Shown piece by piece: positions 1-64,000 of a stretch of 64,000 nt of DNA (positions are counted from its first letter, which is position 1; the number at the start of each line of letters is the position of its first letter). The stretch is from Microbacterium suwonense (GTDB lineage: Bacteria; Actinomycetota; Actinomycetes; Actinomycetales; Microbacteriaceae). The notes under the pieces were generated by a model. That model saw nothing but the letters and a program-made list of their open reading frames with translations. It was not told where the DNA came from and did not search any database. A program made the translations under genes and the position numbers. Where the stretch lies: contig NZ_AP027728.1 in NCBI RefSeq assembly GCF_030296555.1, positions 930,001 through 994,000 of the forward strand, given 5' to 3'.

Positions 1-486
1 CTGCGATGCGATCCTGTTCCTGCTTCAACAGGTCGATCGGAACCGCACCCGAATAGTGGGCCTGCAACAGCTTCATCCGTTCTTCATCGAGCCGGTCCCG
101 TTCGCTTGTGAGTCGCGAGAGTTCTTTTGTCTCGTTCGCCATGAGCAGGTCGAAGTCTGCGTGGATCTTTCCAGCGAGGTCTTGCCGCATCCCGGGTGAC
201 ACTTCGATCATCTCGTAGTACTTCTCGATGAGCCGCTCGACATCTTCGATAAGCATGGCTTGCCTTGTGCACTCGGTCTTGCCAGAGTGCCTACCCGAGC
301 ACACGAAGTACGGGTAGACGTTGCCGTGCCGGTTCTTCGCGTTCGTGATGATCAGCCGCTCGCCGCACTGACCGCAGTAGACGGTGCCTTTCAGGTAGTG
401 GTCATGCACCTGCGTGGCATCAGCCGCGGATTTGTGTGCGTCGAGCACGGCCTGTACCTGGTACCAGACTTCTTTGGGCACAATTG
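1..486 (-). pseudogene. Large serine recombinase, C-terminal fragment
   Basis: Read on the minus strand this stretch encodes the middle and C-terminal part of a large serine recombinase: a segment beginning IVPKEVWYQVQ, then a zinc-ribbon with YCGQCGERL and YFVCSGRH..KTECTRQ (four cysteines), then a charged coiled-coil that runs off the left edge of the window. The N-terminal catalytic resolvase domain with the active serine is missing; where it should lie there is an IS3-type transposase tail. Family knowledge: such enzymes integrate or excise phages and islands. Inference: this was the integrase of a mobile element and is now inactive here. Identity is clear from the ribbon motif; the exact break point is approximate. 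Confidence 0.8.
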
Positions 487-505
487 AATTGGCCTGGCTC
501 TTGTT

Positions 506-539
506 CCGACCGGTTTCCCTGTCAGCCGGTCGGTGACAG
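506..539. repeat. Nested inverted repeats at the IS/recombinase junction
   Basis: CCGACCGG (506-513) pairs with CCGGTCGG (526-533), and CTGTCA (519-524) pairs with TGACAG (534-539). The structure lies exactly where the transposase tail ends and the recombinase fragment begins, so it may be the old IS terminal region or a stem-loop terminator. No target-site duplication could be recognised. Confidence 0.35.
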
Positions 540-745
540 AAGCGTCTCGGTTTCAGCGTAGTACGCCTGTTCGACCTCGATCGGAGTACGCATATCGAAT
601 TCCCCGTGGAGCCGCTCATGGTTCCACCACCACACGTATTCGAGGGTCGCAAGCTCGACCTGCTCGACCGTCCGCCAGGGCCTTGCTGACGGATCAGTTC
701 GGTCTTGTAGACCTTCATGGCGCCCAGCAGATCAACCAAGAAGCG
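522..745 (-). pseudogene. IS3-family transposase (OrfB) C-terminal remnant
   Basis: The minus strand gives the signature end of an IS3-group integrase-type transposase: KTELIRQQGP, then in another frame VELATLEYVWWWNHERLHGEF and the tail ETETLLSPTG before a TGA at 522-524. The two parts are joined by a one-base loss near 675-681, where a TGGCGG codon pair is expected after GGCCC. Upstream of KTELIR the reading frame decays into unrecognisable sequence, so only about the last 65 residues survive. It lies directly against the truncated recombinase, which suggests that insertion of this element disrupted that gene. Confidence 0.75.
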
Positions 746-798
746 ACTCACGGCACCCAAGTAGCTGGTGAGCCACAGAGAGGAGCTCCGAGCACGAC

Positions 799-812
799 TT
801 GATCTAGGTCAA
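799..812. promoter_or_regulatory. FNR-like box upstream of the copZ operon
   Basis: TTGATCTAGGTCAA is an almost perfect dyad that differs by one base from the FNR consensus TTGAT-N4-ATCAA. It lies about 90 bp before the copZ-like gene. The Crp/Fnr-type regulator encoded downstream in the same cluster has an FNR-type recognition helix (E-x-x-S-R), so it is the natural candidate to bind here. The binding itself is inference. Confidence 0.4.
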
Positions 813-904
813 GGCTGAGGCTCTGTCAACACAATAGTCTGGGTCGTGAAGGCCAGGAACCTCCTGGTCGATCCCCGTTTCGGGGTGAAGCGAAAGGACT
901 CATC

Positions 905-1141
905 ATGGCGAACGCTACTGACACCACCCACACTCTGCTGCGCGCCGAGGGTTTCTCGTGCCCGTCGTGCGTGACCAAGATCGAGAAGCAGGTCGGCAAG
1001 CTCGATGGCGTCGAGAACGTGACGGTGCACTTCGCCTCGGGTCGCGTTGAGATCGACCACGATGAGACAAGAAGTTCCGTCGACGATCTCATTGCTGCTG
1101 TCGATAAGGCCGGCTATAAGTCGAAGGCCTCCGCGTTCTAG
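905..1141 (+). CDS. CopZ-like heavy-metal-associated (HMA) domain protein
   Basis: A 78-residue single-domain HMA protein of the ferredoxin-like metallochaperone fold. The metal-binding loop reads GFSCPSC, with C19 and C22 forming the CxxC pair that in CopZ/Atx1 proteins holds Cu(I) or another soft metal. The C-terminal KAGYKSK segment matches the usual last strand. It is followed 51 bp later by a P1B ATPase that lacks its own HMA domain, so it probably delivers metal to that pump in trans. A small hairpin (CCCCGTTTCGGGG) lies about 25 bp before the ATG. The substrate cannot be told from sequence; copper, cadmium or zinc are possible. Confidence 0.85.
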   Translation: MANATDTTHTLLRAEGFSCPSCVTKIEKQVGKLDGVENVTVHFASGRVEIDHDETRSSVDDLIAAVDKAGYKSKASAF

Positions 1142-1192
1142 CCAAACGGCTCCTAACGCACTAAGTTCACCAATTCGAAAGGCGGCACATTC

Positions 1193-3232
1193 GTGAACGC
1201 GTTCCGTAAGTGGCGGTATGGCAACTGGTTCATTCCCGTTGTCTCGGGCCTCCTCATTCTCGTGTCGTTCGGCGTCGAAAAGCTCTTCGGCGGCAGCTGG
1301 AACGTCACGGTCGGTCCGCAATGGTGGATCGACGCTGGCGAACACGCCCACGGTTCTGGTCATGTGTTTACCCTTGCGAACGCGTTCATGCTCGCCGCAG
1401 CAATTGTCGCGGGGTACGGAATCGTCGTGAAGGCCGTCCGGGCACTGCTCGTAAAGTTCATCAGTATCGACCTGCTCGTATCGATTGCAGCGATCGGCGC
1501 GACACTCATCGGCAACTTCTGGGAAGCTGCCGCCGTGACGTTCCTCTTCGCGATCGGTCACGCTCTCGAAGCCGGCACGATGAACAAGACCCGTGCAGCG
1601 CTCGCTGAGTTGGTCGCGGTGGCCCCCGACGTTGCAGTCGTGATGCGCGACGGTGAGCAGGTCGAGATCGCCGCACATCAGGTGCGCATGGGCGAGATCG
1701 TGCTAGTAAAGAACGGAGCGAAAGTTCCCGTCGACGGGCAGGTCGTGTCAGGCACTGGAGCGATCGACGAGGCATCGATCACGGGTGAGTCGATCCCGGT
1801 CGAAAAGACGAAGTCAGATCACGTGTTTGCGGGCACGATCTCGCGGGGCGGATTCATACAGGTCATGGCGACCGGCATCGGAGCCGACACGACGCTCGCG
1901 CGCATCATTCACCGTGTCGAAGAAGCGCAGGATGCGAAAGCGAAAACGCAGGCATTCATCGACCGATTCTCGAAGTGGTACACGCCCGCGGTGATGGTAC
2001 TCGCGCTTGCGGCGGGCCTCATCTCTGGTGACGTAGTGCTCGGCCTCACGTTGCTCGTGATCGGTTGCCCGGGCGCGCTCGTCATCTCGATTCCCGTGGC
2101 GATCGTAGCGGGAATCGGCCGCTCGGCCCGCAACGGGATTCTCATCAAGGGCGGCGAGTACCTCGAAACCTCGGCCAAGATCTCGGCCGTCGCAGTCGAT
2201 AAGACGGGGACTCTCACCGAGGGCCGCCCGGTACTCACCGACATCGTTGTGCTCAATCCTGGAGCGGATCGGCGCGAGGTGCTTCGCTGGGCAGCCGCCG
2301 CAGAAGCAGGGTCTGAGCACCCACTTGCCCGCCCGATCCTCGACACCGCACGAGAAGAAGGAGTGGCCCCCGAGGATCTTCCGGGATCGGTCACACCGGT
2401 CGTGGGCAAGGGGATCGTGGCCGACGCTCACGGCAAGCGGGTACTCATCGGTAACGTGCCGCTGCTCGAACAGTACGAGATCGTGAACGACGCGGGGGCG
2501 GCTGTGGCTGCGAACAAACTGGCGGCGGCAGGCAAGACCCCGATGATTGTCGCGGTCGATGAGAGCGTGCTTGGCGTAATCGGTGTCGCAGATACGATCC
2601 GCGAGGATGCCCCCGAGATGATCAGGCGCTTGCACGCTGGCGGGGTGCAGAAGGTGGTGATGCTCACCGGAGACACGCGCCTTGTCGCCGAAGCCATCGG
2701 TGAGGCGGTCGACATCGATGAGATCCATGCTTCGTTGCTACCCGAGGACAAGCTCGACGCTGTCGCGCGGTTGCAGCGCGAGGGGCACACGGTCGCGATG
2801 GTGGGCGACGGCGTGAACGACGCCCCGGCCCTCGCGACCGCCGACATTGGTGTTGCCATGGGTGCAGCGGGCTCAGCGGTGGCCGTGGAGACGGCAGACA
2901 TTGCCTTGATGGGCGACAACCTCTTGAAACTGCCCGAAGCAATCAGCCTCGCCAAACGCACCGTGAACGTCATGCGCCAGAACATCTGGATCGCGCTCAT
3001 CACCGTTGTCGTGCTGGTCGTCGGGGTCTTCGCAGGGGGTGTCACGATGGCTATCGGCATGCTCGTGCACGAGGGATCGGTGCTCATCGTAATCCTCAAC
3101 GCGATGCGCCTGCTGCGCAACACCCAAGGAGCCACTGCGTTGTCGAGGAGTGAACGCGCCCGAGCCGCACATGAAACAGGCCGCCCGGTCGAACCAGCCA
3201 CGGCCCAGAGTTCATCCGAACATCCATCTTAA
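1193..3232 (+). CDS. P1B-type heavy-metal ATPase with CPG motif
   Basis: A 679-residue metal-translocating P-type ATPase starting with GTG. Visible landmarks: actuator TGES (ASITGESIPVEK), the transmembrane metal site C292-P293-G294, the phosphorylated Asp336 in DKTGTLTEG, the HP dipeptide in SEHPLARPIL, and the hinge [12 protein letters not shown]. Classical Cu/Zn pumps have CPC; here the second cysteine is glycine. There is no N-terminal HMA domain; the preceding small HMA protein probably substitutes. A His-containing loop (HAHGSGH) lies between the first membrane helices. It is the second gene of the plus-strand metal/redox operon, 15 bp before the cupin gene. Function as an inner-membrane metal exporter is well supported; the ion is unknown. 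Confidence 0.88.
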   Translation: MNAFRKWRYGNWFIPVVSGLLILVSFGVEKLFGGSWNVTVGPQWWIDAGEHAHGSGHVFTLANAFMLAAAIVAGYGIVVKAVRALLVKFISIDLLVSIAAIGATLIGNFWEAAAVTFLFAIGHALEAGTMNKTRAALAELVAVAPDVAVVMRDGEQVEIAAHQVRMGEIVLVKNGAKVPVDGQVVSGTGAIDEASITGESIPVEKTKSDHVFAGTISRGGFIQVMATGIGADTTLARIIHRVEEAQDAKAKTQAFIDRFSKWYTPAVMVLALAAGLISGDVVLGLTLLVIGCPGALVISIPVAIVAGIGRSARNGILIKGGEYLETSAKISAVAVDKTGTLTEGRPVLTDIVVLNPGADRREVLRWAAAAEAGSEHPLARPILDTAREEGVAPEDLPGSVTPVVGKGIVADAHGKRVLIGNVPLLEQYEIVNDAGAAVAANKLAAAGKTPMIVAVDESVLGVIGVADTIREDAPEMIRRLHAGGVQKVVMLTGDTRLVAEAIGEAVDIDEIHASLLPEDKLDAVARLQREGHTVAMVGDGVNDAPALATADIGVAMGAAGSAVAVETADIALMGDNLLKLPEAISLAKRTVNVMRQNIWIALITVVVLVVGVFAGGVTMAIGMLVHEGSVLIVILNAMRLLRNTQGATALSRSERARAAHETGRPVEPATAQSSSEHPS

Positions 3233-3247
3233 GAAAGGAACACACAC

Positions 3248-3679
3248 ATGAGTGAGAACCAGTTCAGCGTCGGCGAGAAAGCGAAGCACTTCATCATCGA
3301 CGAGGTCGCGAAAGCAAACACGAATTTTCGTCAGGTGCTCTGGACGGGAAAGCATTCCCAACTCGTCGCGATGACGATTCCGGTGGGCGGGGAGATCGGC
3401 GACGAAGTGCATGACACCACCGACCAGTTGCTGAGTTTTGTGTCAGGCAGCGGAGAGGCCGACCTTGACGGCGAGACGCACACCGTTGATGCCGGCGACC
3501 TGTGCGCTGTCCCGGCCGGTACTCGCCACAACTTCCGCAACACTGGCGATGAGCCCTTGGTGCTCTACACCGTCTATTCACCTCCGGAGCACGCAATCGA
3601 CGCAGACTATGCCACGAAGGAACTCGCTGATGCGGCAGAGGCTTCGGGCGAAGACGCTCCACCACAGGCAACCGCGTAA
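3248..3679 (+). CDS. Cupin-domain protein
   Basis: A 143-residue single-domain cupin. The first cupin motif is seen around GDEVHDTTDQLLSFVSGSGE, with His and Asp/Gln in the metal-binding positions, and the second around GDLCAVPAGTRHNFRNTG, with the conserved P-x-G-x-x-H-x-x-x-N. A good AAGAAAGGA ribosome site precedes the ATG. Small cupins like this bind a divalent metal and may be enzymes or sensors. Its place between a metal ATPase and an oxidoreductase suggests a part in metal or redox stress, but no reaction can be assigned. The last 20 residues are Ala/Glu/Asp-rich and probably disordered. Confidence 0.8.
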   Translation: MSENQFSVGEKAKHFIIDEVAKANTNFRQVLWTGKHSQLVAMTIPVGGEIGDEVHDTTDQLLSFVSGSGEADLDGETHTVDAGDLCAVPAGTRHNFRNTGDEPLVLYTVYSPPEHAIDADYATKELADAAEASGEDAPPQATA

Positions 3680-3714
3680 GTGCCGCTCACGTGGAGAATG
3701 AGGAGGAATCGATA

Positions 3715-4620
3715 ATGTCGAAAGTGCTGGTGTTCACCGCCTATGGCGGCCCCGAGACGCAGGAACTCGTTGAACGCCCCGCTCCGGCGCCTGGGCCTGG
3801 AGAGCTCGCAATCGAGGTGAAAGCGGCCGGGGTGAACCCGGCTGACTGGAAGATCCGTGCCGGGCAGATGGGCTCCCACTGGCCGCTTCCCGCACCGATG
3901 GGCCGAGAGGCCTCCGGTGTCGTCACCGCCGTAGGCGCAGAGGTCGAGAACTTCGCTGTCGGTGACATGGTGCTCGGCCTCGCGGCCAAAGGACAGGGAA
4001 CGTTCGCGAAGCACACGGTGTTGGATGCGTCACAAACCGTCCAGAAGCCCGAAGAGCTTTCCTTTGCTGACGCTGCAGCACTGCCTGTCGCAGGGGCGAC
4101 TGCGTATGACGTGACGCATCAGATCGAGCTGGAACCTGGTCAGACGATGCTGATTCTTGGCGCCGGAGGTGGGGTCGGGCTGATGGCGGCGCAGATCGGC
4201 AATGTGCACAAGTTCACGGTCATCGGTGTGGCCAGTGCCGCGAAGCAGGAACTGGTGGAGTCGACCGGTGCGACGTTCGTTGCCTCCGGGGATGGTGCGG
4301 CTGACCGGGTGCGTGCCATCGCGCCGGAGGGTGTTGATGTGCTCATCGACCTGGTCGGTGGGCAGGCGCTTCGTGATCTCGCGGTCGTCGCCAAAGACCC
4401 GAGCGTCATCATCAGTACCGCAGACCCGACCACCGTGCAGCAACTCGGTGGCGTAGCGGTGGTGCGCACGCGTGAAGGGCTCGAGAAGATCACCGGCGTC
4501 GCCCAGTACGGTCTCGTCGACCCGCATGTGACGGACCGATACAGTCTCGATCGGGCTGCGGAAGCCGTCGCCATGGTGGAGGCCGGGCACACTGCCGGCA
4601 AAGTGATCATCGAACCATGA
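3715..4620 (+). CDS. NADP-dependent quinone-oxidoreductase-like MDR protein
   Basis: A 301-residue medium-chain dehydrogenase/reductase of the zinc-independent quinone oxidoreductase group. The GroES-like half carries GVNPADWKIRAGQ and GREASGVVTAVG; the Rossmann half has ILGAGGGVGLMAAQIG, which binds NADPH. No zinc-ligand cysteines are present. The ATG at 3715 is preferred over an in-frame GTG at 3691 because AGGAGG stands at 3701-3706, eight bases before it. It overlaps the next gene by ATGA. Family members reduce quinones or enones with NADPH; here a role in handling redox damage caused by metals is plausible but inferred from neighbours only. Confidence 0.85.
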   Translation: MSKVLVFTAYGGPETQELVERPAPAPGPGELAIEVKAAGVNPADWKIRAGQMGSHWPLPAPMGREASGVVTAVGAEVENFAVGDMVLGLAAKGQGTFAKHTVLDASQTVQKPEELSFADAAALPVAGATAYDVTHQIELEPGQTMLILGAGGGVGLMAAQIGNVHKFTVIGVASAAKQELVESTGATFVASGDGAADRVRAIAPEGVDVLIDLVGGQALRDLAVVAKDPSVIISTADPTTVQQLGGVAVVRTREGLEKITGVAQYGLVDPHVTDRYSLDRAAEAVAMVEAGHTAGKVIIEP

Positions 4621-5285
4621 CCCAGCGGCCTGAGGCACCGACGGACGCCGCATTCACAGCAGCACGGACGTCTGATCCTGTGACCTCAATAAACCGGGTG
4701 GCCGATGCATACGGGTCGCCTGAGGTTGATATCGAGGGCATTCTCGGCGCCGAGATCTCACCGGATGACCCTGACCGTGCGGTCATCGAGCCGTGGGCCG
4801 CGGCAGTCGATGGCCCCATTCTCGATGTCGGCGCGGGTACCGGGCGTTGGACCGGTCACCTCGCACGCCTCGGACACACGGTGGAAGGGCTCGAACCATC
4901 GGATCGCCTCATCACAATAGCCCGTACCAGACATCCCGCGGTCGTGTTCCATCACGATTCCATCGAAGATCTCGCCCGTTGCGAGACCCGCTGGGGCGGG
5001 ATCCTCGCCTGGTATTCGACCATTCACATGAGCTCAGAAGAGCTCCTACACGCGCTCGCAATACTGCGCACTCGGCTGGGTGACGGCGGATCGCTGCTGA
5101 TGTCCTTTTTCGCGGGGCCGCGGCTGGAGGCATTCGACCATCCGATCGCCGCCGCATACCGGTGGCCGATGAACAAAATGGTCGAAGCCCTCACCCACGC
5201 CGGGTTCGAGGTGATCGGGCAGCGCTCGAACCCGAGGACGCCACACGCGTACATCACTGCACGCGCCACCCCTGGCTTCAGCTGA
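4617..5285 (+). CDS. Class I SAM-dependent methyltransferase
   Basis: A 222-residue methyltransferase. The SAM-binding motif I is clear in ILDVGAGTGRWTGHLARLG, followed by the acidic residue of motif II in VEGLEPSDRL, and a motif-IV-like stretch GGILAWYSTIHM. It starts inside the stop of the preceding oxidoreductase (ATGA), so the two are translationally coupled. The substrate is unknown. Similar small methyltransferases are common in actinobacteria and often modify small molecules; nothing in the sequence shows a link to metals beyond its position in the operon. Confidence 0.8.
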   Translation: MTQRPEAPTDAAFTAARTSDPVTSINRVADAYGSPEVDIEGILGAEISPDDPDRAVIEPWAAAVDGPILDVGAGTGRWTGHLARLGHTVEGLEPSDRLITIARTRHPAVVFHHDSIEDLARCETRWGGILAWYSTIHMSSEELLHALAILRTRLGDGGSLLMSFFAGPRLEAFDHPIAAAYRWPMNKMVEALTHAGFEVIGQRSNPRTPHAYITARATPGFS

Positions 5286-5333
5286 AGCGCGTGTGTTGTG
5301 CCACGAGTCGCCATACTAGAAGGGAAGGGAAGG

Positions 5334-6062
5334 ATGCCGTTGGCTGTTTCAACCGATGTGGATGCTGATCCAGCAAATGATCTCTGCGTGGCCCGTGTAC
5401 CACTGTTTCAAGGGCTCACGCATGGGCAGCAAGTGGAAGTTGCGGGATTTGCACGTACCGTCCGATTAGACGCTGTCGAGCGGGCGTATACAGCAGGCTC
5501 GGATATGTCCCAGTTGATGGTGGTGCACATCGGTCAGGTGAAGATCGCTCGCACAAGTGCGGCTGGGCACGAGCAGGTGATCCGGGTCCTCGGTCCGGGT
5601 GACTTCATCGGAGAGTCCGCGTTTCTCACCGGTGCCAGACCTGATCACGCGGCAGAAGCGCTCGTGCATACCGAACTGTGCGTGTTCCGTCATGCCGATC
5701 TCGGGCGTCTCGTCGAGAAGCATCCGAGCATCGGGCTGCGCATGCTGCAAGGAGTGAGTCAGCGCTTGGCTGATACTGAGGCGCGGCTGGCTTCTGTCAT
5801 CTCGGGAAACGTGAGCTCTCGTCTCGCCGATTACCTGCTCTCGCTCCCTGCGACGCCAGGGCCGCGAGGAGCTATCTACGTGACGCTGCCGCTCGCAAAG
5901 AAGGACATCGCTTCGCTCCTGTCCACGACACCAGAGTCCCTCAGTCGGCAACTTCGCAAACTCACCGACACCGGGGTGATCTCACAACAGGAACAGGGGC
6001 GGATCACGATCACTGATGTGACCGCGCTCACCGCACTCTCAACCCTCACGAAGAGAGACTGA
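5334..6062 (+). CDS. Crp/Fnr-family transcriptional regulator, FNR-type recognition helix
   Basis: A 242-residue Crp/Fnr protein: an N-terminal cyclic-nucleotide-like beta-barrel (VLGPGDFIGESAFLTG), a dimer helix, and a winged helix-turn-helix (LPLAKKDIASLLSTTPESLSRQLRKL). The recognition helix carries E-S-L-S-R, matching the Glu-x-x-Ser-Arg of E. coli FNR that reads TTGAT, rather than the Arg-Glu pattern of CRP. The FNR iron-sulfur cysteine cluster is absent; only C18 and C116 are present, which recalls the paired cysteines of FLP-type thiol switches. The ATG at 5334 was chosen over a GTG at 5298 for the purine-rich run before it. It probably controls this island through the box at 799-812. 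Confidence 0.85.
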   Translation: MPLAVSTDVDADPANDLCVARVPLFQGLTHGQQVEVAGFARTVRLDAVERAYTAGSDMSQLMVVHIGQVKIARTSAAGHEQVIRVLGPGDFIGESAFLTGARPDHAAEALVHTELCVFRHADLGRLVEKHPSIGLRMLQGVSQRLADTEARLASVISGNVSSRLADYLLSLPATPGPRGAIYVTLPLAKKDIASLLSTTPESLSRQLRKLTDTGVISQQEQGRITITDVTALTALSTLTKRD

Positions 6063-6158
6063 GAACAGCACCGTGCCAGCCCAGACCATCGCCCCACGTA
6101 CCTCGGAAGTGTCACACGCAATGTCATCGGCGGGGAATTTCTTCGCACCCGCAAGCTC

Positions 6159-7997
6159 ATGATGTTCGTGCTCGTCGGTTTGGCGACCGGGGTTATGCTC
6201 TGGTTGACCGGCGCAGAGATGGCTCTCGGGGTCACCGCATACTTGGTGCTCGGTATCGTGATCGTGATCACCGCGATCGACATGTTCAAAGATCTGATGC
6301 GCGGGCATTGGGGGCTCGACATTCTTGCGGTCATCGCCATGATCGCGACACTCGCCGTACAGGAATATGTCGCGGGGCTCATCATTGCGTTGATGCTCAC
6401 CGGAGGGGAAGCACTCGAAGACCTCGCCGCTCGCCGCGCGAGCCGAGAACTCGACCAACTGTTGAACCGAGCCCCAGCATTCGCGGGTCGAATTCACCCG
6501 GTAACAGGTGAGGTCGAACGCATCGCGATCGAAGAGGTGAAAGTCGGCGACGAACTGCTGGTGCGCTCCTCAGAGATCCTCCCCGTCGACGGGGTGCTCC
6601 TATCGAATCACGCGACGATTGATGAATCATCCGTGACCGGTGAACCGATCCCGGTGAACTACCACGCGGGCGACCCACTGCTTTCTGGAACGGTCAACAG
6701 CACGACGAGCTTCACGATGCGCGCGCAGAAGGTGGCAGCCGATTCGAACTACGCCTCGATCGTACGGTTGGTCGAGGAGGCCGTGGACTCCCGGGCACCG
6801 ATGGTGCGACTCGCCGACCGTTATGCGGTGCCGTTCACCATTGTGTCATTGCTGATTGCGGGCTTCGCGTGGTTTCTCAGCGGGGACCCGGTGCGATTTG
6901 CCGAGGTGCTCGTCGTGGCGACGCCGTGCCCGCTGCTCATCGCCACCCCGGTCGCGTTCATGGGCGGGATGAGTTCCGCGGCAAAGCTCAACGTCATCAT
7001 CAAAGACGGTGGCGTGTTAGAGGTGCTCGCCCGGGTCCGTGCAGTCGCATTCGACAAGACCGGCACCTTGACCGAAGGTAAAGCCGACGTCGTCGAGATT
7101 CACCCTGCTGCTCGCACCGTAGACGAGACGCTGCAGCTCGCGGCCGCCGCCGAGCAGTACTCCGTGCACGTGTTCGCCGATCCGATCGTGGCATCGGCAC
7201 GCACACAGCAACTTGAGCTTCCCGAAGTGGTGACGGCCGACGAGGTGGCAACAAACGGTGTCCTCGCCTCCCTGGCAGACGGCACCTCGGTGCGAGTGGG
7301 CAAGCCCTCATTTATCGAAGAGGTGACCGGGCCGATCGATCGACTCGTACTCTCAGCTGGGGAGACGGCCGTCTACGTATCGGTCGGTGACGAGCTCGCC
7401 GGAGTGATCATCTTGTCCGACCCGATTCGTGAGCAGTCTGCAGACACGGTGTCCCGTCTTCGCCGAGCAGGCGTAGCCGAGATCGCGATGGTGACCGGTG
7501 ATGTCACGTCGACCGCGGAGTCTGTCGCACACGCGGTCGACATTCAGACGGTGCACGCTGAGACCACTCCCCAGACCAAGGTGCAGATTGTGCAGGCGAT
7601 GCGGCCGAGACCCGTACTCATGGTCGGCGATGGGATCAATGATGCCCCGGTGCTGGCGGCCGCCGACGTCGGTGTTGCGATGGCGGGCAGGGGTGCAACG
7701 GTCGCGAGCGAGTCAGCAGCGGCGGTGATCACCTCGAACGACATCGCGCGAGTGGCAGATGTGGCCTATGTCTCGCGGCGCACGGTGCAGATCGCCCTGC
7801 AGTCGATCTGGATGGGCATCATCATCTCAGTCGGTTTGATGCTCGTCGCCGCATTCGGCTATTTGCCGGCGGTGGTGGGAGCGCTGCTGCAAGAGATTGT
7901 TGACCTTGTGGCCATTCTGTCGGCGCTCCGCGCGCTCCGAGCGCACCGGGGTGCGCGGCGCGAGAGCCCTGCTCGGCGGGAAGTGCCGGTAGGCTAA
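6159..7997 (+). CDS. P1B-type heavy-metal ATPase with TPC motif
   Basis: A 612-residue metal P-type ATPase without HMA domain. Landmarks: TGEPIPV actuator loop, transmembrane T255-P256-C257-P258, phosphorylated Asp299 in DKTGTLTEG, and VGDGINDAPVLAAADVG. The TPC motif places it outside the Cu/Zn CPC pumps and near the group often called P1B-5, but the C-terminal hemerythrin domain of that group is missing. The nucleotide-domain HP dipeptide is HV here (QYSVHVFADPIV). The ATG at 6159 has no good ribosome site, and the frame is open and protein-like upstream to 6063 without a start codon, so the true start is uncertain. It ends 22 bp from the convergent csoR. Confidence 0.85.
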   Translation: MMFVLVGLATGVMLWLTGAEMALGVTAYLVLGIVIVITAIDMFKDLMRGHWGLDILAVIAMIATLAVQEYVAGLIIALMLTGGEALEDLAARRASRELDQLLNRAPAFAGRIHPVTGEVERIAIEEVKVGDELLVRSSEILPVDGVLLSNHATIDESSVTGEPIPVNYHAGDPLLSGTVNSTTSFTMRAQKVAADSNYASIVRLVEEAVDSRAPMVRLADRYAVPFTIVSLLIAGFAWFLSGDPVRFAEVLVVATPCPLLIATPVAFMGGMSSAAKLNVIIKDGGVLEVLARVRAVAFDKTGTLTEGKADVVEIHPAARTVDETLQLAAAAEQYSVHVFADPIVASARTQQLELPEVVTADEVATNGVLASLADGTSVRVGKPSFIEEVTGPIDRLVLSAGETAVYVSVGDELAGVIILSDPIREQSADTVSRLRRAGVAEIAMVTGDVTSTAESVAHAVDIQTVHAETTPQTKVQIVQAMRPRPVLMVGDGINDAPVLAAADVGVAMAGRGATVASESAAAVITSNDIARVADVAYVSRRTVQIALQSIWMGIIISVGLMLVAAFGYLPAVVGALLQEIVDLVAILSALRALRAHRGARRESPARREVPVG

Positions 7998-8019
7998 CCC
8001 GCGAGGCCGACTCACACAG

Positions 8020-8331
8020 TCACGATCGGATCAGCCGGTTGACCGCGGCAGTGGCCTCCTGAATCTTCTCGTGGGCGGCCTCGTCGCTAAGCTTGGCGGC
8101 ATCGAGCACACAGTGCTTCAGGTGATCATCGAGCAGCCCCGTCGCCACCCCCTGCAGCGAGCGGGTGAGCGCACTGACCTGGGTCAGAATGTGGATACAG
8201 TACTGCTCTTCGTCGATCATGTTCGCGATGCCCCGGGCCAAACCTTCGATTCGTTTCATGCGCTGCAGGTAGCGCTTCTTATCGCCGATATACCCGTGGT
8301 GCGACGCGTGCGATTCAGTGGTTGATGACAT
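8020..8331 (-). CDS. csoR: CsoR-type copper-sensing repressor
   Basis: A 103-residue all-helical regulator of the CsoR/RcnR family. The Cu(I) ligands of CsoR are present with the exact family spacing: C45, H70 and C74 (25 and 4 residues apart, as in the Mycobacterium tuberculosis protein). The Tyr-Glu second-shell area (IGDKKRYLQRMKRIEG) is also recognisable. In the apo state such proteins repress copper export genes; Cu(I) releases them. Here it is the last gene of a minus-strand unit, 24 bp behind the CopB-type ATPase, which supports copper as the signal for that half of the island. I could not identify its operator. Confidence 0.92.
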   Translation of the reverse strand: MSSTTESHASHHGYIGDKKRYLQRMKRIEGLARGIANMIDEEQYCIHILTQVSALTRSLQGVATGLLDDHLKHCVLDAAKLSDEAAHEKIQEATAAVNRLIRS

Positions 8332-8355
8332 GTGCTGATCCTGGGCTGCGTGAGG

Positions 8356-10466
8356 TCAGTTCGTGCGTTCGAGCACGGCGCGAGTGCTGGCTTCTGGGCT
8401 GAGATCGATGCGGCGCAAGAGCTGGGCATTCAGCGCCACGACGATCGTCGACAGCGACATCAGAATCGCTCCGACCGACATCGGCAGCACGAACCCGACG
8501 GGGGCGAGCACACCGGCGGCAAGCGGCACCGAAATCAGGTTGTACCCGGCCGCCCACCACAGGTTCTGTTTCATCTTGCGGTAGGCAGCACGTGAGAGTT
8601 CGATCACTGAGAGCACCGAACGCGGGTCAGAGCTGGCGAGGATCACCCCTGCCGACGCGATTGCCACATCGGTGCCCGCCCCGATAGCGATACCAACATC
8701 GGCTTGCGCGAGGGCGGGGGCATCGTTGACACCGTCGCCGACCATCGCGACAGCCGTGCCTTCGTGCTGCAACTCGGCCACCTTCGCGGCCTTATCTTCG
8801 GGGCGCACGCCCGCGAACACACGGTCGATACCGAGTTCGCGAGCAACCTCCCCGCGACGGCTGCAGCGTCACCGGTGATCATCACGACCTCAACACCGAG
8901 CCGATGCAGTGCGGCGAGGGCATCGCGCGACTCCGGGCGAATCTCATCGGCGAGCTTCAGCCCGCCGATCATGATTCCGTCACGAACGACATGCAGAATG
9001 ATGGCACCTTCGGCCCGCCAGGCATCGGCTGCACCGATCTCGGGCTGCCCGGTTTCTTCCAGAAGCCGGGGCCCACCGACCCGAATCTCGTGGCCGGCCA
9101 CGGTGGCGGTGACGCCAACCGCCGGTGAAGAAGAGAACCCGGTGGCGGGTGCAAGGCTGAGGCCTCGGTCGCTCGCCGCGGCGACGATCGCTTTGGCGAG
9201 GGGGTGCTCGCTGTCGGCCTCGGCCGCGGCGGCCAGGGCCAGCAGGGCGTGCTCGTCAACATCGCCGACTGGCGCGACACCGGTGACAACCGGTTCGCCC
9301 TTGGTGAGTGTGCCCGTCTTGTCGAAGAGCACCGCGTCGACTTGGCGCATCGTCTCGAGCGCGAGCCGATCTTTCACGAGCACCCCGCCGCGAGCCGCGC
9401 GCTCGGTGGCGATGGAAACCACGAGCGGAATCGCCAAGCCGAGCGCGTGCGGGCAGGCGATCACTAGCACGGTAATGGTGCGCATCACGGCCGCATCTGG
9501 GTCGCCCACGAGCATCCAAACGATCGCGGTGATGACCGCTGCGGCGAGGGCGAACCAGAACAGCCACCCTGCAGCCCGGTCGGCGATGCGCTGCGCACGA
9601 GACGACGAGTTCTGTGCGTCGGCGACGAGTCGGTTGATGCCGGCAAGTGTCGTGTCGTCTCCGATGGCGGTGACTCTGACCCGCAGCCCCGAATCGGTCG
9701 CGACCGTGCCGGCGGTCACCGCATCGCCCTCGCTGCGGGTCGCGGGGTGCGATTCGCCGGTGATCATCGATTCATCCATGGCCGCACGTCCGTCAACAAT
9801 CATGCCGTCGGCCGGCACACTGCCGCCCGGGCGCACGATCACGAGATCATCAACGCGCAACTCCGCCGGGCTCACCGTGACGGCCGTTTCACCCTCGACC
9901 CGCTCGGCTTCGTCGGGCAAAAGCGCCGCGAGGGAGTCGAGCGCAGAAGTGGTCTGGGCGAGCGAACGCATCTCGATCCAGTGCCCGAGCAGCATAATGA
10001 CCACCAGCAGCGCGAGTTCCCACCAGAATTCGAGCTCGTGATGCAACAGCCCGAGTGTTGCGCCCCACGATGCGAGGAAGGCCACGGTGATGCCCAGGGC
10101 GATCAGCAGCATCATGCCCGGTTTGCGGGCCTTGATTTCGCTCACCGCGCCCGTCAAGAATGGGGAGCCGCCCCAGACATACATCACGGTGCCGATAACA
10201 GGTGCGATCAAGGTGGCCCAGCCTGGTACTGAATAGCCGAGGATCATGGCAAACATTGGCGAGAACGCGACGACTGGCACCGCGAGCACGAGATTCACCC
10301 AGAACAGGCGCCGAAACTGTGCCACATGATCGCCGTGGCCGCCGTGACCGCAGTGGCCCATATGGCCAGCGTGACCATCGTGATCCTCGTGCCCAGTGCG
10401 CTCATGGTGCTCGTGGCCACTGTGAGGCCCGTGGTCGTGCCCGTGGCCCGCGTGTGGCTTCGTCAT
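8356..10466 (-). CDS. copB: CopB-type P1B-3 ATPase with CPH motif, frame interrupted
   Basis: When one base is restored this reads as a 703-residue ATPase. The N-terminus is a metal-binding tail with about sixteen histidines in the first fifty residues. Then come TGESHPATR, the membrane motif C338-P339-H340 typical of the CopB (P1B-3) group, [30 protein letters not shown] and [17 protein letters not shown]. The frame breaks in a run of four C at 8850-8853; one extra base gives the expected [16 protein letters not shown]. The ATG at 10466 begins [13 protein letters not shown]; the longer open frame upstream belongs to a copA remnant. Family members export copper, often Cu(II) or silver. csoR follows. 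Confidence 0.88.
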
Positions 10467-10504
10467 GGGCGTCTTCTCTCGGCTGGGCGACCGGGCCCGG
10501 TGTG

Positions 10505-10694
10505 CTAGGCAGCCTGCTTGGTGATGGACGTGAAGCCGCGCAGACGCAGGCTGTTGCCAACGACGAAGACGCTCGAGAACGCCATCGCCGGCGAGCATTG
10601 GGTTGAGCATACCGAACGCTGCGACCGGAATCGCTGCCACGTTATAGGCGAACGCCCAAGACAGGTTCGTCTTGATGGTGCCGAGCGTCTTGCG
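10505..10694 (-). pseudogene. CopA-type ATPase, C-terminal remnant
   Basis: The minus strand reads RKTLGTIKTNLSWAFAYN, then VAAIPVAAFGMLNPMLAG, the last membrane-helix region of CopA-type Cu(I) ATPases; after a frame change near 10588 it continues as MAFSSVFVVGNSLRLRGF and ends ITKQAA with a TAG at 10505-10507. Only about 60 residues survive and a TGA lies just upstream, so the gene is broken. It sits 38 bp before the copB start on the same strand, which suggests that copA-copB-csoR once formed one operon whose first gene was lost when the island's right part was rearranged. Confidence 0.75.
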
Positions 10695-10827
10695 TCAGAG
10701 TCGGATCACATCGACAGCGCTCCGCAGATCGCCGCGCTACTGCCTTTACTCACCGACCTTCAAGCAGTTCGTCTTCCGACCCAGACTTGTAGAGCGAATG
10801 GCAGAAGCTGTTGAGAAGTACCAAGCG
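10695..10827. other. Unassigned spacer at the copA break
   Basis: Between the broken copA tail and the end of the orphan HTH gene lie 133 bp in which I see no coding pattern on either strand, no clear repeat and no promoter. It is probably the scar of a deletion or insertion. Confidence 0.4.
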
Positions 10828-11286
10828 CTACTTTGCCGTGCGCCGGTCGAAAAAGGTTCGGTCAAAGTCTGACGGGTTGCAGAGGAGATCGAGTGCCGTC
10901 GCACTGGCGGCGTGACTAGAACTGTCACCTATCCGTGCAGCACTCCCCACCGCCTCTGCGGCTTCCTCGATTGTGAGCCCTTGCTGACGGCGCACGACTT
11001 TGTTTCGGGTGAGGTGCTTCGAGACCGTCGCGCGGTGCACACCATACTTCTGAGCCAGGTATCCGACACTGAGGCCAGCGAGGTAGTCGTCGACCAAGCG
11101 GTCTACTTCAGCGGGGGTGAGAAAGGTTTGAGGTTTCCCAATCCTCCTGACGCAGGGCCCTCTCACGTCTTGAATGGGAGCGCTACCGACCCGCTGCGAT
11201 ACACGGTATACGCCTCGTTTCCAGCGAGAAATCAACGATTTCAGCTTCGGGGTGGGGCTTGAGAACTGTCTACGTAGGGACCCCAA
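10828..11286 (-). CDS. Orphan helix-turn-helix protein, recombinase-type
   Basis: An open frame of 152 codons (TTG at the far end; true start uncertain). Residues about 52-105 form two helix-turn-helix units of the kind found at the C-terminus of invertases and resolvases: LTPAEVDRLVDDYLAGLSVG followed by YLAQKYGVHRATVSKHLTRN, then RRQQGLTIEEAAEAV. After that the sequence loses similarity (SAARIGDSSSHAAS), so the end may be out of frame or truncated. No catalytic serine domain is present. Proteins like this occur as free-standing genes next to mobile elements in actinobacteria; its function is unknown. It stands at the right edge of the island. Confidence 0.6.
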   Translation of the reverse strand: MGSLRRQFSSPTPKLKSLISRWKRGVYRVSQRVGSAPIQDVRGPCVRRIGKPQTFLTPAEVDRLVDDYLAGLSVGYLAQKYGVHRATVSKHLTRNKVVRRQQGLTIEEAAEAVGSAARIGDSSSHAASATALDLLCNPSDFDRTFFDRRTAK

Positions 11287-11287
11287 C

Positions 11288-11319
11288 GAAGCCCCAGGGT
11301 TCTCATGCCCTGGGGCTTC
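11288..11319. terminator. Strong hairpin with no upstream gene
   Basis: GAAGCCCCAGGG (11288-11299), an 8-base loop, and CCCTGGGGCTTC (11308-11319) form a perfect 12-bp stem, followed on the plus strand by a pyrimidine-rich CTCCTTCCC. It looks like a factor-independent terminator, but no gene reads into it: the neighbours point away on both sides. It may be what is left of the terminator of a gene displaced when the island arrived. Confidence 0.6.
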
Positions 11320-11402
11320 CTCCTTCCCTCGACAGAGCCCGCCCGGATGCGCGAAGACGCCTGGATGCGCCGCGACCCGCAGAGGCTGGATAGCATCGAA
11401 TC

Positions 11403-12252
11403 ATGCCTTCGCACGTCCGCCCTGCCACCGCCTCCGACCTGGAGGCGCTGTCCGGCATCGAGACCGCGGCGGACGTGCTGTTCGAGCCGCTGTTCGGGCC
11501 GACCGACTGGGGCACTCCCCTCCGGTACGGAGCGGCTGAAGAAGCCGGGCTTCATCCTGGTCACGGCCGAGCAGGAGAACGGGCCGGCCATCGGCTTCAT
11601 CCACGTCATCGAGCACGACGAGGGCGCCCACATCGAACAGCTGTCGGTGCACCCGGGCCACGCGCGACGCGGACACGGGACAGCTCTGCTCCACGCGGCG
11701 ATCGATGAAGCAGGGCAGCACGGCGCGACGACGCTGACATTGCGCACTTACAGCGATGTGCCCTGGAACGCGCGGTTCTACGCGGCGGCGGGCTTCCGCG
11801 AGGCGGACATCCCCGACAGCGAGTTCCACCGCGAACTCTCCGCAGCCGAGCAGCGACTCGATCTCGCCCGGCACGGGCGCCGCGTGCACATGGAGCTCCA
11901 GCTGGGCATGGAGCTGGACGCCGAGACCTTCGAGAAACTCGTGGTCGATGAACTGGATCGGCTGCCCGATGACATGGTGGACGGCCTGGAGAACGTCGTG
12001 TTCGTGGTCGAGGACGCGCCGGAGAACGGTGAGGATCTCTTCGGGCTGTACGAGGGCTTCGCCCTCACCGAGCGCGGACAGTACGGGCTGGGCGAGCTCC
12101 CCGATCGCATCATCGTGTACCGGCATGCGCACCTGGCGGCCTGCCGGACCGAAGACGAGCTGCGGGACGAGATCCACACCACCCTGGTGCACGAGATCGC
12201 CCACTTCTACGGGATCGACGACGCGCAGTTGCACGAGCTGGGGTGGGCATGA
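11403..12252 (+). CDS. GNAT acetyltransferase joined to a zincin-like metallopeptidase, frame interrupted
   Basis: Residues 1-168 are a GNAT acetyltransferase (MPSHVRPATASDLEAL at the start; acetyl-CoA loop SVHPGHARRGHGTALL). Residues about 169-282 are a small zincin of the PF06262 type, with the zinc motif HEIAHFYGIDD and the tail DAQLHELGWA. The frame breaks at a C run (11517-11520): removing one C gives DWGTPSGTERLKKPG. There is no stop between the two parts; in most relatives I know of they are separate proteins, and an internal ATG at 11909 could start the peptidase alone. The end overlaps clpS by ATGA, and the zincin-clpS-DUF2017 order is usual for this group. Confidence 0.75.
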
Positions 12253-12539
12253 GCATCCCGGCATCCGTTCCCGTCGCCGACGAGCAGCTCACATCGGCTC
12301 CGCTGGTGCCGTGGCAGCTGGTCGTCTGGGACGATCCCGTCAATCTGATGAGCTACGTCGCACGGATCTTCCGCACCTACTTCGGCTACCCGGAGGAGAA
12401 GGCGACGCTCCTCATGCTGGCCGTGCACAACGAAGGCCATGCAGTCATCGCCACCGGCCCGCGCGAGACGATGGAGATGCACGCTCAGGCGATGCACGGC
12501 TTCGGGCTGTGGGCCACCGTGCGGAAGGCACCGCAGTGA
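12249..12539 (+). CDS. clpS: ATP-dependent Clp protease adaptor ClpS
   Basis: A 96-residue ClpS. The core PWQLVVWDDPVNLMSYVARIF, with the Asp-Asp-x-x-Asn N-degron pocket, and the helix MLAVHNEGHAVIATG are diagnostic. ClpS binds proteins that begin with bulky hydrophobic residues and hands them to ClpC/ClpA for degradation. The ATG at 12249 overlaps the stop of the metallopeptidase gene, and its own stop overlaps the GTG of the next gene, so three proteins are translationally coupled. Confidence 0.93.
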   Translation: MSIPASVPVADEQLTSAPLVPWQLVVWDDPVNLMSYVARIFRTYFGYPEEKATLLMLAVHNEGHAVIATGPRETMEMHAQAMHGFGLWATVRKAPQ

Positions 12540-13015
12540 GCGGCGGCGCACTGAACGTGGCCTTCGCCGAGATCGAAGGGCGGCATCTGCTCGCGGTGGT
12601 GGACGAGTTCATCACGCTGCTGGATGGCCCTCGCGACGGCGACGACGATGCACTGAACAGGCTCACGCCGAATCCTTATCCGAACGATCGCGACGCAGCC
12701 GGCGAATACCGTCGCAGCACGCGCGAGGAGCTGCTCGATCAGCGGCTGGTGGATGCGCTGGCAGTGCGCACCGCGCTGGACGGCTTCGAGGCCGAGCAGA
12801 CCGCCGATGTCGCCACCGACGTCACAGTCCCCCGCTCCGAGCTGGATGCCTGGCTGCGCACGCTCTCCGCCATCCGCCTCGTGCTCGCCTCACGACTGGG
12901 CATCGACAAGGACGACGCACATGACCCGGACGATGTGCGCTTCGGCACCTACGACTGGCTGGGTTATCGGCTGGAGCTCCTCGTGCAGTTGGCAGACCAG
13001 CACGACGCACGCTGA
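12536..13015 (+). CDS. DUF2017-family protein
   Basis: A 159-residue soluble protein starting with GTG inside the clpS stop (GTGA). The sequence pattern (residues around RLTPNPYPNDRDAAGEYRR and the C-terminal FGTYDWLGYRLELLVQ) matches the DUF2017 family, which follows clpS in most actinobacteria. It is helical and acidic with no cysteines or membrane segments. The function is not known; the fixed linkage suggests a role alongside ClpS-dependent proteolysis, but that is inference. Confidence 0.85.
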   Translation: MSGGALNVAFAEIEGRHLLAVVDEFITLLDGPRDGDDDALNRLTPNPYPNDRDAAGEYRRSTREELLDQRLVDALAVRTALDGFEAEQTADVATDVTVPRSELDAWLRTLSAIRLVLASRLGIDKDDAHDPDDVRFGTYDWLGYRLELLVQLADQHDAR

Positions 13016-13021
13016 GCTCGG

Positions 13022-13603
13022 CTACGGCGTGCGGATGGAGATGCCGGCGAGAAGGTGCGGCTCGTGCTGAGCCATATGGGCATCCTCCTGCGCCGCCCAC
13101 CTGTCCCATTGCACACGGAACCCACCGCCGTCACGCGCCAGCGCACGCGCACGGCGCGACGCGTGCGGCCCGTCCACCCACACCGTCACATCCGCCAGAG
13201 GAGCGGATGCCGGCGTCAGCGCTCCGCACCCCTCCACGATGAGTCCCAGTGCCGGGTCCACTGCATGGGCCTCCGCCTCTTCACCGCGCTCCCAGTCCCA
13301 CCGGCGCCAGATGCCGAGCCGGCCGCGGCCATGCGGAACCAGCACCGCCTCCCGGGCTGTCTGCGCGCCGCGCTCGAGCCCGTCCCAGCCGGGATAGATC
13401 GAATCCAGCGCGAGCAACTGCACCGGGGTCCGCAGCGGCCAGCCGCGGATCAGGCGTTCTGCAAGGCTGCTCTTGCCTGCGCCGCTGCGCCCGTCGATGA
13501 CGACGACGGGGTTCGACGCCGCCACACCGAGCACCGCCGCACAGATGCGACTGGTGGCGTCCGTGAGGGCAGAGTCGAGCGGATCGCTACTTCTTGAGTG
13601 CAC
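13022..13603 (-). CDS. P-loop nucleoside/uridine-kinase-like protein
   Basis: A 193-residue P-loop protein. Walker A is GRSGAGKSSLAERL near residue 38, followed by the LLALDSIYPGWDGL segment that resembles the substrate-binding Asp region of uridine kinases, and VDPALGLIVEGCGALTP as the Walker-B-like strand. The C-terminus is basic and carries a lid-like RARALARDGG. It probably phosphorylates a small molecule; the substrate is unknown. It overlaps the end of the GerW-like gene upstream by 17 bases, so the two are likely co-transcribed. Confidence 0.75.
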   Translation of the reverse strand: MHSRSSDPLDSALTDATSRICAAVLGVAASNPVVVIDGRSGAGKSSLAERLIRGWPLRTPVQLLALDSIYPGWDGLERGAQTAREAVLVPHGRGRLGIWRRWDWERGEEAEAHAVDPALGLIVEGCGALTPASAPLADVTVWVDGPHASRRARALARDGGGFRVQWDRWAAQEDAHMAQHEPHLLAGISIRTP

Positions 13604-13910
13604 GGATGACGCGACTCAGCGCCCGCCCCGTGACGCACACGAACGGAACCGCGACGGCCAGCAGCGCGACGATGTTGGGCTCGAACCGCAGCCCTTCCTC
13701 GCGTCGAACATAGACGCCGACCGGGATGGAGACCCCTCCGCCACCGCCGCCGCCGTTATCGTCCTGATCGGTGCCGCCGCCGCCGAAGCCCGCCCAGGTC
13801 AGCGCCACCGGAGTGATGCTCACCCCGTCGACGTCCTGCGGCTCACCGTAGGCGCTCTTCACGCCGAAGGATGCGACCTGCTTGCCCAGTTCCAGTGCGA
13901 TGTTCGGCAT
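13587..13910 (-). CDS. GerW/YtfJ-family protein
   Basis: A 107-residue protein of the GerW (Spore_YtfJ) family: VKSAYGEPQDVDGVSITPVA, then a glycine-rich loop (residues about 43-60, GFGGGG and a run of seven glycines), then VSIPVGVYVRREEGLRF and a C-terminal hydrophobic segment. In Bacillus the family is linked to spore coat and germination; in non-sporing actinobacteria it is widespread with no known role. The C-terminal helix (NIVALLAVAVPFVCVTG) could anchor it to the membrane. Confidence 0.75.
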   Translation of the reverse strand: MPNIALELGKQVASFGVKSAYGEPQDVDGVSITPVALTWAGFGGGGTDQDDNGGGGGGGVSIPVGVYVRREEGLRFEPNIVALLAVAVPFVCVTGRALSRVIRALKK

Positions 13911-13948
13911 CCTCCAACGCTAGCCCAGGTTACGGACGTCTGCGACAC

Positions 13949-15205
13949 TCACTCACGCCCGAAAGGCCGGGGTGCGTCGGATGCCGTACGCTCCGCGCCG
14001 CGCCCGACGTGTCGTGCGCGGGTGATCATGCCCACCCCGAATCTTGCCCGTGCGTCATCGAGCGTGCCCTCCAGCCGACGCTGCTCTTCGTCGTCATCCC
14101 ACAGAGCCAGTGCGCCGCCCCCGCTCTCACCGAGCTTCTCGGCGCGCACACCCACCAGACGCACCGGATCACGGCGCTCCAGCTGATCGAACAGCGCCAC
14201 GGCGGTCTCGCCGATGCGCTGGCCGACCTCGGTCGGCTCGGTGAGTGAGACCGTACGGCTGACCGTGGAGAAGTCGGCGAAGCGAATCTTGATGGCGACA
14301 GCCCCGGCACGCCAGCCGGCCGACCGCAGCCGCGCACCGACCCGGTCTCCCAGGCGCAGCAGCTCCGAGCGCAGCACGTCGGCATCGGTGATGTCGCGGT
14401 CGAAGGTCTCCTCATGGCCGAGGCTCTTCTCGACCCGCTCCGTCTCGACAGGGCGCGCGTCCTCACCGTGCGCAAGCTGCTGCATCCGCTGTGCCAGTGC
14501 GGGCCCGACGGCCCGCGACAGCGACTCGAACGGGGTCTCGCGCACGTCACGGATGAGTCGGATCCCGCGGCGTTCGAGCGCCTCCACGGCTTTCGGGCCC
14601 ACTCCCCACATCGCGCCGACCGGTCGGGGGTCGAGGAACTCCTGCGTGCGCGCCGCCGGCACGATCAGCATGCCATCGGGTTTGGAGATGGTCGACGCCA
14701 TCTTCGCGATGTGCTTGGTGGCCGCGACGCCCACGCTGCAGGTGATGCCGACCTCGTCATGCACGCGCCGGCGCAGCAGCACGGCGATCTGACCCGGTGT
14801 TCCCCACAGCCGCCGCACACCGCGCACATCGAGGAACGCCTCGTCGATCGAGAGCTGTTCGACGAGCGGGGTCACGCTATGGAAGATCTCCATCACTGCG
14901 GAGGATGCCGCCCGGTACTTCGTGAAGTCGGGCGGCACCACGCGGGCATGTGGGCACAGCCGGAGAGCCTGGGAGACCGGCATCGCGCTGCGCACGCCGA
15001 ACCGACGCGCCTCATAGGATGCGCTGGAGACCACCGATCGGCCATCCGGGGCGCCGATGATCAGCGGAAGCCCGCGCAGCGAAGGGTCGTGCAGCACCTC
15101 CACGGAGGCGTAGAACGCATCCATGTCGACATGCAGGATCCCGGTGCCGGTGTCATCGGCATCCTCGGACGAGACGAGGCGTCCCGATCCGTCTCCGCGT
15201 CCCAT
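13949..15205 (-). CDS. dinB: DNA polymerase IV
   Basis: A 418-residue Y-family translesion polymerase. The metal-binding catalytic motifs are HVDMDAFYASVEVL near the N-terminus and SIDEAFLDVRG in the palm. The helix-hairpin-helix thumb (GVGPKAVEALERRGIRLIRDV) and the little-finger region (RSAGWRAGAVAIKIRFADF) follow. No beta-clamp motif is obvious at the Arg-rich end. The ATG at 15205 gives a short acidic leader before GILHVDMD; a longer open frame upstream has no support. It reads in the same direction as gatCAB, 64 bp behind gatB. It copies damaged DNA with low fidelity. Confidence 0.93.
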   Translation of the reverse strand: MGRGDGSGRLVSSEDADDTGTGILHVDMDAFYASVEVLHDPSLRGLPLIIGAPDGRSVVSSASYEARRFGVRSAMPVSQALRLCPHARVVPPDFTKYRAASSAVMEIFHSVTPLVEQLSIDEAFLDVRGVRRLWGTPGQIAVLLRRRVHDEVGITCSVGVAATKHIAKMASTISKPDGMLIVPAARTQEFLDPRPVGAMWGVGPKAVEALERRGIRLIRDVRETPFESLSRAVGPALAQRMQQLAHGEDARPVETERVEKSLGHEETFDRDITDADVLRSELLRLGDRVGARLRSAGWRAGAVAIKIRFADFSTVSRTVSLTEPTEVGQRIGETAVALFDQLERRDPVRLVGVRAEKLGESGGGALALWDDDEEQRRLEGTLDDARARFGVGMITRARHVGRGAERTASDAPRPFGRE

Positions 15206-15269
15206 GGCACCATTCTCCCCGCAGCCTCCGACACCAGCGCCCACGGACACGGCCGCCGGCGGCGGCCGG

Positions 15270-16784
15270 TTACTGTGCTGCGCGCTCCAGAATCAGCTCG
15301 CGCACGCGCGCGGCGTCAGCCTGGCCCTTCATCGCCTTCATTACCGCACCGATGATCGCGCCGGCCGCCTGTACCTTGCCATCCTTGATCTTCGCCATCA
15401 CATCCGGCTGCGCGGTGAGCGCCTCATCGATCGCCGCGATCAACGCACCGTCGTCCGAGACGACCGCCAGGCCCCGGGCATCCACAACCTGCTGCGGCGT
15501 GCCCTCCCCGGCGATGACGCCATCGAGCACCTGCCGGGCGAGCTTGTCGGTGAGCGTGCCGTCATCCACCAGCTGCTGCAGTACGGCGACGTTCTCGGGG
15601 CTGATCAGCTCCGTCGCCTCGCGCTCGGCAGCATTGGCGACGCGGGTGATCTCGCCCGTCCACCACTTGCGCGCCGCCGCAGGCGAGGTGCCGGCCGCGA
15701 TCGTCGCTTCGACGACGTCCACGAGCCCGCCGTTGCGCACGTCCTGATACTCCAGGTCGGTGAAGCCCCACTCCGCCTTCAGCCGACGACGCCGTGCGAT
15801 CGGCTGCTCGGGAAGCGCCGCACGCAGCTCTTCGACCAGCTCGCGCGACGGCTGCACGGGCAGCAGGTCAGGTTCGGGGAAGTAGCGATAGTCGTCGGCA
15901 TCCGACTTCGGCCGCCCCGGTGAGGTCGTGCCGGAGTCCTCGTGCCAGTGGCGGGTCTCCTGCGTGATGGTGCCCCCGTCAGCGAGGATCTGCGCCTGAC
16001 GCTGGATCTCGTACTTGACCGCACGCTCGACGGAGCGCATCGAGTTGACGTTCTTCGTCTCGGTGCGGGTGCCCAGCTTCTCCTGACCGCGCGGTCGCAG
16101 CGACACGTTCGCATCGCAGCGCAGGTTGCCGCGCTCCAGGCGCGCCTCGGAGATGCCCAGGCCGCGGACGATGTCGCGGATCGCCGCGATGTACGCCTTG
16201 GCGTACTCGGGTGCGCGGTGCTCGGCGCCGAAGATCGGCTTGGTCACGATCTCGACCAGCGGCACGCCTGCCCGGTTGTAGTCCACGAGCGAGTACTCCG
16301 CGCCCTGGATGCGGCCGGTGGAGCCGCCCATGTGGGTGAGCTTTCCGGCATCCTCCTCCATGTGCGCGCGCTCGACGGGGATGGTCACGAGCGTGCCGTC
16401 CTCCAGCTCGACCTCGACGGATCCCTCGAACGCGATCGGCTCGTCATACTGCGAGATCTGGTAGTTCTTGCCCAGATCGGGGTAGAAGTAGTTCTTGCGC
16501 GCGAAGCGGCATGACTCCGCAATCGAGCATCCCAGCGCCAGGCCCAGGCTGATCGAGGAGCGCACCGCCGTCGCGTTGACGACGGGCAGCGAACCGGGAA
16601 GCCCCAGATCGACGGGGGCGATCAGCGTGTTCGGCTCAGCGCCGTGGAACTCCTCATTGGCGGGATTGGGTGCGTCGGAGAACATCTTGGTGCGGGTGTT
16701 CAGCTCGACGTGCACCTCGAAGCCGAGCACCGGCTCGAACAGCTCCAGCGCCTTGTCGTAGTCCATCAGCTTTGCGGCGGCCAT
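15270..16784 (-). CDS. gatB: Asp-tRNA(Asn)/Glu-tRNA(Gln) amidotransferase subunit B
   Basis: A 504-residue GatB. The kinase-like N-terminal part has [20 protein letters not shown] and the signature [14 protein letters not shown] block ([22 protein letters not shown]). The C-terminal YqeY-like tail domain ends in [11 protein letters not shown]. GatB activates Glu-tRNA(Gln) or Asp-tRNA(Asn) by phosphorylation and accepts ammonia from GatA. The ATG at 16784 overlaps the gatA stop (ATGA), which makes the start firm. Confidence 0.96.
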
Positions 16785-18298
16785 CAGCGTGCTCCTCCCA
16801 GGGCGGGTGCCTTCTGCAGCAGGGGCGCACCCCACGAATCCAGCAGCGCGGCCTCCAGTGAGGCACCCACGCGGTACAGTCGGGCATCTTCACGCGCGGG
16901 CGCGAGGAACTGGATGCCGACCGGCAGGCCGTCTTCCTCCGACAGCCCCGACGGGATCGAGATCCCGGGGACGCCGGCGAGGTTCGCCGGGATCGTCGTC
17001 AGATCGTTCAGGTACATCTGCAGCGGGTCGTCGATCTTCTCGCCGATCTTGAACGCCGTGGTCGGCGCCGACGGTGTCGCGATGACGTCTACCTGCGCGA
17101 ATGCCGCATCGAAGTCCTGCTGGATCAGGGTGCGCACCTTCTGCGCGCTGCCGTAGTACGCGTCGTAGTAGCCCGCCGAGAGCGCGTAGGTGCCGAGGAT
17201 GATGCGGCGCTTCACCTCGGGGCCGAAGCCGGCCTCACGGGTGAGCGACATCACATCCTCCACGGTTCCGCCGCCCTCCGGGGTGACGCGCAGGCCGAAG
17301 CGCACGGAGTCGAACTTCGCCAGGTTGCTGGATGCCTCGGCGGGGAGGATCAGGTAGTAGGCGGCCACGCCGTACTCGAAGTGCGGGGCGGAGATCTCCA
17401 CGATCTCAGCGCCCTGCGCCTGCATGAGTGCGAGCGAGTCCCGGAAGGATGCTGCGACACCGGGCTGGAAGCCGGAATCGGGCAGTTCGGCGACGACTCC
17501 GACCTTCAGTCCCTTGAGCACTCCGCCGTCCGCGCCCTCGCGTGCGGCGGCCGCGAATGACGGCCACTGATCCGGCAGCGAGGTGGAGTCCTTCGGATCG
17601 TGTCCGCCGATCACGTCGTGCAACAGACCGGCATCGAGCACGGTGCGGGCGACCGGCCCCACCTGGTCGAGACTGGAGGCCAGCGCGATCGATCCATAGC
17701 GGCTCACGCCGCCGTAGGTGGGCTTGATGCCGACGGTGCCCGTGACGTGCGCGGGCTGACGGATCGAGCCGCCGGTGTCGGAGCCGAGGGCGAGCGGTGC
17801 CTCGAACGCGGCCACGGCAGCGGCGGAGCCGCCTCCCGAGCCACCGGGGATGCGCTCCAGGTCCCACGGGTTCCGGGTCGGGCCGTAGGCGGAGTGCTCG
17901 GTCGAGGAGCCCATCGCGAACTCGTCCATGTTGGTCTTGCCCAGCGGCACCAGACCTGCGGTCCGCGAGCGCGCGACCACAGTGGCGTCGAAGGGCGACA
18001 TGTAGCCCTCCAGGATCTTCGATCCGCTGGTCGAGGGCTGGTCGGTGGTGACGAGAACGTCCTTGATCGCCAGCGGAACGCCGGCGATCGGACCGAGCTG
18101 CTCGCCCGCAGCGCGGCGCGAATCGATGTCAGCGGCCGCCGCGAGGGCGTGCTCGTTGATGTGCAGGAAGGCGTGCACGTCGCCGTCCACTGCGGCGATG
18201 CGATCGAGGTGCGCCTGCGTCGCCTCCGTGCTGGAGATCTCGCCGGCGGCCAGTTTCTCGCCGAGTTCTGCGGCGGTGAGTCGGATGATGTCGCTCAC
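16784..18298 (-). CDS. gatA: Asp-tRNA(Asn)/Glu-tRNA(Gln) amidotransferase subunit A
   Basis: A 504-residue amidase-signature protein that frees ammonia from glutamine. The Ser-cisSer-Lys triad regions are seen in [27 protein letters not shown] and [15 protein letters not shown]. It starts with GTG inside the gatC stop and ends inside the gatB start, so gatC-gatA-gatB form one tightly coupled operon. Needed for Gln-tRNA formation in bacteria without GlnRS, as in most actinobacteria. Confidence 0.96.
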
Positions 18299-18594
18299 TG
18301 CTCCTCCCCCAGGATCGCGGTGACCCGGAATCGGCCGTCCACGGCATCCGGTGCGTTCTGCAGCACCTGTTCGTGGGTGAGCGTCTGACCGACCTCGTCG
18401 GGCCGGAAGACGTTGCTCATGGCGATCGGATGGCTGGTCGCCGGCACATCGGCGGTCGCCACCTCCGAGACCTTGGCGATGTTGTCGACGATGACGTCGA
18501 GCTGACCGGTCAGCTGCGTCACCTCGTCGTCGGAGAGCTGGATGCGCGCGAGCACGCCGAGATGGCGCACGAGATCGGGGGTGATTTCAGACAC
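18295..18594 (-). CDS. gatC: Asp-tRNA(Asn)/Glu-tRNA(Gln) amidotransferase subunit C
   Basis: A 99-residue GatC, with the family pattern [17 protein letters not shown] and the C-terminal [19 protein letters not shown] that wraps around the GatA-GatB interface. The GTG start follows a likely -10 element TAGGAT (minus strand, at 18601-18606) by only a few bases, so the message may be nearly leaderless. First gene of gatCAB. Confidence 0.95.
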
Positions 18595-18638
18595 CGTTCC
18601 ATCCTATTCGCGCGCCACGTGCTCCGCGCCGCTCCCCG

Positions 18639-18705
18639 CCCGTCTATATGGCGCCAATGCCCGCGAAACGCCGGTGAACCCGTGCACGCGCGCCAGATAG
18701 ACGGG
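18639..18705. repeat. 16-bp inverted repeat between gatC and the acyl-CoA synthetase
   Basis: CCCGTCTATATGGCGC (18639-18654) and GCGCCAGATAGACGGG (18690-18705) are inverted copies with a single mismatch, 35 bases apart. It lies between two divergent genes. It could be a dispersed palindromic repeat, a small non-autonomous element or a double operator; no coding is present. Confidence 0.6.
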
Positions 18706-18743
18706 TTCGAGAGGAGTCGTGTGCGGGCACGTAAGCTGGGCGG

Positions 18744-20446
18744 GTGACGACGTTCGATCCCCCTCGCCCGTGGACCGCAAGCTACGCGGAAGGGGTGCCC
18801 GAGGATCTGCCTGCGGTGTCCGGCTCGCTGATCGACATCGTCGAAGCCTCCGTGCGCGACTATCCGGATGCCCCGGCGCTGCAGTTCTTCGGTGCGGAGA
18901 CCACCTACAGCCGGATGCAGGACGCCATCGCCCGCGCTGCGGCCGGGCTGCGTGATCAGGGTGTGCGCGCCGGCGACCCCGTCGCCATCGTGCTGCCCAA
19001 CTGCCCGCAGCACATCATCGCGTTCTACGCGGTGCTGCGGCTGGGCGCGGTGGTCGTCGAGCACAACCCGCTCTACACCCTCGCGAGCTGCGCAAGCAGT
19101 TCGAGGACCACGGCGCCAAGCATGCGATCGTGTGGAGCAAGGTCGTCGAGACCGTGCAGCAGTTCCCCGCCGACCTCGCCGTGAGCAGCCTGATCTCGGT
19201 GGATGTCACCACGGCCATGCCGCTGATGACCCGCCTGGCACTGCGGCTGCCGGTGAAGAAGGCGCGCGAAGCGCGCGACGCGCTGACGACGAAGGTGCGA
19301 GGAGCGCTGTCGTGGGAGTCGATCCTGGCATCCGCCCCGCTGCCCGCGACCCACCCGCGCCCGCAGACCGACGACCTGGCGATCATCCAGTACACCTCCG
19401 GCACCACGGGCACGCCGAAGGGCGCTGCGCTCACACATCGCAATCTGCTCGCCAACGCCGCCCAGGCGCAGGCCTGGGTGCCGTCGATCACGCGCGGAAA
19501 CGGATGCGTGGTGTACGCGGTACTACCGATGTTCCACGCCTACGGGCTCACACTGTGCCTGACCTTCGCGATGTCGATGGGCGCCCGCCTGGTGCTGTTC
19601 CCGAAGTTCGATCCGGATCTGGTGCTGGAGGTCACGAAGAAGCACCCGGCCACGCTTCTGCCACTGGTGCCGCCGATCGCGGAGAGACTTCTGTCCGCGT
19701 CCAAGGAGAAAGGCATCCCCCTGACGGGCACTCAGGTCGCGATCTCGGGGGCCATGGCGCTCGCGCACGAACTGGTGGTGCCGTTCGAGCAGGCTTCCGG
19801 CGGCTATCTGGTGGAGGGCTACGGCCTGAGCGAGTGCTCTCCCGTGCTGATGGCGAACCCGGTCGCCGAGAACCGCGTCGCCGGCACCGTCGGACTGCCG
19901 CTGCCGGGCACGGAGTGCCGAGTCGTGGATCCCGAGAACCCCACCGAGGACGTGCCGGCCGGTTCTGCCGGCGAGCTGGTCGTCCGCGGTCCCCAGGTCT
20001 TCTCGGGCTACTACGGCAAGCCCGAGGAGACGGATGCCGTGTTCGTGGACGGCTGGTTCCGCACCGGCGACATCGTGACGATCGACGAGGCCGGGTTCGT
20101 GCGCATCGTCGACCGGATCAAGGAGCTGATCATCACCGGCGGCTTCAACGTCGCCCCGACCGAGGTCGAAGGCGTGCTGCGTCAGCATCCGGATGTCGAG
20201 GATGCCGCGGTGGTCGGCCTGCCGAGCGATCACTCCGGTGAGGAGGTCGTCGCGGCGGTCGTCATCGACGGCGGCAAGGATGTCGATGTCGAGGCGATCC
20301 GCGAGTTCGCCCGCGGCATCCTCACCCCGTACAAGGTGCCGCGCCGCATCTTCGTGGTCGACGAGCTGCCGACCTCGCTGATCGGAAAGGTGCTGCGGCG
20401 CCAGGTGCGGGAGAAGCTGATCTCCCTCACCTCGTCCGACGGCTGA
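18744..20446 (+). CDS. Long-chain fatty acid-CoA ligase (AMP-forming), frame interrupted
   Basis: With one base restored, a 567-residue adenylate-forming enzyme. The AMP-binding P-loop is IIQYTSGTTGTPKGAALTHRN; further motifs are VEGYGLSECSPV, DGWFRTGDIV and the C-terminal SLIGKVLRRQVREKL with the catalytic Lys. The frame breaks in CCC at 19078-19080: one more C gives NPLYTPRELRKQFEDHGAK. It starts with GTG (MTTFDPPRPW). The enzyme joins a fatty acid to CoA through an acyl-AMP intermediate. It stands alone between gatC and the helicase, so no pathway partner is visible. Confidence 0.88.
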
Positions 20447-20492
20447 GCCCGCCGCTCTGCACGCGTTCAGGTGCAGGCACTATCGTGGGCTG

Positions 20493-22343
20493 GTGACTGC
20501 TGACGATAACGCCGCTGACGTGCCCTCCGCCGATCCCGCTTCCGAGACCGCCGCGGCCCCCGCCGAGGAGGCGAGCGCACCCGGCTTCGAGGAGCTCGGC
20601 ATCACCGGCCCGGTACTCAAGGCCGTACGCGATCTCGGCTACGAGACACCGTCTCCCATCCAGGCCGCCACCATCCCGCTGCTGCTGGAAGGCCGCGATG
20701 TGCTCGGCACCGCGCAGACCGGCACCGGCAAGACCGCCGCCTTCGCTCTGCCCGTGCTCGAGCACCTCGACTTCAGCCAGAAGACCCCGCAGGCGCTGGT
20801 GCTCGCCCCGACCCGCGAGCTGGCACTGCAGGTGTGTGAGGCGTTCGAGTCGTACTCGTCGCGGATGAAGGACGTGCGGGTGCTGCCGGTCTACGGCGGG
20901 CAGGGGTATGGCGTACAGCTGTCGGCACTGCGACGCGGCGTTCACATCGTCGTCGGCACACCCGGCCGGATCATGGATCACCAGGCCAAGGGCACTCTCG
21001 ACCTGTCCGAGCTGAAGTATCTCGTGCTGGACGAAGCCGATGAGATGTTGAAGATGGGCTTCGCCGAGGACGTCGAGCAGATCCTCGCGCAGACGCCGAA
21101 GGACAAGCAGGTCGCGCTGTTCTCCGCGACCATGCCGGCGGCGATCCGGCGCCTGGCGCAGCAGTACCTGAACGCGCCGGAAGAGATCGCGATCAAGGGC
21201 AAGACAACCACCAACCAGAACATCACCCAGCGCTACCTGATCGTCTCCTATCAGCAGAAGGTGGATGCGCTCACCCGCATCCTCGAGGTGGAGAACTTCG
21301 ACGGGATGATCGTGTTCGTCCGCACGAAGAACGAGACCGAGACGCTCGCCGAGAAGCTGCGCGCCCGCGGCTACTCCGCCGCAGCCATCAACGGAGATGT
21401 GCCCCAGGTGCAGCGTGAGCGCAGCGTCAACCAGCTCAAGGACGGCAAGCTCGACATCCTGGTGGCGACCGATGTCGCCGCGCGCGGACTGGACGTGGAG
21501 CGCATCAGCCACGTCGTGAACTTCGATATCCCCACCGACACCGAGTCGTACGTGCATCGCATCGGTCGCACTGGCCGGGCCGGGCGCAAGGGTGACGCCA
21601 TCAGCTTCATCACCCCGCGCGAGCGCTACCTGCTCAAGCACATCGAGAAGGCGACCCGGCAGCAGCCGGCTCAGATGCAGCTGCCGACCACCGAGGATGT
21701 CAATTCGACCCGGCTCGCGCGTTTCGACGATGCCATCACAGCCGCTCTCGAGGAGCGCGACCGCATCGAGGCCTTCCGTGACATCATCGATCACTACGTG
21801 CGCCACAATGACGTTCCCGAGACGGATGTGGCAGCCGCGCTCGCGATCGTCGCACAGGGCGCCACTCCCCTGCTGCTCGATCCCGAGAACGATCCGCTGT
21901 CCAGAGCCGTGGAGCGCGACAATCGTCCGCCGCGTGACCGTCAGGATCGTGGCGGTGACCGTGCCGACCGCGGGCCGCGCGAGCGACGCGGTCGTGGCGA
22001 CTACGCGGCCTACCGCATCGAGGTCGGCCGCCGGCACCGCGTGGAGCCACGCCAGATCGTCGGTGCGCTCGCCAACGAGGGCGGGCTGGGGCGTGATGAC
22101 TTCGGTGCGATCGCTATCAAGCCGGACTTCTCGATCGTGGAGCTTCCCCGGAATCTCGATTCCGCTGTGCTGGATAAGCTGCGGGACACGCGCATCTCGG
22201 GTCGCCTGATCGAGATCAAGCCGGATCGGGGCGTCCCGAACCGGCGTACACCCCGTGACGGCTTCGCGCCACGAGAGGGCGGCCGGGAGCGCCGGTTCGA
22301 GCGGGATGACCGCCCCGCGCGCAAACCCCGTCATAAGGGCTGA
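20493..22343 (+). CDS. DEAD-box ATP-dependent RNA helicase with DbpA-type domain
   Basis: A 616-residue DEAD-box helicase starting with GTG. All core motifs are present: Q motif (SPIQAATIP), AQTGTGKT, PTRELA, TPGR, DEAD, SAT, VATDVAARGLD and HRIGRTGR. Residues about 500-580 form a DbpA/CsdA-type RNA-binding domain (YAAYRIEVGRRHRVEPRQIV), and the tail and linker are rich in Arg, Asp and Gly. Members such as CsdA/DeaD remodel rRNA or mRNA structure, often in the cold. The N-terminal 25 residues are Ala/Asp-rich and probably disordered. Confidence 0.93.
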   Translation: MTADDNAADVPSADPASETAAAPAEEASAPGFEELGITGPVLKAVRDLGYETPSPIQAATIPLLLEGRDVLGTAQTGTGKTAAFALPVLEHLDFSQKTPQALVLAPTRELALQVCEAFESYSSRMKDVRVLPVYGGQGYGVQLSALRRGVHIVVGTPGRIMDHQAKGTLDLSELKYLVLDEADEMLKMGFAEDVEQILAQTPKDKQVALFSATMPAAIRRLAQQYLNAPEEIAIKGKTTTNQNITQRYLIVSYQQKVDALTRILEVENFDGMIVFVRTKNETETLAEKLRARGYSAAAINGDVPQVQRERSVNQLKDGKLDILVATDVAARGLDVERISHVVNFDIPTDTESYVHRIGRTGRAGRKGDAISFITPRERYLLKHIEKATRQQPAQMQLPTTEDVNSTRLARFDDAITAALEERDRIEAFRDIIDHYVRHNDVPETDVAAALAIVAQGATPLLLDPENDPLSRAVERDNRPPRDRQDRGGDRADRGPRERRGRGDYAAYRIEVGRRHRVEPRQIVGALANEGGLGRDDFGAIAIKPDFSIVELPRNLDSAVLDKLRDTRISGRLIEIKPDRGVPNRRTPRDGFAPREGGRERRFERDDRPARKPRHKG

Positions 22344-22355
22344 CCGGAAGCGGCG

Positions 22356-22787
22356 TCAGAGCAGTCGTCGGAAGTGGTGCGCGACGATGTCCATCCGTTC
22401 GCGCAGGTAGAAGCGGTGGGCGTCGAAGCGCTGCACGCCGGAGTCCAGGTCGAGTGAACTGCAGCCCGCGGCCACCGCGCGCTCGCGCAGCTCGTCGAGC
22501 AGCATCCGCCCGTACCCGCGGGAACGCACGGATGCCGAGGTGGACAGGTCGTCGACGTAGAGCTTGCGGATCGCGCTGGTATTGGCGATGATCCGCCAGC
22601 CCGCCACGGCGACGCACCGGTCCCCGGTGAACACAGCGGTGAACCTCAGCCCCTGAGGTCCGCCCTCGGCGATCACCTGCGCGAGCAGCTGTTCCGTCAG
22701 GTGCGGACGCAGCTCCTGCAGGATGGGAAGGGCATCCGCCCAGCGCGGGTCGCCAGGGGCGAGATCGATGACGGACACGTCGTTCAT
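22356..22787 (-). CDS. GNAT-family N-acetyltransferase
   Basis: A 143-residue GNAT protein. The acetyl-CoA-binding region is SASVRSRGYGRMLLDELRERA, preceded by the strand IRKLYVDDL and followed by LDLDSGVQRFDAHRFY, a C-terminal pattern usual for acetyltransferases of small molecules or proteins. The substrate is unknown. It reads in the same direction as ligA, 24 bp behind it. Confidence 0.82.
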   Translation of the reverse strand: MNDVSVIDLAPGDPRWADALPILQELRPHLTEQLLAQVIAEGGPQGLRFTAVFTGDRCVAVAGWRIIANTSAIRKLYVDDLSTSASVRSRGYGRMLLDELRERAVAAGCSSLDLDSGVQRFDAHRFYLRERMDIVAHHFRRLL

Positions 22788-22811
22788 GCGGCCTCCTCGG
22801 CTGCGTCGCGG

Positions 22812-25138
<2,327 letters not shown>

Positions 25139-25285
25139 CTAAGAGCGGGGTCCGACATCCCCTAGTTGCGCCATCCCCTACCCGCACACCCTCGGAGTTC
25201 TGCACAGATTCGGAGAAGACCAACGGATCGGGTCCGAGATCGTGCAGATCTCCGAGCCTGCGCCGAGGGGGATGCTGGCCGGAGG

Positions 25286-26383
25286 TCAGGCGTCGACGGG
25301 CACGGCCGACACGGTCGTGTCGATCGTGAACTGCCCCAGCACCCGGGTGCCGATGTACAGCACGGCGCTCTGACCGGGGGCGACGCCGTCCAGCGGCACA
25401 TCCGGCACGACCCGCACACCGGCTTCCGTCACGAATGCCTGAGCCGGAACGGGCTCGGAATGCGCACGGATCTGCACCTCGCACGCGAACTCGGATGCTG
25501 ACGGCGCCGCCCCCGCCCAGGAGAACCGCTCCCCCGAGATCTCGGCGATCGCGAGGGCCTCCTTGGGGCCGACGACGACGGTGTTCGTCACCGGACGCAC
25601 TTCGAGCACGAAGCGGGGCTTCCCGTCCGGTGCAGGCACGCCCAGATGCAGCCCGCGGCGCTGGCCGACCGTGAACGCGTGCGCGCCCTCGTGCGTGCCG
25701 ATCACCGCACCGGTGCGATCCACGACCTCGCCGGTCTCGGCGCCGACCTTCTCGGCCAGCCAGCCGCGCGTGTCGCCGTCGGGGATGAAGCAGATGTCGT
25801 GGCTGTCGGGCTTCTGCGCCACGGTGATGCCGCGCTCGGCCGCCTCGGCCCGCACAAGTGCCTTGGAGGGTGTGGAGCCGAGCGGGAAGTAGGTGTGCGC
25901 GAGCTGCTGGGCGTTGAGCACGCCCAGCACGTACGACTGATCCTTGGCGCTGTCCGAAGCGCGATGCAGCTCCAGCCCGTTCTCACCGTCGACGAGCGTC
26001 GCATAGTGCCCGGTGCACACCGCGTCGAAGCCGAGTTCGATGGCTCGCTCGAGAAGGGCTGCGAACTTGATCTTCTCGTTGCAGCGCAGGCAGGGGTTCG
26101 GGGTTCTCCCCGCCTTGTACTCCGAGATGAAGTCGTCGATGACGTCGTCGCGGAAACGCTCCGAGAAATCCCACACGTAGAACGGGATGCCGAGCAGGTC
26201 CGACACCCGCCTGGCGTCGAGGGCGTCCTCGATGGTGCAGCATCCACGGCTCCCGGTGCGCAGGGTTCCGCCGGCTCGAGAGAGCGCGAGATGCACCCCG
26301 ACGACGTCGTGGCCGGCTTCGACGGCGCGTGCCGCCGCGACCGCCGAATCGACCCCACCGCTCATCGCCGCCAGAATACGCAT
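25286..26383 (-). CDS. mnmA: tRNA-specific 2-thiouridylase
   Basis: A 365-residue MnmA that puts the 2-thio group on U34 of Lys, Glu and Gln tRNAs. The PP-loop is [11 protein letters not shown]; the two catalytic cysteines lie in [14 protein letters not shown] and [11 protein letters not shown]. It follows a cysteine desulfurase gene by 10 bp, the usual partner that provides sulfur, so the two form a functional unit. Confidence 0.96.
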
Positions 26384-26393
26384 GGGCTCCAGT

Positions 26394-27569
26394 CTACGAG
26401 CGCGAGGCTGACCGGGGGCCGGATGCCCGGGCGTACACGTCGGCGATCACCGCGAGCACGGCGTCGACATCCGCATCCGCAGAGGTGCGGCCCAGCGTGA
26501 AGCGCAGCGCGCTGCGGGCGTCCTGCTCGGTGCGGCCCATCGCCAGTACGACGTGCGAGGGCTCGGCGACACCCGCTTGACAGGCCGACCCTGTGGAGGC
26601 GGCGACGCCGGCCATATCGAGCAGGAACAGCAGGCTCTCCCCCACCGCGCCGGGGAACAGCACATGCGCGTTGCCCGGGACCCGGTCGACCGGGTCGCCG
26701 AGGAGCTCGGCCTGCGGCACGGCCAGACGGATGCCGGCGATCAGCCGTTCGCGCAGTGCGAGCAGCCGGACGCTCTCGGCCTCGAGCTCCTTCGCCGACT
26801 CCTCCAAAGCGACGGAGAACGCCGCAGCGCCGGCGACATCCTGCGTCCCTGCCCGCAGCCCGCGCTGCTGGGAGCCGCCGTGCAGCAGCGGACTCAGGCG
26901 GGCCGAGCGCGCCACGACGAGCGCTCCGGTGCCGACCGGTGCCCCGATCTTGTGCCCGGCGACGCTCATCGCCACCAGTCCCGCCGCCGGTGGCGCCTCG
27001 CCGCGCAGCATCCGGAAGGACAGCGGGATGTGCCCCCACGCCGCCACCGCATCCAGGTGCAGCGGCACGCCGGCTTCCGCCGTGGAACGAGCCAGCGCCG
27101 GAGCGTCGTTGATCGTGCCCGCCTCGTTGTTCGCCACCAGAGCCGTTGCGACAGCCGCGCCGTCCAGTGCGGCGGCGAACGCCTCGGCATCGATGCGTGC
27201 GACCGCATCCACGGGGACCGCGCGCACCGCAGCACCCTCCGCCGAGAGCGCGGAGACGGTGTCCATCGTAGCGTGATGCTCGGCATCCGGCAGCACGATC
27301 GCATCCGCTTCCGCCGCGCGCGAGCGCCACAGCCCGTGCAGCGCCAGGTTGATCGACTCGGTGCCGCCCGAGGTGAAGACCACCTCGATGGGGTCGCACC
27401 CCAGCACGGCGGCGGCACGCTCGCGGGATTCCTCGAGCACCCGGCGCGCATCCTGCCCCGCACCGTGGGTCGACGAGGCGTTTCCGACGACCTCGGCGGC
27501 GGCCAGCCATGCCTCCCGGGCCGCCGGTCGAAGCGGGGAGGTGGCCGCATGGTCGAGGTAGAACCGCAT
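26394..27569 (-). CDS. Cysteine desulfurase (NifS/IscS type)
   Basis: A 391-residue PLP enzyme. The N-terminus [15 protein letters not shown] is typical; the PLP lysine is in [19 protein letters not shown], the phosphate-binding [12 protein letters not shown] is near residue 70, and the persulfide-forming cysteine is in STGSACQAG. The start at 27569 has AGGAGG directly before it and replaces a longer open frame. It supplies sulfur to MnmA (10 bp downstream) and perhaps to Fe-S proteins. Confidence 0.93.
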
Positions 27570-27675
27570 CCTCCTATTCTCGCGCCTGCGGGAGCCACTC
27601 AGTCCGAGACCGGGAATCACCGATGCCGGCACCCGGATTCACGTCCGCGCACCGCACGGCTCTAGGCTGTCTCCC

Positions 27676-29745
27676 ATGCCTGCGCAGACTGCCGCATCCC
27701 TTGGAGGATCCGCACTCGATGACCTCGGCGTCCGACTGCATGACGGCGTCGGCACCCTCCGGGTGTGGTCGCAGAACGCCGCGTCGGTGGAGCTGGTCGT
27801 CTTCGATGCCGACGATCTGGACTGGGAGACCGCCCAGGTGCAGCTCGAGCGCCGAGCCGGCGGCGTGTGGGAGGTCACCAGCGAGCTGCTGCAGCCGGGC
27901 ACCCGTTACGCACTGCGTGTGGACGGCCCGCACGGCCCCGGCCACGTCTTCAACGCGGAGACCCTGCTGCTCGACCCCTACGGACGGGGTCTGGCCCAGG
28001 GAGACGGCTACGAGGAATGGCGCTCGGTCGTCATCGAGGACGGCTTCGACTGGGGCGGCGTCACCAAACCGCGCACACCACTGGACCGCACGATCATCTA
28101 CGAGGGACACGTCAAGGGGCTCACCAAACGGCATCCGGATGTCACCCCGGCCCTGCACGGCACCTACGCCGGCATCGCACATCCCGCGATGATCGAGTAC
28201 TACACGCGGCTCGGGATCACCGCCGTCGAACTGCTGCCCGTACACGCCTTCGTACCCGAGCCGCGCCTGCTCGAGCGCGGACTGACGAACTACTGGGGCT
28301 ACAACACCCTCAACTTCTTCACCCCGCACACCGCCTACGCCAGCGAGGCGGCGCGCAAGGGCGGTCCGGAGGCCGTGCTCGCGGAGTTCAAGGGCATGGT
28401 CAGGCTGCTGCACGAGGCGGGCATCGAGGTGATCCTCGACGTGGTCTACAACCACACCAGCGAGGAGGGCATCGGCGGACCGCGCTCGAGCCTGCGCGGC
28501 ATCGACAACGCCTCGTACTACAGGCAACAGCCGGATGGCACCTACATCGACACCACCGGCGTGGGCAACACCCTGAACACCGCGACGGACGCCGGCGCCC
28601 GTCTCGTGCTGGACTCGCTGCGCTACTGGGCCGATGACATGCAGATCGACGGTTTCCGCTTCGATCTGGCGGCGGCGCTCGGCCGGGATGCGAACCACGA
28701 ATACGACCGGGAGCACCCGCTGCTCACCGCGATCCGCGAGGATCCCGCGCTGGCAGACGTCAAGATCATCGCGGAGCCGTGGGATGTGGGCCTGGGCGGC
28801 TGGCAGACCGGGAACTTCCCCGACGGCTGGAGTGAGTGGAACGACCGCTACCGCGACCGGGTGCGCAACTTCTGGCTCAGCGACATCGACTACGCCCGTC
28901 GCGCCTCCGCCCCAGTCGGGGTCGGCGGCTTCGCGAACCGCCTGGCCGGTTCCGCGAACACCTACAGCGACGAGCGTGGGCCGCTGGCCAGCGTCAACTT
29001 CGTCACGGCTCACGACGGCTTCACGCTGCACGATCTGGTCGCCTACGACGTCAAGCACAACGAGGCCAACGGCGAGGACAATCACGACGGTGCGGATATG
29101 AACCGATCGTTCAACCACGGCGTGGAAGGGCCCACCGACGATCCCGCCATCCTCGCGGTGCGGCGCAAGGCCATGCGCAACCTGCTGGGAACGCTGCTGC
29201 TCTCGGCCGGTATCCCGATGGTCACCGCAGGAGACGAGTTCGGCCGCACACAGCGCGGAAACAACAACGCCTACTGCCAGGACTCGCCGCTGAGCTGGCT
29301 GAACTGGGAGCACGAGCAGTGGCAGCGCGACCTCACCGAGCATGTGGCATTGCTCACCCGGTTGCGCGCCGAGAACCCGGCGCTGCGGCCGAGCCGATAT
29401 GCACGACTGGGCGAGCACATCCCCGAGTCGAGCGTGATGGACTGGTTCGACCAGAACGGCGAGACGATGGAGGTCGAGCAGTGGAACGACCCCCGCAACC
29501 GCACGCTGCAGTACGCGGCGGCCACGATTCCACAGAACGGCGAGTCCAACCGGATCCTGCTGATCGTGCACGGCACCGAAGCACCGATCGATGTGCGTCT
29601 GCCGGACTCCATCGACGGCGCCACCGCCTTCGTCGAGCTCTGGTCGAGTGCGGATGAGACCCCGTCCGTGGAACAGCGCCGTCTCTCACCCGGCGAGGTG
29701 CTCCCGATCCCGGGAACCTCGATGCGCCTGTTCCGCGTGGAGTGA
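27676..29745 (+). CDS. glgX: Glycogen debranching enzyme GlgX (isoamylase type)
   Basis: A 689-residue GH13 enzyme: N-terminal CBM48 beta-sandwich (GVRLHDGVGTLRVWSQNAASVELVVF with DADDLDWET), then the TIM barrel with ILDVVYNHTSEE, nucleophile Asp in IDGFRFDLAAAL, acid Glu in IIAEPWDVG and the final Asp/His motif VTAHDGFTLHDL. It removes alpha-1,6 branches from glycogen limit dextrins. It stands first in a plus-strand trio with glgE and glgB. Confidence 0.93.
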   Translation: MPAQTAASLGGSALDDLGVRLHDGVGTLRVWSQNAASVELVVFDADDLDWETAQVQLERRAGGVWEVTSELLQPGTRYALRVDGPHGPGHVFNAETLLLDPYGRGLAQGDGYEEWRSVVIEDGFDWGGVTKPRTPLDRTIIYEGHVKGLTKRHPDVTPALHGTYAGIAHPAMIEYYTRLGITAVELLPVHAFVPEPRLLERGLTNYWGYNTLNFFTPHTAYASEAARKGGPEAVLAEFKGMVRLLHEAGIEVILDVVYNHTSEEGIGGPRSSLRGIDNASYYRQQPDGTYIDTTGVGNTLNTATDAGARLVLDSLRYWADDMQIDGFRFDLAAALGRDANHEYDREHPLLTAIREDPALADVKIIAEPWDVGLGGWQTGNFPDGWSEWNDRYRDRVRNFWLSDIDYARRASAPVGVGGFANRLAGSANTYSDERGPLASVNFVTAHDGFTLHDLVAYDVKHNEANGEDNHDGADMNRSFNHGVEGPTDDPAILAVRRKAMRNLLGTLLLSAGIPMVTAGDEFGRTQRGNNNAYCQDSPLSWLNWEHEQWQRDLTEHVALLTRLRAENPALRPSRYARLGEHIPESSVMDWFDQNGETMEVEQWNDPRNRTLQYAAATIPQNGESNRILLIVHGTEAPIDVRLPDSIDGATAFVELWSSADETPSVEQRRLSPGEVLPIPGTSMRLFRVE

Positions 29746-29799
29746 CGGGGCGCGCCGCGCAGGGGTGGCGTCTGCCGCGCAGAGCGGTACATTCAAGGT

Positions 29800-31871
29800 G
29801 TGGCATCACGAACCGCTCATGAACCCGCGGCGCTGAGAAGCCCCGCCAGGATTCCACTGCGGCCTGCCGCCGAGACCGATCCGCCCGCCGGGGTGCGTGC
29901 GGGCCGGATCCCGCTGTTCTCCCCGACTCCGCATGTGCCGCAGGGATACTCCCCCAAGGCGTTCGTCGGCGAGGTGGTGCCGTTCGGCGTCGTGGCGTTC
30001 CGCGAGGGGCATGACCGCATCGGCGTGCATGTGAGGCTGGTCGACCCGGCCGGCACGGAGTCGCTGCACCGCCTCACCCCCTTGCCGACGGCACCGATCG
30101 CTGGCGCACCGAGATCGCCCTGGATGCCGCCGGCGACTGGCGTTATCGCTTCGAGGGCTTCGCCGACGATTTCGCCACCTGGTCGCACGCGGCGCAGGTC
30201 AAGGCCGAGGTCGGCGTCGACATCGCCGTGATGAGTGCGCTGGGCGCCTCACTGCTCTCAGCTGCGGCCGGTGAGAAGGACCGCCCCGCTGCCGAGCGCA
30301 CACTGCTGCGCACTGCCGCCAGGCGGCTGCGAGAGGCGGATGCCGAAACCCTGTCGGCGGTGTCGACGGATGCCGCACTCGCCGCCGCGTTCGCTGATCG
30401 CCCACGCGCCTCCCTCGGCTCGGTGACCGACTGGCTGACGCTGACCGTGGAGCGCAAACGTGCAGGCGTCGGCTCCTGGTACGAGTTCTTCCCCCGGTCG
30501 GAGGGCGCCGTGCGACGGCGGGACGGCACCGTGCGCAGCGGCACGTTCCGCACCGCGATCAAGCGGATTCCCGGCGTGGCGGGGATGGGGTTCGACGTGC
30601 TCTATCTCGTGCCGGTCCATCCCATCGGCCAGACCAACCGCAAGGGCCGCAACAATACGCTGGTCACCGAGCCCGGCGATCCGGGCTCGCCGTATGCCAT
30701 CGGCTCCCCCGACGGCGGCCACGACGCGCTCCATCCCGAGCTCGGCACCGAGAAGGACTTCCGCGCACTGCTTCGCGCCGCGCAGAAGCACGGGTTGGAG
30801 GTGGCGCTCGACCTCGCGCTGCAGGCATCGCCGGACCATCCGTGGGTGAGCGAGCACCCCGAGTGGTTCACGACACTTCCCGACGGCACGATCGCCTTTG
30901 CCGAGAATCCGCCGAAGAAATACCAGGACATCTACCCGCTGAACTTCGACAACGACCCCGCAGGGATCTACGCCGAGATGCTGCGCATCGTGATGCACTG
31001 GGTAGGGCTCGGCGTGAAGATCTTCCGCGTCGACAACCCGCACACCAAACCGCTGCAGTTCTGGGAGTGGCTGATCGCGCAGGTGCGCTCCGCCGAGCCG
31101 GATGTGGTGTTCCTCGCCGAGGCCTTCACCCGGCCCGCCGTGATGCGTGCGCTCGCAGCCGTCGGATTCCAGCAGAGCTACTCGTACTTCACCTGGCGCA
31201 ACACCAAGGCGGAGCTCGAGGAGTTCCTCACCAGCGTGTCGCACGAGACCAGCGACTATATGCGGCCGAACCTGTTCGTGAACACGCACGACATCCTCAC
31301 CGAGTACCTGCAGTTCGGCGGACGGGCGGCCTACCGCATCCGTGCCTGCATCGCCGCGACGGCGGCGCCGGTGTGGGGCGTGTACGCGGGGTACGAACTG
31401 ATCGAGAACGTCGCGCGCCCGGGTTCCGAGGAGAACATCGACAACGAGAAGTACGAGTTCAAATTCCGCGACTGGGAGGGCGCCGAGGAGCGCGGCGAAT
31501 CCCTGGCCCCGCTGCTGAGGCGGCTCAACGAGATCCGTCGATCCCACCCTGCACTGACGCAGCTGCGCAACATCGCCTTCCACTGGAGCGACGACGACTC
31601 GGTGCTGGTGTACTCCAAGCATCTCGACGGGGCGTTCACCGGCACCGGTCGCAGCGACACGGTGATCGTCGTCGCGAATCTCGATCCGCATTCGGTGCGC
31701 GAGACGACGGTGCACCTCGACACGCGCATCTGGGGCATTCAGCCCGGTGATGGCTTCGAGGTGGAGGATCTGATCACGGGCTCGATCTGGACGTGGAGCG
31801 ATCACAACTACGTGCGGCTCGACGCCTTCGCCGAGCCCGTGCACATCCTGAGGGTGAAGGAGCGATCATGA
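29800..31871 (+). CDS. glgE: Alpha-1,4-glucan:maltose-1-phosphate maltosyltransferase GlgE, frame interrupted
   Basis: With one base restored, a 690-residue GH13_3 enzyme that adds maltosyl units from maltose-1-phosphate to glucan chains. Motifs: YSPKAFVGEVVPF at the N-terminal domain, VGSWYEFFPRSEG, VPVHPIGQTNRKGRNN, nucleophile Asp in IFRVDNPHTKPLQFWEW, acid Glu in VFLAEAFTRPAVM and NLFVNTHDILTEYL. The break is in the run of five C at 30077-30081; a sixth restores RLTPLADGTDRW. The GTG start at 29800 gives a normal N-terminus. It ends with an ATGA overlap into glgB. No treS or maltokinase gene is in the window, so its donor must come from elsewhere. Confidence 0.93.
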
Positions 31872-34075
31872 GTTACATCGAGGATGTCTCTGTCTCCGAG
31901 GAATGGGAGAAGGCGGCCGTCGGCGCGCATCACGACCCGCACGCCCTGCTCGGCGCGCATCCGAGCACGGATGCCGCGGGGCGCACCATCACGGTGATCC
32001 GCACGCGTCGACCGCTCGCAGAATCGGTGACCGCGGTCTTCCTGGACGGCGACCGCCTTCCGCTCGCGCACGTCGCCCACGGCATCTGGGAGGGCAGACA
32101 CGCCGGTCCGCCGTCGGCCTATCGCATCGCCACGGTGTACGCGGGTCAGAACGAGACACTCGCCGGCGACCCCTACCGGCATCAGCCGGCGCTGGGCGAC
32201 CTCGATCTGCACCTGATCGCCGAAGGCCGTCACGAGCGACTCTGGCAGGTGCTGGGCGCCCATCCGCGTGTGCTCGACGGTGACACCGGCGTCGACTTCG
32301 CCGTCTGGGCGCCGAATGCTCAGGCCGTGCGGGTCTGCGGCGACTGGAACGGCTGGAACGGCGAGGCCCACGCGATGCGCTCGATGGGCGGCAGCGGCGT
32401 ATGGGAGCTCTTCATCCCCGGAGTGACGGTCGGCAGCCGCTACAAGTTCGAGATCCTCACCCCGGAAGGACACTGGATCCTCAAGGCCGACCCGATGGCA
32501 CAGGCCGCAGAGGTGCCGCCGGCGACGGCATCCGTCGTAGCTCTCAGCGCGTACACGTGGGCGGACGGCGCCTGGATGACGCGTCGCGCCGCCACCCATG
32601 CCGTGGCACAGCCCATGTCTGTGTACGAGCTGCACCTGGGCTCGTGGCGCGAGGGTCTCGGCTATCGCGATATCGCCCCAGAGCTGATCGAGCATGTCAG
32701 GGCCACCGGGTTCACGCATGTGGAGCTGATGCCGGTCGCCGAGCACCCCTTCGGGGGTTCCTGGGGCTATCAGGTCAGCGGCTACTACGCGCCCACCAGC
32801 CGCTACGGCTCACCGGACGACCTGCGCTACCTGATCGATCAGCTGCACCAGGCGGGGATCGGCGTGATCCTGGACTGGGTCCCTGGTCATTTCCCCAAGG
32901 ACGATTTTGCGCTGGCCCGGTTCGACGGCCGTCCGCTGTACGAGCATCCCGACCCGCGACGCGGTGAGCACCAGGACTGGGGCACGCTGATCTTCGACTA
33001 CGGCCGCAACGAGGTGCGCAACTTCCTGGTCGCGAACGCGCTGTACTGGCTCAGCGAGTTCCACATCGACGGGCTGCGCGTGGATGCCGTGGCCTCCATG
33101 CTCTATCTGGACTACTCGCGCAAGGACGGCGAGTGGGAGCCCAATGTGCATGGCGGGAGGGAGAACCTGGAGGCGATCCGTTTCCTGCAGGAGGTGAATG
33201 CCACCGCCTACCGACTGCACCCGGGAATCGTGATGATCGCCGAGGAGTCCACCGCGTTCCCTGGTGTCACCGCGGCGACGACCGCTGCCGGCCTGGGGTT
33301 CGGGTTCAAATGGAACATGGGCTGGATGAACGACTCCCTGCAGTACATGAAGCGGGACCCGCTGCACCGTGCCCACCACGAGGGCGAGATGACCTTCTCG
33401 TTCGTATACAGCTTCGGCGAGAACTACGTGCTGCCGATCAGCCATGACGAGGTGGTGCACGGCAAGGGCACGCTGGTGTCGCGGATGCCGGGCGATCATG
33501 CGCAGAAGCTCGCGAACGTTCGTGCCTACCTCGGGTACATGTGGGGTCATCCCGGCAAGAAGCTGCTGTTCATGGGTCAGGAGTTCGGGCAGATCGGTGA
33601 GTGGTCCGTCGACCGCGAGCTGGACTGGTGGCTGCTCGATCAGCCCTCCCACGCCCAGCTGCAGCATTTCGTCACTGCCTTGAACACCGTCTACCGCCGC
33701 CAGGCTCCGCTGTGGGAGCGCGACAACGACAGCGGTGCTTTCGCGCGGCTCGGTGCCCCGACGTGGGATCCCAGCGTGATCGCCTTCGAGCGCCGCGACG
33801 CGCACGGCGGGCGTCTGGCCGTGGTCGCCAACTTCGCGGGGGTGACGCGCACCGGGTATCGGCTGGAGCTCCCGCGCGAGGGCTCATGGCAGGAGGTGCT
33901 GAACACGGATGCCGCGGAGTACGGCGGCACGGATGCCGGCAACCTGGGCCTGATCGAGGCGCACCGCGATACCGAGCACAGCGCGGCGATCGCAAGCGTG
34001 ACGCTGCCCGCACTGTCGACGATCTGGTTCCGTCACCAGCCCGATCCGCACATCCCGACCATCGGCCGGGGATAG
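31868..34075 (+). CDS. glgB: 1,4-alpha-glucan branching enzyme
   Basis: A 735-residue GlgB with the long N-terminal region of actinobacterial forms: N1 domain (HHDPHALLGAHPS), CBM48 (VDFAVWAPNAQAVRVCGDWN), the GH13 barrel with GLRVDAVASMLYLDYSR (nucleophile Asp), VMIAEESTAFPGV (acid Glu) and LPISHDEVVHGKGTL. The ATG at 31868 overlaps the glgE stop. It forms alpha-1,6 branches in the glucan built by GlgE. Confidence 0.95.
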   Translation: MSYIEDVSVSEEWEKAAVGAHHDPHALLGAHPSTDAAGRTITVIRTRRPLAESVTAVFLDGDRLPLAHVAHGIWEGRHAGPPSAYRIATVYAGQNETLAGDPYRHQPALGDLDLHLIAEGRHERLWQVLGAHPRVLDGDTGVDFAVWAPNAQAVRVCGDWNGWNGEAHAMRSMGGSGVWELFIPGVTVGSRYKFEILTPEGHWILKADPMAQAAEVPPATASVVALSAYTWADGAWMTRRAATHAVAQPMSVYELHLGSWREGLGYRDIAPELIEHVRATGFTHVELMPVAEHPFGGSWGYQVSGYYAPTSRYGSPDDLRYLIDQLHQAGIGVILDWVPGHFPKDDFALARFDGRPLYEHPDPRRGEHQDWGTLIFDYGRNEVRNFLVANALYWLSEFHIDGLRVDAVASMLYLDYSRKDGEWEPNVHGGRENLEAIRFLQEVNATAYRLHPGIVMIAEESTAFPGVTAATTAAGLGFGFKWNMGWMNDSLQYMKRDPLHRAHHEGEMTFSFVYSFGENYVLPISHDEVVHGKGTLVSRMPGDHAQKLANVRAYLGYMWGHPGKKLLFMGQEFGQIGEWSVDRELDWWLLDQPSHAQLQHFVTALNTVYRRQAPLWERDNDSGAFARLGAPTWDPSVIAFERRDAHGGRLAVVANFAGVTRTGYRLELPREGSWQEVLNTDAAEYGGTDAGNLGLIEAHRDTEHSAAIASVTLPALSTIWFRHQPDPHIPTIGRG

Positions 34076-34079
34076 CGGG

Positions 34080-35018
34080 TCAGAACAGCAGCGAGGCCAG
34101 GCGGGTGCGCGCCGCGGCGACCCGCGGGTCGCTGGATCCGACGAGGTCGAACAGCTCGACGAGCCGTTCGCGCACGGGCGTGCGCTGCTCGGGCTCGACG
34201 GCAGCGAACAGGTCGAGCAGGCGAGAGAACGCGTCCTCGATGTGGCCACCGGCAAGGTCCAGATCCGCCACCTGGAACTGCGCCTCGAGATCCGTCGGGG
34301 CGGCGGCCGCGGCGGCCCGCACCTGCTGCAGATCCAGTCCCTGCACGCGATCCAGCAGCCGCACCTGGCCGAGTCCGGCCTTGGCGTCCTCGTCGCGCGG
34401 GTTCTCCGCCAGCGCACGCTGATAGGCATCGATCGCGCGCGCGTAGTCGCCTTCCTCGATCGCCGCGTATGCCTCGGCGTGCAGCGGCGGCATCGGAGCC
34501 TCGTGCGGCTCCTCGGCCTCCTCCGCTCCCGCAGCGTCGCCGACGGGAACCGACCCGGTCACGCCGTTCTGCGCGGCCACCTCGAGCAGACGGGTGAAGA
34601 CCTCGCGCACCTGTGCCTCGGGCACGGCTCCGGTGAACATCGGCACCGGCTGGCCGCCGATGAGCGCGACGACCATCGGGATCGACTCCGCGCGGAAGGC
34701 CTGAGCGATCTGCGGGTTGGCGTCGACATCCACCTTCGCGAGCATGACCCGGCCATTCAGCTCACGGGTGACCTTCTCGATCACCGGACTGAGCTGCTTG
34801 CACGGGCCGCACCACTCCGCCCACAGGTCGACGACCACCGGGACGGTGCGCGACAGCTCGAGGATCGAATTGAAGGTGGCATCCGTCACATCGACGACGA
34901 CCCGCCCCGATTCGGGTTCCGCGGTGCTCTGCGCTGCGGACTCCGGGGCGGCGGCACGGCCACGCAGGCTGGACAGGTCGACGGCACCACGAAGGGCCGC
35001 GGCAGAGATCTCGGTCAC
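34080..35018 (-). CDS. Thioredoxin-TPR co-chaperone-like protein (CnoX/YbbN type)
   Basis: A 312-residue protein with a disordered 45-residue head, a thioredoxin domain (VVVDLWAEWCGPCKQLSPVIEKV, active site CGPC) and a C-terminal tetratricopeptide-like part (AYAAIEEGDYARAIDAYQRALAENPRDEDA onward). This layout is that of YbbN/CnoX, a holdase that protects proteins in oxidative stress and works with GroEL and DnaK. It starts with GTG overlapping the stop of the upstream gene, so the two are translationally coupled. Confidence 0.87.
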   Translation of the reverse strand: MTEISAAALRGAVDLSSLRGRAAAPESAAQSTAEPESGRVVVDVTDATFNSILELSRTVPVVVDLWAEWCGPCKQLSPVIEKVTRELNGRVMLAKVDVDANPQIAQAFRAESIPMVVALIGGQPVPMFTGAVPEAQVREVFTRLLEVAAQNGVTGSVPVGDAAGAEEAEEPHEAPMPPLHAEAYAAIEEGDYARAIDAYQRALAENPRDEDAKAGLGQVRLLDRVQGLDLQQVRAAAAAAPTDLEAQFQVADLDLAGGHIEDAFSRLLDLFAAVEPEQRTPVRERLVELFDLVGSSDPRVAAARTRLASLLF

Positions 35019-36814
35019 TTGATCACCTTCACACTGAGGAGGTCCTGATGGTACGCCAGCAGGCGGATCTGCTGGTTCGAGCCCTGTGCGGGCACGGCGA
35101 AGAACAGCTGGATGCCGTAGGTAGTGATATAGCCCTTCGATGACTCCGTCGCACCCGTGAGCGCCTTGGCCTGCGCATCGGTGCCGAATCGGATGACGGC
35201 GTCCGGATTGGTGGGCGTGACGGTCTGGGTGTCGTCGACGCTCACGGCGACGACAGCACCGCTGCCGAGTGTGGCCAGCGACAGCGGTTCGTAGTCGGCG
35301 GGAGTCATCTTGAACTCCGCCTTCGACGTCTTGTCGGCCTTCGCATCCGCTGCCTTCTGCACCACGGCCGCACGACTGTCGCGCACGGCCTTGGCCAGCT
35401 GCCCGGCGACGTCGTCGAAGTCTCCGGCGTACTCGCTCTTGTCGCCGGCATCGACGAAGTCGGAGAATGCCCCGGCGAGCTCAGCAGGCGGCAGGGACAG
35501 GAAGGCCGATTCGGCGGGCACGCGGGTGGTGCCGAGCCAGGCAGGCGCCACCTGCGGGAACTCGCCCGATGCAGGCATCTCCGCCATCGAAGTCACTCGG
35601 TATGCAGCCCACGGGTCGACCTGTGTCATGGTCACCAGCACGGGCGGCTTGGTCTCGTCCTCGGCGGCCGTCAGCGCCAGCACGTTGCGCGGCCAGCTCT
35701 CGGTCGCCTCGGGCAGCAGAATCGGCACCTTGCCGGCCGGGCTCAACAGCGTCGTGTCACGATCCTCGATCTTGCTCCGCAGCGTGTACTCGGTCTTGCG
35801 CGCCGCCAACGCAGCCCCGGTCAGCCGCGTCTCCGCGAGGAAGCGTCCAGAGCGGCATCCGCGTCGGCGAGCGTCGCGGCGATCTCGCCGACGATGCGCT
35901 GTCCCTGCTTCTGGGTGACCACGGGCTGCTTCTGATTCTCGGGGGTGACCACCGTGGCCGATGGCGTCGGAGTGGGTGTGCCGCCGTCGAACTGCGGCCA
36001 GGAATCCGCGGTGCAGCCGGTGGCCAGCACGCCGGTCAGCGCCAGCGCGGGCAGGGCGATAGCCAGACGCCGCCGGGGTGGCAAGGAGCGCTGTGCGCGT
36101 CCCGGATCGGCATCCGCGACTCCGGCGATCTCGGCATGCTCGGGCATCGTGATCGGCTGGGTCTCGGGCAGCGGACCCGGCCCCTTCCGACGCGGCCCCC
36201 GACCACGACGCTGATGGCGGATGCCAAGGATGTAGAGCACGATGCCCGCCGCGAGGAGAACTCCCCGGCGACCATCAGCGGGCCCGCCCACGGAGTGCGC
36301 GTGTCCAGCGCCCATGACACCAGGATGTTCGAAGGCGCCGGCTGCACGCCGTCCCTGGCGATGAGCACGCCGTTTCCCTCGGGGAGCTGCATCTCGGCCA
36401 CCAGTGCGTCCTGGTCGGCGAAGGAGTCCAGCCAGAGGTCGGATCCCACCGGTGAGCGTCCGGAGGTCTCGCCACCCTCGGCCGGGGGCAGCTGCGCATC
36501 CACATGCGCGGTCTTCGGGTTGCCGGACTTGGTCAGCGTGACTCGGTCGTACGCCGTGTCCGAAAGCCAGGCCTTCATGTCGTCGGTGCGGCCATATGCG
36601 ACGAAGATGTCGCCCTTCCTCGCACCAGCAGCGTCTGCAGGCCGGTGTGCGCACGCAGCACATCGGCGTCCACGAGCACGTATGGCGTGGGCTCATCGAC
36701 AGACAGCTCCATCCGCTGCTCGGTGGGGCCCATGAAGATGGTCCGCTGAGCGATTCCCGCTCCGATGAGAACCGTGGCCAGCACGAAGGCCACGACGGCC
36801 CATACGAATCGCAC
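35015..36814 (-). CDS. Membrane protein of unknown function, frame interrupted three times
   Basis: Three one-base losses, near 36618-36622, at 36263-36266 (CCCC) and near 35840-35845, split one 600-residue protein. It begins with a signal-anchor (MRFVWAVVAFVLATVLIGAG), has an extracytoplasmic region (MELSVDEPTPYVLVDADVL), a second helix (GVLLAAGIVLYILGI), a basic cytoplasmic loop, a third hydrophobic stretch that ends in a lipobox-like GVLATGC (Cys codon 36013-36015), a Pro/Thr-rich linker, and a soluble C-terminal domain of about 330 residues. I do not recognise the family. The internal lipobox leaves open that a separate lipoprotein starts near residue 200. Its stop overlaps the co-chaperone start. 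Confidence 0.65.
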
Positions 36815-36976
36815 GAATCAACTCCTTACGTGACCGCGGGCATCCGCCGACAGTCTCCGCTCGACATTTCAGACTATCGAAAGCACCTGTGCATTGCCCA
36901 CGAGCATTCTCCCGCATGCCCTGCGCCTCTGATCGACCTGGACTATTAGGCTTGCTCGCATCCGACCGGGAGAACG

Positions 36977-38056
36977 ATGAAGATCCACAGCCCTTTCCGC
37001 ACCGCCCTGGTGGCGACGCTCGGCGTCGGCCTGGGCATCATGCTGCTCACCAGTGTGCAGATGCTCTCGACCGTGCTGCTCTACATCGGCACCGCACTCT
37101 TCCTGAGCCTGGGCCTGGATCCGCTGGTGTCCTTCCTCGCCCGGCGCGGCATGCCGCGCTGGGCGGCGGTGGTCACGACCATCGTCGCCGTGCTCGGAGC
37201 GTTCTCGGCCATCGTGCTGATCGTGCTGCCGGTCGTCATCGAGCAGATCTCGCAGCTGGTGGCGAAGGTCACCGATCTGATCATCCACGGCGATCAGACC
37301 GTGCAGAGCCTCCGAAAATGGATGACCGAGACCTTCCCGAACCTGCGGGTGGACGATGTCTTCGCCTACGTGCAGGATTGGTTGGCCAAAGAGGATTGGG
37401 CCAGGAACGTCGCCGAGTGGAGCGGCTCCATCGGCCAGGGCGTTCTGGTCGTCGGCGGTGCCGTGCTGACCGGGCTGTTCGGTGCATTCATCGTGCTGGT
37501 GCTCACGATCTATCTGACCGCGTCGACGCCGTCGCTCAAACGAGCCGTCTACCAGCTGGTGCCGGCATCGCGCCGGCAGCGCTTCATCGACATCGCCGAC
37601 CAGATCACCGACTCCGTCGGCCATTATGTGATGGGCCAGGTCACGCTCGGCGTGATCAACGGCATCCTGAGCTCGATCTACCTGTCCATCATCGGCGCAC
37701 CGTTCACCGCAGTGCTCGCCGTGATCGCTTTCTTCTTCTCGCTGATTCCGCTGGTGGGTACGCTCACCGGCTCCGCGATCATCGTGCTGGCCTGCCTGCT
37801 GCCCGGGGTCGGTTCGCCGGGGACGGCCATCGCTGCGGCCATCTACTATCTGATCTACATGCAGATCGAGGCGTACTTCCTCGCTCCGCGCATCATGAGT
37901 CGTGCGGTGGCCGTCCCCGGGGCAGTGGTCGTCATCGCCGCACTGTCCGGTGGCGCCCTGCTCGGCCTGCTCGGGGCGCTCATCGCGATCCCGGTCGCCG
38001 CCAGCATCCTGATCATCTACCGCCAGGTGATAATCCCGCGTATGAACGACCAATAG
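36977..38056 (+). CDS. AI-2E family transporter
   Basis: A 359-residue integral membrane protein of the AI-2 exporter (TqsA/PerM) family. It shows about eight hydrophobic segments in the family order, with the central cytoplasmic-like loop (VDDVFAYVQDWLAKEDWARN) and the conserved C-terminal helices FSLIPLVGTLTGSAIIVL and GALLGLLGALIAIPVAASILII. Members export small molecules or ions; some act as Na+/H+ antiporters. No substrate can be read here. A 162-bp divergent promoter region separates it from the 600-residue membrane protein. Confidence 0.85.
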   Translation: MKIHSPFRTALVATLGVGLGIMLLTSVQMLSTVLLYIGTALFLSLGLDPLVSFLARRGMPRWAAVVTTIVAVLGAFSAIVLIVLPVVIEQISQLVAKVTDLIIHGDQTVQSLRKWMTETFPNLRVDDVFAYVQDWLAKEDWARNVAEWSGSIGQGVLVVGGAVLTGLFGAFIVLVLTIYLTASTPSLKRAVYQLVPASRRQRFIDIADQITDSVGHYVMGQVTLGVINGILSSIYLSIIGAPFTAVLAVIAFFFSLIPLVGTLTGSAIIVLACLLPGVGSPGTAIAAAIYYLIYMQIEAYFLAPRIMSRAVAVPGAVVVIAALSGGALLGLLGALIAIPVAASILIIYRQVIIPRMNDQ

Positions 38057-38095
38057 GGTGCGGCGCCGACGACAACCGCTGCGGCCCATCGCAGC

Positions 38096-38383
38096 TCACG
38101 CGATCCGCCAGCAGTGCGGATGCCAGTGCCGCCGCGCGGCCAGGTCGGCGGCCTCCCCCATCACGCCGTCCGCGCGCCAGGCGACCAGGTGGGCCGTGCC
38201 GGGCAAGATGCTCCGCCCGCAGCCGGGGCAGCTGTACTCCTTGACCGCACGCGAGGCGGACACCGGCTGCACCGTCCACTCATGACCCCGACGGGTCTCC
38301 TGGCTCTTCCAGCCCGCCAGGAGCCGATCGAAGGAGTCGTCAGCGCGGGGCCGCTCGGGGCGCCGTCGGCGTGATCGTGCCAT
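38096..38383 (-). CDS. Small zinc-finger-like protein
   Basis: A 95-residue basic protein. The head is Arg-rich (MARSRRRRPERPR), then comes DDSFDRLLAGW and a zinc-ribbon-like set: YSCPGCGRSILPGTAHLVAW and, after a spacer, RRHWHPHCWRIA, giving Cys-x2-Cys with His-x-His-x2-Cys-like ligands. It resembles short actinobacterial proteins often loosely named ATP/GTP-binding. The pattern suggests nucleic-acid binding; no function is known. Confidence 0.6.
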   Translation of the reverse strand: MARSRRRRPERPRADDSFDRLLAGWKSQETRRGHEWTVQPVSASRAVKEYSCPGCGRSILPGTAHLVAWRADGVMGEAADLAARRHWHPHCWRIA

Positions 38384-38392
38384 GCCTGCGGT

Positions 38393-39066
38393 CTACCACC
38401 AGTGATTGCGGGTCCAGAACCCGTACGCGTTCGCCCAGCTGCCGTAGCGTCCGATGGCGTAGCCGCTCCCCCACCGCAGGTTGTCGACCGGGTTGTAGCC
38501 GTTTCCGGGAACCTTGCTGCACGGCAGCGCCTGGACGAGTCCGCAAGCGCCGGAGGATCGGTTCGTCGCGTTCGGGTTCCAGCCGCTCTCGCGTGAGACG
38601 ATGTAGTCGACGTATCCCCAGTCGCTCTGGGCGATGCCGGCCGCCGTCATCCACTGCTCCTTGCTGCCGCCACCGGTGTACTTCGGCCGTGCCGCACTGC
38701 CGCCGCCCCGGATCCGGTCGACGCCGTCTGCGGCTTGGGCTTGGGCTTGGGCTTGGGCTTGACGTACACCTCGAAGGACCCGCGCTCGACGGGCTCGATG
38801 GCAGCGCCCTCCACGGTGACCGTGAGGTCCTGAGTGTCGTCGACGGCGAGCGAGAAGGCTGTGACCGTGTTCTCGGCTGATGCGCTCGGGTCCGCCACTG
38901 CGGTGCCGGTCGGAGCGAGCAGAGCGGCCGAGAAGCCGATCACGGCGAGGCCTGCGCCGAAGGCACTGAGGCGCCGGCGCAAGGGGATCCTCTTCGCCGG
39001 ACGGGACGCGTTCGGGCGCGTCGAGTTCGATATCGATTCGTTATCGGGAGTCACGATGGCCATCAT
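38393..39066 (-). CDS. Secreted transglycosylase-like protein, frame interrupted
   Basis: With one base restored, a 224-residue exported protein. Basic head, signal helix (LSAFGAGLAVIGFSAALLAP) and cleavage near TAVADPSA; a G5-like region (ENTVTAFSLAVDDTQDLTVT); a Lys-Pro repeat coded by five exact 6-bp units; and a C-terminal lytic-transglycosylase-like domain (YVDYIVSRESGWNPNATN with the catalytic-type Glu, SGACGLVQALPCSKVPG, YGSWANAYGFWTRNHWW). The break is in CCCC at 38706-38709; one more base gives a Gly-rich hinge. Such proteins cut peptidoglycan, as aggregation-promoting and Rpf-like factors do. Confidence 0.8.
38732..38761. repeat. Five tandem 6-bp units coding Lys-Pro
   Basis: GGCTTG is repeated five times without change; on the minus strand it encodes the KPKPKPKPKP linker of the secreted transglycosylase. 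Slippage would change linker length in steps of two residues without shifting the frame. Confidence 0.85.
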
Positions 39067-39117
39067 TCTATGCAGAACTGCCTGGGACGTCCATGAGAGC
39101 GCGCCGGAGCACCACGC

Positions 39118-39705
39118 TCACCGCACCGCGAGCAGCACATCGACGGTGGCATCCAGCAGGGCATCCACCTGCTCCTCACGGTAGCCACCGCGCTGCATCC
39201 GGAAGGCGGCACCCCGCACCTGCTCCACGGTGAGCGCGTCACCGTCGCGCAGGAAGGCCGAGATCCGATCCGCGACCACGTCGACCTCGTCGACGCGATA
39301 GCCGAAGGTCAGGCGGCTCGTCCGAGCGAAGCGGCGGCGCGGCGGTCGAGTGAGATGGTCGAGGATCAGCTGTGCATCCCGCCTGGCCTCCGCGACCCAC
39401 GCATCCACGCCCACTGCTCGCACAGCACGCTCTCGCGCCCTGGCGGCGAAGGCGTCTTCCACCCGTCCGAGCGCCGCGTCGACCTCGGCGATCACATATC
39501 CGCGCTTGACCAGCGGGAACGATGCACTGCGTACGTCGTCGGCGCCGAAGTCGTCACGCTCGTCCTCGAAAGCGCCGCGTGCCGCCTCCAGGAAGGTGTC
39601 GACGGCAGCGCGGTGATAGCCGCGCTGGCGACCGGAGGTCAACGGGAACGCCGGCGGGGCGGGCGCGTCCTCATCGTCGAACACAGACAGATCCGCCTCA
39701 GCCAT
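39118..39705 (-). CDS. DivIVA-domain protein
   Basis: A 195-residue protein made of three similar units of the type FPLTSGRQRGYHRAAVDTFLEAA, FPLVKRGYVIAEVDAALGRVEDAF and FRMQRGGYREEQVDALLDATVDVL, the short DivIVA N-terminal motif (F-x-x-x-x-x-G-Y-x-x-x-x-V-D). In DivIVA/Wag31 this element binds curved membranes. The long coiled coil of true DivIVA is missing, so it is probably an accessory polar or septal factor. The ATG overlaps the cdsA stop (ATGA), which links it to phospholipid synthesis. Confidence 0.78.
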   Translation of the reverse strand: MAEADLSVFDDEDAPAPPAFPLTSGRQRGYHRAAVDTFLEAARGAFEDERDDFGADDVRSASFPLVKRGYVIAEVDAALGRVEDAFAARARERAVRAVGVDAWVAEARRDAQLILDHLTRPPRRRFARTSRLTFGYRVDEVDVVADRISAFLRDGDALTVEQVRGAAFRMQRGGYREEQVDALLDATVDVLLAVR

Positions 39706-40964
39706 CAGACCACCATCCACGGAACGAGCAGGAACGAGAGAGCGAGAGCGGGCACGGTCGACGGAAGAATGCTGTCCAACCGATCCAGCAGGCCGCCGTG
39801 ACCCGGGAGCCAGGAGCTCATGTCCTTGATGCCCAGGTCGCGCTTGAGCATCGACTCGCCGAGGTCGCCGAGTGTGGCGGAGATCAGGATCACCGCTCCC
39901 AGGATCAGCCCACCCCACCACTGAAGGTGCAGCAGGAAGATCGAGAGAGCCACTGCCACGATCAGCGAGCCGAGCACAGCGCCGGCGAAGCCCTCCCAGG
40001 TCTTCTTGGGGCTGATCCGCGGAGCCATCGGGTGTTTGCCGAAGGCGAGACCCGCCGCGTACGCACAGGTGTCGGCGGCCACGGCGATCGCCACGAAGGA
40101 CAACACCCACCACTGCCCGTTCTCGCGGAACAGCAGCATGATCGCCACGGAGGTGAGGAACGGGACGTAGATCTGCACGAAGGCTCCCACGAACACGTCG
40201 GAGAGCACGTCGCCATAGGTGCGACCGTCCTTGACCATCATCTGTGCGACCATTCGCCACACGGCGATGAACGAGACGGCAACGATCAGAGCCACCCAGC
40301 TGATCCAGAACTCGCCCGATGCGCCGGCCAGCAGCACCCCGGCCGCGCCGATCATCTGCGGCAGGACGTCTACTCGGCGTCCGCCGCCGCGCAGTGCGCG
40401 TGAGAGCTCGTAGGTGCCCAGAAGGCCGGCTGCGAGGGCGATCGGCACGAACAGCCATTTGATGAACAGCAGCGATGCGATCAGCGCGGCGCCGAAGGCG
40501 ACGCCGATGACGATCGCGAGGAGGAGATCCCGGCCGGTGCGCTGCTTGATGCGCTCGTTCGCCTGATCGAAGTGATCGCGCGCCTGTGACACGTGCGACT
40601 CGATCTCGTCGCGTCGACTGCGCCAGTGCTCGCGGATGGCACGGTGCTCCCCTGTGGAGAGCGCGTCGGTCGCAGGCGCCTCTCGTGCGGGTACCGCGGA
40701 TGCCGGTTCCCGCGATGCAGATGCGACCGGTGCCGGCGGCTCCGGACGGGGTGGCACCAGGGACTCATCGAAGTCGGGGAACGAGGTGTCCGAGAGCGCG
40801 ACGGCCCGCGGTCCGTCCGGTCCGACGCGGCGGACGCCGCGCACCGGGGTCTCGTCGTCGTCGGTATGGGGTGTCGTGGCACCGGCATCCGTCGTCGACG
40901 CATCCCCGTCCGGCAGCTCGGCTGCCGTGCGGGGACGATCCTCGGAGTCGTTGTCGCCGGACAT
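39705..40964 (-). CDS. cdsA: Phosphatidate cytidylyltransferase
   Basis: A 419-residue enzyme that makes CDP-diacylglycerol. The first 130 residues are soluble, acidic and proline-rich; eight or so membrane helices follow. The CdsA signature is complete: SMLKRDLGIKDMSSWLPGHGG followed by LLDRLDS. The long N-terminal extension is usual in Microbacteriaceae-type proteins. It lies 5 bp behind frr, in the common order pyrH-frr-cdsA. Confidence 0.94.
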   Translation of the reverse strand: MSGDNDSEDRPRTAAELPDGDASTTDAGATTPHTDDDETPVRGVRRVGPDGPRAVALSDTSFPDFDESLVPPRPEPPAPVASASREPASAVPAREAPATDALSTGEHRAIREHWRSRRDEIESHVSQARDHFDQANERIKQRTGRDLLLAIVIGVAFGAALIASLLFIKWLFVPIALAAGLLGTYELSRALRGGGRRVDVLPQMIGAAGVLLAGASGEFWISWVALIVAVSFIAVWRMVAQMMVKDGRTYGDVLSDVFVGAFVQIYVPFLTSVAIMLLFRENGQWWVLSFVAIAVAADTCAYAAGLAFGKHPMAPRISPKKTWEGFAGAVLGSLIVAVALSIFLLHLQWWGGLILGAVILISATLGDLGESMLKRDLGIKDMSSWLPGHGGLLDRLDSILPSTVPALALSFLLVPWMVV

Positions 40965-40969
40965 GCAGC

Positions 40970-41523
40970 TCAGACCTCGAGGAGCTCTGCCTCTTTGCGC
41001 TTGAGCGCGTCATCGATCGCCTCGACGTGCTGACGGGTGAGAGCGTCCAGCTCCTTCTCACCGCGGGAGACCTCGTCTTCGCCGATCTCGGCCTTCAGCG
41101 CGTCGAGCTCGTCCTTCGCCTTGCGGCGGATGCCGCGCACGTGCACTTTGGCGTCCTCCCCTTCGAGCGCACCAGCTTGACGTACTCCTTGCGACGCTCC
41201 TGAGTCAGCTCGGGCATCGTCACGCGGACGATGTTGCCGTCATTGGTGGGATTCGCGCCCAGATTCGGCATGTCGCGGATCGCCTGCTCGATCGCTCGCA
41301 GAGCCGACTTGTCGTACGGGGTAACGATCAGGGAGCGCGCCTCGGGGTTGGCCAGCGAGGCCAGCTGTGCCAGCGGTGTGGGCGACCCGTAGTAATCCAC
41401 CATGATCTTCTGGAACAGCTGCGGATTGGCGCGCCCGGTGCGGACCGTGGCGAAGTCCTCCTTGGCGGCTTCGACCGCACGCGTCATGCGCGCGGTGGTT
41501 TCGGCGAGGACATCCGCGATCAC
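40970..41523 (-). CDS. frr: Ribosome recycling factor, frame interrupted
   Basis: With one base restored, a 184-residue RRF (normal length). [31 protein letters not shown] is cut here to its landmarks: [28 protein letters not shown], and the helix end [14 protein letters not shown]. The break is in CCCC at 41158-41161; one more base gives [23 protein letters not shown] start with AAGGAG before it, and a TAGAAT -10 element at 41554-41559 (minus strand). RRF with EF-G frees ribosomes after termination and is essential. Confidence 0.95.
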
Positions 41524-41596
41524 GGGGGCTCCTTACGTCAGGGGTTTCGTACGATTCTATCCGGCGAGCCGGGGCACACCGGGAGTGGCGGGGCGA

Positions 41597-42313
41597 TCAG
41601 GCCGTGACGAGCGTGCCGATCGGCTCTCCCAGCAGCGCCCTGGTCACGTTCCCGGCCGGCTCCATGCCGAAGACGCGCATGTCCATGGCATTGTCCATGC
41701 ACAGGCTGAATGCGGTGGAGTCGACCACCTTCAGGCCGCGCTGCAGGGCGTCGCGGTAGGTGACCTGTTCGATGCGCTCGGCGCTGGCGTCCTTGTGCGG
41801 GTCGGCGGTGTAGATCGCGTCCACGCCGTTCTTCGCCACCAGAACCTCCTGTGCGCCGATCTCCAGCGCCCGCTGCGCCGCGACAGTGTCCGTGGAGAAG
41901 TACGGCAGCCCGGCGCCCGCGCCGAAGATGACGACGCGCCCCTTCTCCATGTGACGCTCGGCGCGCAGGGGGATGTAGGGTTCGGCGACCTGTGTCATCG
42001 AGATTGCCGACTGCACACGTGTGGCCGCACCGGCCTGCTCGAGGAAGTCCTGCAGCGCGAGGGCGTTCATCACCGTGCCGAGCATGCCCATGTAGTCGGC
42101 TCGGCCGCGGTCCATTCCGCGCTGGCTCAGCTCGGCGCCGCGGAAGAAGTTGCCTCCGCCCACCACTACGGCGATCTCCACCCGATCAACGGCTGCCGCG
42201 ATGTCACGCGCGATCTGGCTGACGACATCGGGGTTGACACCCAGCTGCCCTCCGCCGAATGCCTCGCCGGAGAGCTTGAGAAGAACGCGACGGCGTCCTG
42301 TGCGTTCGGTCAT
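41597..42313 (-). CDS. pyrH: UMP kinase
   Basis: A 238-residue bacterial UMP kinase of the amino acid kinase fold. Landmarks: [14 protein letters not shown] (phosphate loop), [34 protein letters not shown] and [15 protein letters not shown]. The ATG at 42313 is preferred to a TTG at 42340, as AGAGGA lies nine bases before it. It turns UMP into UDP with ATP. Confidence 0.95.
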
Positions 42314-42370
42314 GGGTGGTGTCCTCTCGTCCGGTTTCAAGATAGTGCCTCAGACCGCTCCGGGCACACA

Positions 42371-42405
42371 GAAGGGGTTCGGATCGTGTGGATCCGAACC
42401 CCTTC
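42371..42405. terminator. Terminator hairpin after tsf
   Basis: GAAGGGGTTCGGATC (42371-42385), loop GTGTG, and the exact complement (42391-42405) form a perfect 15-bp stem 6 bp past the tsf stop. It separates rpsB-tsf from pyrH. It lacks a long U run, as is common in high-GC actinobacteria. Confidence 0.8.
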
Positions 42406-42411
42406 GAGGTG

Positions 42412-43238
42412 TTATGCGCCGACCTTGAAGCGTGCGAAGTCGGTGATGGTGATACCGGCATCCTTCGCGACCTGGCTCACGGACAGCTTGTTGTCCTTCG
42501 CGTAGTCCTGCTCCAGAAGAGCGACCTGCTTGAAGAAGGCGGTCACACGACCCTCGACGATCTTCGGCAGAGCGGCCTCGGGCTTGCCCTCGTTGCGCGA
42601 GATCTCGGTGACGATCTCACGCTCCTTCTCCACGTCGGCTGCGGGAACGTCCTCACGGCTCAGGTAGGACGGGTTCGCGAACGAGATGTGCTGCGCGATA
42701 CTCCGTGCGGTCTCCGCGTCGTCACCGGTGTAGGCGACGACGACGCCGATCTGAGGAGGCAGATCCTTGCTGGTGCGGTGCAGGTACACCGAAAGCGCGT
42801 CGCCCTTCAGCGTGCGCGCCCGGCGCAGCTCGACCTTCTCGCCGATGATCGCGGCCTCATCCGAGATGAGCTGCTCGACCGTCTGGTCGCCCGCCGGGGC
42901 GGCCAGAGCTGCCTCGAGGAGTCCGCGGCCACTGCTGCGACGGCATCCGCCACCTTGTCCGCGAGGGTGATGAAGCGGTCGTTCTTCGCGACGAAGTCGG
43001 TCTCGCAGGCGAGCTCGATCAGCGTGACGGCGTCGGCGGTCTCCCGCGCGGCGACCAGACCCTCGCTGGTGGAGCGGTCGGCGCGCTTCGCGTTGCCCTT
43101 GGCACCCTTCAGGCGCAGGATCTCGGTGGCCTTCTCGACGTCTCCGTCTGCCTCCTCGAGCGCCTTCTTGGTGTCGACCATTCCCGTTCCGAGCTGCTCG
43201 CGCAGCGCCTTGATGTCGGCGATGGTGAAGTTGGCCAT
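42412..43238 (-). CDS. tsf: Elongation factor Ts, frame interrupted
   Basis: With one base restored, a 275-residue EF-Ts. N-terminal UBA-like part [20 protein letters not shown], the signature [17 protein letters not shown], and C-terminal [18 protein letters not shown]. The break is near 42918: one more base gives [21 protein letters not shown]-Ts reloads EF-Tu with GTP and is essential, so the break is probably a sequence error. AAGGAG precedes the ATG; rpsB lies 45 bp upstream. Confidence 0.95.
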
Positions 43239-43283
43239 GTGTGGTGGCTCCTTGCTTCGTGTCTGTGCGTGTGTGCGGTGTGC

Positions 43284-44216
43284 TTACTTGGCGTCTGCGT
43301 CGGCAGCGGCCTCGACCGGCGCCTCATCGGCGGCCGGCTCGGCAGTCTCTGCCTCGGCGGCAGGAGCCTCAGCGGCCTCGGCCGCGGGGGTCTCGACCGC
43401 AGCGGCCTCAGCGGCGGGCGCGTCGGCAGCGGGAGCCTCGGTGGCGGGAGCCTCGGCAGCGGCGTCGCCCTGGAGCAGTTCCTGCTCCCACTCGGCCAGC
43501 GGCTCAGCCTCGCCCGACTCGGGGTTGTGCTTCTGCTGCAGCCCCTCGGCGGCAGCATCCGCGATGATGCGGGTCAGCAGCGACACAGAGCGGATCGCGT
43601 CGTCGTTGCCGGGGATCGGGTACTGGAAGTCGTCCGGGTCGGCGTTGGTGTCGAGGATGCCGATCACCGGGATGCCGAGCTTCTTCGCCTCGTCGATGGC
43701 GAGGTGCTCACGCTTGGCGTCGACGACCCACAGCGCGGACGGAGTCTTCGAGAGGTTGCGGATGCCGCCGAGCGACTTGTGCAGCTTGTCGAGCTCACGC
43801 TTCTTGAGCAGCAGCTCCTTCTTCGTGAACCCCGAGACCGAGGGGGTCTCGTAGTCGAGCTCCTCGAGCTCCTTCATCCGCGCCAGGCGCTTGGCGATGG
43901 TGGAGAAGTTGGTGAGCAGACCGCCGAGCCAGCGCTGGTTCACGTACGGCTGGCCGACGCGGGCAGCCTGCTCGGCGAGCACCTCCTGCGCCTGCTTCTT
44001 GGTGCCGACGAAGAGGATCGTGCCGCCGCGGGCGACAGTCTCCTTGACGAAGTCGTACGCCTTGTCGATGTACGACAGCGACTGCTGCAGGTCGATGATG
44101 TGGATACCGCTGCGCTCGGTGAGGATGAAGCGCTTCACCTTCGGGTTCCACCGACGGGTCTGGTGTCCGAAGTGCACGCCGCTGTCGAGCAGCTGGCGGA
44201 TGGTGACCACAGCCAT
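43284..44216 (-). CDS. rpsB: 30S ribosomal protein S2
   Basis: A 310-residue S2. The core [49 protein letters not shown] and [11 protein letters not shown] is standard. The last 60 residues are an acidic low-complexity tail of Ala, Glu, Pro and Asp that E. coli S2 lacks; such tails occur in high-GC actinobacteria. AGGAG stands eight bases before the ATG at 44216, ruling out the longer open frame. Confidence 0.96.
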
Positions 44217-44527
44217 GGTCGTCTCCTGGTTCTGACGCTCTCGCGTCGTTGAGGTTGATTCGCCGATCTGCTGATCGGCTGTCCTGGTGCCCGACGCACA
44301 CCCGCCCTGCACGAGGGACCTGTGGATGTGGATGCCGCGACAGTGGTCGCTGTGGGCACGCGTAGTCATCCCGAGTTCGGGATGCTCCTCCAGCATACAG
44401 GATGCCGGGCGCGGCGACGGGCGCGATGAGCGCGCTTCTCCCTGCACATTCGCAGAGAAAGCGCAGTTGTCCACCGTCCCCGTGAAGGGCGCCCCCGCCC
44501 GGCACCGGGGGATGCGATGCTCAGGAG
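44217..44527. other. rpsB leader and divergent promoter region
   Basis: These 311 bp between rpsB and the M23 gene carry no credible gene. On the rpsB side there is a 7-bp stem GCCGATC/GATCGGC with loop TGCT (44262-44279) and a dyad CATCCCGA-GT-TCGGGATG (44367-44384). A possible rpsB -10 (TATGCT, minus strand, 44392-44397) lies next to the dyad, giving a leader of about 170 nt. A long structured leader would fit S2 autoregulation, but no known motif was recognised. Confidence 0.5.
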
Positions 44528-45148
44528 ATGATGCAGATCGGAGGGCGGAACCGCGGTGCGCGGCGAGAGCACGAGACCTCGCACGCGATCGCATCCCGAC
44601 GGCGTCCTCGTCTCGTCACCGCGCTGTGTCTGCTCGCGATCGCGCCCGGGCTCAGCGGTGCGAGCGCCGCAGCCACGACCCCACCCCGTTACGACGCCGC
44701 CATCATCGACCGGTCCGCAGACGACGTGCCGGGCTACCCGTGGCGATGGCCGGTACACGGCAGGCATGACGTGGTCGCGCCGTTCCGAGCCTCGGCACAC
44801 GACTATGCGGCGGGGCATCGCGGAATGGACATCGCGGTGCAGTCGGATGCCGAGGTGCACTCCCCCGCCGCCGGTGTCGTCGCTTTCCGCGGCACGGTGG
44901 TCGATCGGCCGCTGATCACCATCGATCACGGCGGTGGGTATGTCACCACGCTGGAACCGGTGGTGTCGGAACGAGATCCCGGTGACGTCATCGCCGCCGG
45001 CGACGTGGTCGGCACGGCAGCAGCAGGAGGACATGCCGTGCGCGGCACGCTGCATGTGGGCGTGCGGGTCGAGGGACGGTACGTGAACCCGCGCGGACTG
45101 TTCGGAGCAGTACCGCGGGCGGTGCTGCTGCCGTGCTGCTCGCAATGA
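44528..45148 (+). CDS. M23-family (LytM) peptidase-like secreted protein
   Basis: About 206 residues: basic head, signal helix ([21 protein letters not shown]) and a LytM domain. The first zinc motif is present (GHRGMDIAV, His-x3-Asp), with [21 protein letters not shown]. The second, normally H-x-H, reads [16 protein letters not shown]: the zinc His is there but the general-base His is Thr. It may therefore be a weak or non-catalytic LytM. A gene of this type next to rpsB is common in actinobacteria. The start is uncertain, since the AGGAG touches the ATG. Confidence 0.82.
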
Positions 45149-45193
45149 GAGTCTGCCATCGCGAACGATTCGGTGCGCCCGCGCCTCGAGTCG

Positions 45194-46098
45194 TCAGGCC
45201 CGAGGGTGCGCGATCCGGTAGGTGGCGGTGAGCCGCTCGGCCGAGACGTGCGTGTAGATCTGCGTGGTGCCCAGACTCGCGTGGCCGAGGATCTCCTGCA
45301 CCGCCCGCAGGTCGGCCCCGCCGTCGAGCAGGTGCGTCGCGGCGGAGTGGCGCAGTGCATGCGGGCCGACATGCTCGGCGCCCACGATGGGGCCGAGCAC
45401 GCGCGCGACGAGGGCATACACGGTGCGCGGTCCGATGCGCGCGCCACGGGCGCCGAGGAACAGTGCGGGCCCGGCTGCACCGTCGTTTCGGGTGCGCAGC
45501 GCGGGCCGCCCGCGAGTGAGGAAGCCCGCAAGCGCAGCAGCCGCGGGGACGCCGAAGGGCACCACTCGCTCTTTGGCGCCCTTGCCGAGCACGCGGACGG
45601 TGCGCCGGTTCAGATCGACATCGTCGACGTCGATGCCGCACAGTTCGGAGACCCGGATGCCGGCTGCGTAGAGGAGCTCGAGGATGGCATGATCGCGCAA
45701 TGCGATAGGATCGCCTCCCTCCGCGGCGATCCGCTGCTCCTCGAGCAGATTCTGCACGCCCTCGGCGGAGGCCACGACGGGCAGCGTCTTCCTCGCCTCG
45801 GAGTGACCAAGCGCAGACTGGGGTCGGCATCGACCCTGCCGGTGTCATGCGCCCAACCGAAGAACGATCGCACAGCGGCGGCACGACGGGCGAGAGTGGC
45901 TCGCGCGTCGCCCCGCTGCGTCGCCTGCCAGAGCCAGTCGCGCAGGGCCTCCAAGTCGATCTCACCGAGATCGATGTCGTGGACGGCGCGCTGCAGGTCG
46001 GCCAGATCCGACCGGTATGCGCGCACGGTCGACGGCGAGAGCCGGCGCACCTGAGCCAGATGCGTCACGAACTCGTCCACAGCATCCGAGTACCTCAC
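45194..46098 (-). CDS. xerC: Tyrosine recombinase XerC, frame interrupted
   Basis: With one base restored, a 301-residue Xer recombinase. N-terminal SAM-like domain (VDEFVTHLAQVRRLSPSTVRAY), catalytic Arg in LYAAGIRVSELCG, HALRHSAATHL, the second His in GHASLGTTQ and nucleophile Tyr in IYTHV. The break is near 45793; one more base gives TPRRRKTLPVVASAEG. GTG start at 46098. It resolves chromosome dimers at dif with XerD. Its place behind dprA is usual for actinobacteria, so it is not a phage integrase. Confidence 0.92.
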
Positions 46099-46165
46099 CC
46101 TTCCAGAATGCCGGGTGCGGCCAGCGCGAGCCGGCTCCCGCGCCGCAGCACCCTGCGGATGCCGC

Positions 46166-47343
46166 TCAGGCGATCCTGCGCCATCCGTCGGAGGTCTGAC
46201 CGACGACGCCCTCCAGCGCCAACAGCCCGAGCAGGCTCTGCACCCTGCCGACCGCGAGCCCCGACCTCCGGGCGAGCTCGTTCGCATCACGAGGGGTGCG
46301 TGAGCTCAGTGCGTCCCGCAGCCGGATCCGCTCGGGGTTCTCCGCCGTCGACGACGACTGCTCCCCCGGCGCAGAGTCCCCCACAACTCGCGCACCTCCT
46401 GAGCCGAGGTCACGCAGATGGCGTCGTATTCGCGCAGCAGCCGATGGCAACCGGCCGATGCGCCGGAGGAGACCGGCCCCGGCACCGCCCCGATCGGCCG
46501 CCCGAGCGCCGCCGCATGGCCGGCCGTGTTGAGCGATCCGCTGCGCCACCCGGCCTCGACCACCACGGTCGCCAGCCCGACAGCGGAAATCAGTCTGTTC
46601 CGCTGCAGAAATCTCCATTTGGTGGGTGCGCTTCCGCAGGGCACCTCGCTGAGCAGCACTCCGCTGGCGCGAATCCGGTCGAACAGCTGCTGGTGGCCCA
46701 TCGGATACGCGCGATCGATGCCACCGGCGAGAAAGGCGACCGTGTTCCCTCCGACGCCCAGCGCCGCTCTGTGGGCTGCGCCATCGATGCCGTATGCGCC
46801 TCCAGAGACGACCACCGTCCCCGACGCCGCCAGGTCTCCGGCAAGGTCGGCGGCCACGGATTCCCCGTACGGAGTGGCCGCTCGCGCACCCACGATCGAC
46901 ACTGCGGGGACGTCGGCGAGCACCTGCGGGTCACCCCGGGTCCAGAGCACCAGCGGCGCATGCACGCCCAGATCGTCCAGCCCGGACGGCCAGCTCTCAT
47001 CGCCCGGGAGCAGCAGCCCTCCTCCCACCTCATGACAGGACTGCATCGCATCCAACACCGCTTGCGTACGCGCGCGCGGCTGCCAGCGCGCACGAGCCTC
47101 GGCGAAGGCGAGGGGATCCACCACTCCCGGAGTGAGCAGCTCCTCCTCGCAGAACGCCTGCTCCAGAGCGGTCGGCGCCCCATGCGCGGCGATGAGCGCG
47201 CCGGCCACACCGTCGCCTGGCTCGACGAGCACCGACCAGGCGGCGCGCGCTATCACCTCGGCAGGATCGGCATCGGGTCTCAGTCGCTGCGCTGCGGCGG
47301 GCAGCCGGTGATCGTTCAGCAGCTGATTTCTCTTGGCGCTCAT
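46166..47343 (-). CDS. dprA: DNA-processing protein DprA, frame interrupted
   Basis: With one base restored, a 392-residue DprA/Smf. The Rossmann core has VSIVGARAATPYGE, VVVSGGAYGIDGAAHRAAL and FLAGGIDRAYPMGH. The C-terminal winged helix (RTPRDANELARRSGLAVGRV, LLALEGVVGQTSDGWRRI) comes after the break in the C run 46378-46382. DprA binds single-stranded DNA and loads RecA on incoming DNA. The ATG overlaps the comM stop. Confidence 0.94.
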
Positions 47344-48869
47344 GCCAGCAGTCCCTTCTTCAAGAACAGCGCCCTGCCCAGTTCATCGAGCCCGGGTGAG
47401 GACGCTCCGGTCAGATCGGCCAGCGTCCATGCGATGCGCAATACCCGGTCATAAGCGCGCAGTGTGACCTGACCGCGTTCCAGCGCGCGATCCAGCGGAG
47501 CGCGGACGGCAGCGGGCAGGCGCAGGGCGCCCGTCCGGAGCCGCTCCCCTGGTACCTCTCCATTGACTCGCCACGGGGAGCCGCGCCATCGTTCGGCCGC
47601 TGATGCGCGGGCAGCGACCACGCGCTCCCTGGCGACCGCCGACGTCACCGCCGATCGCTCCCCCGAGGTCGCCCGCGAGGCGGCCACCCGCGCGACCTGC
47701 AGATCGATGTCGATGCGGTCGCGCAGCGGCCCAGACAGTCGCGAAGCGTAGCGTCGGATCGCGATCGGCGGACACGTGCACTCCGCCCCGCGGACCCCGT
47801 AGTTGCCGCACGGACAGGGGTTCATAGCGAGAACCAGCTGGAACCGCGCGGGATAGCTCGCTGTGAAACCGGCCCGGTGCACCTCGATGCGTCCCGATTC
47901 CAGCGGCTGGCGCAGCGCATCGAGAGCGACGCGCTGGAACTCGGGAGTCTCGTCCAGCAGCAGCACACCGCGGTGGGCACGGACGATCGCACCGGGGCGC
48001 GCCACTCGCGTACCACCGCCGACCAGCGCCGCGGGCGAAGCGCTGTGGTGAGGAGCGACGAAGGGCACCACAGGATCGAGCCGCGTGACCGGCTCCCCGG
48101 CGAGTGATCGGATGGCCGCGACCTCGAGCGCCTCGTCGCTCGGCAGCAATGGCAGAATGCCCGGGAGCCGCCGAGCCAGCATGGTCTTGCCTGCGCCCGG
48201 AGGCCCGCTGAGCATGAGGTGATGCCCACCGGCTGCCGCGACGATCAGCGCGTCGACGGCTTCGTCCTGCCCGATGACATCGGCCAGATCCAGGTTCTCG
48301 GCATCCGCCTGCTCCTGCCCTGCCAACTCGACGGGCTCGACCAGGGGCACGTCGACCTCGGCACCGTGCAGCGCCGCAACCTCGGCGAGCGACGCCGCCG
48401 CGTGGATGTCGATGTCGGGCACCAGCGCTGCTTCCGCCGCGTTCGCGTGCGGCACGATGACCCGCCGGAACCCTGCACGGGCCGCCGCGTACACAGCGGG
48501 GAGCACGCCCGGCACCGGGCGCAGTCTTCCGTCCAGGCCCAGCTCGCCCACGTGCACGGTCGAGCGGATAGCCTCAGCCGGAAGCACACCACCGGCCGCC
48601 GCGGTCGCGATTGCGATGCCGAGGTCGAATCCCGATCCGTGCTTGGGCAGACTCGCCGGGGACAGGTTCACGGTGAGCCGGCGCCGCGGTACGACGAGCC
48701 CGGTGTTGCTGCACGCGTTCCACACCCGCTGCACTGCCTCGCCGAGTGCCTTGTCGGGCAGCCCGATGATCTTGAACTCCGGCGTCTGCGTGGAGAAGTC
48801 CGCCTCGACCTCCACCAGGTGGCCGTCCACGCCGGTGAGTGCGACCGCCCAGGTCCGCGCGGTGCTCAT
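47340..48869 (-). CDS. comM: YifB/ComM-family Mg-chelatase-like AAA+ ATPase
   Basis: A 509-residue ComM protein: Lon-like N-terminal domain (VEVEADFSTQTPEFKIIGLPD), Walker A in LSGPPGAGKTMLARRLPGI, Walker B in GVLLLDETPEF, and a zinc-type insert PCPCGNYGVRGAECTCPP. ComM is a hexameric helicase that drives branch migration in natural transformation. ATG at 48869 overlaps the yraN stop; its own stop overlaps dprA. Confidence 0.94.
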   Translation of the reverse strand: MSTARTWAVALTGVDGHLVEVEADFSTQTPEFKIIGLPDKALGEAVQRVWNACSNTGLVVPRRRLTVNLSPASLPKHGSGFDLGIAIATAAAGGVLPAEAIRSTVHVGELGLDGRLRPVPGVLPAVYAAARAGFRRVIVPHANAAEAALVPDIDIHAAASLAEVAALHGAEVDVPLVEPVELAGQEQADAENLDLADVIGQDEAVDALIVAAAGGHHLMLSGPPGAGKTMLARRLPGILPLLPSDEALEVAAIRSLAGEPVTRLDPVVPFVAPHHSASPAALVGGGTRVARPGAIVRAHRGVLLLDETPEFQRVALDALRQPLESGRIEVHRAGFTASYPARFQLVLAMNPCPCGNYGVRGAECTCPPIAIRRYASRLSGPLRDRIDIDLQVARVAASRATSGERSAVTSAVARERVVAARASAAERWRGSPWRVNGEVPGERLRTGALRLPAAVRAPLDRALERGQVTLRAYDRVLRIAWTLADLTGASSPGLDELGRALFLKKGLLA

Positions 48870-49228
48870 AGCAGATCCACCAGGTGCTCGAGGCGGGCGG
48901 TCTCGGCATCCGCTCCGATCAGCCCGACAGCCTCCAGCCGGATCGCGCATCGTCGCGCCGTGTCGGGGTGCGCGGCAGCCCAGGCGTACGCGAGCCGCCA
49001 GAGCCGTCGCCGCTTGCGCTCGTCTATCGCCTCGAACGGATGCCCGTACCGATCGGATCTGCGCGTCTTGACCTCCACGACGCACAGCTGGTCGTCGCAC
49101 ATCGCGACGATGTCGATCTCACCCTGATCGCAACGCCAGTTGCGATCGAGGATGACGTATCCCTGAGCCCGGAGGTGTCTTGCGGCGCGCTCTTCACCTG
49201 CGCGCCCCAACTCGTCTTTCGCTGCCAT
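48866..49228 (-). CDS. YraN/UPF0102-family nuclease-like protein
   Basis: A 120-residue protein with a restriction-endonuclease-like fold. The D-x-E-x-K pattern is present: GEIDIVAMCDDQLCVVEVKTR. Position upstream of comM-dprA is conserved and suggests a role in recombination or DNA uptake; no activity is proven for the family as far as I know. Confidence 0.9.
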   Translation of the reverse strand: MAAKDELGRAGEERAARHLRAQGYVILDRNWRCDQGEIDIVAMCDDQLCVVEVKTRRSDRYGHPFEAIDERKRRRLWRLAYAWAAAHPDTARRCAIRLEAVGLIGADAETARLEHLVDLL

Positions 49229-49325
49229 GACGACAGCTTGACGGTGTACACCGACCCTCCAGCACCGGAATCCCGGCCGCTGTGCACAACCCGCTCAGAT
49301 CAGCGCATTGTGGAAAGCAGTGCGT

Positions 49326-49652
49326 TCACTTGCCGTCCAGGGACAGTTCGTCGGGCAGCTCGAACTCCCGCCGCTGCAGCTCCTCGACGTTGACGTCCTT
49401 GAAGGTCAGCACCCGCACGCTCTTCACAAACCGGTCGGCACGGTAGATGTCCCACACCCAGACGTCCTTCATGGAGATCTCGAAGTAGAAGTCGTTCTCG
49501 GTGTCGCGGCGCACCACGTTCACCTCGTTCGCGAGATAGAAGCGACGCTCGGTCTCCACGACGTACTGGAACTGCGCGACGACATCGCGGTACTCGCGGA
49601 ACAGCGCGAGCTCGAGTTCGCGGTCGTAATCGTCGAAGGCATCCTCATCCAT
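49326..49652 (-). CDS. DUF2469-family protein
   Basis: A 108-residue acidic protein. MDEDAFDDYDRELELALFRE and VVETERRFYLANEVN match DUF2469, found between rnhB and yraN in nearly all actinobacteria. It has no cysteine or membrane segment. The function is unknown; strict conservation suggests a housekeeping role. Confidence 0.88.
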   Translation of the reverse strand: MDEDAFDDYDRELELALFREYRDVVAQFQYVVETERRFYLANEVNVVRRDTENDFYFEISMKDVWVWDIYRADRFVKSVRVLTFKDVNVEELQRREFELPDELSLDGK

Positions 49653-49709
49653 GATGACTCCATCCTAGGAGAGCGCGCCCCGGTGTGAGCGCAGTCGGCG
49701 TCGGGCCGC

Positions 49710-50372
49710 TCAGAACAGGGTGGGTGCGTCGGCGATCGACCAGGATGCCCGGTGCAGCGGCGACAGTCCCTGCTCGCGGATCGCGCGCCGGTGCTCGGCG
49801 CTGGCGTAGCCCTTGTTGCGATCCCACTGGTAGGCCGGATGCTGCGGGTGCAGCTCGGCCATCAGTCCGTCCCGTGCGACCTTCGCGATCACGGATGCCG
49901 CTGACACCGACGCGCAGTCGCGGTCTCCCTTGATCACGGTCCGCACCACGAGCGGGTCGGGATGCACCCGGGAGAGGTAGTCGTGATTGCCGTCCAGGAT
50001 GACCACTGCTCGATCCAGGGCCGCACCCTGGTCGACGACGGCCTGCACCGCGCGGGAGGCAGCCAGTCCGAGAGCGCACATGATCCCGCTCGCATCCACC
50101 TCGGCAGCGCTGGCCCAGCCGACGGCGGATGCCGGCACCCAGCCCGCCGCGCGCGCGGCCATCTCCGGCCGACGGCGCTCGGTGATGAGCTTGGAGTCGC
50201 GCAGCCCGTCGGGCACGCGCCTGCGCGAGCACGTGGCGTCGATCACGGCCGCACCGACGGCGACCGGACCGGCCAGCGCCCCGCGCCCGACCTCATCGAG
50301 CGCGATGATCACGTCGAACTCCTGCTTCAGCAGGCTGCGCTCCAGGCGGAGCGTCGGCGCGACCACACTCAC
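49710..50372 (-). CDS. rnhB: Ribonuclease HII
   Basis: A 220-residue RNase HII. Catalytic acids lie in IIALDEVGRGALAGPVAVGA and VVILDGNHDYL, with KGDRDCASVSAASVIAKVARD as the conserved Ser/Lys block. The GTG at 50372 overlaps the lepB stop, so translation is coupled; a longer upstream frame is not needed. It removes ribonucleotides and RNA primers from DNA. Confidence 0.94.
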   Translation of the reverse strand: MSVVAPTLRLERSLLKQEFDVIIALDEVGRGALAGPVAVGAAVIDATCSRRRVPDGLRDSKLITERRRPEMAARAAGWVPASAVGWASAAEVDASGIMCALGLAASRAVQAVVDQGAALDRAVVILDGNHDYLSRVHPDPLVVRTVIKGDRDCASVSAASVIAKVARDGLMAELHPQHPAYQWDRNKGYASAEHRRAIREQGLSPLHRASWSIADAPTLF

Positions 50373-51100
50373 TTCGGCTCCGGCACCGACGTGAACACCT
50401 CGTCGTGGGTGTCTATCAAACCGACGCGGTTCAGCGGCCACGTGGTCAGGAACGCACGACCCACCACGTTCTCGAGCGGGACGAATCCCCCGCCGGGGAG
50501 CCCCTGATGCGCGCGGGAATCCTGCGAGCGGTCGCGGTTGTCGCCCATCACCCAGATCGAGTTCGCCGGAACGGTCACGTCGAAGTCCATATCGGATGCC
50601 GAGGTGTCGCCGTCAGGCAGATTCAGGTAGGAGAGCTCGTCGATCGGCGATCCGTTTATGGTGATCTGATCGAGCGCGTTGCAGCACACGACGTGATCGC
50701 CAGGCAGGCCGATGAGCCGCTTGACGAGGTGATCCTGGGCATCCGATGTCGAAAGTCCAACGAAGGTGAGCACCCAGTCCGCGGCTTCGACGATGAACGG
50801 GCGAGGCGCGCGCTGCGGTGCCGGCGGCAGCCATCCGCCAGGGTCCTGGAACACGATCACGTCCCCGTGGTCGTAGCCCGTCCACAATGGAGTCAGCTCG
50901 TCGACGAGGATGCGATCGTTGATCAGCAGGGTGCGCTCCATCGAACCGGAGGGGATGTAGAACGAGCGCACGACGAAGGTCTTCACCACGAACGAGACCA
51001 GAGCGGCGATGAGGATGATCACCAGCACATCCCGCAGGAAGACCAGTACGCCCCGCCGCCGAGGGGTGCGCTCCGCGGACTCGGCGGCGTCGGATGTCAT
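50369..51100 (-). CDS. lepB: Signal peptidase I
   Basis: A 243-residue type I signal peptidase. One N-terminal membrane helix (VLVIILIAALVSFVVKTFVV) is followed by the nucleophile Ser in YIPSGSMERTL, the base Lys in VKRLIGLPGDHVV, and box E in WVMGDNRDRSQDSR. It removes Sec and Tat signal peptides outside the membrane. It lies between rplS and rnhB, the usual actinobacterial order. Confidence 0.95.
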   Translation of the reverse strand: MTSDAAESAERTPRRRGVLVFLRDVLVIILIAALVSFVVKTFVVRSFYIPSGSMERTLLINDRILVDELTPLWTGYDHGDVIVFQDPGGWLPPAPQRAPRPFIVEAADWVLTFVGLSTSDAQDHLVKRLIGLPGDHVVCCNALDQITINGSPIDELSYLNLPDGDTSASDMDFDVTVPANSIWVMGDNRDRSQDSRAHQGLPGGGFVPLENVVGRAFLTTWPLNRVGLIDTHDEVFTSVPEPK

Positions 51101-51174
51101 GTGCTCTCTCTTCTACGATCGCGTCGCACGATGGCGGCATCTACAAGGTTCGCACATCGACGCTCAGACGACAG

Positions 51175-51201
51175 AACCCCGGGACGCAGTGTCCCGGGGT
51201 T
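51175..51201. terminator. Terminator hairpin after rplS
   Basis: AACCCCGGGAC, loop GCAGT, GTCCCGGGGTT: a perfect 11-bp stem 21 bp past the rplS stop and 75 bp before the lepB start. It should end the rplS message, leaving lepB-rnhB under another promoter or partial read-through. Confidence 0.8.
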
Positions 51202-51222
51202 CCGTCGAAATGCGCTGGCTGA

Positions 51223-51567
51223 TCAGCCGCGCTTCTCCTTGATCTTGGCCTTCTTGCCACGGAGGTTGCGCAGGTAGTACAGCTTGGCACGGCGAACGTC
51301 GCCGCGGGTGACGACCTCGATGCGCTCGATCACCGGCGAGTGCACCGGGAAGGTGCGCTCCACGCCCACCTGGAAGCTGATCTTGCGAACGGTGAAAGTC
51401 TCACGCACACCATCGCCCTGACGGCCGAGGACCACGCCCTGGAACACCTGGACGCGCGAACGCGATCCCTCGGTGATGTTGACGTGCACCTTGACGGTGT
51501 CACCGGGGTTGAAGACAGGAATGTCGGAACGGAGCGATGCCGCGTCAACGGCGTCGAGGATCTGCAT
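51223..51567 (-). CDS. rplS: 50S ribosomal protein L19
   Basis: A 114-residue L19: [20 protein letters not shown], the core [20 protein letters not shown] and the end [16 protein letters not shown]. The ATG at 51567 starts at the usual family N-terminus. A promoter stands at 51699-51726, giving a leader of about 125 nt. L19 lies at the 30S-50S interface. Confidence 0.96.
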
Positions 51568-51698
51568 GATCGTCTCTCTCTGCACTCGCCACAGGTCGGG
51601 TGCATGATTCAAAGGAATAAGAACGGGTGCGTGCCGAGCGGCGCAGAATGCGTCCGCGGGTTCCCCTGAGGCAGAACCGGTTCACGGCACAAACATCT

Positions 51699-51726
51699 AT
51701 TCTGCCATGAACCCGACCCGCTTCAA
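51699..51726 (-). promoter_or_regulatory. Candidate rplS promoter
   Basis: On the minus strand TTGAAG (51721-51726) and CAGAAT (51699-51704) are 16 bp apart. The stretch GGCAGAATAGA around the -10 also occurs upstream of rpsP (minus strand, about 56177-56187), which suggests a shared ribosomal-protein promoter type. Confidence 0.45.
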
Positions 51727-51737
51727 AACCAGTCGGA

Positions 51738-52226
51738 TCACCGCCGAGTCCGGCGCTCCTCGATGATGACCACGTCGGGTTCGCGAGACGGCTCGCGGCG
51801 ATCGGCCCGCGATGACGCGGACCAGCTCACCGTCTCGCGCACGCGCAGACCGGTGCCGCGTGCCTCGTTCCACAGCTGCCACAGCTGCAGCCAGAACAGT
51901 GCGACTGCGGTGACGATCGCTCCCGTCAGCAACCATCCGAAACCGCCGTCCAGAAACAGGCCGACCGCGATGGTCAGGGCATGCCAGACCGCGAAGCCCG
52001 CGACATCCCACCAGGACAGCGCACGTTCAGCGCGCACGGAAGGACGCGAGCGGGTGAGCAGGGTGAGCACGAGCTGACCGCCGAAGACCGCCGGCATCGC
52101 CATCAGCAGCACCCACAGCAGACTCCAGGCGCTCTGCCCGAAGATCGCCCAGCCGACGAACAGCCACAGCGGCAGCAGGAAGGCCGCCGGCAGGAGCCAG
52201 CGGAAGAACGCCTGACGCAACCACAT
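51738..52226 (-). CDS. Membrane protein of unknown function
   Basis: A 162-residue protein with four predicted membrane helices (LLPAAFLLPLWLFVGWAIF; LLWVLLMAMPAVFGGQLVL; DVAGFAVWHALTIAVGLFL; LLTGAIVTAVALFWLQLW) and a basic cytoplasmic tail of about 40 residues. I do not recognise a family. It overlaps the candidate rplS promoter region at its 3' side and is divergent from map. Confidence 0.65.
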   Translation of the reverse strand: MWLRQAFFRWLLPAAFLLPLWLFVGWAIFGQSAWSLLWVLLMAMPAVFGGQLVLTLLTRSRPSVRAERALSWWDVAGFAVWHALTIAVGLFLDGGFGWLLTGAIVTAVALFWLQLWQLWNEARGTGLRVRETVSWSASSRADRREPSREPDVVIIEERRTRR

Positions 52227-52329
52227 GCTCCGATGTTACGTGCGCCCCCTTCTCGGACGACGGGTGTTCGCTGTGAGCTTGTCCAGCACGGCATCGGAGA
52301 GAATGGATGCTGACGAGAGGATCTTCCCC

Positions 52330-53112
52330 ATGATCGAACTGCGCACACCCGCTGAGATCGACGAGATGCGAGCCGCCGGCCGCTTCGTCGCAGAGACACT
52401 GGCGACGCTGCGCGCAGAGACGAAGGTCGGCACGAATCTGCTCTCGATCGACCGCCACGCACACGATCTGATCCGCAAGGCCGGCGCCGAGTCCTGCTAC
52501 ATCGACTACGCGCCGTCGTTCGGGAACGGGCCGTTCGGAAAGGTCATCTGCACGTCGGTCAACGATGCCGTGCTGCACGGCCTTCCGCACGACTACGTGC
52601 TGCGCGACGGCGATCTCGTCTCTCTCGATTTCGCCGTCTCCGTCGACGGCTGGGTAGCGGACTCCGCAGTGTCCTTCGTCGTGGGGGCGCCGCGTGACGA
52701 GGACCTGCGCCTGATCGACACCACCGAGCGCGCACTGGATGCCGCGATCGCATCGGCTGTGGTCGGCAACCGGGTCGGAGACATCTCGGCATCCATCGCC
52801 GCCGTCGCACACGGTGCGGGATATTCGATCAACACCGACTTCGGCGGCCACGGCGTGGGCCGCATCATGCACGGCGACCCCCATATCCCCAATGACGGCC
52901 GCGCTGGTCGCGGATTCCCGCTGCGCGAGGGGCTCGTGTTCGCCCTCGAGCCGTGGCTGCTCGCCACCACCGACGAGCTGCGGACGGATGCCGACGGCTG
53001 GACGCTGCGCAGCGCAGACGGCTCGCGTGGCTCGCACTCCGAGCACACCGTGGCAGTGACCGCCGATGGCCCGATCATCCTCACCGACCGGAGCTTCCTC
53101 GGCGTCGACTGA
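52330..53112 (+). CDS. map: Type I methionine aminopeptidase
   Basis: A 260-residue MetAP. Metal ligands lie in LVSLDFAVSVDGWVADSA (Asp, Asp), FGGHGVGRIMHGDPHIPND (His), LVFALEPWLL (Glu) and SHSEHTVAVT (Glu). The ATG at 52330 follows GAGAGGA. It removes the first Met from new proteins. It stands alone here, away from the usual secY-adk-map order, so it may be a second MetAP of the genome. Confidence 0.93.
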   Translation: MIELRTPAEIDEMRAAGRFVAETLATLRAETKVGTNLLSIDRHAHDLIRKAGAESCYIDYAPSFGNGPFGKVICTSVNDAVLHGLPHDYVLRDGDLVSLDFAVSVDGWVADSAVSFVVGAPRDEDLRLIDTTERALDAAIASAVVGNRVGDISASIAAVAHGAGYSINTDFGGHGVGRIMHGDPHIPNDGRAGRGFPLREGLVFALEPWLLATTDELRTDADGWTLRSADGSRGSHSEHTVAVTADGPIILTDRSFLGVD

Positions 53113-53253
53113 CGCCCGCCCACCCGACACGCCCGTGCTCTTCGTACCCTGCGCGACCGCTCGGGTGACTCATCTGGTCCCCTCCCCGACACGGATGCGG
53201 CGATTCGGGTCACACGAGGGAGATCATCGGGGCCGGAGGACGATCAGCGAGGG

Positions 53254-53992
53254 TCAGGACGCGCGGTAGACGTAGACATCGGTGATCTGCGGCAGCTCGA
53301 ACTCGTCGCGACCCGCCGTCTCGGGGTCGGTGTCGAGGATGCGTTCGATCTCGGCTACCATGCGCGTGCGCTCGCGATCGGATGCGGCGAGGAACGAGCT
53401 GACGGTCAGCCAGCGCGCGATGTAGTCAGCCCGTCCGATCCGCTCGCGCCAGGGCACCTGCACGAACCGGGGCGGCTCGAACCCGGTCAGGTGCTCGGTG
53501 CTCTCCGCTGATGCGGTCAGTCCGTTCTCCAGCGCGGGGTGCGCGACGCGCGTGCAGGCGCGGTCCCAGGTACAGGCGGCATCGGAATGGTTCCACAGCA
53601 GTCCGAGGGTGCCCCCCCCGAGCGAGAACCCGCCGGATCTCGGCACAGGCCGGCTCGCGGTCGAACCAGTGGAAGGCCTGCGCGGCGGTGACGACGTCAA
53701 CGGAGCCGTCGGCGGCGGGAATCGATTCGGCCGTGCCGAGGTGCACCTCGACATCGGGGAGCTTGGTGCGCAGCACGGCGAGCATCGGCTCGGACGGCTC
53801 GACCGCGATCACGTGCTCGGCGCGGTCGAGCAGAAGCTCGGTGAACTTGCCCGTTCCTGCGCCCAGATCAAGCGCGGTGCGCACAGGTGTCGGAATGACA
53901 GCATCCGCCGCCGCATCCGGGAACCCGGGACGGAAGCGTTCATAGTCCTCCCCCGCATCGAGGAACGACTTCGCCAGCATCCGATCAGCCAT
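53254..53992 (-). CDS. Class I SAM-dependent methyltransferase, frame interrupted
   Basis: With one base removed, a 245-residue methyltransferase. SAM motif TALDLGAGTGKFTELLLDRA, then VIAVEPSEPML and VDVVTAAQAFHWFD, a pattern of the small-molecule methyltransferase group that includes UbiE-like and Tam-like proteins. The break is a run of eight C (53612-53619): seven give RVLARGGTLGLLWNHSD. The substrate is unknown. Confidence 0.8.
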
Positions 53993-54031
53993 GCTTCAAC
54001 ACTATCGGCGCCACCGCGCGCCTCCCCTCCG

Positions 54032-54111
54032 CCGAAACCCCTCCCCAGCGTCCAGACCCCTCACCACAGACGTAATTCTGAGGGGGTTTCGACAACCAGG
54101 AGGGGTTTCGG
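54032..54111. repeat. Inverted repeat between trmD and the methyltransferase
   Basis: CCGAAACCCCTCC (54032-54044) and GGAGGGGTTTCGG (54099-54111) are perfect 13-bp inverted arms. A third related copy, GAGGGGGTTTCG, lies at 54080-54091. It fits a dispersed intergenic palindrome of the REP kind rather than a simple terminator, as the loop is 54 bases. Confidence 0.6.
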
Positions 54112-54121
54112 CGAGCCGGGG

Positions 54122-54808
54122 TCAGGCCAGCAGATCGGGGCGCCGGGCGCGGGTGCGCTTCAGCTGCTGCTCGTGGCGCCAATCCGCGATCGCGCCGTGG
54201 TTTCCGCTGAGCAGAATCGGCGGCACCGCGCGATCGCGCCACACCGACGGCTTCGTGTACGAGGGGTACTCGAGCAGGCCGTCCTCGTGGGATTCCTCGA
54301 CCAGGCTCTCAGGGTTGCCCACGACGCCGGGGATGAGCCGGCCGATCGCTTCGGTCATGGCCATGACGGCGACCTCCCCGCCGTTGAGCACATAGTCGCC
54401 CAGGCTGATCAGGCGCACTTCCCCCAGCGAGGCGGCGTACTCGAAGACGCGTTCGTCGATGCCCTCGTAGCGGCCGCAGCCGAAGATCAGGTGCTCGCGG
54501 GTTGCGAGCTCCCGGGCTGTCGCCTGGGTGAAGACCTCTCCTGCGGGCGAGGGGAAGATGATGGTCGGCTGCCCTTCCGACGACACGGCGAGCTGATCGA
54601 GCGCGTCACCCCAGGGCTCCGGCTTCATGACCATGCCCGCGCCGCCGCCGTACGGGGTGTCATCGACGGTGCGGTGCCTGTCGTGCGTCCACTCGCGCAG
54701 ATCGTGCACCTTCAGGTCGAGGAGGCCGGTCTCGCGAGCCCTGCCCAGCAGGGAGAGCGTCAGTCCGTCGAAGTACGACGGGAAGATCGAGACGACGTCG
54801 ATTCGCAT
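54122..54808 (-). CDS. trmD: tRNA (guanine-N1)-methyltransferase
   Basis: A 228-residue TrmD that methylates G37 of tRNAs. Motifs: [49 protein letters not shown], and [15 protein letters not shown], which form the knotted SPOUT fold. The ATG at 54808 starts at the family N-terminus. It reads with rimM, khpA and rpsP. Confidence 0.95.
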
Positions 54809-54824
54809 ATGCGGATGCCAGACG

Positions 54825-55385
54825 TCACTCAGACGGATCGCCCGCGGCATCCGACGCCGGCGGATCCTCGAAAAGGCCGTTCGGCGGGGTGACGATGATC
54901 CGGCCTCCGGCGATATCGACGGTCGGGACGATCGCCGCGACGAACGGGACCATGACCTCTGCGGTGTCCGTCTTGACGATCAGCAGATCCTGTGCGGGCA
55001 GATGCTCGACGCGCAGCACGCGTCCGACCACGACGTCGTCGCGGATCACGTCGAGGCCGACGAGCTGGTGCGCGTACCAGGCGTCATCCTCCGCCTCGTC
55101 GTCCTCATCCATCCAGAGGATCGCGCGGACCAGGGTCTCGGCGGTCGATCGGTCGTCGACGCCCTCGAGGAAGATCACGGAGTTGCCGTTCATCACGCGG
55201 TATTCGCGCACCGTGATGGTCTTGCCGTGCCACTCGGATGCCTCGGGCACTTGAAGCGTGAAGACGGCGCCGGGGACGAAACGGCGCTCGGGAGCATCCG
55301 TATAGAGCTCGAGCTTCAGCGCACCCTTGAGACCATGCGCCTTGAGCAGGCGTCCGACGCGGAGCTGGTTCCTGTCACCGGCCAC
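54825..55385 (-). CDS. rimM: 16S rRNA processing protein RimM
   Basis: A 186-residue RimM with N-terminal [20 protein letters not shown] and the PRC-barrel [20 protein letters not shown] with [21 protein letters not shown]. It helps mature the 30S head and binds S19. GTG start 2 bp behind the KH-protein stop. Confidence 0.93.
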
Positions 55386-55387
55386 AG

Positions 55388-55618
55388 TCAGTCGTCCGCG
55401 ACATCGACGCGGACACGACGTCCGTCGGCGAGGGCGGAGATCAGCGTGCGCAGCGCCTTGGCTGTGCGGCCACCGCGCCCGATCACGCGTCCACGGTCAT
55501 CCGGGTGCACGTGCACCTCGAGCAGATCGCCTCGCGGCGATGCGGATGAGACGATGCGGACATCGTCAGGATGATCGACGATCCCCTTGACGATGTGTTC
55601 GAGCGCGGCGGCGAGCAC
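55388..55618 (-). CDS. khpA: KH-domain RNA-binding protein (KhpA type)
   Basis: A 76-residue single KH protein with the G-x-x-G loop in VIGRGGRTAKALRTLI. It is the small KH protein found between rpsP and rimM in Gram-positive bacteria, where it pairs with KhpB and affects cell division and RNA. GTG start 6 bp behind rpsP. Confidence 0.88.
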   Translation of the reverse strand: MLAAALEHIVKGIVDHPDDVRIVSSASPRGDLLEVHVHPDDRGRVIGRGGRTAKALRTLISALADGRRVRVDVADD

Positions 55619-55624
55619 GGCGGA

Positions 55625-56053
55625 TTACTCTGCGTCGGCGGCGGGAGCCTCAGCGGCCTCCGCGTCGGCGGCGGGAGCCTCCTCTGCGGGAGCCTCCTTC
55701 TTCTCAGCCTTGGGCTTGACGACGGACTTCTTCGAGGCGTCGATCTCGAACGGCGCCTTGGGCTCAGCGACCTGGACGGTGGACTTCGCGTCCTTGTCGC
55801 CCTTGAACTTGCCCCAGTCGCCGGTGAGCTTCAGCAGCGCGGTGACCTGCTCGGTCGGCTGCGCACCCACCGACAGCCAGTACTGCGCACGCTCGGAGTC
55901 GACCTCGATGAACGACGGCTGCTCAGTGGGGTGGTACTTGCCGATCTCCTCGATCACACGACCATCGCGCTTGGTGCGCGAGTCGGCGACGACGATGCGG
56001 TAGTACGGCGCACGGATCTTGCCGAAGCGCTTGAGACGGATCTTGACTGCCAC
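55625..56053 (-). CDS. rpsP: 30S ribosomal protein S16
   Basis: A 142-residue S16. The core ([20 protein letters not shown] and [14 protein letters not shown]) is standard at about 80 residues; the rest is a Lys-rich segment and an Ala/Glu tail ([22 protein letters not shown]). The GTG at 56053 is chosen because it starts right at the family N-terminus. Confidence 0.95.
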
Positions 56054-56151
56054 GATTCTCCTGAATGGGTGTGGAAAGGAAGACGAACTGGTCACCTGGA
56101 GAGTGGGGTGCACAACCCGGTGGAAGCTCTGAAAGGGGGACGGGAGCTGGA

Positions 56152-56181
56152 TAGAGGGTCGAGCAGCCGTCCGACCCTCTA
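56152..56181. promoter_or_regulatory. Hairpin at the start of the rpsP leader
   Basis: TAGAGGGTCG (56152-56161) and CGACCCTCTA (56172-56181) form a perfect 10-bp stem. The box GGCAGAATAG, likely the -10 region, overlaps its upstream end, so the hairpin lies at or near the 5' end of the message and may affect stability or regulation of rpsP-khpA-rimM-trmD. Confidence 0.4.
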
Positions 56182-56263
56182 TTCTGCCAGATCCGGGCCC
56201 CGTGCGCGAAACCGGGCGACTCCGTGGGTGCGGCGAGTCGATCGCGCATGTCAGACTGTGCGC

Positions 56264-57412
56264 GTGCCGATCGAATTCGCGCCCTCAGCCCGCTCCACGG
56301 TCGGGTTGGAGTGGGAGGTCATGCTCGCCGACCCGGTGACCGGGGATCTCGTCGGCCGAGCGCCCGAACTGCTGGAGCTCCTCGAGGCGCAGAGCGCCGA
56401 GGAGCGGCACACCGTCACCGGTGAGCTGCTCACGAACACGATCGAGGTGACCAGCGGTGTGGGGGCGACCGTGGCGGACGCGGTGGACGACATCTCCGCG
56501 GCGGTGGCATCCGTCCGCCGCTCCACCGACCCAGCGGGAATCGAGCTGCTGTCGGCGGGCAGCCATCCGTTCGCGCAATGGTTCAACCAGCGTGTGACCG
56601 AGAAGACGCGCTACCGCCAGCTCATCGAGCGCACGCAGTGGTGGGGGCGGAACATGATGATCTGGGGCATCCACGTGCACGTGGGCGTCGAGGATCGCGA
56701 CAAGGTGCTGCCGATCATCGGCGCGCTCTCGTCGTTCCTGCCGCATCTGCAGGCGCTGTCGGCATCCAGCCCGTTCTGGGCGGGTGAGCGCACCGGCTAC
56801 GCCTCCAACCGCTCGCTGGTCTTCCAGCAGCTGCCGACCGCCGGGCTGCCCTGGCCGATCCGCACCTGGCAGGAGTTCGAGGGATACCTCGACGACATGG
56901 TCCGCTCCGGGGTGATGCACGACGTGTCCGAAGTGCGCTGGGACATCCGCCCCGCGCCTCGCTGGGGCACGATCGAGGTGCGCGCCTGCGACGGCATGTC
57001 CACCCTCACCGAGCTGGCCTCGGTGGCCGCACTGACCCAGTCGCTGGTCGAGCACTTCTCCCGGGAGCTCGACGAGGGTCGCGAGCTTCCCGGGCTGCAG
57101 CCGTGGTTCCATCGCGAGAACAAGTGGCGCACCGCGCGCTACGGGCTCGACGCCCGGGTCATCGTCGATCCGGCCGGGTCGCAGATTCCCGTGCGCGATC
57201 ATCTTCTGGCGGTGCTGGAGGACCTCGCCCCCGTCGCACGCGATCTGTCGTGCTCGCGGGAACTCGAAGGCGTGCGGACGATCCTGCAGGATGGCGCCAG
57301 CTACGCTCGCCAACTGAGCGCGGCGCAGGCCGCAGACGGCGACCTGCGCGAGGTCGTGCAACATCTCATCCGCGAGTTCCGCGCCGGCCCCGAGCGCTCC
57401 ACCGCGGTCTGA
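56264..57412 (+). CDS. Carboxylate-amine ligase (YbdK/GCS2 family)
   Basis: A 382-residue protein of the glutamate-cysteine-ligase 2 family: [20 protein letters not shown] (the first Glu/metal site), [35 protein letters not shown], and [20 protein letters not shown]. YbdK has weak glutamate-cysteine ligase activity in E. coli; other members feed mycothiol-like or ergothioneine paths, so the substrate here is open. GTG at 56264 or 56258; no ribosome site is seen, so it may be leaderless. Confidence 0.85.
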
Positions 57413-57461
57413 GCCGGGCTTGAGGAACGCGGGCTTGGGGCGATCGAGCACCGCTCCAGGC

Positions 57462-58433
57462 TCAATCCTCTTCGAGCAGCAACCGCGCGAGCGACTCGTC
57501 CAGGACGACATCCGTGATGATCCCCGCGGCGATCGCTGCGCGCAGCGCGCCGACCTTCGCCGCTCCGGAGACGACGCACACCCGCCGCGGCACGCGACGG
57601 AGACGATCCAGCCCAGGGCCGGTGGAGCGTGCGTTCAGACGGATGTCGCGCCAGCTGCCGTCCGCGCGGAAGAACACCGTCGCCACGTCGCCGATCGCCT
57701 CGTCCTCGCGCAGACTTCGGTAGTCGTCGCGGTTCAGGTATCCGCCGACATAGACCCGGCTGGGCACCTCGGCCTGCGGCGAGCCCAGCCCGAAGACGGC
57801 GATGTCCATCTTGGACTGGAACGACAGCACCCGGCGTGTGCTGCGCTCCCGCCACACGGCCGCGCGCGTGTCGGGATCGTCGAAGAAGGCCGGCACCGGG
57901 AACTGCTCCACCTGCGCGCCGAACGCGTGTCCGAAGCGCTGCAGGATGTCGCTGGAGTACTCCAGGCCGCTGGTCTGGACGTTGCCGGCTCCATTGAGCT
58001 GCACGATCGTCGTGCCATGTGTCTCCTTGGGCGCAAGCGATCGGCTCACCATGCCGATCGTGGAGCCCCAGGCGATGCCCACGACCATGTTCGATTCGAC
58101 GAACTGCGACAGCAGCCGACCCGCGGTCAGCGCGACCCGCTCGAGGCTCTCGACATCGTTGACGATGCCTGACATCGGCACGATGTGCCCAGAGATCCGA
58201 AAGCGCGCACGCAACTGCTCCTCAAGCTCGCCGACGCGTTCGAAAGGCGAGTTGATGCGGATGTCGACCAGGCCGCTGGCGCGCGCATACGACAGCAGCC
58301 GCGACACCGACGACCGCGAGGTGCCGAGCTCGGTCGCGATGGCGTCCATGGTCATGTCCTGCAGATAGTAGAGCCTGGCCGCCGCGAGAGCGGCGGTCGT
58401 CCTGGCCTCCTGCCGGCCCGAGCTCGCGACCAT
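57462..58433 (-). CDS. SorC-family sugar-binding transcriptional regulator
   Basis: A 323-residue SorC/DeoR-type regulator. N-terminal helix-turn-helix: LYYLQDMTMDAIATELGTSR then SSVSRLLSYARASGLV. The C-terminal sugar-phosphate domain has VVGIAWGSTIGMVSRSL and VFGLGSPQ, ending GIITDVVLDESLA. It is divergent from glpD-glpK, so glycerol-3-phosphate or a related metabolite is the likely ligand. A dyad in the shared promoter region is a candidate operator. Confidence 0.87.
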   Translation of the reverse strand: MVASSGRQEARTTAALAAARLYYLQDMTMDAIATELGTSRSSVSRLLSYARASGLVDIRINSPFERVGELEEQLRARFRISGHIVPMSGIVNDVESLERVALTAGRLLSQFVESNMVVGIAWGSTIGMVSRSLAPKETHGTTIVQLNGAGNVQTSGLEYSSDILQRFGHAFGAQVEQFPVPAFFDDPDTRAAVWRERSTRRVLSFQSKMDIAVFGLGSPQAEVPSRVYVGGYLNRDDYRSLREDEAIGDVATVFFRADGSWRDIRLNARSTGPGLDRLRRVPRRVCVVSGAAKVGALRAAIAAGIITDVVLDESLARLLLEED

Positions 58434-58458
58434 CGCGCATCACCTCCGAGTCCACAAT

Positions 58459-58472
58459 TGCACATTCGTGCA
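58459..58472. promoter_or_regulatory. Candidate SorC-regulator operator
   Basis: TGCACATTCGTGCA is a dyad with 5-bp arms (TGCAC/GTGCA), placed 26 bp before the regulator start and 78 bp before glpD. SorC-family operators are often AT-centred dyads with TGCAC-like arms. Assignment is by position. Confidence 0.4.
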
Positions 58473-58549
58473 CAGCGTTTGCGTGATCCGGTCAGGCGAC
58501 GGATGCTGGAATCCGCAGCGGATGCACAGATCCGGACGAAGGGGACATC

Positions 58550-60262
58550 ATGGTCGAGAAGACGCGCAGCACACGGCGAGAAGCGGAACTGGCCGCAGTG
58601 CGCGAGGCCGGCCGAACCACCGTCCTGATCGTCGGCGCCGGCATCAACGGCATCTCGCTGTTCCGCGATCTGGCGCTGCAGGGTGTGGATGCCGTCATCG
58701 TCGATCGGGGCGATTTCGCCGGCGGCGCGTCGGCGGCGTCCAGCCACATGATCCACGGCGGTATCCGCTACCTGGAGAACGGCGAGTTCCGGCTGGTGCG
58801 GGAATCCGTTCAGGAGCGCAACGGCCTGCTGCGCATCGCACCGCACTACGTCAAGCCACTGCAGACCACGATCCCGATCTACTCGACCTTCTCGGGCATC
58901 CTCTCCGCTCCCCTGCGCTTCCTCACCCATCGCAGCGGCAAACCGCAAGAGCGCGGTGCCGTGCTCATCAAGGCGGGGCTGACGATCTACGACCTGTTCT
59001 CGCGCGACGGCGGCTCCGTGCCGCGGCATCGGTTCCTCGGTCGCACATCGTCGCTGGCGGAACTCCCCCAGCTCGATTCGAAGATCAAGTACACCGCCAC
59101 CTACTACGACGCCTCCATGCACGATCCGGAGCGGCTCGCACTCGACGTGCTGCAGGACGGCCGCTCGGCCAACTCCGGCTCCTTCGCACTCAACTATGTC
59201 GAGGCCGTGGGGCGCCAGGGCGAGGCTGTCGTGCTGCGCGACCGGGAGAGCGCCGAGGAGTTCGCGCTCAAAGCGGACGTCATCGTGAACACCTCCGGCC
59301 CCTGGACGGATCTGACCAATGAGTCGCTCGGCACCGACACCCGCTTCATGGGCGGCACCAAGGGATCGCACATCGTGCTGGATCATCCCGAGCTGCTGGC
59401 TGCGACGGGCGGCCGGGAGATCTTCTTCGAGCACTCCGACGGACGCATCGTGCTGATCTATCCACTCAAGGGCCGCGTGCTGGTGGGCACGACCGACATC
59501 GATGCCGACCCACGCGAGCCGGCACGCTGCACCGAGGAGGAGATCGACTACTTCTTCGCGCTCATCAACCACGTCTTCCCGACGATCCGCGTGGACCGCT
59601 CCCAGATCGTGTACCGCTTCGCCGGCATCCGTCCTCTGCCGCGGCACGAGGACACCGCCCCCGGCTTCGTCTCCCGCGACTACCGGATCGAACGCGATGA
59701 CAGCGGTGCGACGCCGATGCTGAGCCTGGTCGGCGGCAAGTGGACGACGTTCCGCGCACTGGGCGAGACGCTGTCGAACCGCGTCCTCACACTGCTCGGG
59801 CGCAGGCGCTCGGTGTCCACGGTCGGCTTGCCGATCGGCGGCGGACAGGGCTTTCCTCGCACGACGCGGGCGCGGTCGGCCTGGAAACAGGCGAACCTGC
59901 CCGGTGCCGCCCCGGCGCGCGGCGATCAGCTGCTGGCGAGGTACGGCACGCGCGCGGCCGAGGTGTGGGCGCACATCGAGCAGGAAGAGGATCGCCCGCT
60001 CGCCGGCGGAGAGCTGTCGGTGCGCGAACTGGAGTGGATGGTGCAGCACGAGCTCGTCGTGCGTCTCGCCGACGTCGTGCTTCGCCGTTCCAACATCGCG
60101 TTCGTCGGAGATGTCACGGATGCGCTGCTCACGGAGCTGGCGGATGCCCTGGCTCCGCTGCTGGGATGGGATGGTGACCGCAGGGATGCCGAGGTCGAGG
60201 CGACGGTGCAGCTGTTGAATGACGCACACGGCCTGTCGCTCGCTGTTCCCGCTCGTCGCTGA
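58550..60262 (+). CDS. glpD: Aerobic glycerol-3-phosphate dehydrogenase
   Basis: A 570-residue flavoprotein. FAD-binding [21 protein letters not shown], then [34 protein letters not shown] and [13 protein letters not shown] are typical of GlpD. It oxidises glycerol-3-phosphate to dihydroxyacetone phosphate and gives electrons to the quinone pool at the membrane. AAGGGG precedes the ATG. glpK follows 52 bp later. Confidence 0.94.
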
Positions 60263-60314
60263 CGACACACTGGTGAGAATGCGGATCGTCGATGATCCGC
60301 TGAAGGAGGGCCGC

Positions 60315-61829
60315 ATGGCCGAGTACGTTCTCTCGATCGATCAAGGCACCACATCGAGCCGGGCGATCATCTTCGACCGCTCCGGCAGCGTCGTCGCGAC
60401 GGGCCAGAAGGAGCATGAGCAGATCCTGCCCAAAGCGGGCTGGGTCGAGCACGACGCGGCAGAGATCTGGCGGAACGTGCAGGAGGTCATCGGCCTCGCC
60501 CTCACCCGCGCCCATCTGACCCGTCACGACATCGCCGCCGTCGGCATCACCAACCAGCGCGAGACCGCTGTGGTGTGGGACCGGAACACGGGCGAGCCGG
60601 TGTACAACGCGATCGTGTGGCAGGACACGCGCACGCAGGAGATCGTCGACCGGCTCGCCGCGGACGGCGGGGTCGACCGCTTCAAGCCGGTGGTCGGTCT
60701 GCCGCTGGCCACGTACTTCTCGGGCACGAAGATCGCCTGGATCCTGGAGAACGTCGACGGCGCGCGAGAGAAGGCGGATGCCGGTGAGCTGATGTTCGGC
60801 ACCACCGACACCTGGGTGCTGTGGAACCTCACCGGCGGAGTCGACGGCGGCGTGCACGCCACGGACGTGACGAACGCGTCGCGCACGATGTTCATGGATC
60901 TGGAGTCGCTGCAGTGGCGCGATGACATCCTCGAGGTGTTCGGGGTGCCTCGCTCGATGATGCCGGAGATCCGCTCCTCGTCCGAGGTGTATGGCACGGC
61001 CGAGAGCTCCTCGCTGCTGCGCGAGACGCCGATCGCCGGCATCCTGGGCGACCAGCAGGCGGCGACCTTCGGCCAGGCGGCCTTCGCTGCGGGTGAGAGC
61101 AAGAACACCTATGGCACGGGCTGCTTCCTCATCTTCAACACCGGTGAAGAGATCGTGCGCTCCGAGAACGGGCTGCTCACCACGGTCGGCTACAAACTCG
61201 GCGACGGCCCCACGCACTATGCATTGGAGGGTTCGATCGCCGTCGCAGGATCGCTGATCCAGTGGCTGCGCGACCAGCTCGGCCTGATCTCGTCGGCGCC
61301 CGAGGTGGAGGATCTCGCCCGCAAGGTCGACGACAATGGCGGCGTGTACATCGTTCCCGCGTTCTCGGGGCTGTTCACGCCCTATTGGAAGCCGGATGCC
61401 CGCGGCGTGATCGTCGGACTCACCCGCTTCGCGAACCGCAGCCACCTCGCCCGCGCGGCACTGGAGGCGGTCGCCTTCCAGACGCGCGACGTGCTCGACG
61501 CGGTGAACGCGGATGCCGATGTCGACCTCAGCGAGCTGAAGGTCGATGGCGGGATGGTCGCCAACGACGCGCTCATGCAGTTCCAGGCCGACGTGCTCGG
61601 CGTGCCCGTGGTGCGCCCCGTCGTGACCGAGACGACCGCGTTGGGAGCGGCCTACGCGGCCGGACTCGCCGTCGGCTTCTGGAGCGATCTGGATGATCTG
61701 CGCGCGAACTGGCAGGAGGATCGCCGCTGGGAGCCGACGATGGATGCCGACGAGCGCGATCGTCAGCTGCGATTGTGGCGCAAGGCCGTCACGAAGTCGA
61801 TGGACTGGGTCGACGAGGACGTGCGCTGA
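60315..61829 (+). CDS. glpK: Glycerol kinase
   Basis: A 504-residue FGGY kinase: [63 protein letters not shown] and the C-terminal signature [28 protein letters not shown] lies before the ATG at 60315, which rules out longer starts. It makes glycerol-3-phosphate for GlpD. No glpF is adjacent. Confidence 0.96.
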
Positions 61830-61830
61830 C

Positions 61831-63384
61831 TCAGCCCTTGCCGAACAGCTTCTGGATCTCGGCGAGGTCGGCTTCGGACGGCGCCTTCTGACCGCCGCCG
61901 AGCCCGAAGCCGGACCCGGTCGGATTGGCGGTCGAGGTGGCGATGCCGGCATTCTCGGCGGCACGCTTGGCCGGGTTGCCCGAGCGCGAGCCGCCCCTGC
62001 TCTTGGAGCCCTTCTTGCCGCGCTTGGAAGAAGCACCGGGCTTGCCCATCGGGCCCATCCCGGGAATCTGCGGGGTGCCGCCGCGGGCGACGGTCTTCAT
62101 CATCTTCGCGGCCTGGTCGAAGCGCTGCACGAGCTGGTTCACGTCGGTGACGGTCATCCCGGAACCGCGGGCGATCCGCAGACGGCGCGAGCCGTTGAGC
62201 ACCTTGGGATTGCGACGCTCGCCCGGCGTCATCGAGCGGATGATCGCCTCGGTGCGGTCGATCTCGCGGTCGTCGAAGTCCTCGAGCTGCTGCTTCATCT
62301 GGCCCATGCCAGGCAGCATGCCGAGCATCTTCTTCATCGAGCCCATCTTCTTCATCTGCTGAAGCTGCTCGAGGAAGTCTTCGAGGGTGAAGGCCTCGTT
62401 GGCGAGCTTCTCAGCGACCTTCATCGCCTCTTCCTCATCAAACGCCTGCTGCGCCTGCTCGATGAGGGTGAGGATGTCGCCGAGGTCGAGGATGCGGCTC
62501 GCCATGCGGTCGGGGTGGAACGGCTCGAGGTCCTCGAGGTTCTCACCCGTGGAGGCGAAGATGATCGGGCGACCTGTCACCGAGGCGACGGAGAGCGCGG
62601 CACCGCCGCGGGCGTCGCCGTCGAGCTTCGACAGGACGACGCCGGTGAAGTCGACGCCCTCCTGGAATGCCTTGGCCGTGTTCACCGCGTCCTGACCGAT
62701 CATCGCGTCGATGACGAACAGCACCTCGTCCGGCGCGGTCGCGGTGCGGATGTCGGCCGCCTGCTTCATCAGCTCGGCATCCACACCGAGACGCCCGGCG
62801 GTGTCGATGATCACGACATCGTGCTGCTGGCGGCGCGCGTACTCGACGCCGTCCTGGGAGACCTTGACCGGGTCTCCCACGCCGTTCCCCGGCTCCGGAG
62901 CATAGATGGCGGCTCCAGCACGTTCGGCCACCACCTGCAGCTGATTCACCGCGTTCGGACGCTGCAGGTCGGCCGCGACGAGGATCGGAGTGTGGCCCTC
63001 ACCCTGGAGCTGCTTTGCGAGCTTGCCCGCGAAGGTGGTCTTTCCCGATCCTTGGAGGCCGGCGAGCATGATGACGGTCGGCGGGGTCTTCGCGAACGCC
63101 AGCCGGCGCTGCTCGCCGCCGAGGATCGAGACGAGCTCCTCGTTCACGATCTGCACGACCTGCTGCGCCGGGTTGAGCGCCTTGCTGACCTCATCGCCCA
63201 GTGCGCGTTCGCGCACCTTGGCGGTGAAGTCCTTGACGACGGCCAGCGCGACATCCGCGTCGAGCAGAGCGCGGCGGATCTCGCGGACGGTGCCGTCCAC
63301 ATCGGCGGGGCTCAGCTTTCCCTTCGTGCGCAGATTGCGGAAGGTCTCGGTGAGCCGATCGGAGAGCGTGCCAAAGGTAGCCAT
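61831..63384 (-). CDS. ffh: Signal recognition particle protein Ffh
   Basis: A 517-residue SRP GTPase. N domain MATFGTLSDRLTETFRNLRT; G1 in LAGLQGSGKTTFAGKLA; DTAGRLGVDAEL; TKLDG-like LSKLDGDARGGAALS; a methionine-rich M domain (QMKKMGSMKKMLGMLPGMGQ) that binds signal peptides and 4.5S RNA. The tail after about residue 440 is Gly/Ser/Lys-rich. TAGAAT (minus strand, 63395-63400) and GGAGG precede the ATG, giving a very short leader. Confidence 0.96.
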   Translation of the reverse strand: MATFGTLSDRLTETFRNLRTKGKLSPADVDGTVREIRRALLDADVALAVVKDFTAKVRERALGDEVSKALNPAQQVVQIVNEELVSILGGEQRRLAFAKTPPTVIMLAGLQGSGKTTFAGKLAKQLQGEGHTPILVAADLQRPNAVNQLQVVAERAGAAIYAPEPGNGVGDPVKVSQDGVEYARRQQHDVVIIDTAGRLGVDAELMKQAADIRTATAPDEVLFVIDAMIGQDAVNTAKAFQEGVDFTGVVLSKLDGDARGGAALSVASVTGRPIIFASTGENLEDLEPFHPDRMASRILDLGDILTLIEQAQQAFDEEEAMKVAEKLANEAFTLEDFLEQLQQMKKMGSMKKMLGMLPGMGQMKQQLEDFDDREIDRTEAIIRSMTPGERRNPKVLNGSRRLRIARGSGMTVTDVNQLVQRFDQAAKMMKTVARGGTPQIPGMGPMGKPGASSKRGKKGSKSRGGSRSGNPAKRAAENAGIATSTANPTGSGFGLGGGQKAPSEADLAEIQKLFGKG

Positions 63385-63434
63385 GGTGCCTCCGATTCTA
63401 CGGGAGAGCGGCGTCCGGGCCGAGCAGGGGCTGC

Positions 63435-64000
63435 TCAGCCCCAGGGGAGGTCGTGGATGCTGCGCAGCGCCGCATCGAACCGCTGCTCGAGCGATACCTG
63501 GCCCGGTCCCTGCTCCGCCCAGACCCGCAGCGCGGAGAGCACCGCAGTCGCGACGGCGGAGCCGAGGATGTCGGCGCGGATGACCTCCACGCCGGCGCTG
63601 CGCGCGGCCGCCGCGACGGCCGAGGCGATGCGAGCGTGCCGCAGGCCGGTATCTCGCAGCAGTTCGCTCTCCAAGCCCATCGCGGCACTGTTGCGCAGTG
63701 CGAGCGCCAGAGGGTCGGGGGCGAAACCGCGCACGATCGGTTCTACGGCCGCTCGCACGGACGCTCCATCGGCCTCTGTGCCGAGTGCGGCCAGCGCGAC
63801 GGATGCCGCAGCGATCCTCGCATCCAGGCCCGACCACAGCACATCGCTCTTCGATGAGAAGTAGTTGAAGAAGCTGGATCGGCTGACCCCGGCGCGTCGT
63901 GCGATGTCGACGATCGATGTGGCCTCATAGCCCCGCTCGAGGAACAGCTCGCATGCCGCCTCTGCCAGCGTCTCGCGAGACGACGCCCGAGGCCTGCCCG
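63435..64000 (-). CDS. TetR-family transcriptional regulator (partial)
   Basis: At least 188 residues; the N-terminus lies beyond the right edge. The TetR helix-turn-helix is clear: CELFLERGYEATSIVDIARR followed by AGVSRSSFFNYFSSKSDVLW. The C-terminal ligand domain is Ala-rich and not assignable. It lies upstream of ffh on the same strand with 50 bp between them; its target is unknown. Confidence 0.85.
   Translation of the reverse strand, partial: GRPRASSRETLAEAACELFLERGYEATSIVDIARRAGVSRSSFFNYFSSKSDVLWSGLDARIAAASVALAALGTEADGASVRAAVEPIVRGFAPDPLALALRNSAAMGLESELLRDTGLRHARIASAVAAAARSAGVEVIRADILGSAVATAVLSALRVWAEQGPGQVSLEQRFDAALRSIHDLPWG

Follow-up and report, generated by a model that had tools for sequence, protein, structure and literature searches.

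The genome of Microbacterium suwonense is a single contig of 3,163,981 bases, and in the 64,000-nucleotide stretch of it analyzed here (positions 930001 to 994000; referred to as the window), a series of genes, some of them essential, are written as fragments in different reading frames, which raises the question of whether they are broken in the cell or only in the assembly. We are close to certain that the breaks are errors of the assembly consensus, with many C/G homopolymers written one base short throughout the sampled parts of the genome, in genes for proteins as well as for rRNA. The LigA fragment encoded in the window had its nearest matches in Microbacterium (up to 90% identical), and five genomes of this genus (G001, G002, G004, G005, and G014) were used for comparison. 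The relatives' genes were predicted in syntenic 60-kb stretches with codon-scored gene models, and their proteins were compared with the window using tblastn; a frame change within one protein was counted as a homology break, and the break intervals are approximate because they are given by the tblastn ends. A second region of the genome, around secA (C1:1230001-1290000), was examined as well.

After merging, 33 homology breaks were obtained, of which 27 (13 in the window and 14 around secA) were kept because they were found with at least two relatives or also by a codon hidden Markov model (HMM) whose codon scores were taken from the genes of the five relatives. The other six (25129-25284, 26388-26431, 27574-27584, 36914-36971, and 52300-52322 in the window and 7800-7896 in the secA region) were each found with one relative alone and without HMM support, and they were dropped before the 27 were counted. 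In the window, the HMM recovered 12 of the 13 homology-mapped sites, missing only the one in ligA, and it added the site in the GNAT/zincin gene and two calls (at 678 and 3140) without homology confirmation, the latter of which was taken as false because it sits in an uninterrupted P-type ATPase ORF. In the secA region, the HMM called 14 breaks and homology yielded 14 that were kept; 10 were common to both methods, which leaves 4 found by the HMM alone and 4 by homology alone.

The frame breaks listed in the original prediction are indeed present in the sequence as written: 13 of its 14 sites were mapped against the five relatives and the remaining one, in the GNAT/zincin gene, against database homologues. 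The 14 sites sit in 12 genes, fewer than the "at least fourteen" that had been claimed. On the plus strand, the GNAT/zincin gene (11403-12252) breaks at 11511-11521, as indicated by the codon HMM, a Pfam GNAT match together with Zincin_1, and database homologues; the gene for a long-chain-fatty-acid--CoA ligase (about 18430-20446; NF004114 on the intact relative) breaks at 19064-19079 against all five relatives, and all 20 relative sequences aligned at this site have one extra base; and glgE (about 29800-31871; PF11896 and PF21702 on the intact relative) breaks at 30078-30084 (four of five relatives). The other genes lie on the minus strand. The heavy-metal/copper P-type ATPase gene copB (about 8383-10547) breaks at 8835-8850, where two frames correspond to one intact 735-amino-acid protein of a relative (G014, with a TIGR01525/TIGR01511 match) and the codon HMM places the shift at 8851. 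For ligA (about 22815-25129), the break falls at 23096-23102, before the C-terminal part (four of five relatives). The gene for a membrane protein of approximately 650 amino acids (about 35015-36829) is broken three times, each time against four of five relatives, at 36614-36617 (called run of three), 36264-36291 (called run of four), and 35839-35881 (longest C/G run of two). Four of five relatives also support the breaks at 38680-38761 in a gene for an SLT-domain/aggregation-promoting-factor-like protein (about 38396-38997; PF01464 and NF052397 on a relative) and at 45775-45790 in a xerC-type tyrosine recombinase gene (about 45194-46290), whose Phage_int_SAM_1 and Phage_integrase domains fall in separate ORFs. 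The breaks in frr (about 40973-41523; break at 41143-41164), tsf (about 42412-43238; break at 42891-42963), and a class I methyltransferase gene (about 53254-53992; Methyltransf_11; break at 53595-53619, including a C8 tract at 53612-53619) were seen with all five relatives, and that in dprA (about 46172-47343; TIGR00732 on the window ORF; break at 46366-46381) with one relative (G014) and the codon HMM.

With identical methods, homology breaks were several times denser here than in the relatives, at 2.87 per 10 kb aligned in the window (relatives, 0.19 to 0.63) and 2.80 in the secA region (relatives, 0.20 to 0.47). The codon HMM detected 64 breaks in 284 kb of M. suwonense, read in twelve stretches with at least two breaks in each, compared to 5 in a first 300 kb of the relatives (a control that is not independent of the HMM's training), 7 in another 300 kb of theirs, and 9 across 22 named loci from other records that total about 485 kb. 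These rates of about 2.3 versus 0.2 per 10 kb extrapolate to some 700 frame breaks in the whole genome, of which about 60 would be false calls of the method itself. The fault is spread over the genome, in protein-coding and rRNA genes, as is characteristic of a consensus artifact, appearing in all twelve stretches and in every one of the four rRNA runs described below.

The breaks are also largely uniform in direction and concentrated in C/G runs. Sixty-one of the 64 HMM breaks were of the one-base-short type, the predominance of false deletions that characterizes long-read consensus artifacts; the three others include the GNAT and methyltransferase sites. A C/G run of at least four bases was found in or adjoining 21 of the 27 mapped intervals, whereas random placement gave a mean of 3.9, and none of 2,000 trials reached 21. 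The other 6 of the 27 intervals hold no such run. The frequency with which a true C/G run of three, four, five, or six bases is called short was estimated roughly at 0.1%, 0.8%, 14%, and 86%, respectively, from 26 of the 27 breaks (the methyltransferase was left out), with the longest run in each interval taken as the culprit and the exact base uncertain. Such a rise of error with run length is a further hallmark of the artifact. Six-base C/G runs have nearly disappeared from the assembly (3 in 284 kb; 0.67 to 2.0 per 10 kb in the five relatives). A k-mer comparison of the M. suwonense genome with the relatives gave a signal dominated by base composition.

Two sites depart from this pattern. 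The proposal that exactly one base repairs each break probably fails for the GNAT/zincin gene, which is most likely two bases short, and the methyltransferase gene is one base long. The GNAT/zincin gene lies outside the coverage of the five relatives, and the evidence for its break comes from the codon HMM, Pfam, and database homologues. Its Pfam GNAT match begins at profile position 31, and the homologues' N-terminus fits the other frame (N-termini were read for 30 of the 120 homologues listed). Among the 30 best of these 120 homologues, 23 are 283 to 286 amino acids long, and six homologues of 283 amino acids imply 852 nucleotides from start to stop, where the assembly has 850. The local pattern WGxPPSG of the homologues also fits a reading with two bases missing, and judging from the sequence comparison, a deficit of two bases is the most likely state of this site.

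The methyltransferase gene is one base too long at its C8 tract, opposite in direction to the rest, and in the 284 kb read, no other C/G run of more than six bases lies within a called gene. Both features would suit a minority of true biology among the breaks, namely, a phase-variable on/off switch as in homopolymeric contingency loci, where the length of a C/G tract likewise sets the reading frame. We consider such a switch very unlikely. A long tract conserved at the locus is expected of phase variation, and no tract of comparable length occurs at this site in any of the five relatives; moreover, a second C8 tract was found outside any called gene in the same 284 kb, which fits a miscalled long run. 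The other mapped breaks, unlike contingency loci, lie in short runs or in none, and several of them are in housekeeping genes.

A more sweeping alternative is that the breaks are real mutations, accumulated in a mutator or decaying lineage rich in pseudogenes. They are present in the sequence as written, and at these positions most genes of the relatives are intact; in addition, the median raw identity to G014 was a little lower for broken genes than for intact ones (72.4 versus 77.6), and aligned segments of the secA region contain slightly more in-frame stops (5 positions) than those of the relatives do (1 to 4). When divergence was set against the relatives' own differences, however, the values were −6.5 points for broken genes and −7.9 points for intact genes (16 versus 41 genes; P = 0.72), and broken genes are not diverging faster than intact ones. 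Nor were in-frame stops in excess in the window (12 positions, compared to 5 to 15 in the relatives). Pseudogenization should affect dispensable genes under relaxed constraint, and the genes hit here include essential ones in single copy. PF00889 matches tsf in two adjoining pieces, which are its sole matches in the genome, and PF01765 matches frr in two pieces, while each of these families is found in one piece in all 23 other genomes; for ligA, PF01653 gives two adjoining matches in one gene, and secA, outside the window, is also split. A second intact copy of each of ligA, tsf, and frr had been named, along with accurate reads supporting the written runs, as what would refute consensus error, and family searches of the genome revealed no second copy of tsf, frr, secA, or ligA, with no second place for ligA according to PF01653 (the adenylation domain). 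Together with the rRNA genes, these results make real mutations an extremely improbable explanation.

The rRNA genes offer evidence that does not depend on translation. In the five relatives, the 23S gene has one G6 run and the 5S gene another, and G6 was read in 14 of 14 cases (seven places in five relatives). In M. suwonense, both copies of the 23S and 5S genes read G5 (four of four runs), so that the runs are shortened in both operons, in molecules where ribosomes have no means of bypassing a missing base. Among 99 Microbacterium genomes searched, the G5 form of the 23S string was found in 1 (M. suwonense) and the G6 form in 81, while 17 had neither exact string. Two five-base rRNA runs common to G001 and G004 have five bases in M. 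suwonense too. Shortening of this kind is predicted by undercalling that depends on run length and is predicted neither by pseudogenes nor by frameshifting ribosomes. Comparing the lengths of the 23S and 5S runs with those of the genus is a quick check for this fault that requires no reads and is usable on other genomes.

Widespread programmed ribosomal frameshifting through the breaks, which would also have one protein encoded in two frames and to which the recurrence of the context CTCCCC/GGGGAG near 17 of 56 breaks (1.9 expected) might point, can practically be dismissed, since a fixed slippery signal should predict the shift and this context is mostly unbroken (59 plus 19 occurrences in 124 kb, 78 in all, compared to 9 plus 0 break intervals), most breaks are not common to the relatives, and the rRNA is affected too.

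Consensus error, as the original prediction had proposed, is by far the best explanation, since the breaks are dense and found everywhere, are nearly all one base short, depend on run length, strike single-copy essential genes, go along with no faster divergence, and have their counterpart in the shortened rRNA runs. C/G runs would have been undercalled by one base (probably by two at the GNAT site) and written overlong at the methyltransferase; the assembly would derive from error-prone long reads, nanopore-like in character, that were not accurately polished, and the genes would almost certainly be whole in the living cell. The points that speak against an artifact are the six mapped breaks that lack a run of at least four, the overlong methyltransferase, the stops in the secA region, and an excess at the motif GGGGGAG beyond what run length by itself accounts for.

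Artifacts of this kind are well known, although the present case is a heavy one. The part of the Homopolish report that deals with errors left by polishing describes them as mainly homopolymer indels that shift reading frames (PMC8011154), and the corresponding part of the Kastor report states that false deletions predominate and are commonest after runs of four to five bases (PMC12007338); what the published description of Polypolish says on this subject is in line with the same artifact (PMC8812927). As in the nanopore-only bacterial assemblies portrayed in these parts of the literature, we observed systematic homopolymer indels, false deletions, and split genes that would be counted as pseudogenes. 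The case of M. suwonense, whose sequencing platform we infer, differs in that C/G runs are hit in a genome of high G+C content, whereas A/T runs dominated the example given in the Kastor report (PMC12007338), and in that GGGGGAG is hit beyond what run length would lead one to expect. Our literature search found no paper that links Microbacterium to a nanopore homopolymer frameshift fault. Gene and pseudogene counts, "missing" essential genes, and completeness and contamination estimates taken from this assembly would mislead, as would searches in it for programmed frameshifts or phase-variable tracts, and in the collection searched, it appears to be the sole genome of its species.

The break intervals also showed a strand preference, with CTCCCC on the plus strand in nine of them and GGGGAG in none. 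A technical cause of this bias was considered and rejected, since the relatives share the polarity of the motif and the polarity flips by replichore; the bias thus comes from the genome. The heptamer CTCCCCC/GGGGGAG is strongly polar in the relatives (176 to 1 across 600 kb in the orientation of the window), and in M. suwonense its direction flips twice, once between 0.55 and 0.93 Mb and once between 1.85 and 2.45 Mb (small counts per stretch). Given these flip points and the position of dnaA at 2.466 Mb, GGGGGAG is directed away from the dnaA region on either side. In Corynebacterium, the same core, (T/C)GGGGGAG, has been termed an "architecture imparting sequence" in the part of a study that treats this motif (PMC2830990). 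GGGGGAG was called short in 8 of 20 cases, compared to 9 of 83 for other five-base runs (P = 0.004), with four-base runs no more than 7 bases from a mapped break counted as short. Both the sequence context seen by the base-caller and a modified base were considered as sources of this excess. That a modified base in the living cell made the base-caller drop a base seems to us quite unlikely; if it were so, the error pattern would report a modified, chromosome-polar motif for segregation or orientation.

Beyond the window, secA is split likewise at G000:C1:1256311-1256317 (coordinates on the single contig of the M. suwonense genome); a second copy of secA was looked for in this genome, and none was found. 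Within the window, one more possible frame break lies around position 678 on the minus strand, where the translation looks like a possible remnant of an IS3-type transposase. In 284 kb of M. suwonense, C/G runs longer than five bases comprised three of length six, none of length seven, and two of length eight. Both eight-base runs are C on the plus strand, one within the methyltransferase gene (window positions 53612-53619) and the other outside called genes (L158:14011, in another of the stretches read).

The heptamer GGGGGAG is strongly oriented, with a ratio of 176:1 in 600 kb of the five Microbacterium relatives on the window's side of the chromosome (loci L110-L124 and L143-L157) and of 170:6 across 27 named loci from Microbacterium and other Actinobacteria. 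In M. suwonense's own stretches, on either side of the dnaA region it points outward. GGGGGAG is thus oriented as an AIMS/KOPS-like motif, described in Corynebacterium as (T/C)GGGGGAG (PMC2830990).

Positions 1-12000 of the window have a G+C content of 0.61 to 0.65, versus 0.67 to 0.70, and contain genes for another two P-type ATPases, for a cupin and for a Crp-type regulator, along with an alcohol-dehydrogenase-like gene. Because of this lower G+C content and gene content, the region looks like an acquired metal-handling island. Elsewhere in the genome, a single substitution separates the two 23S rRNA copies (L139 versus L142).
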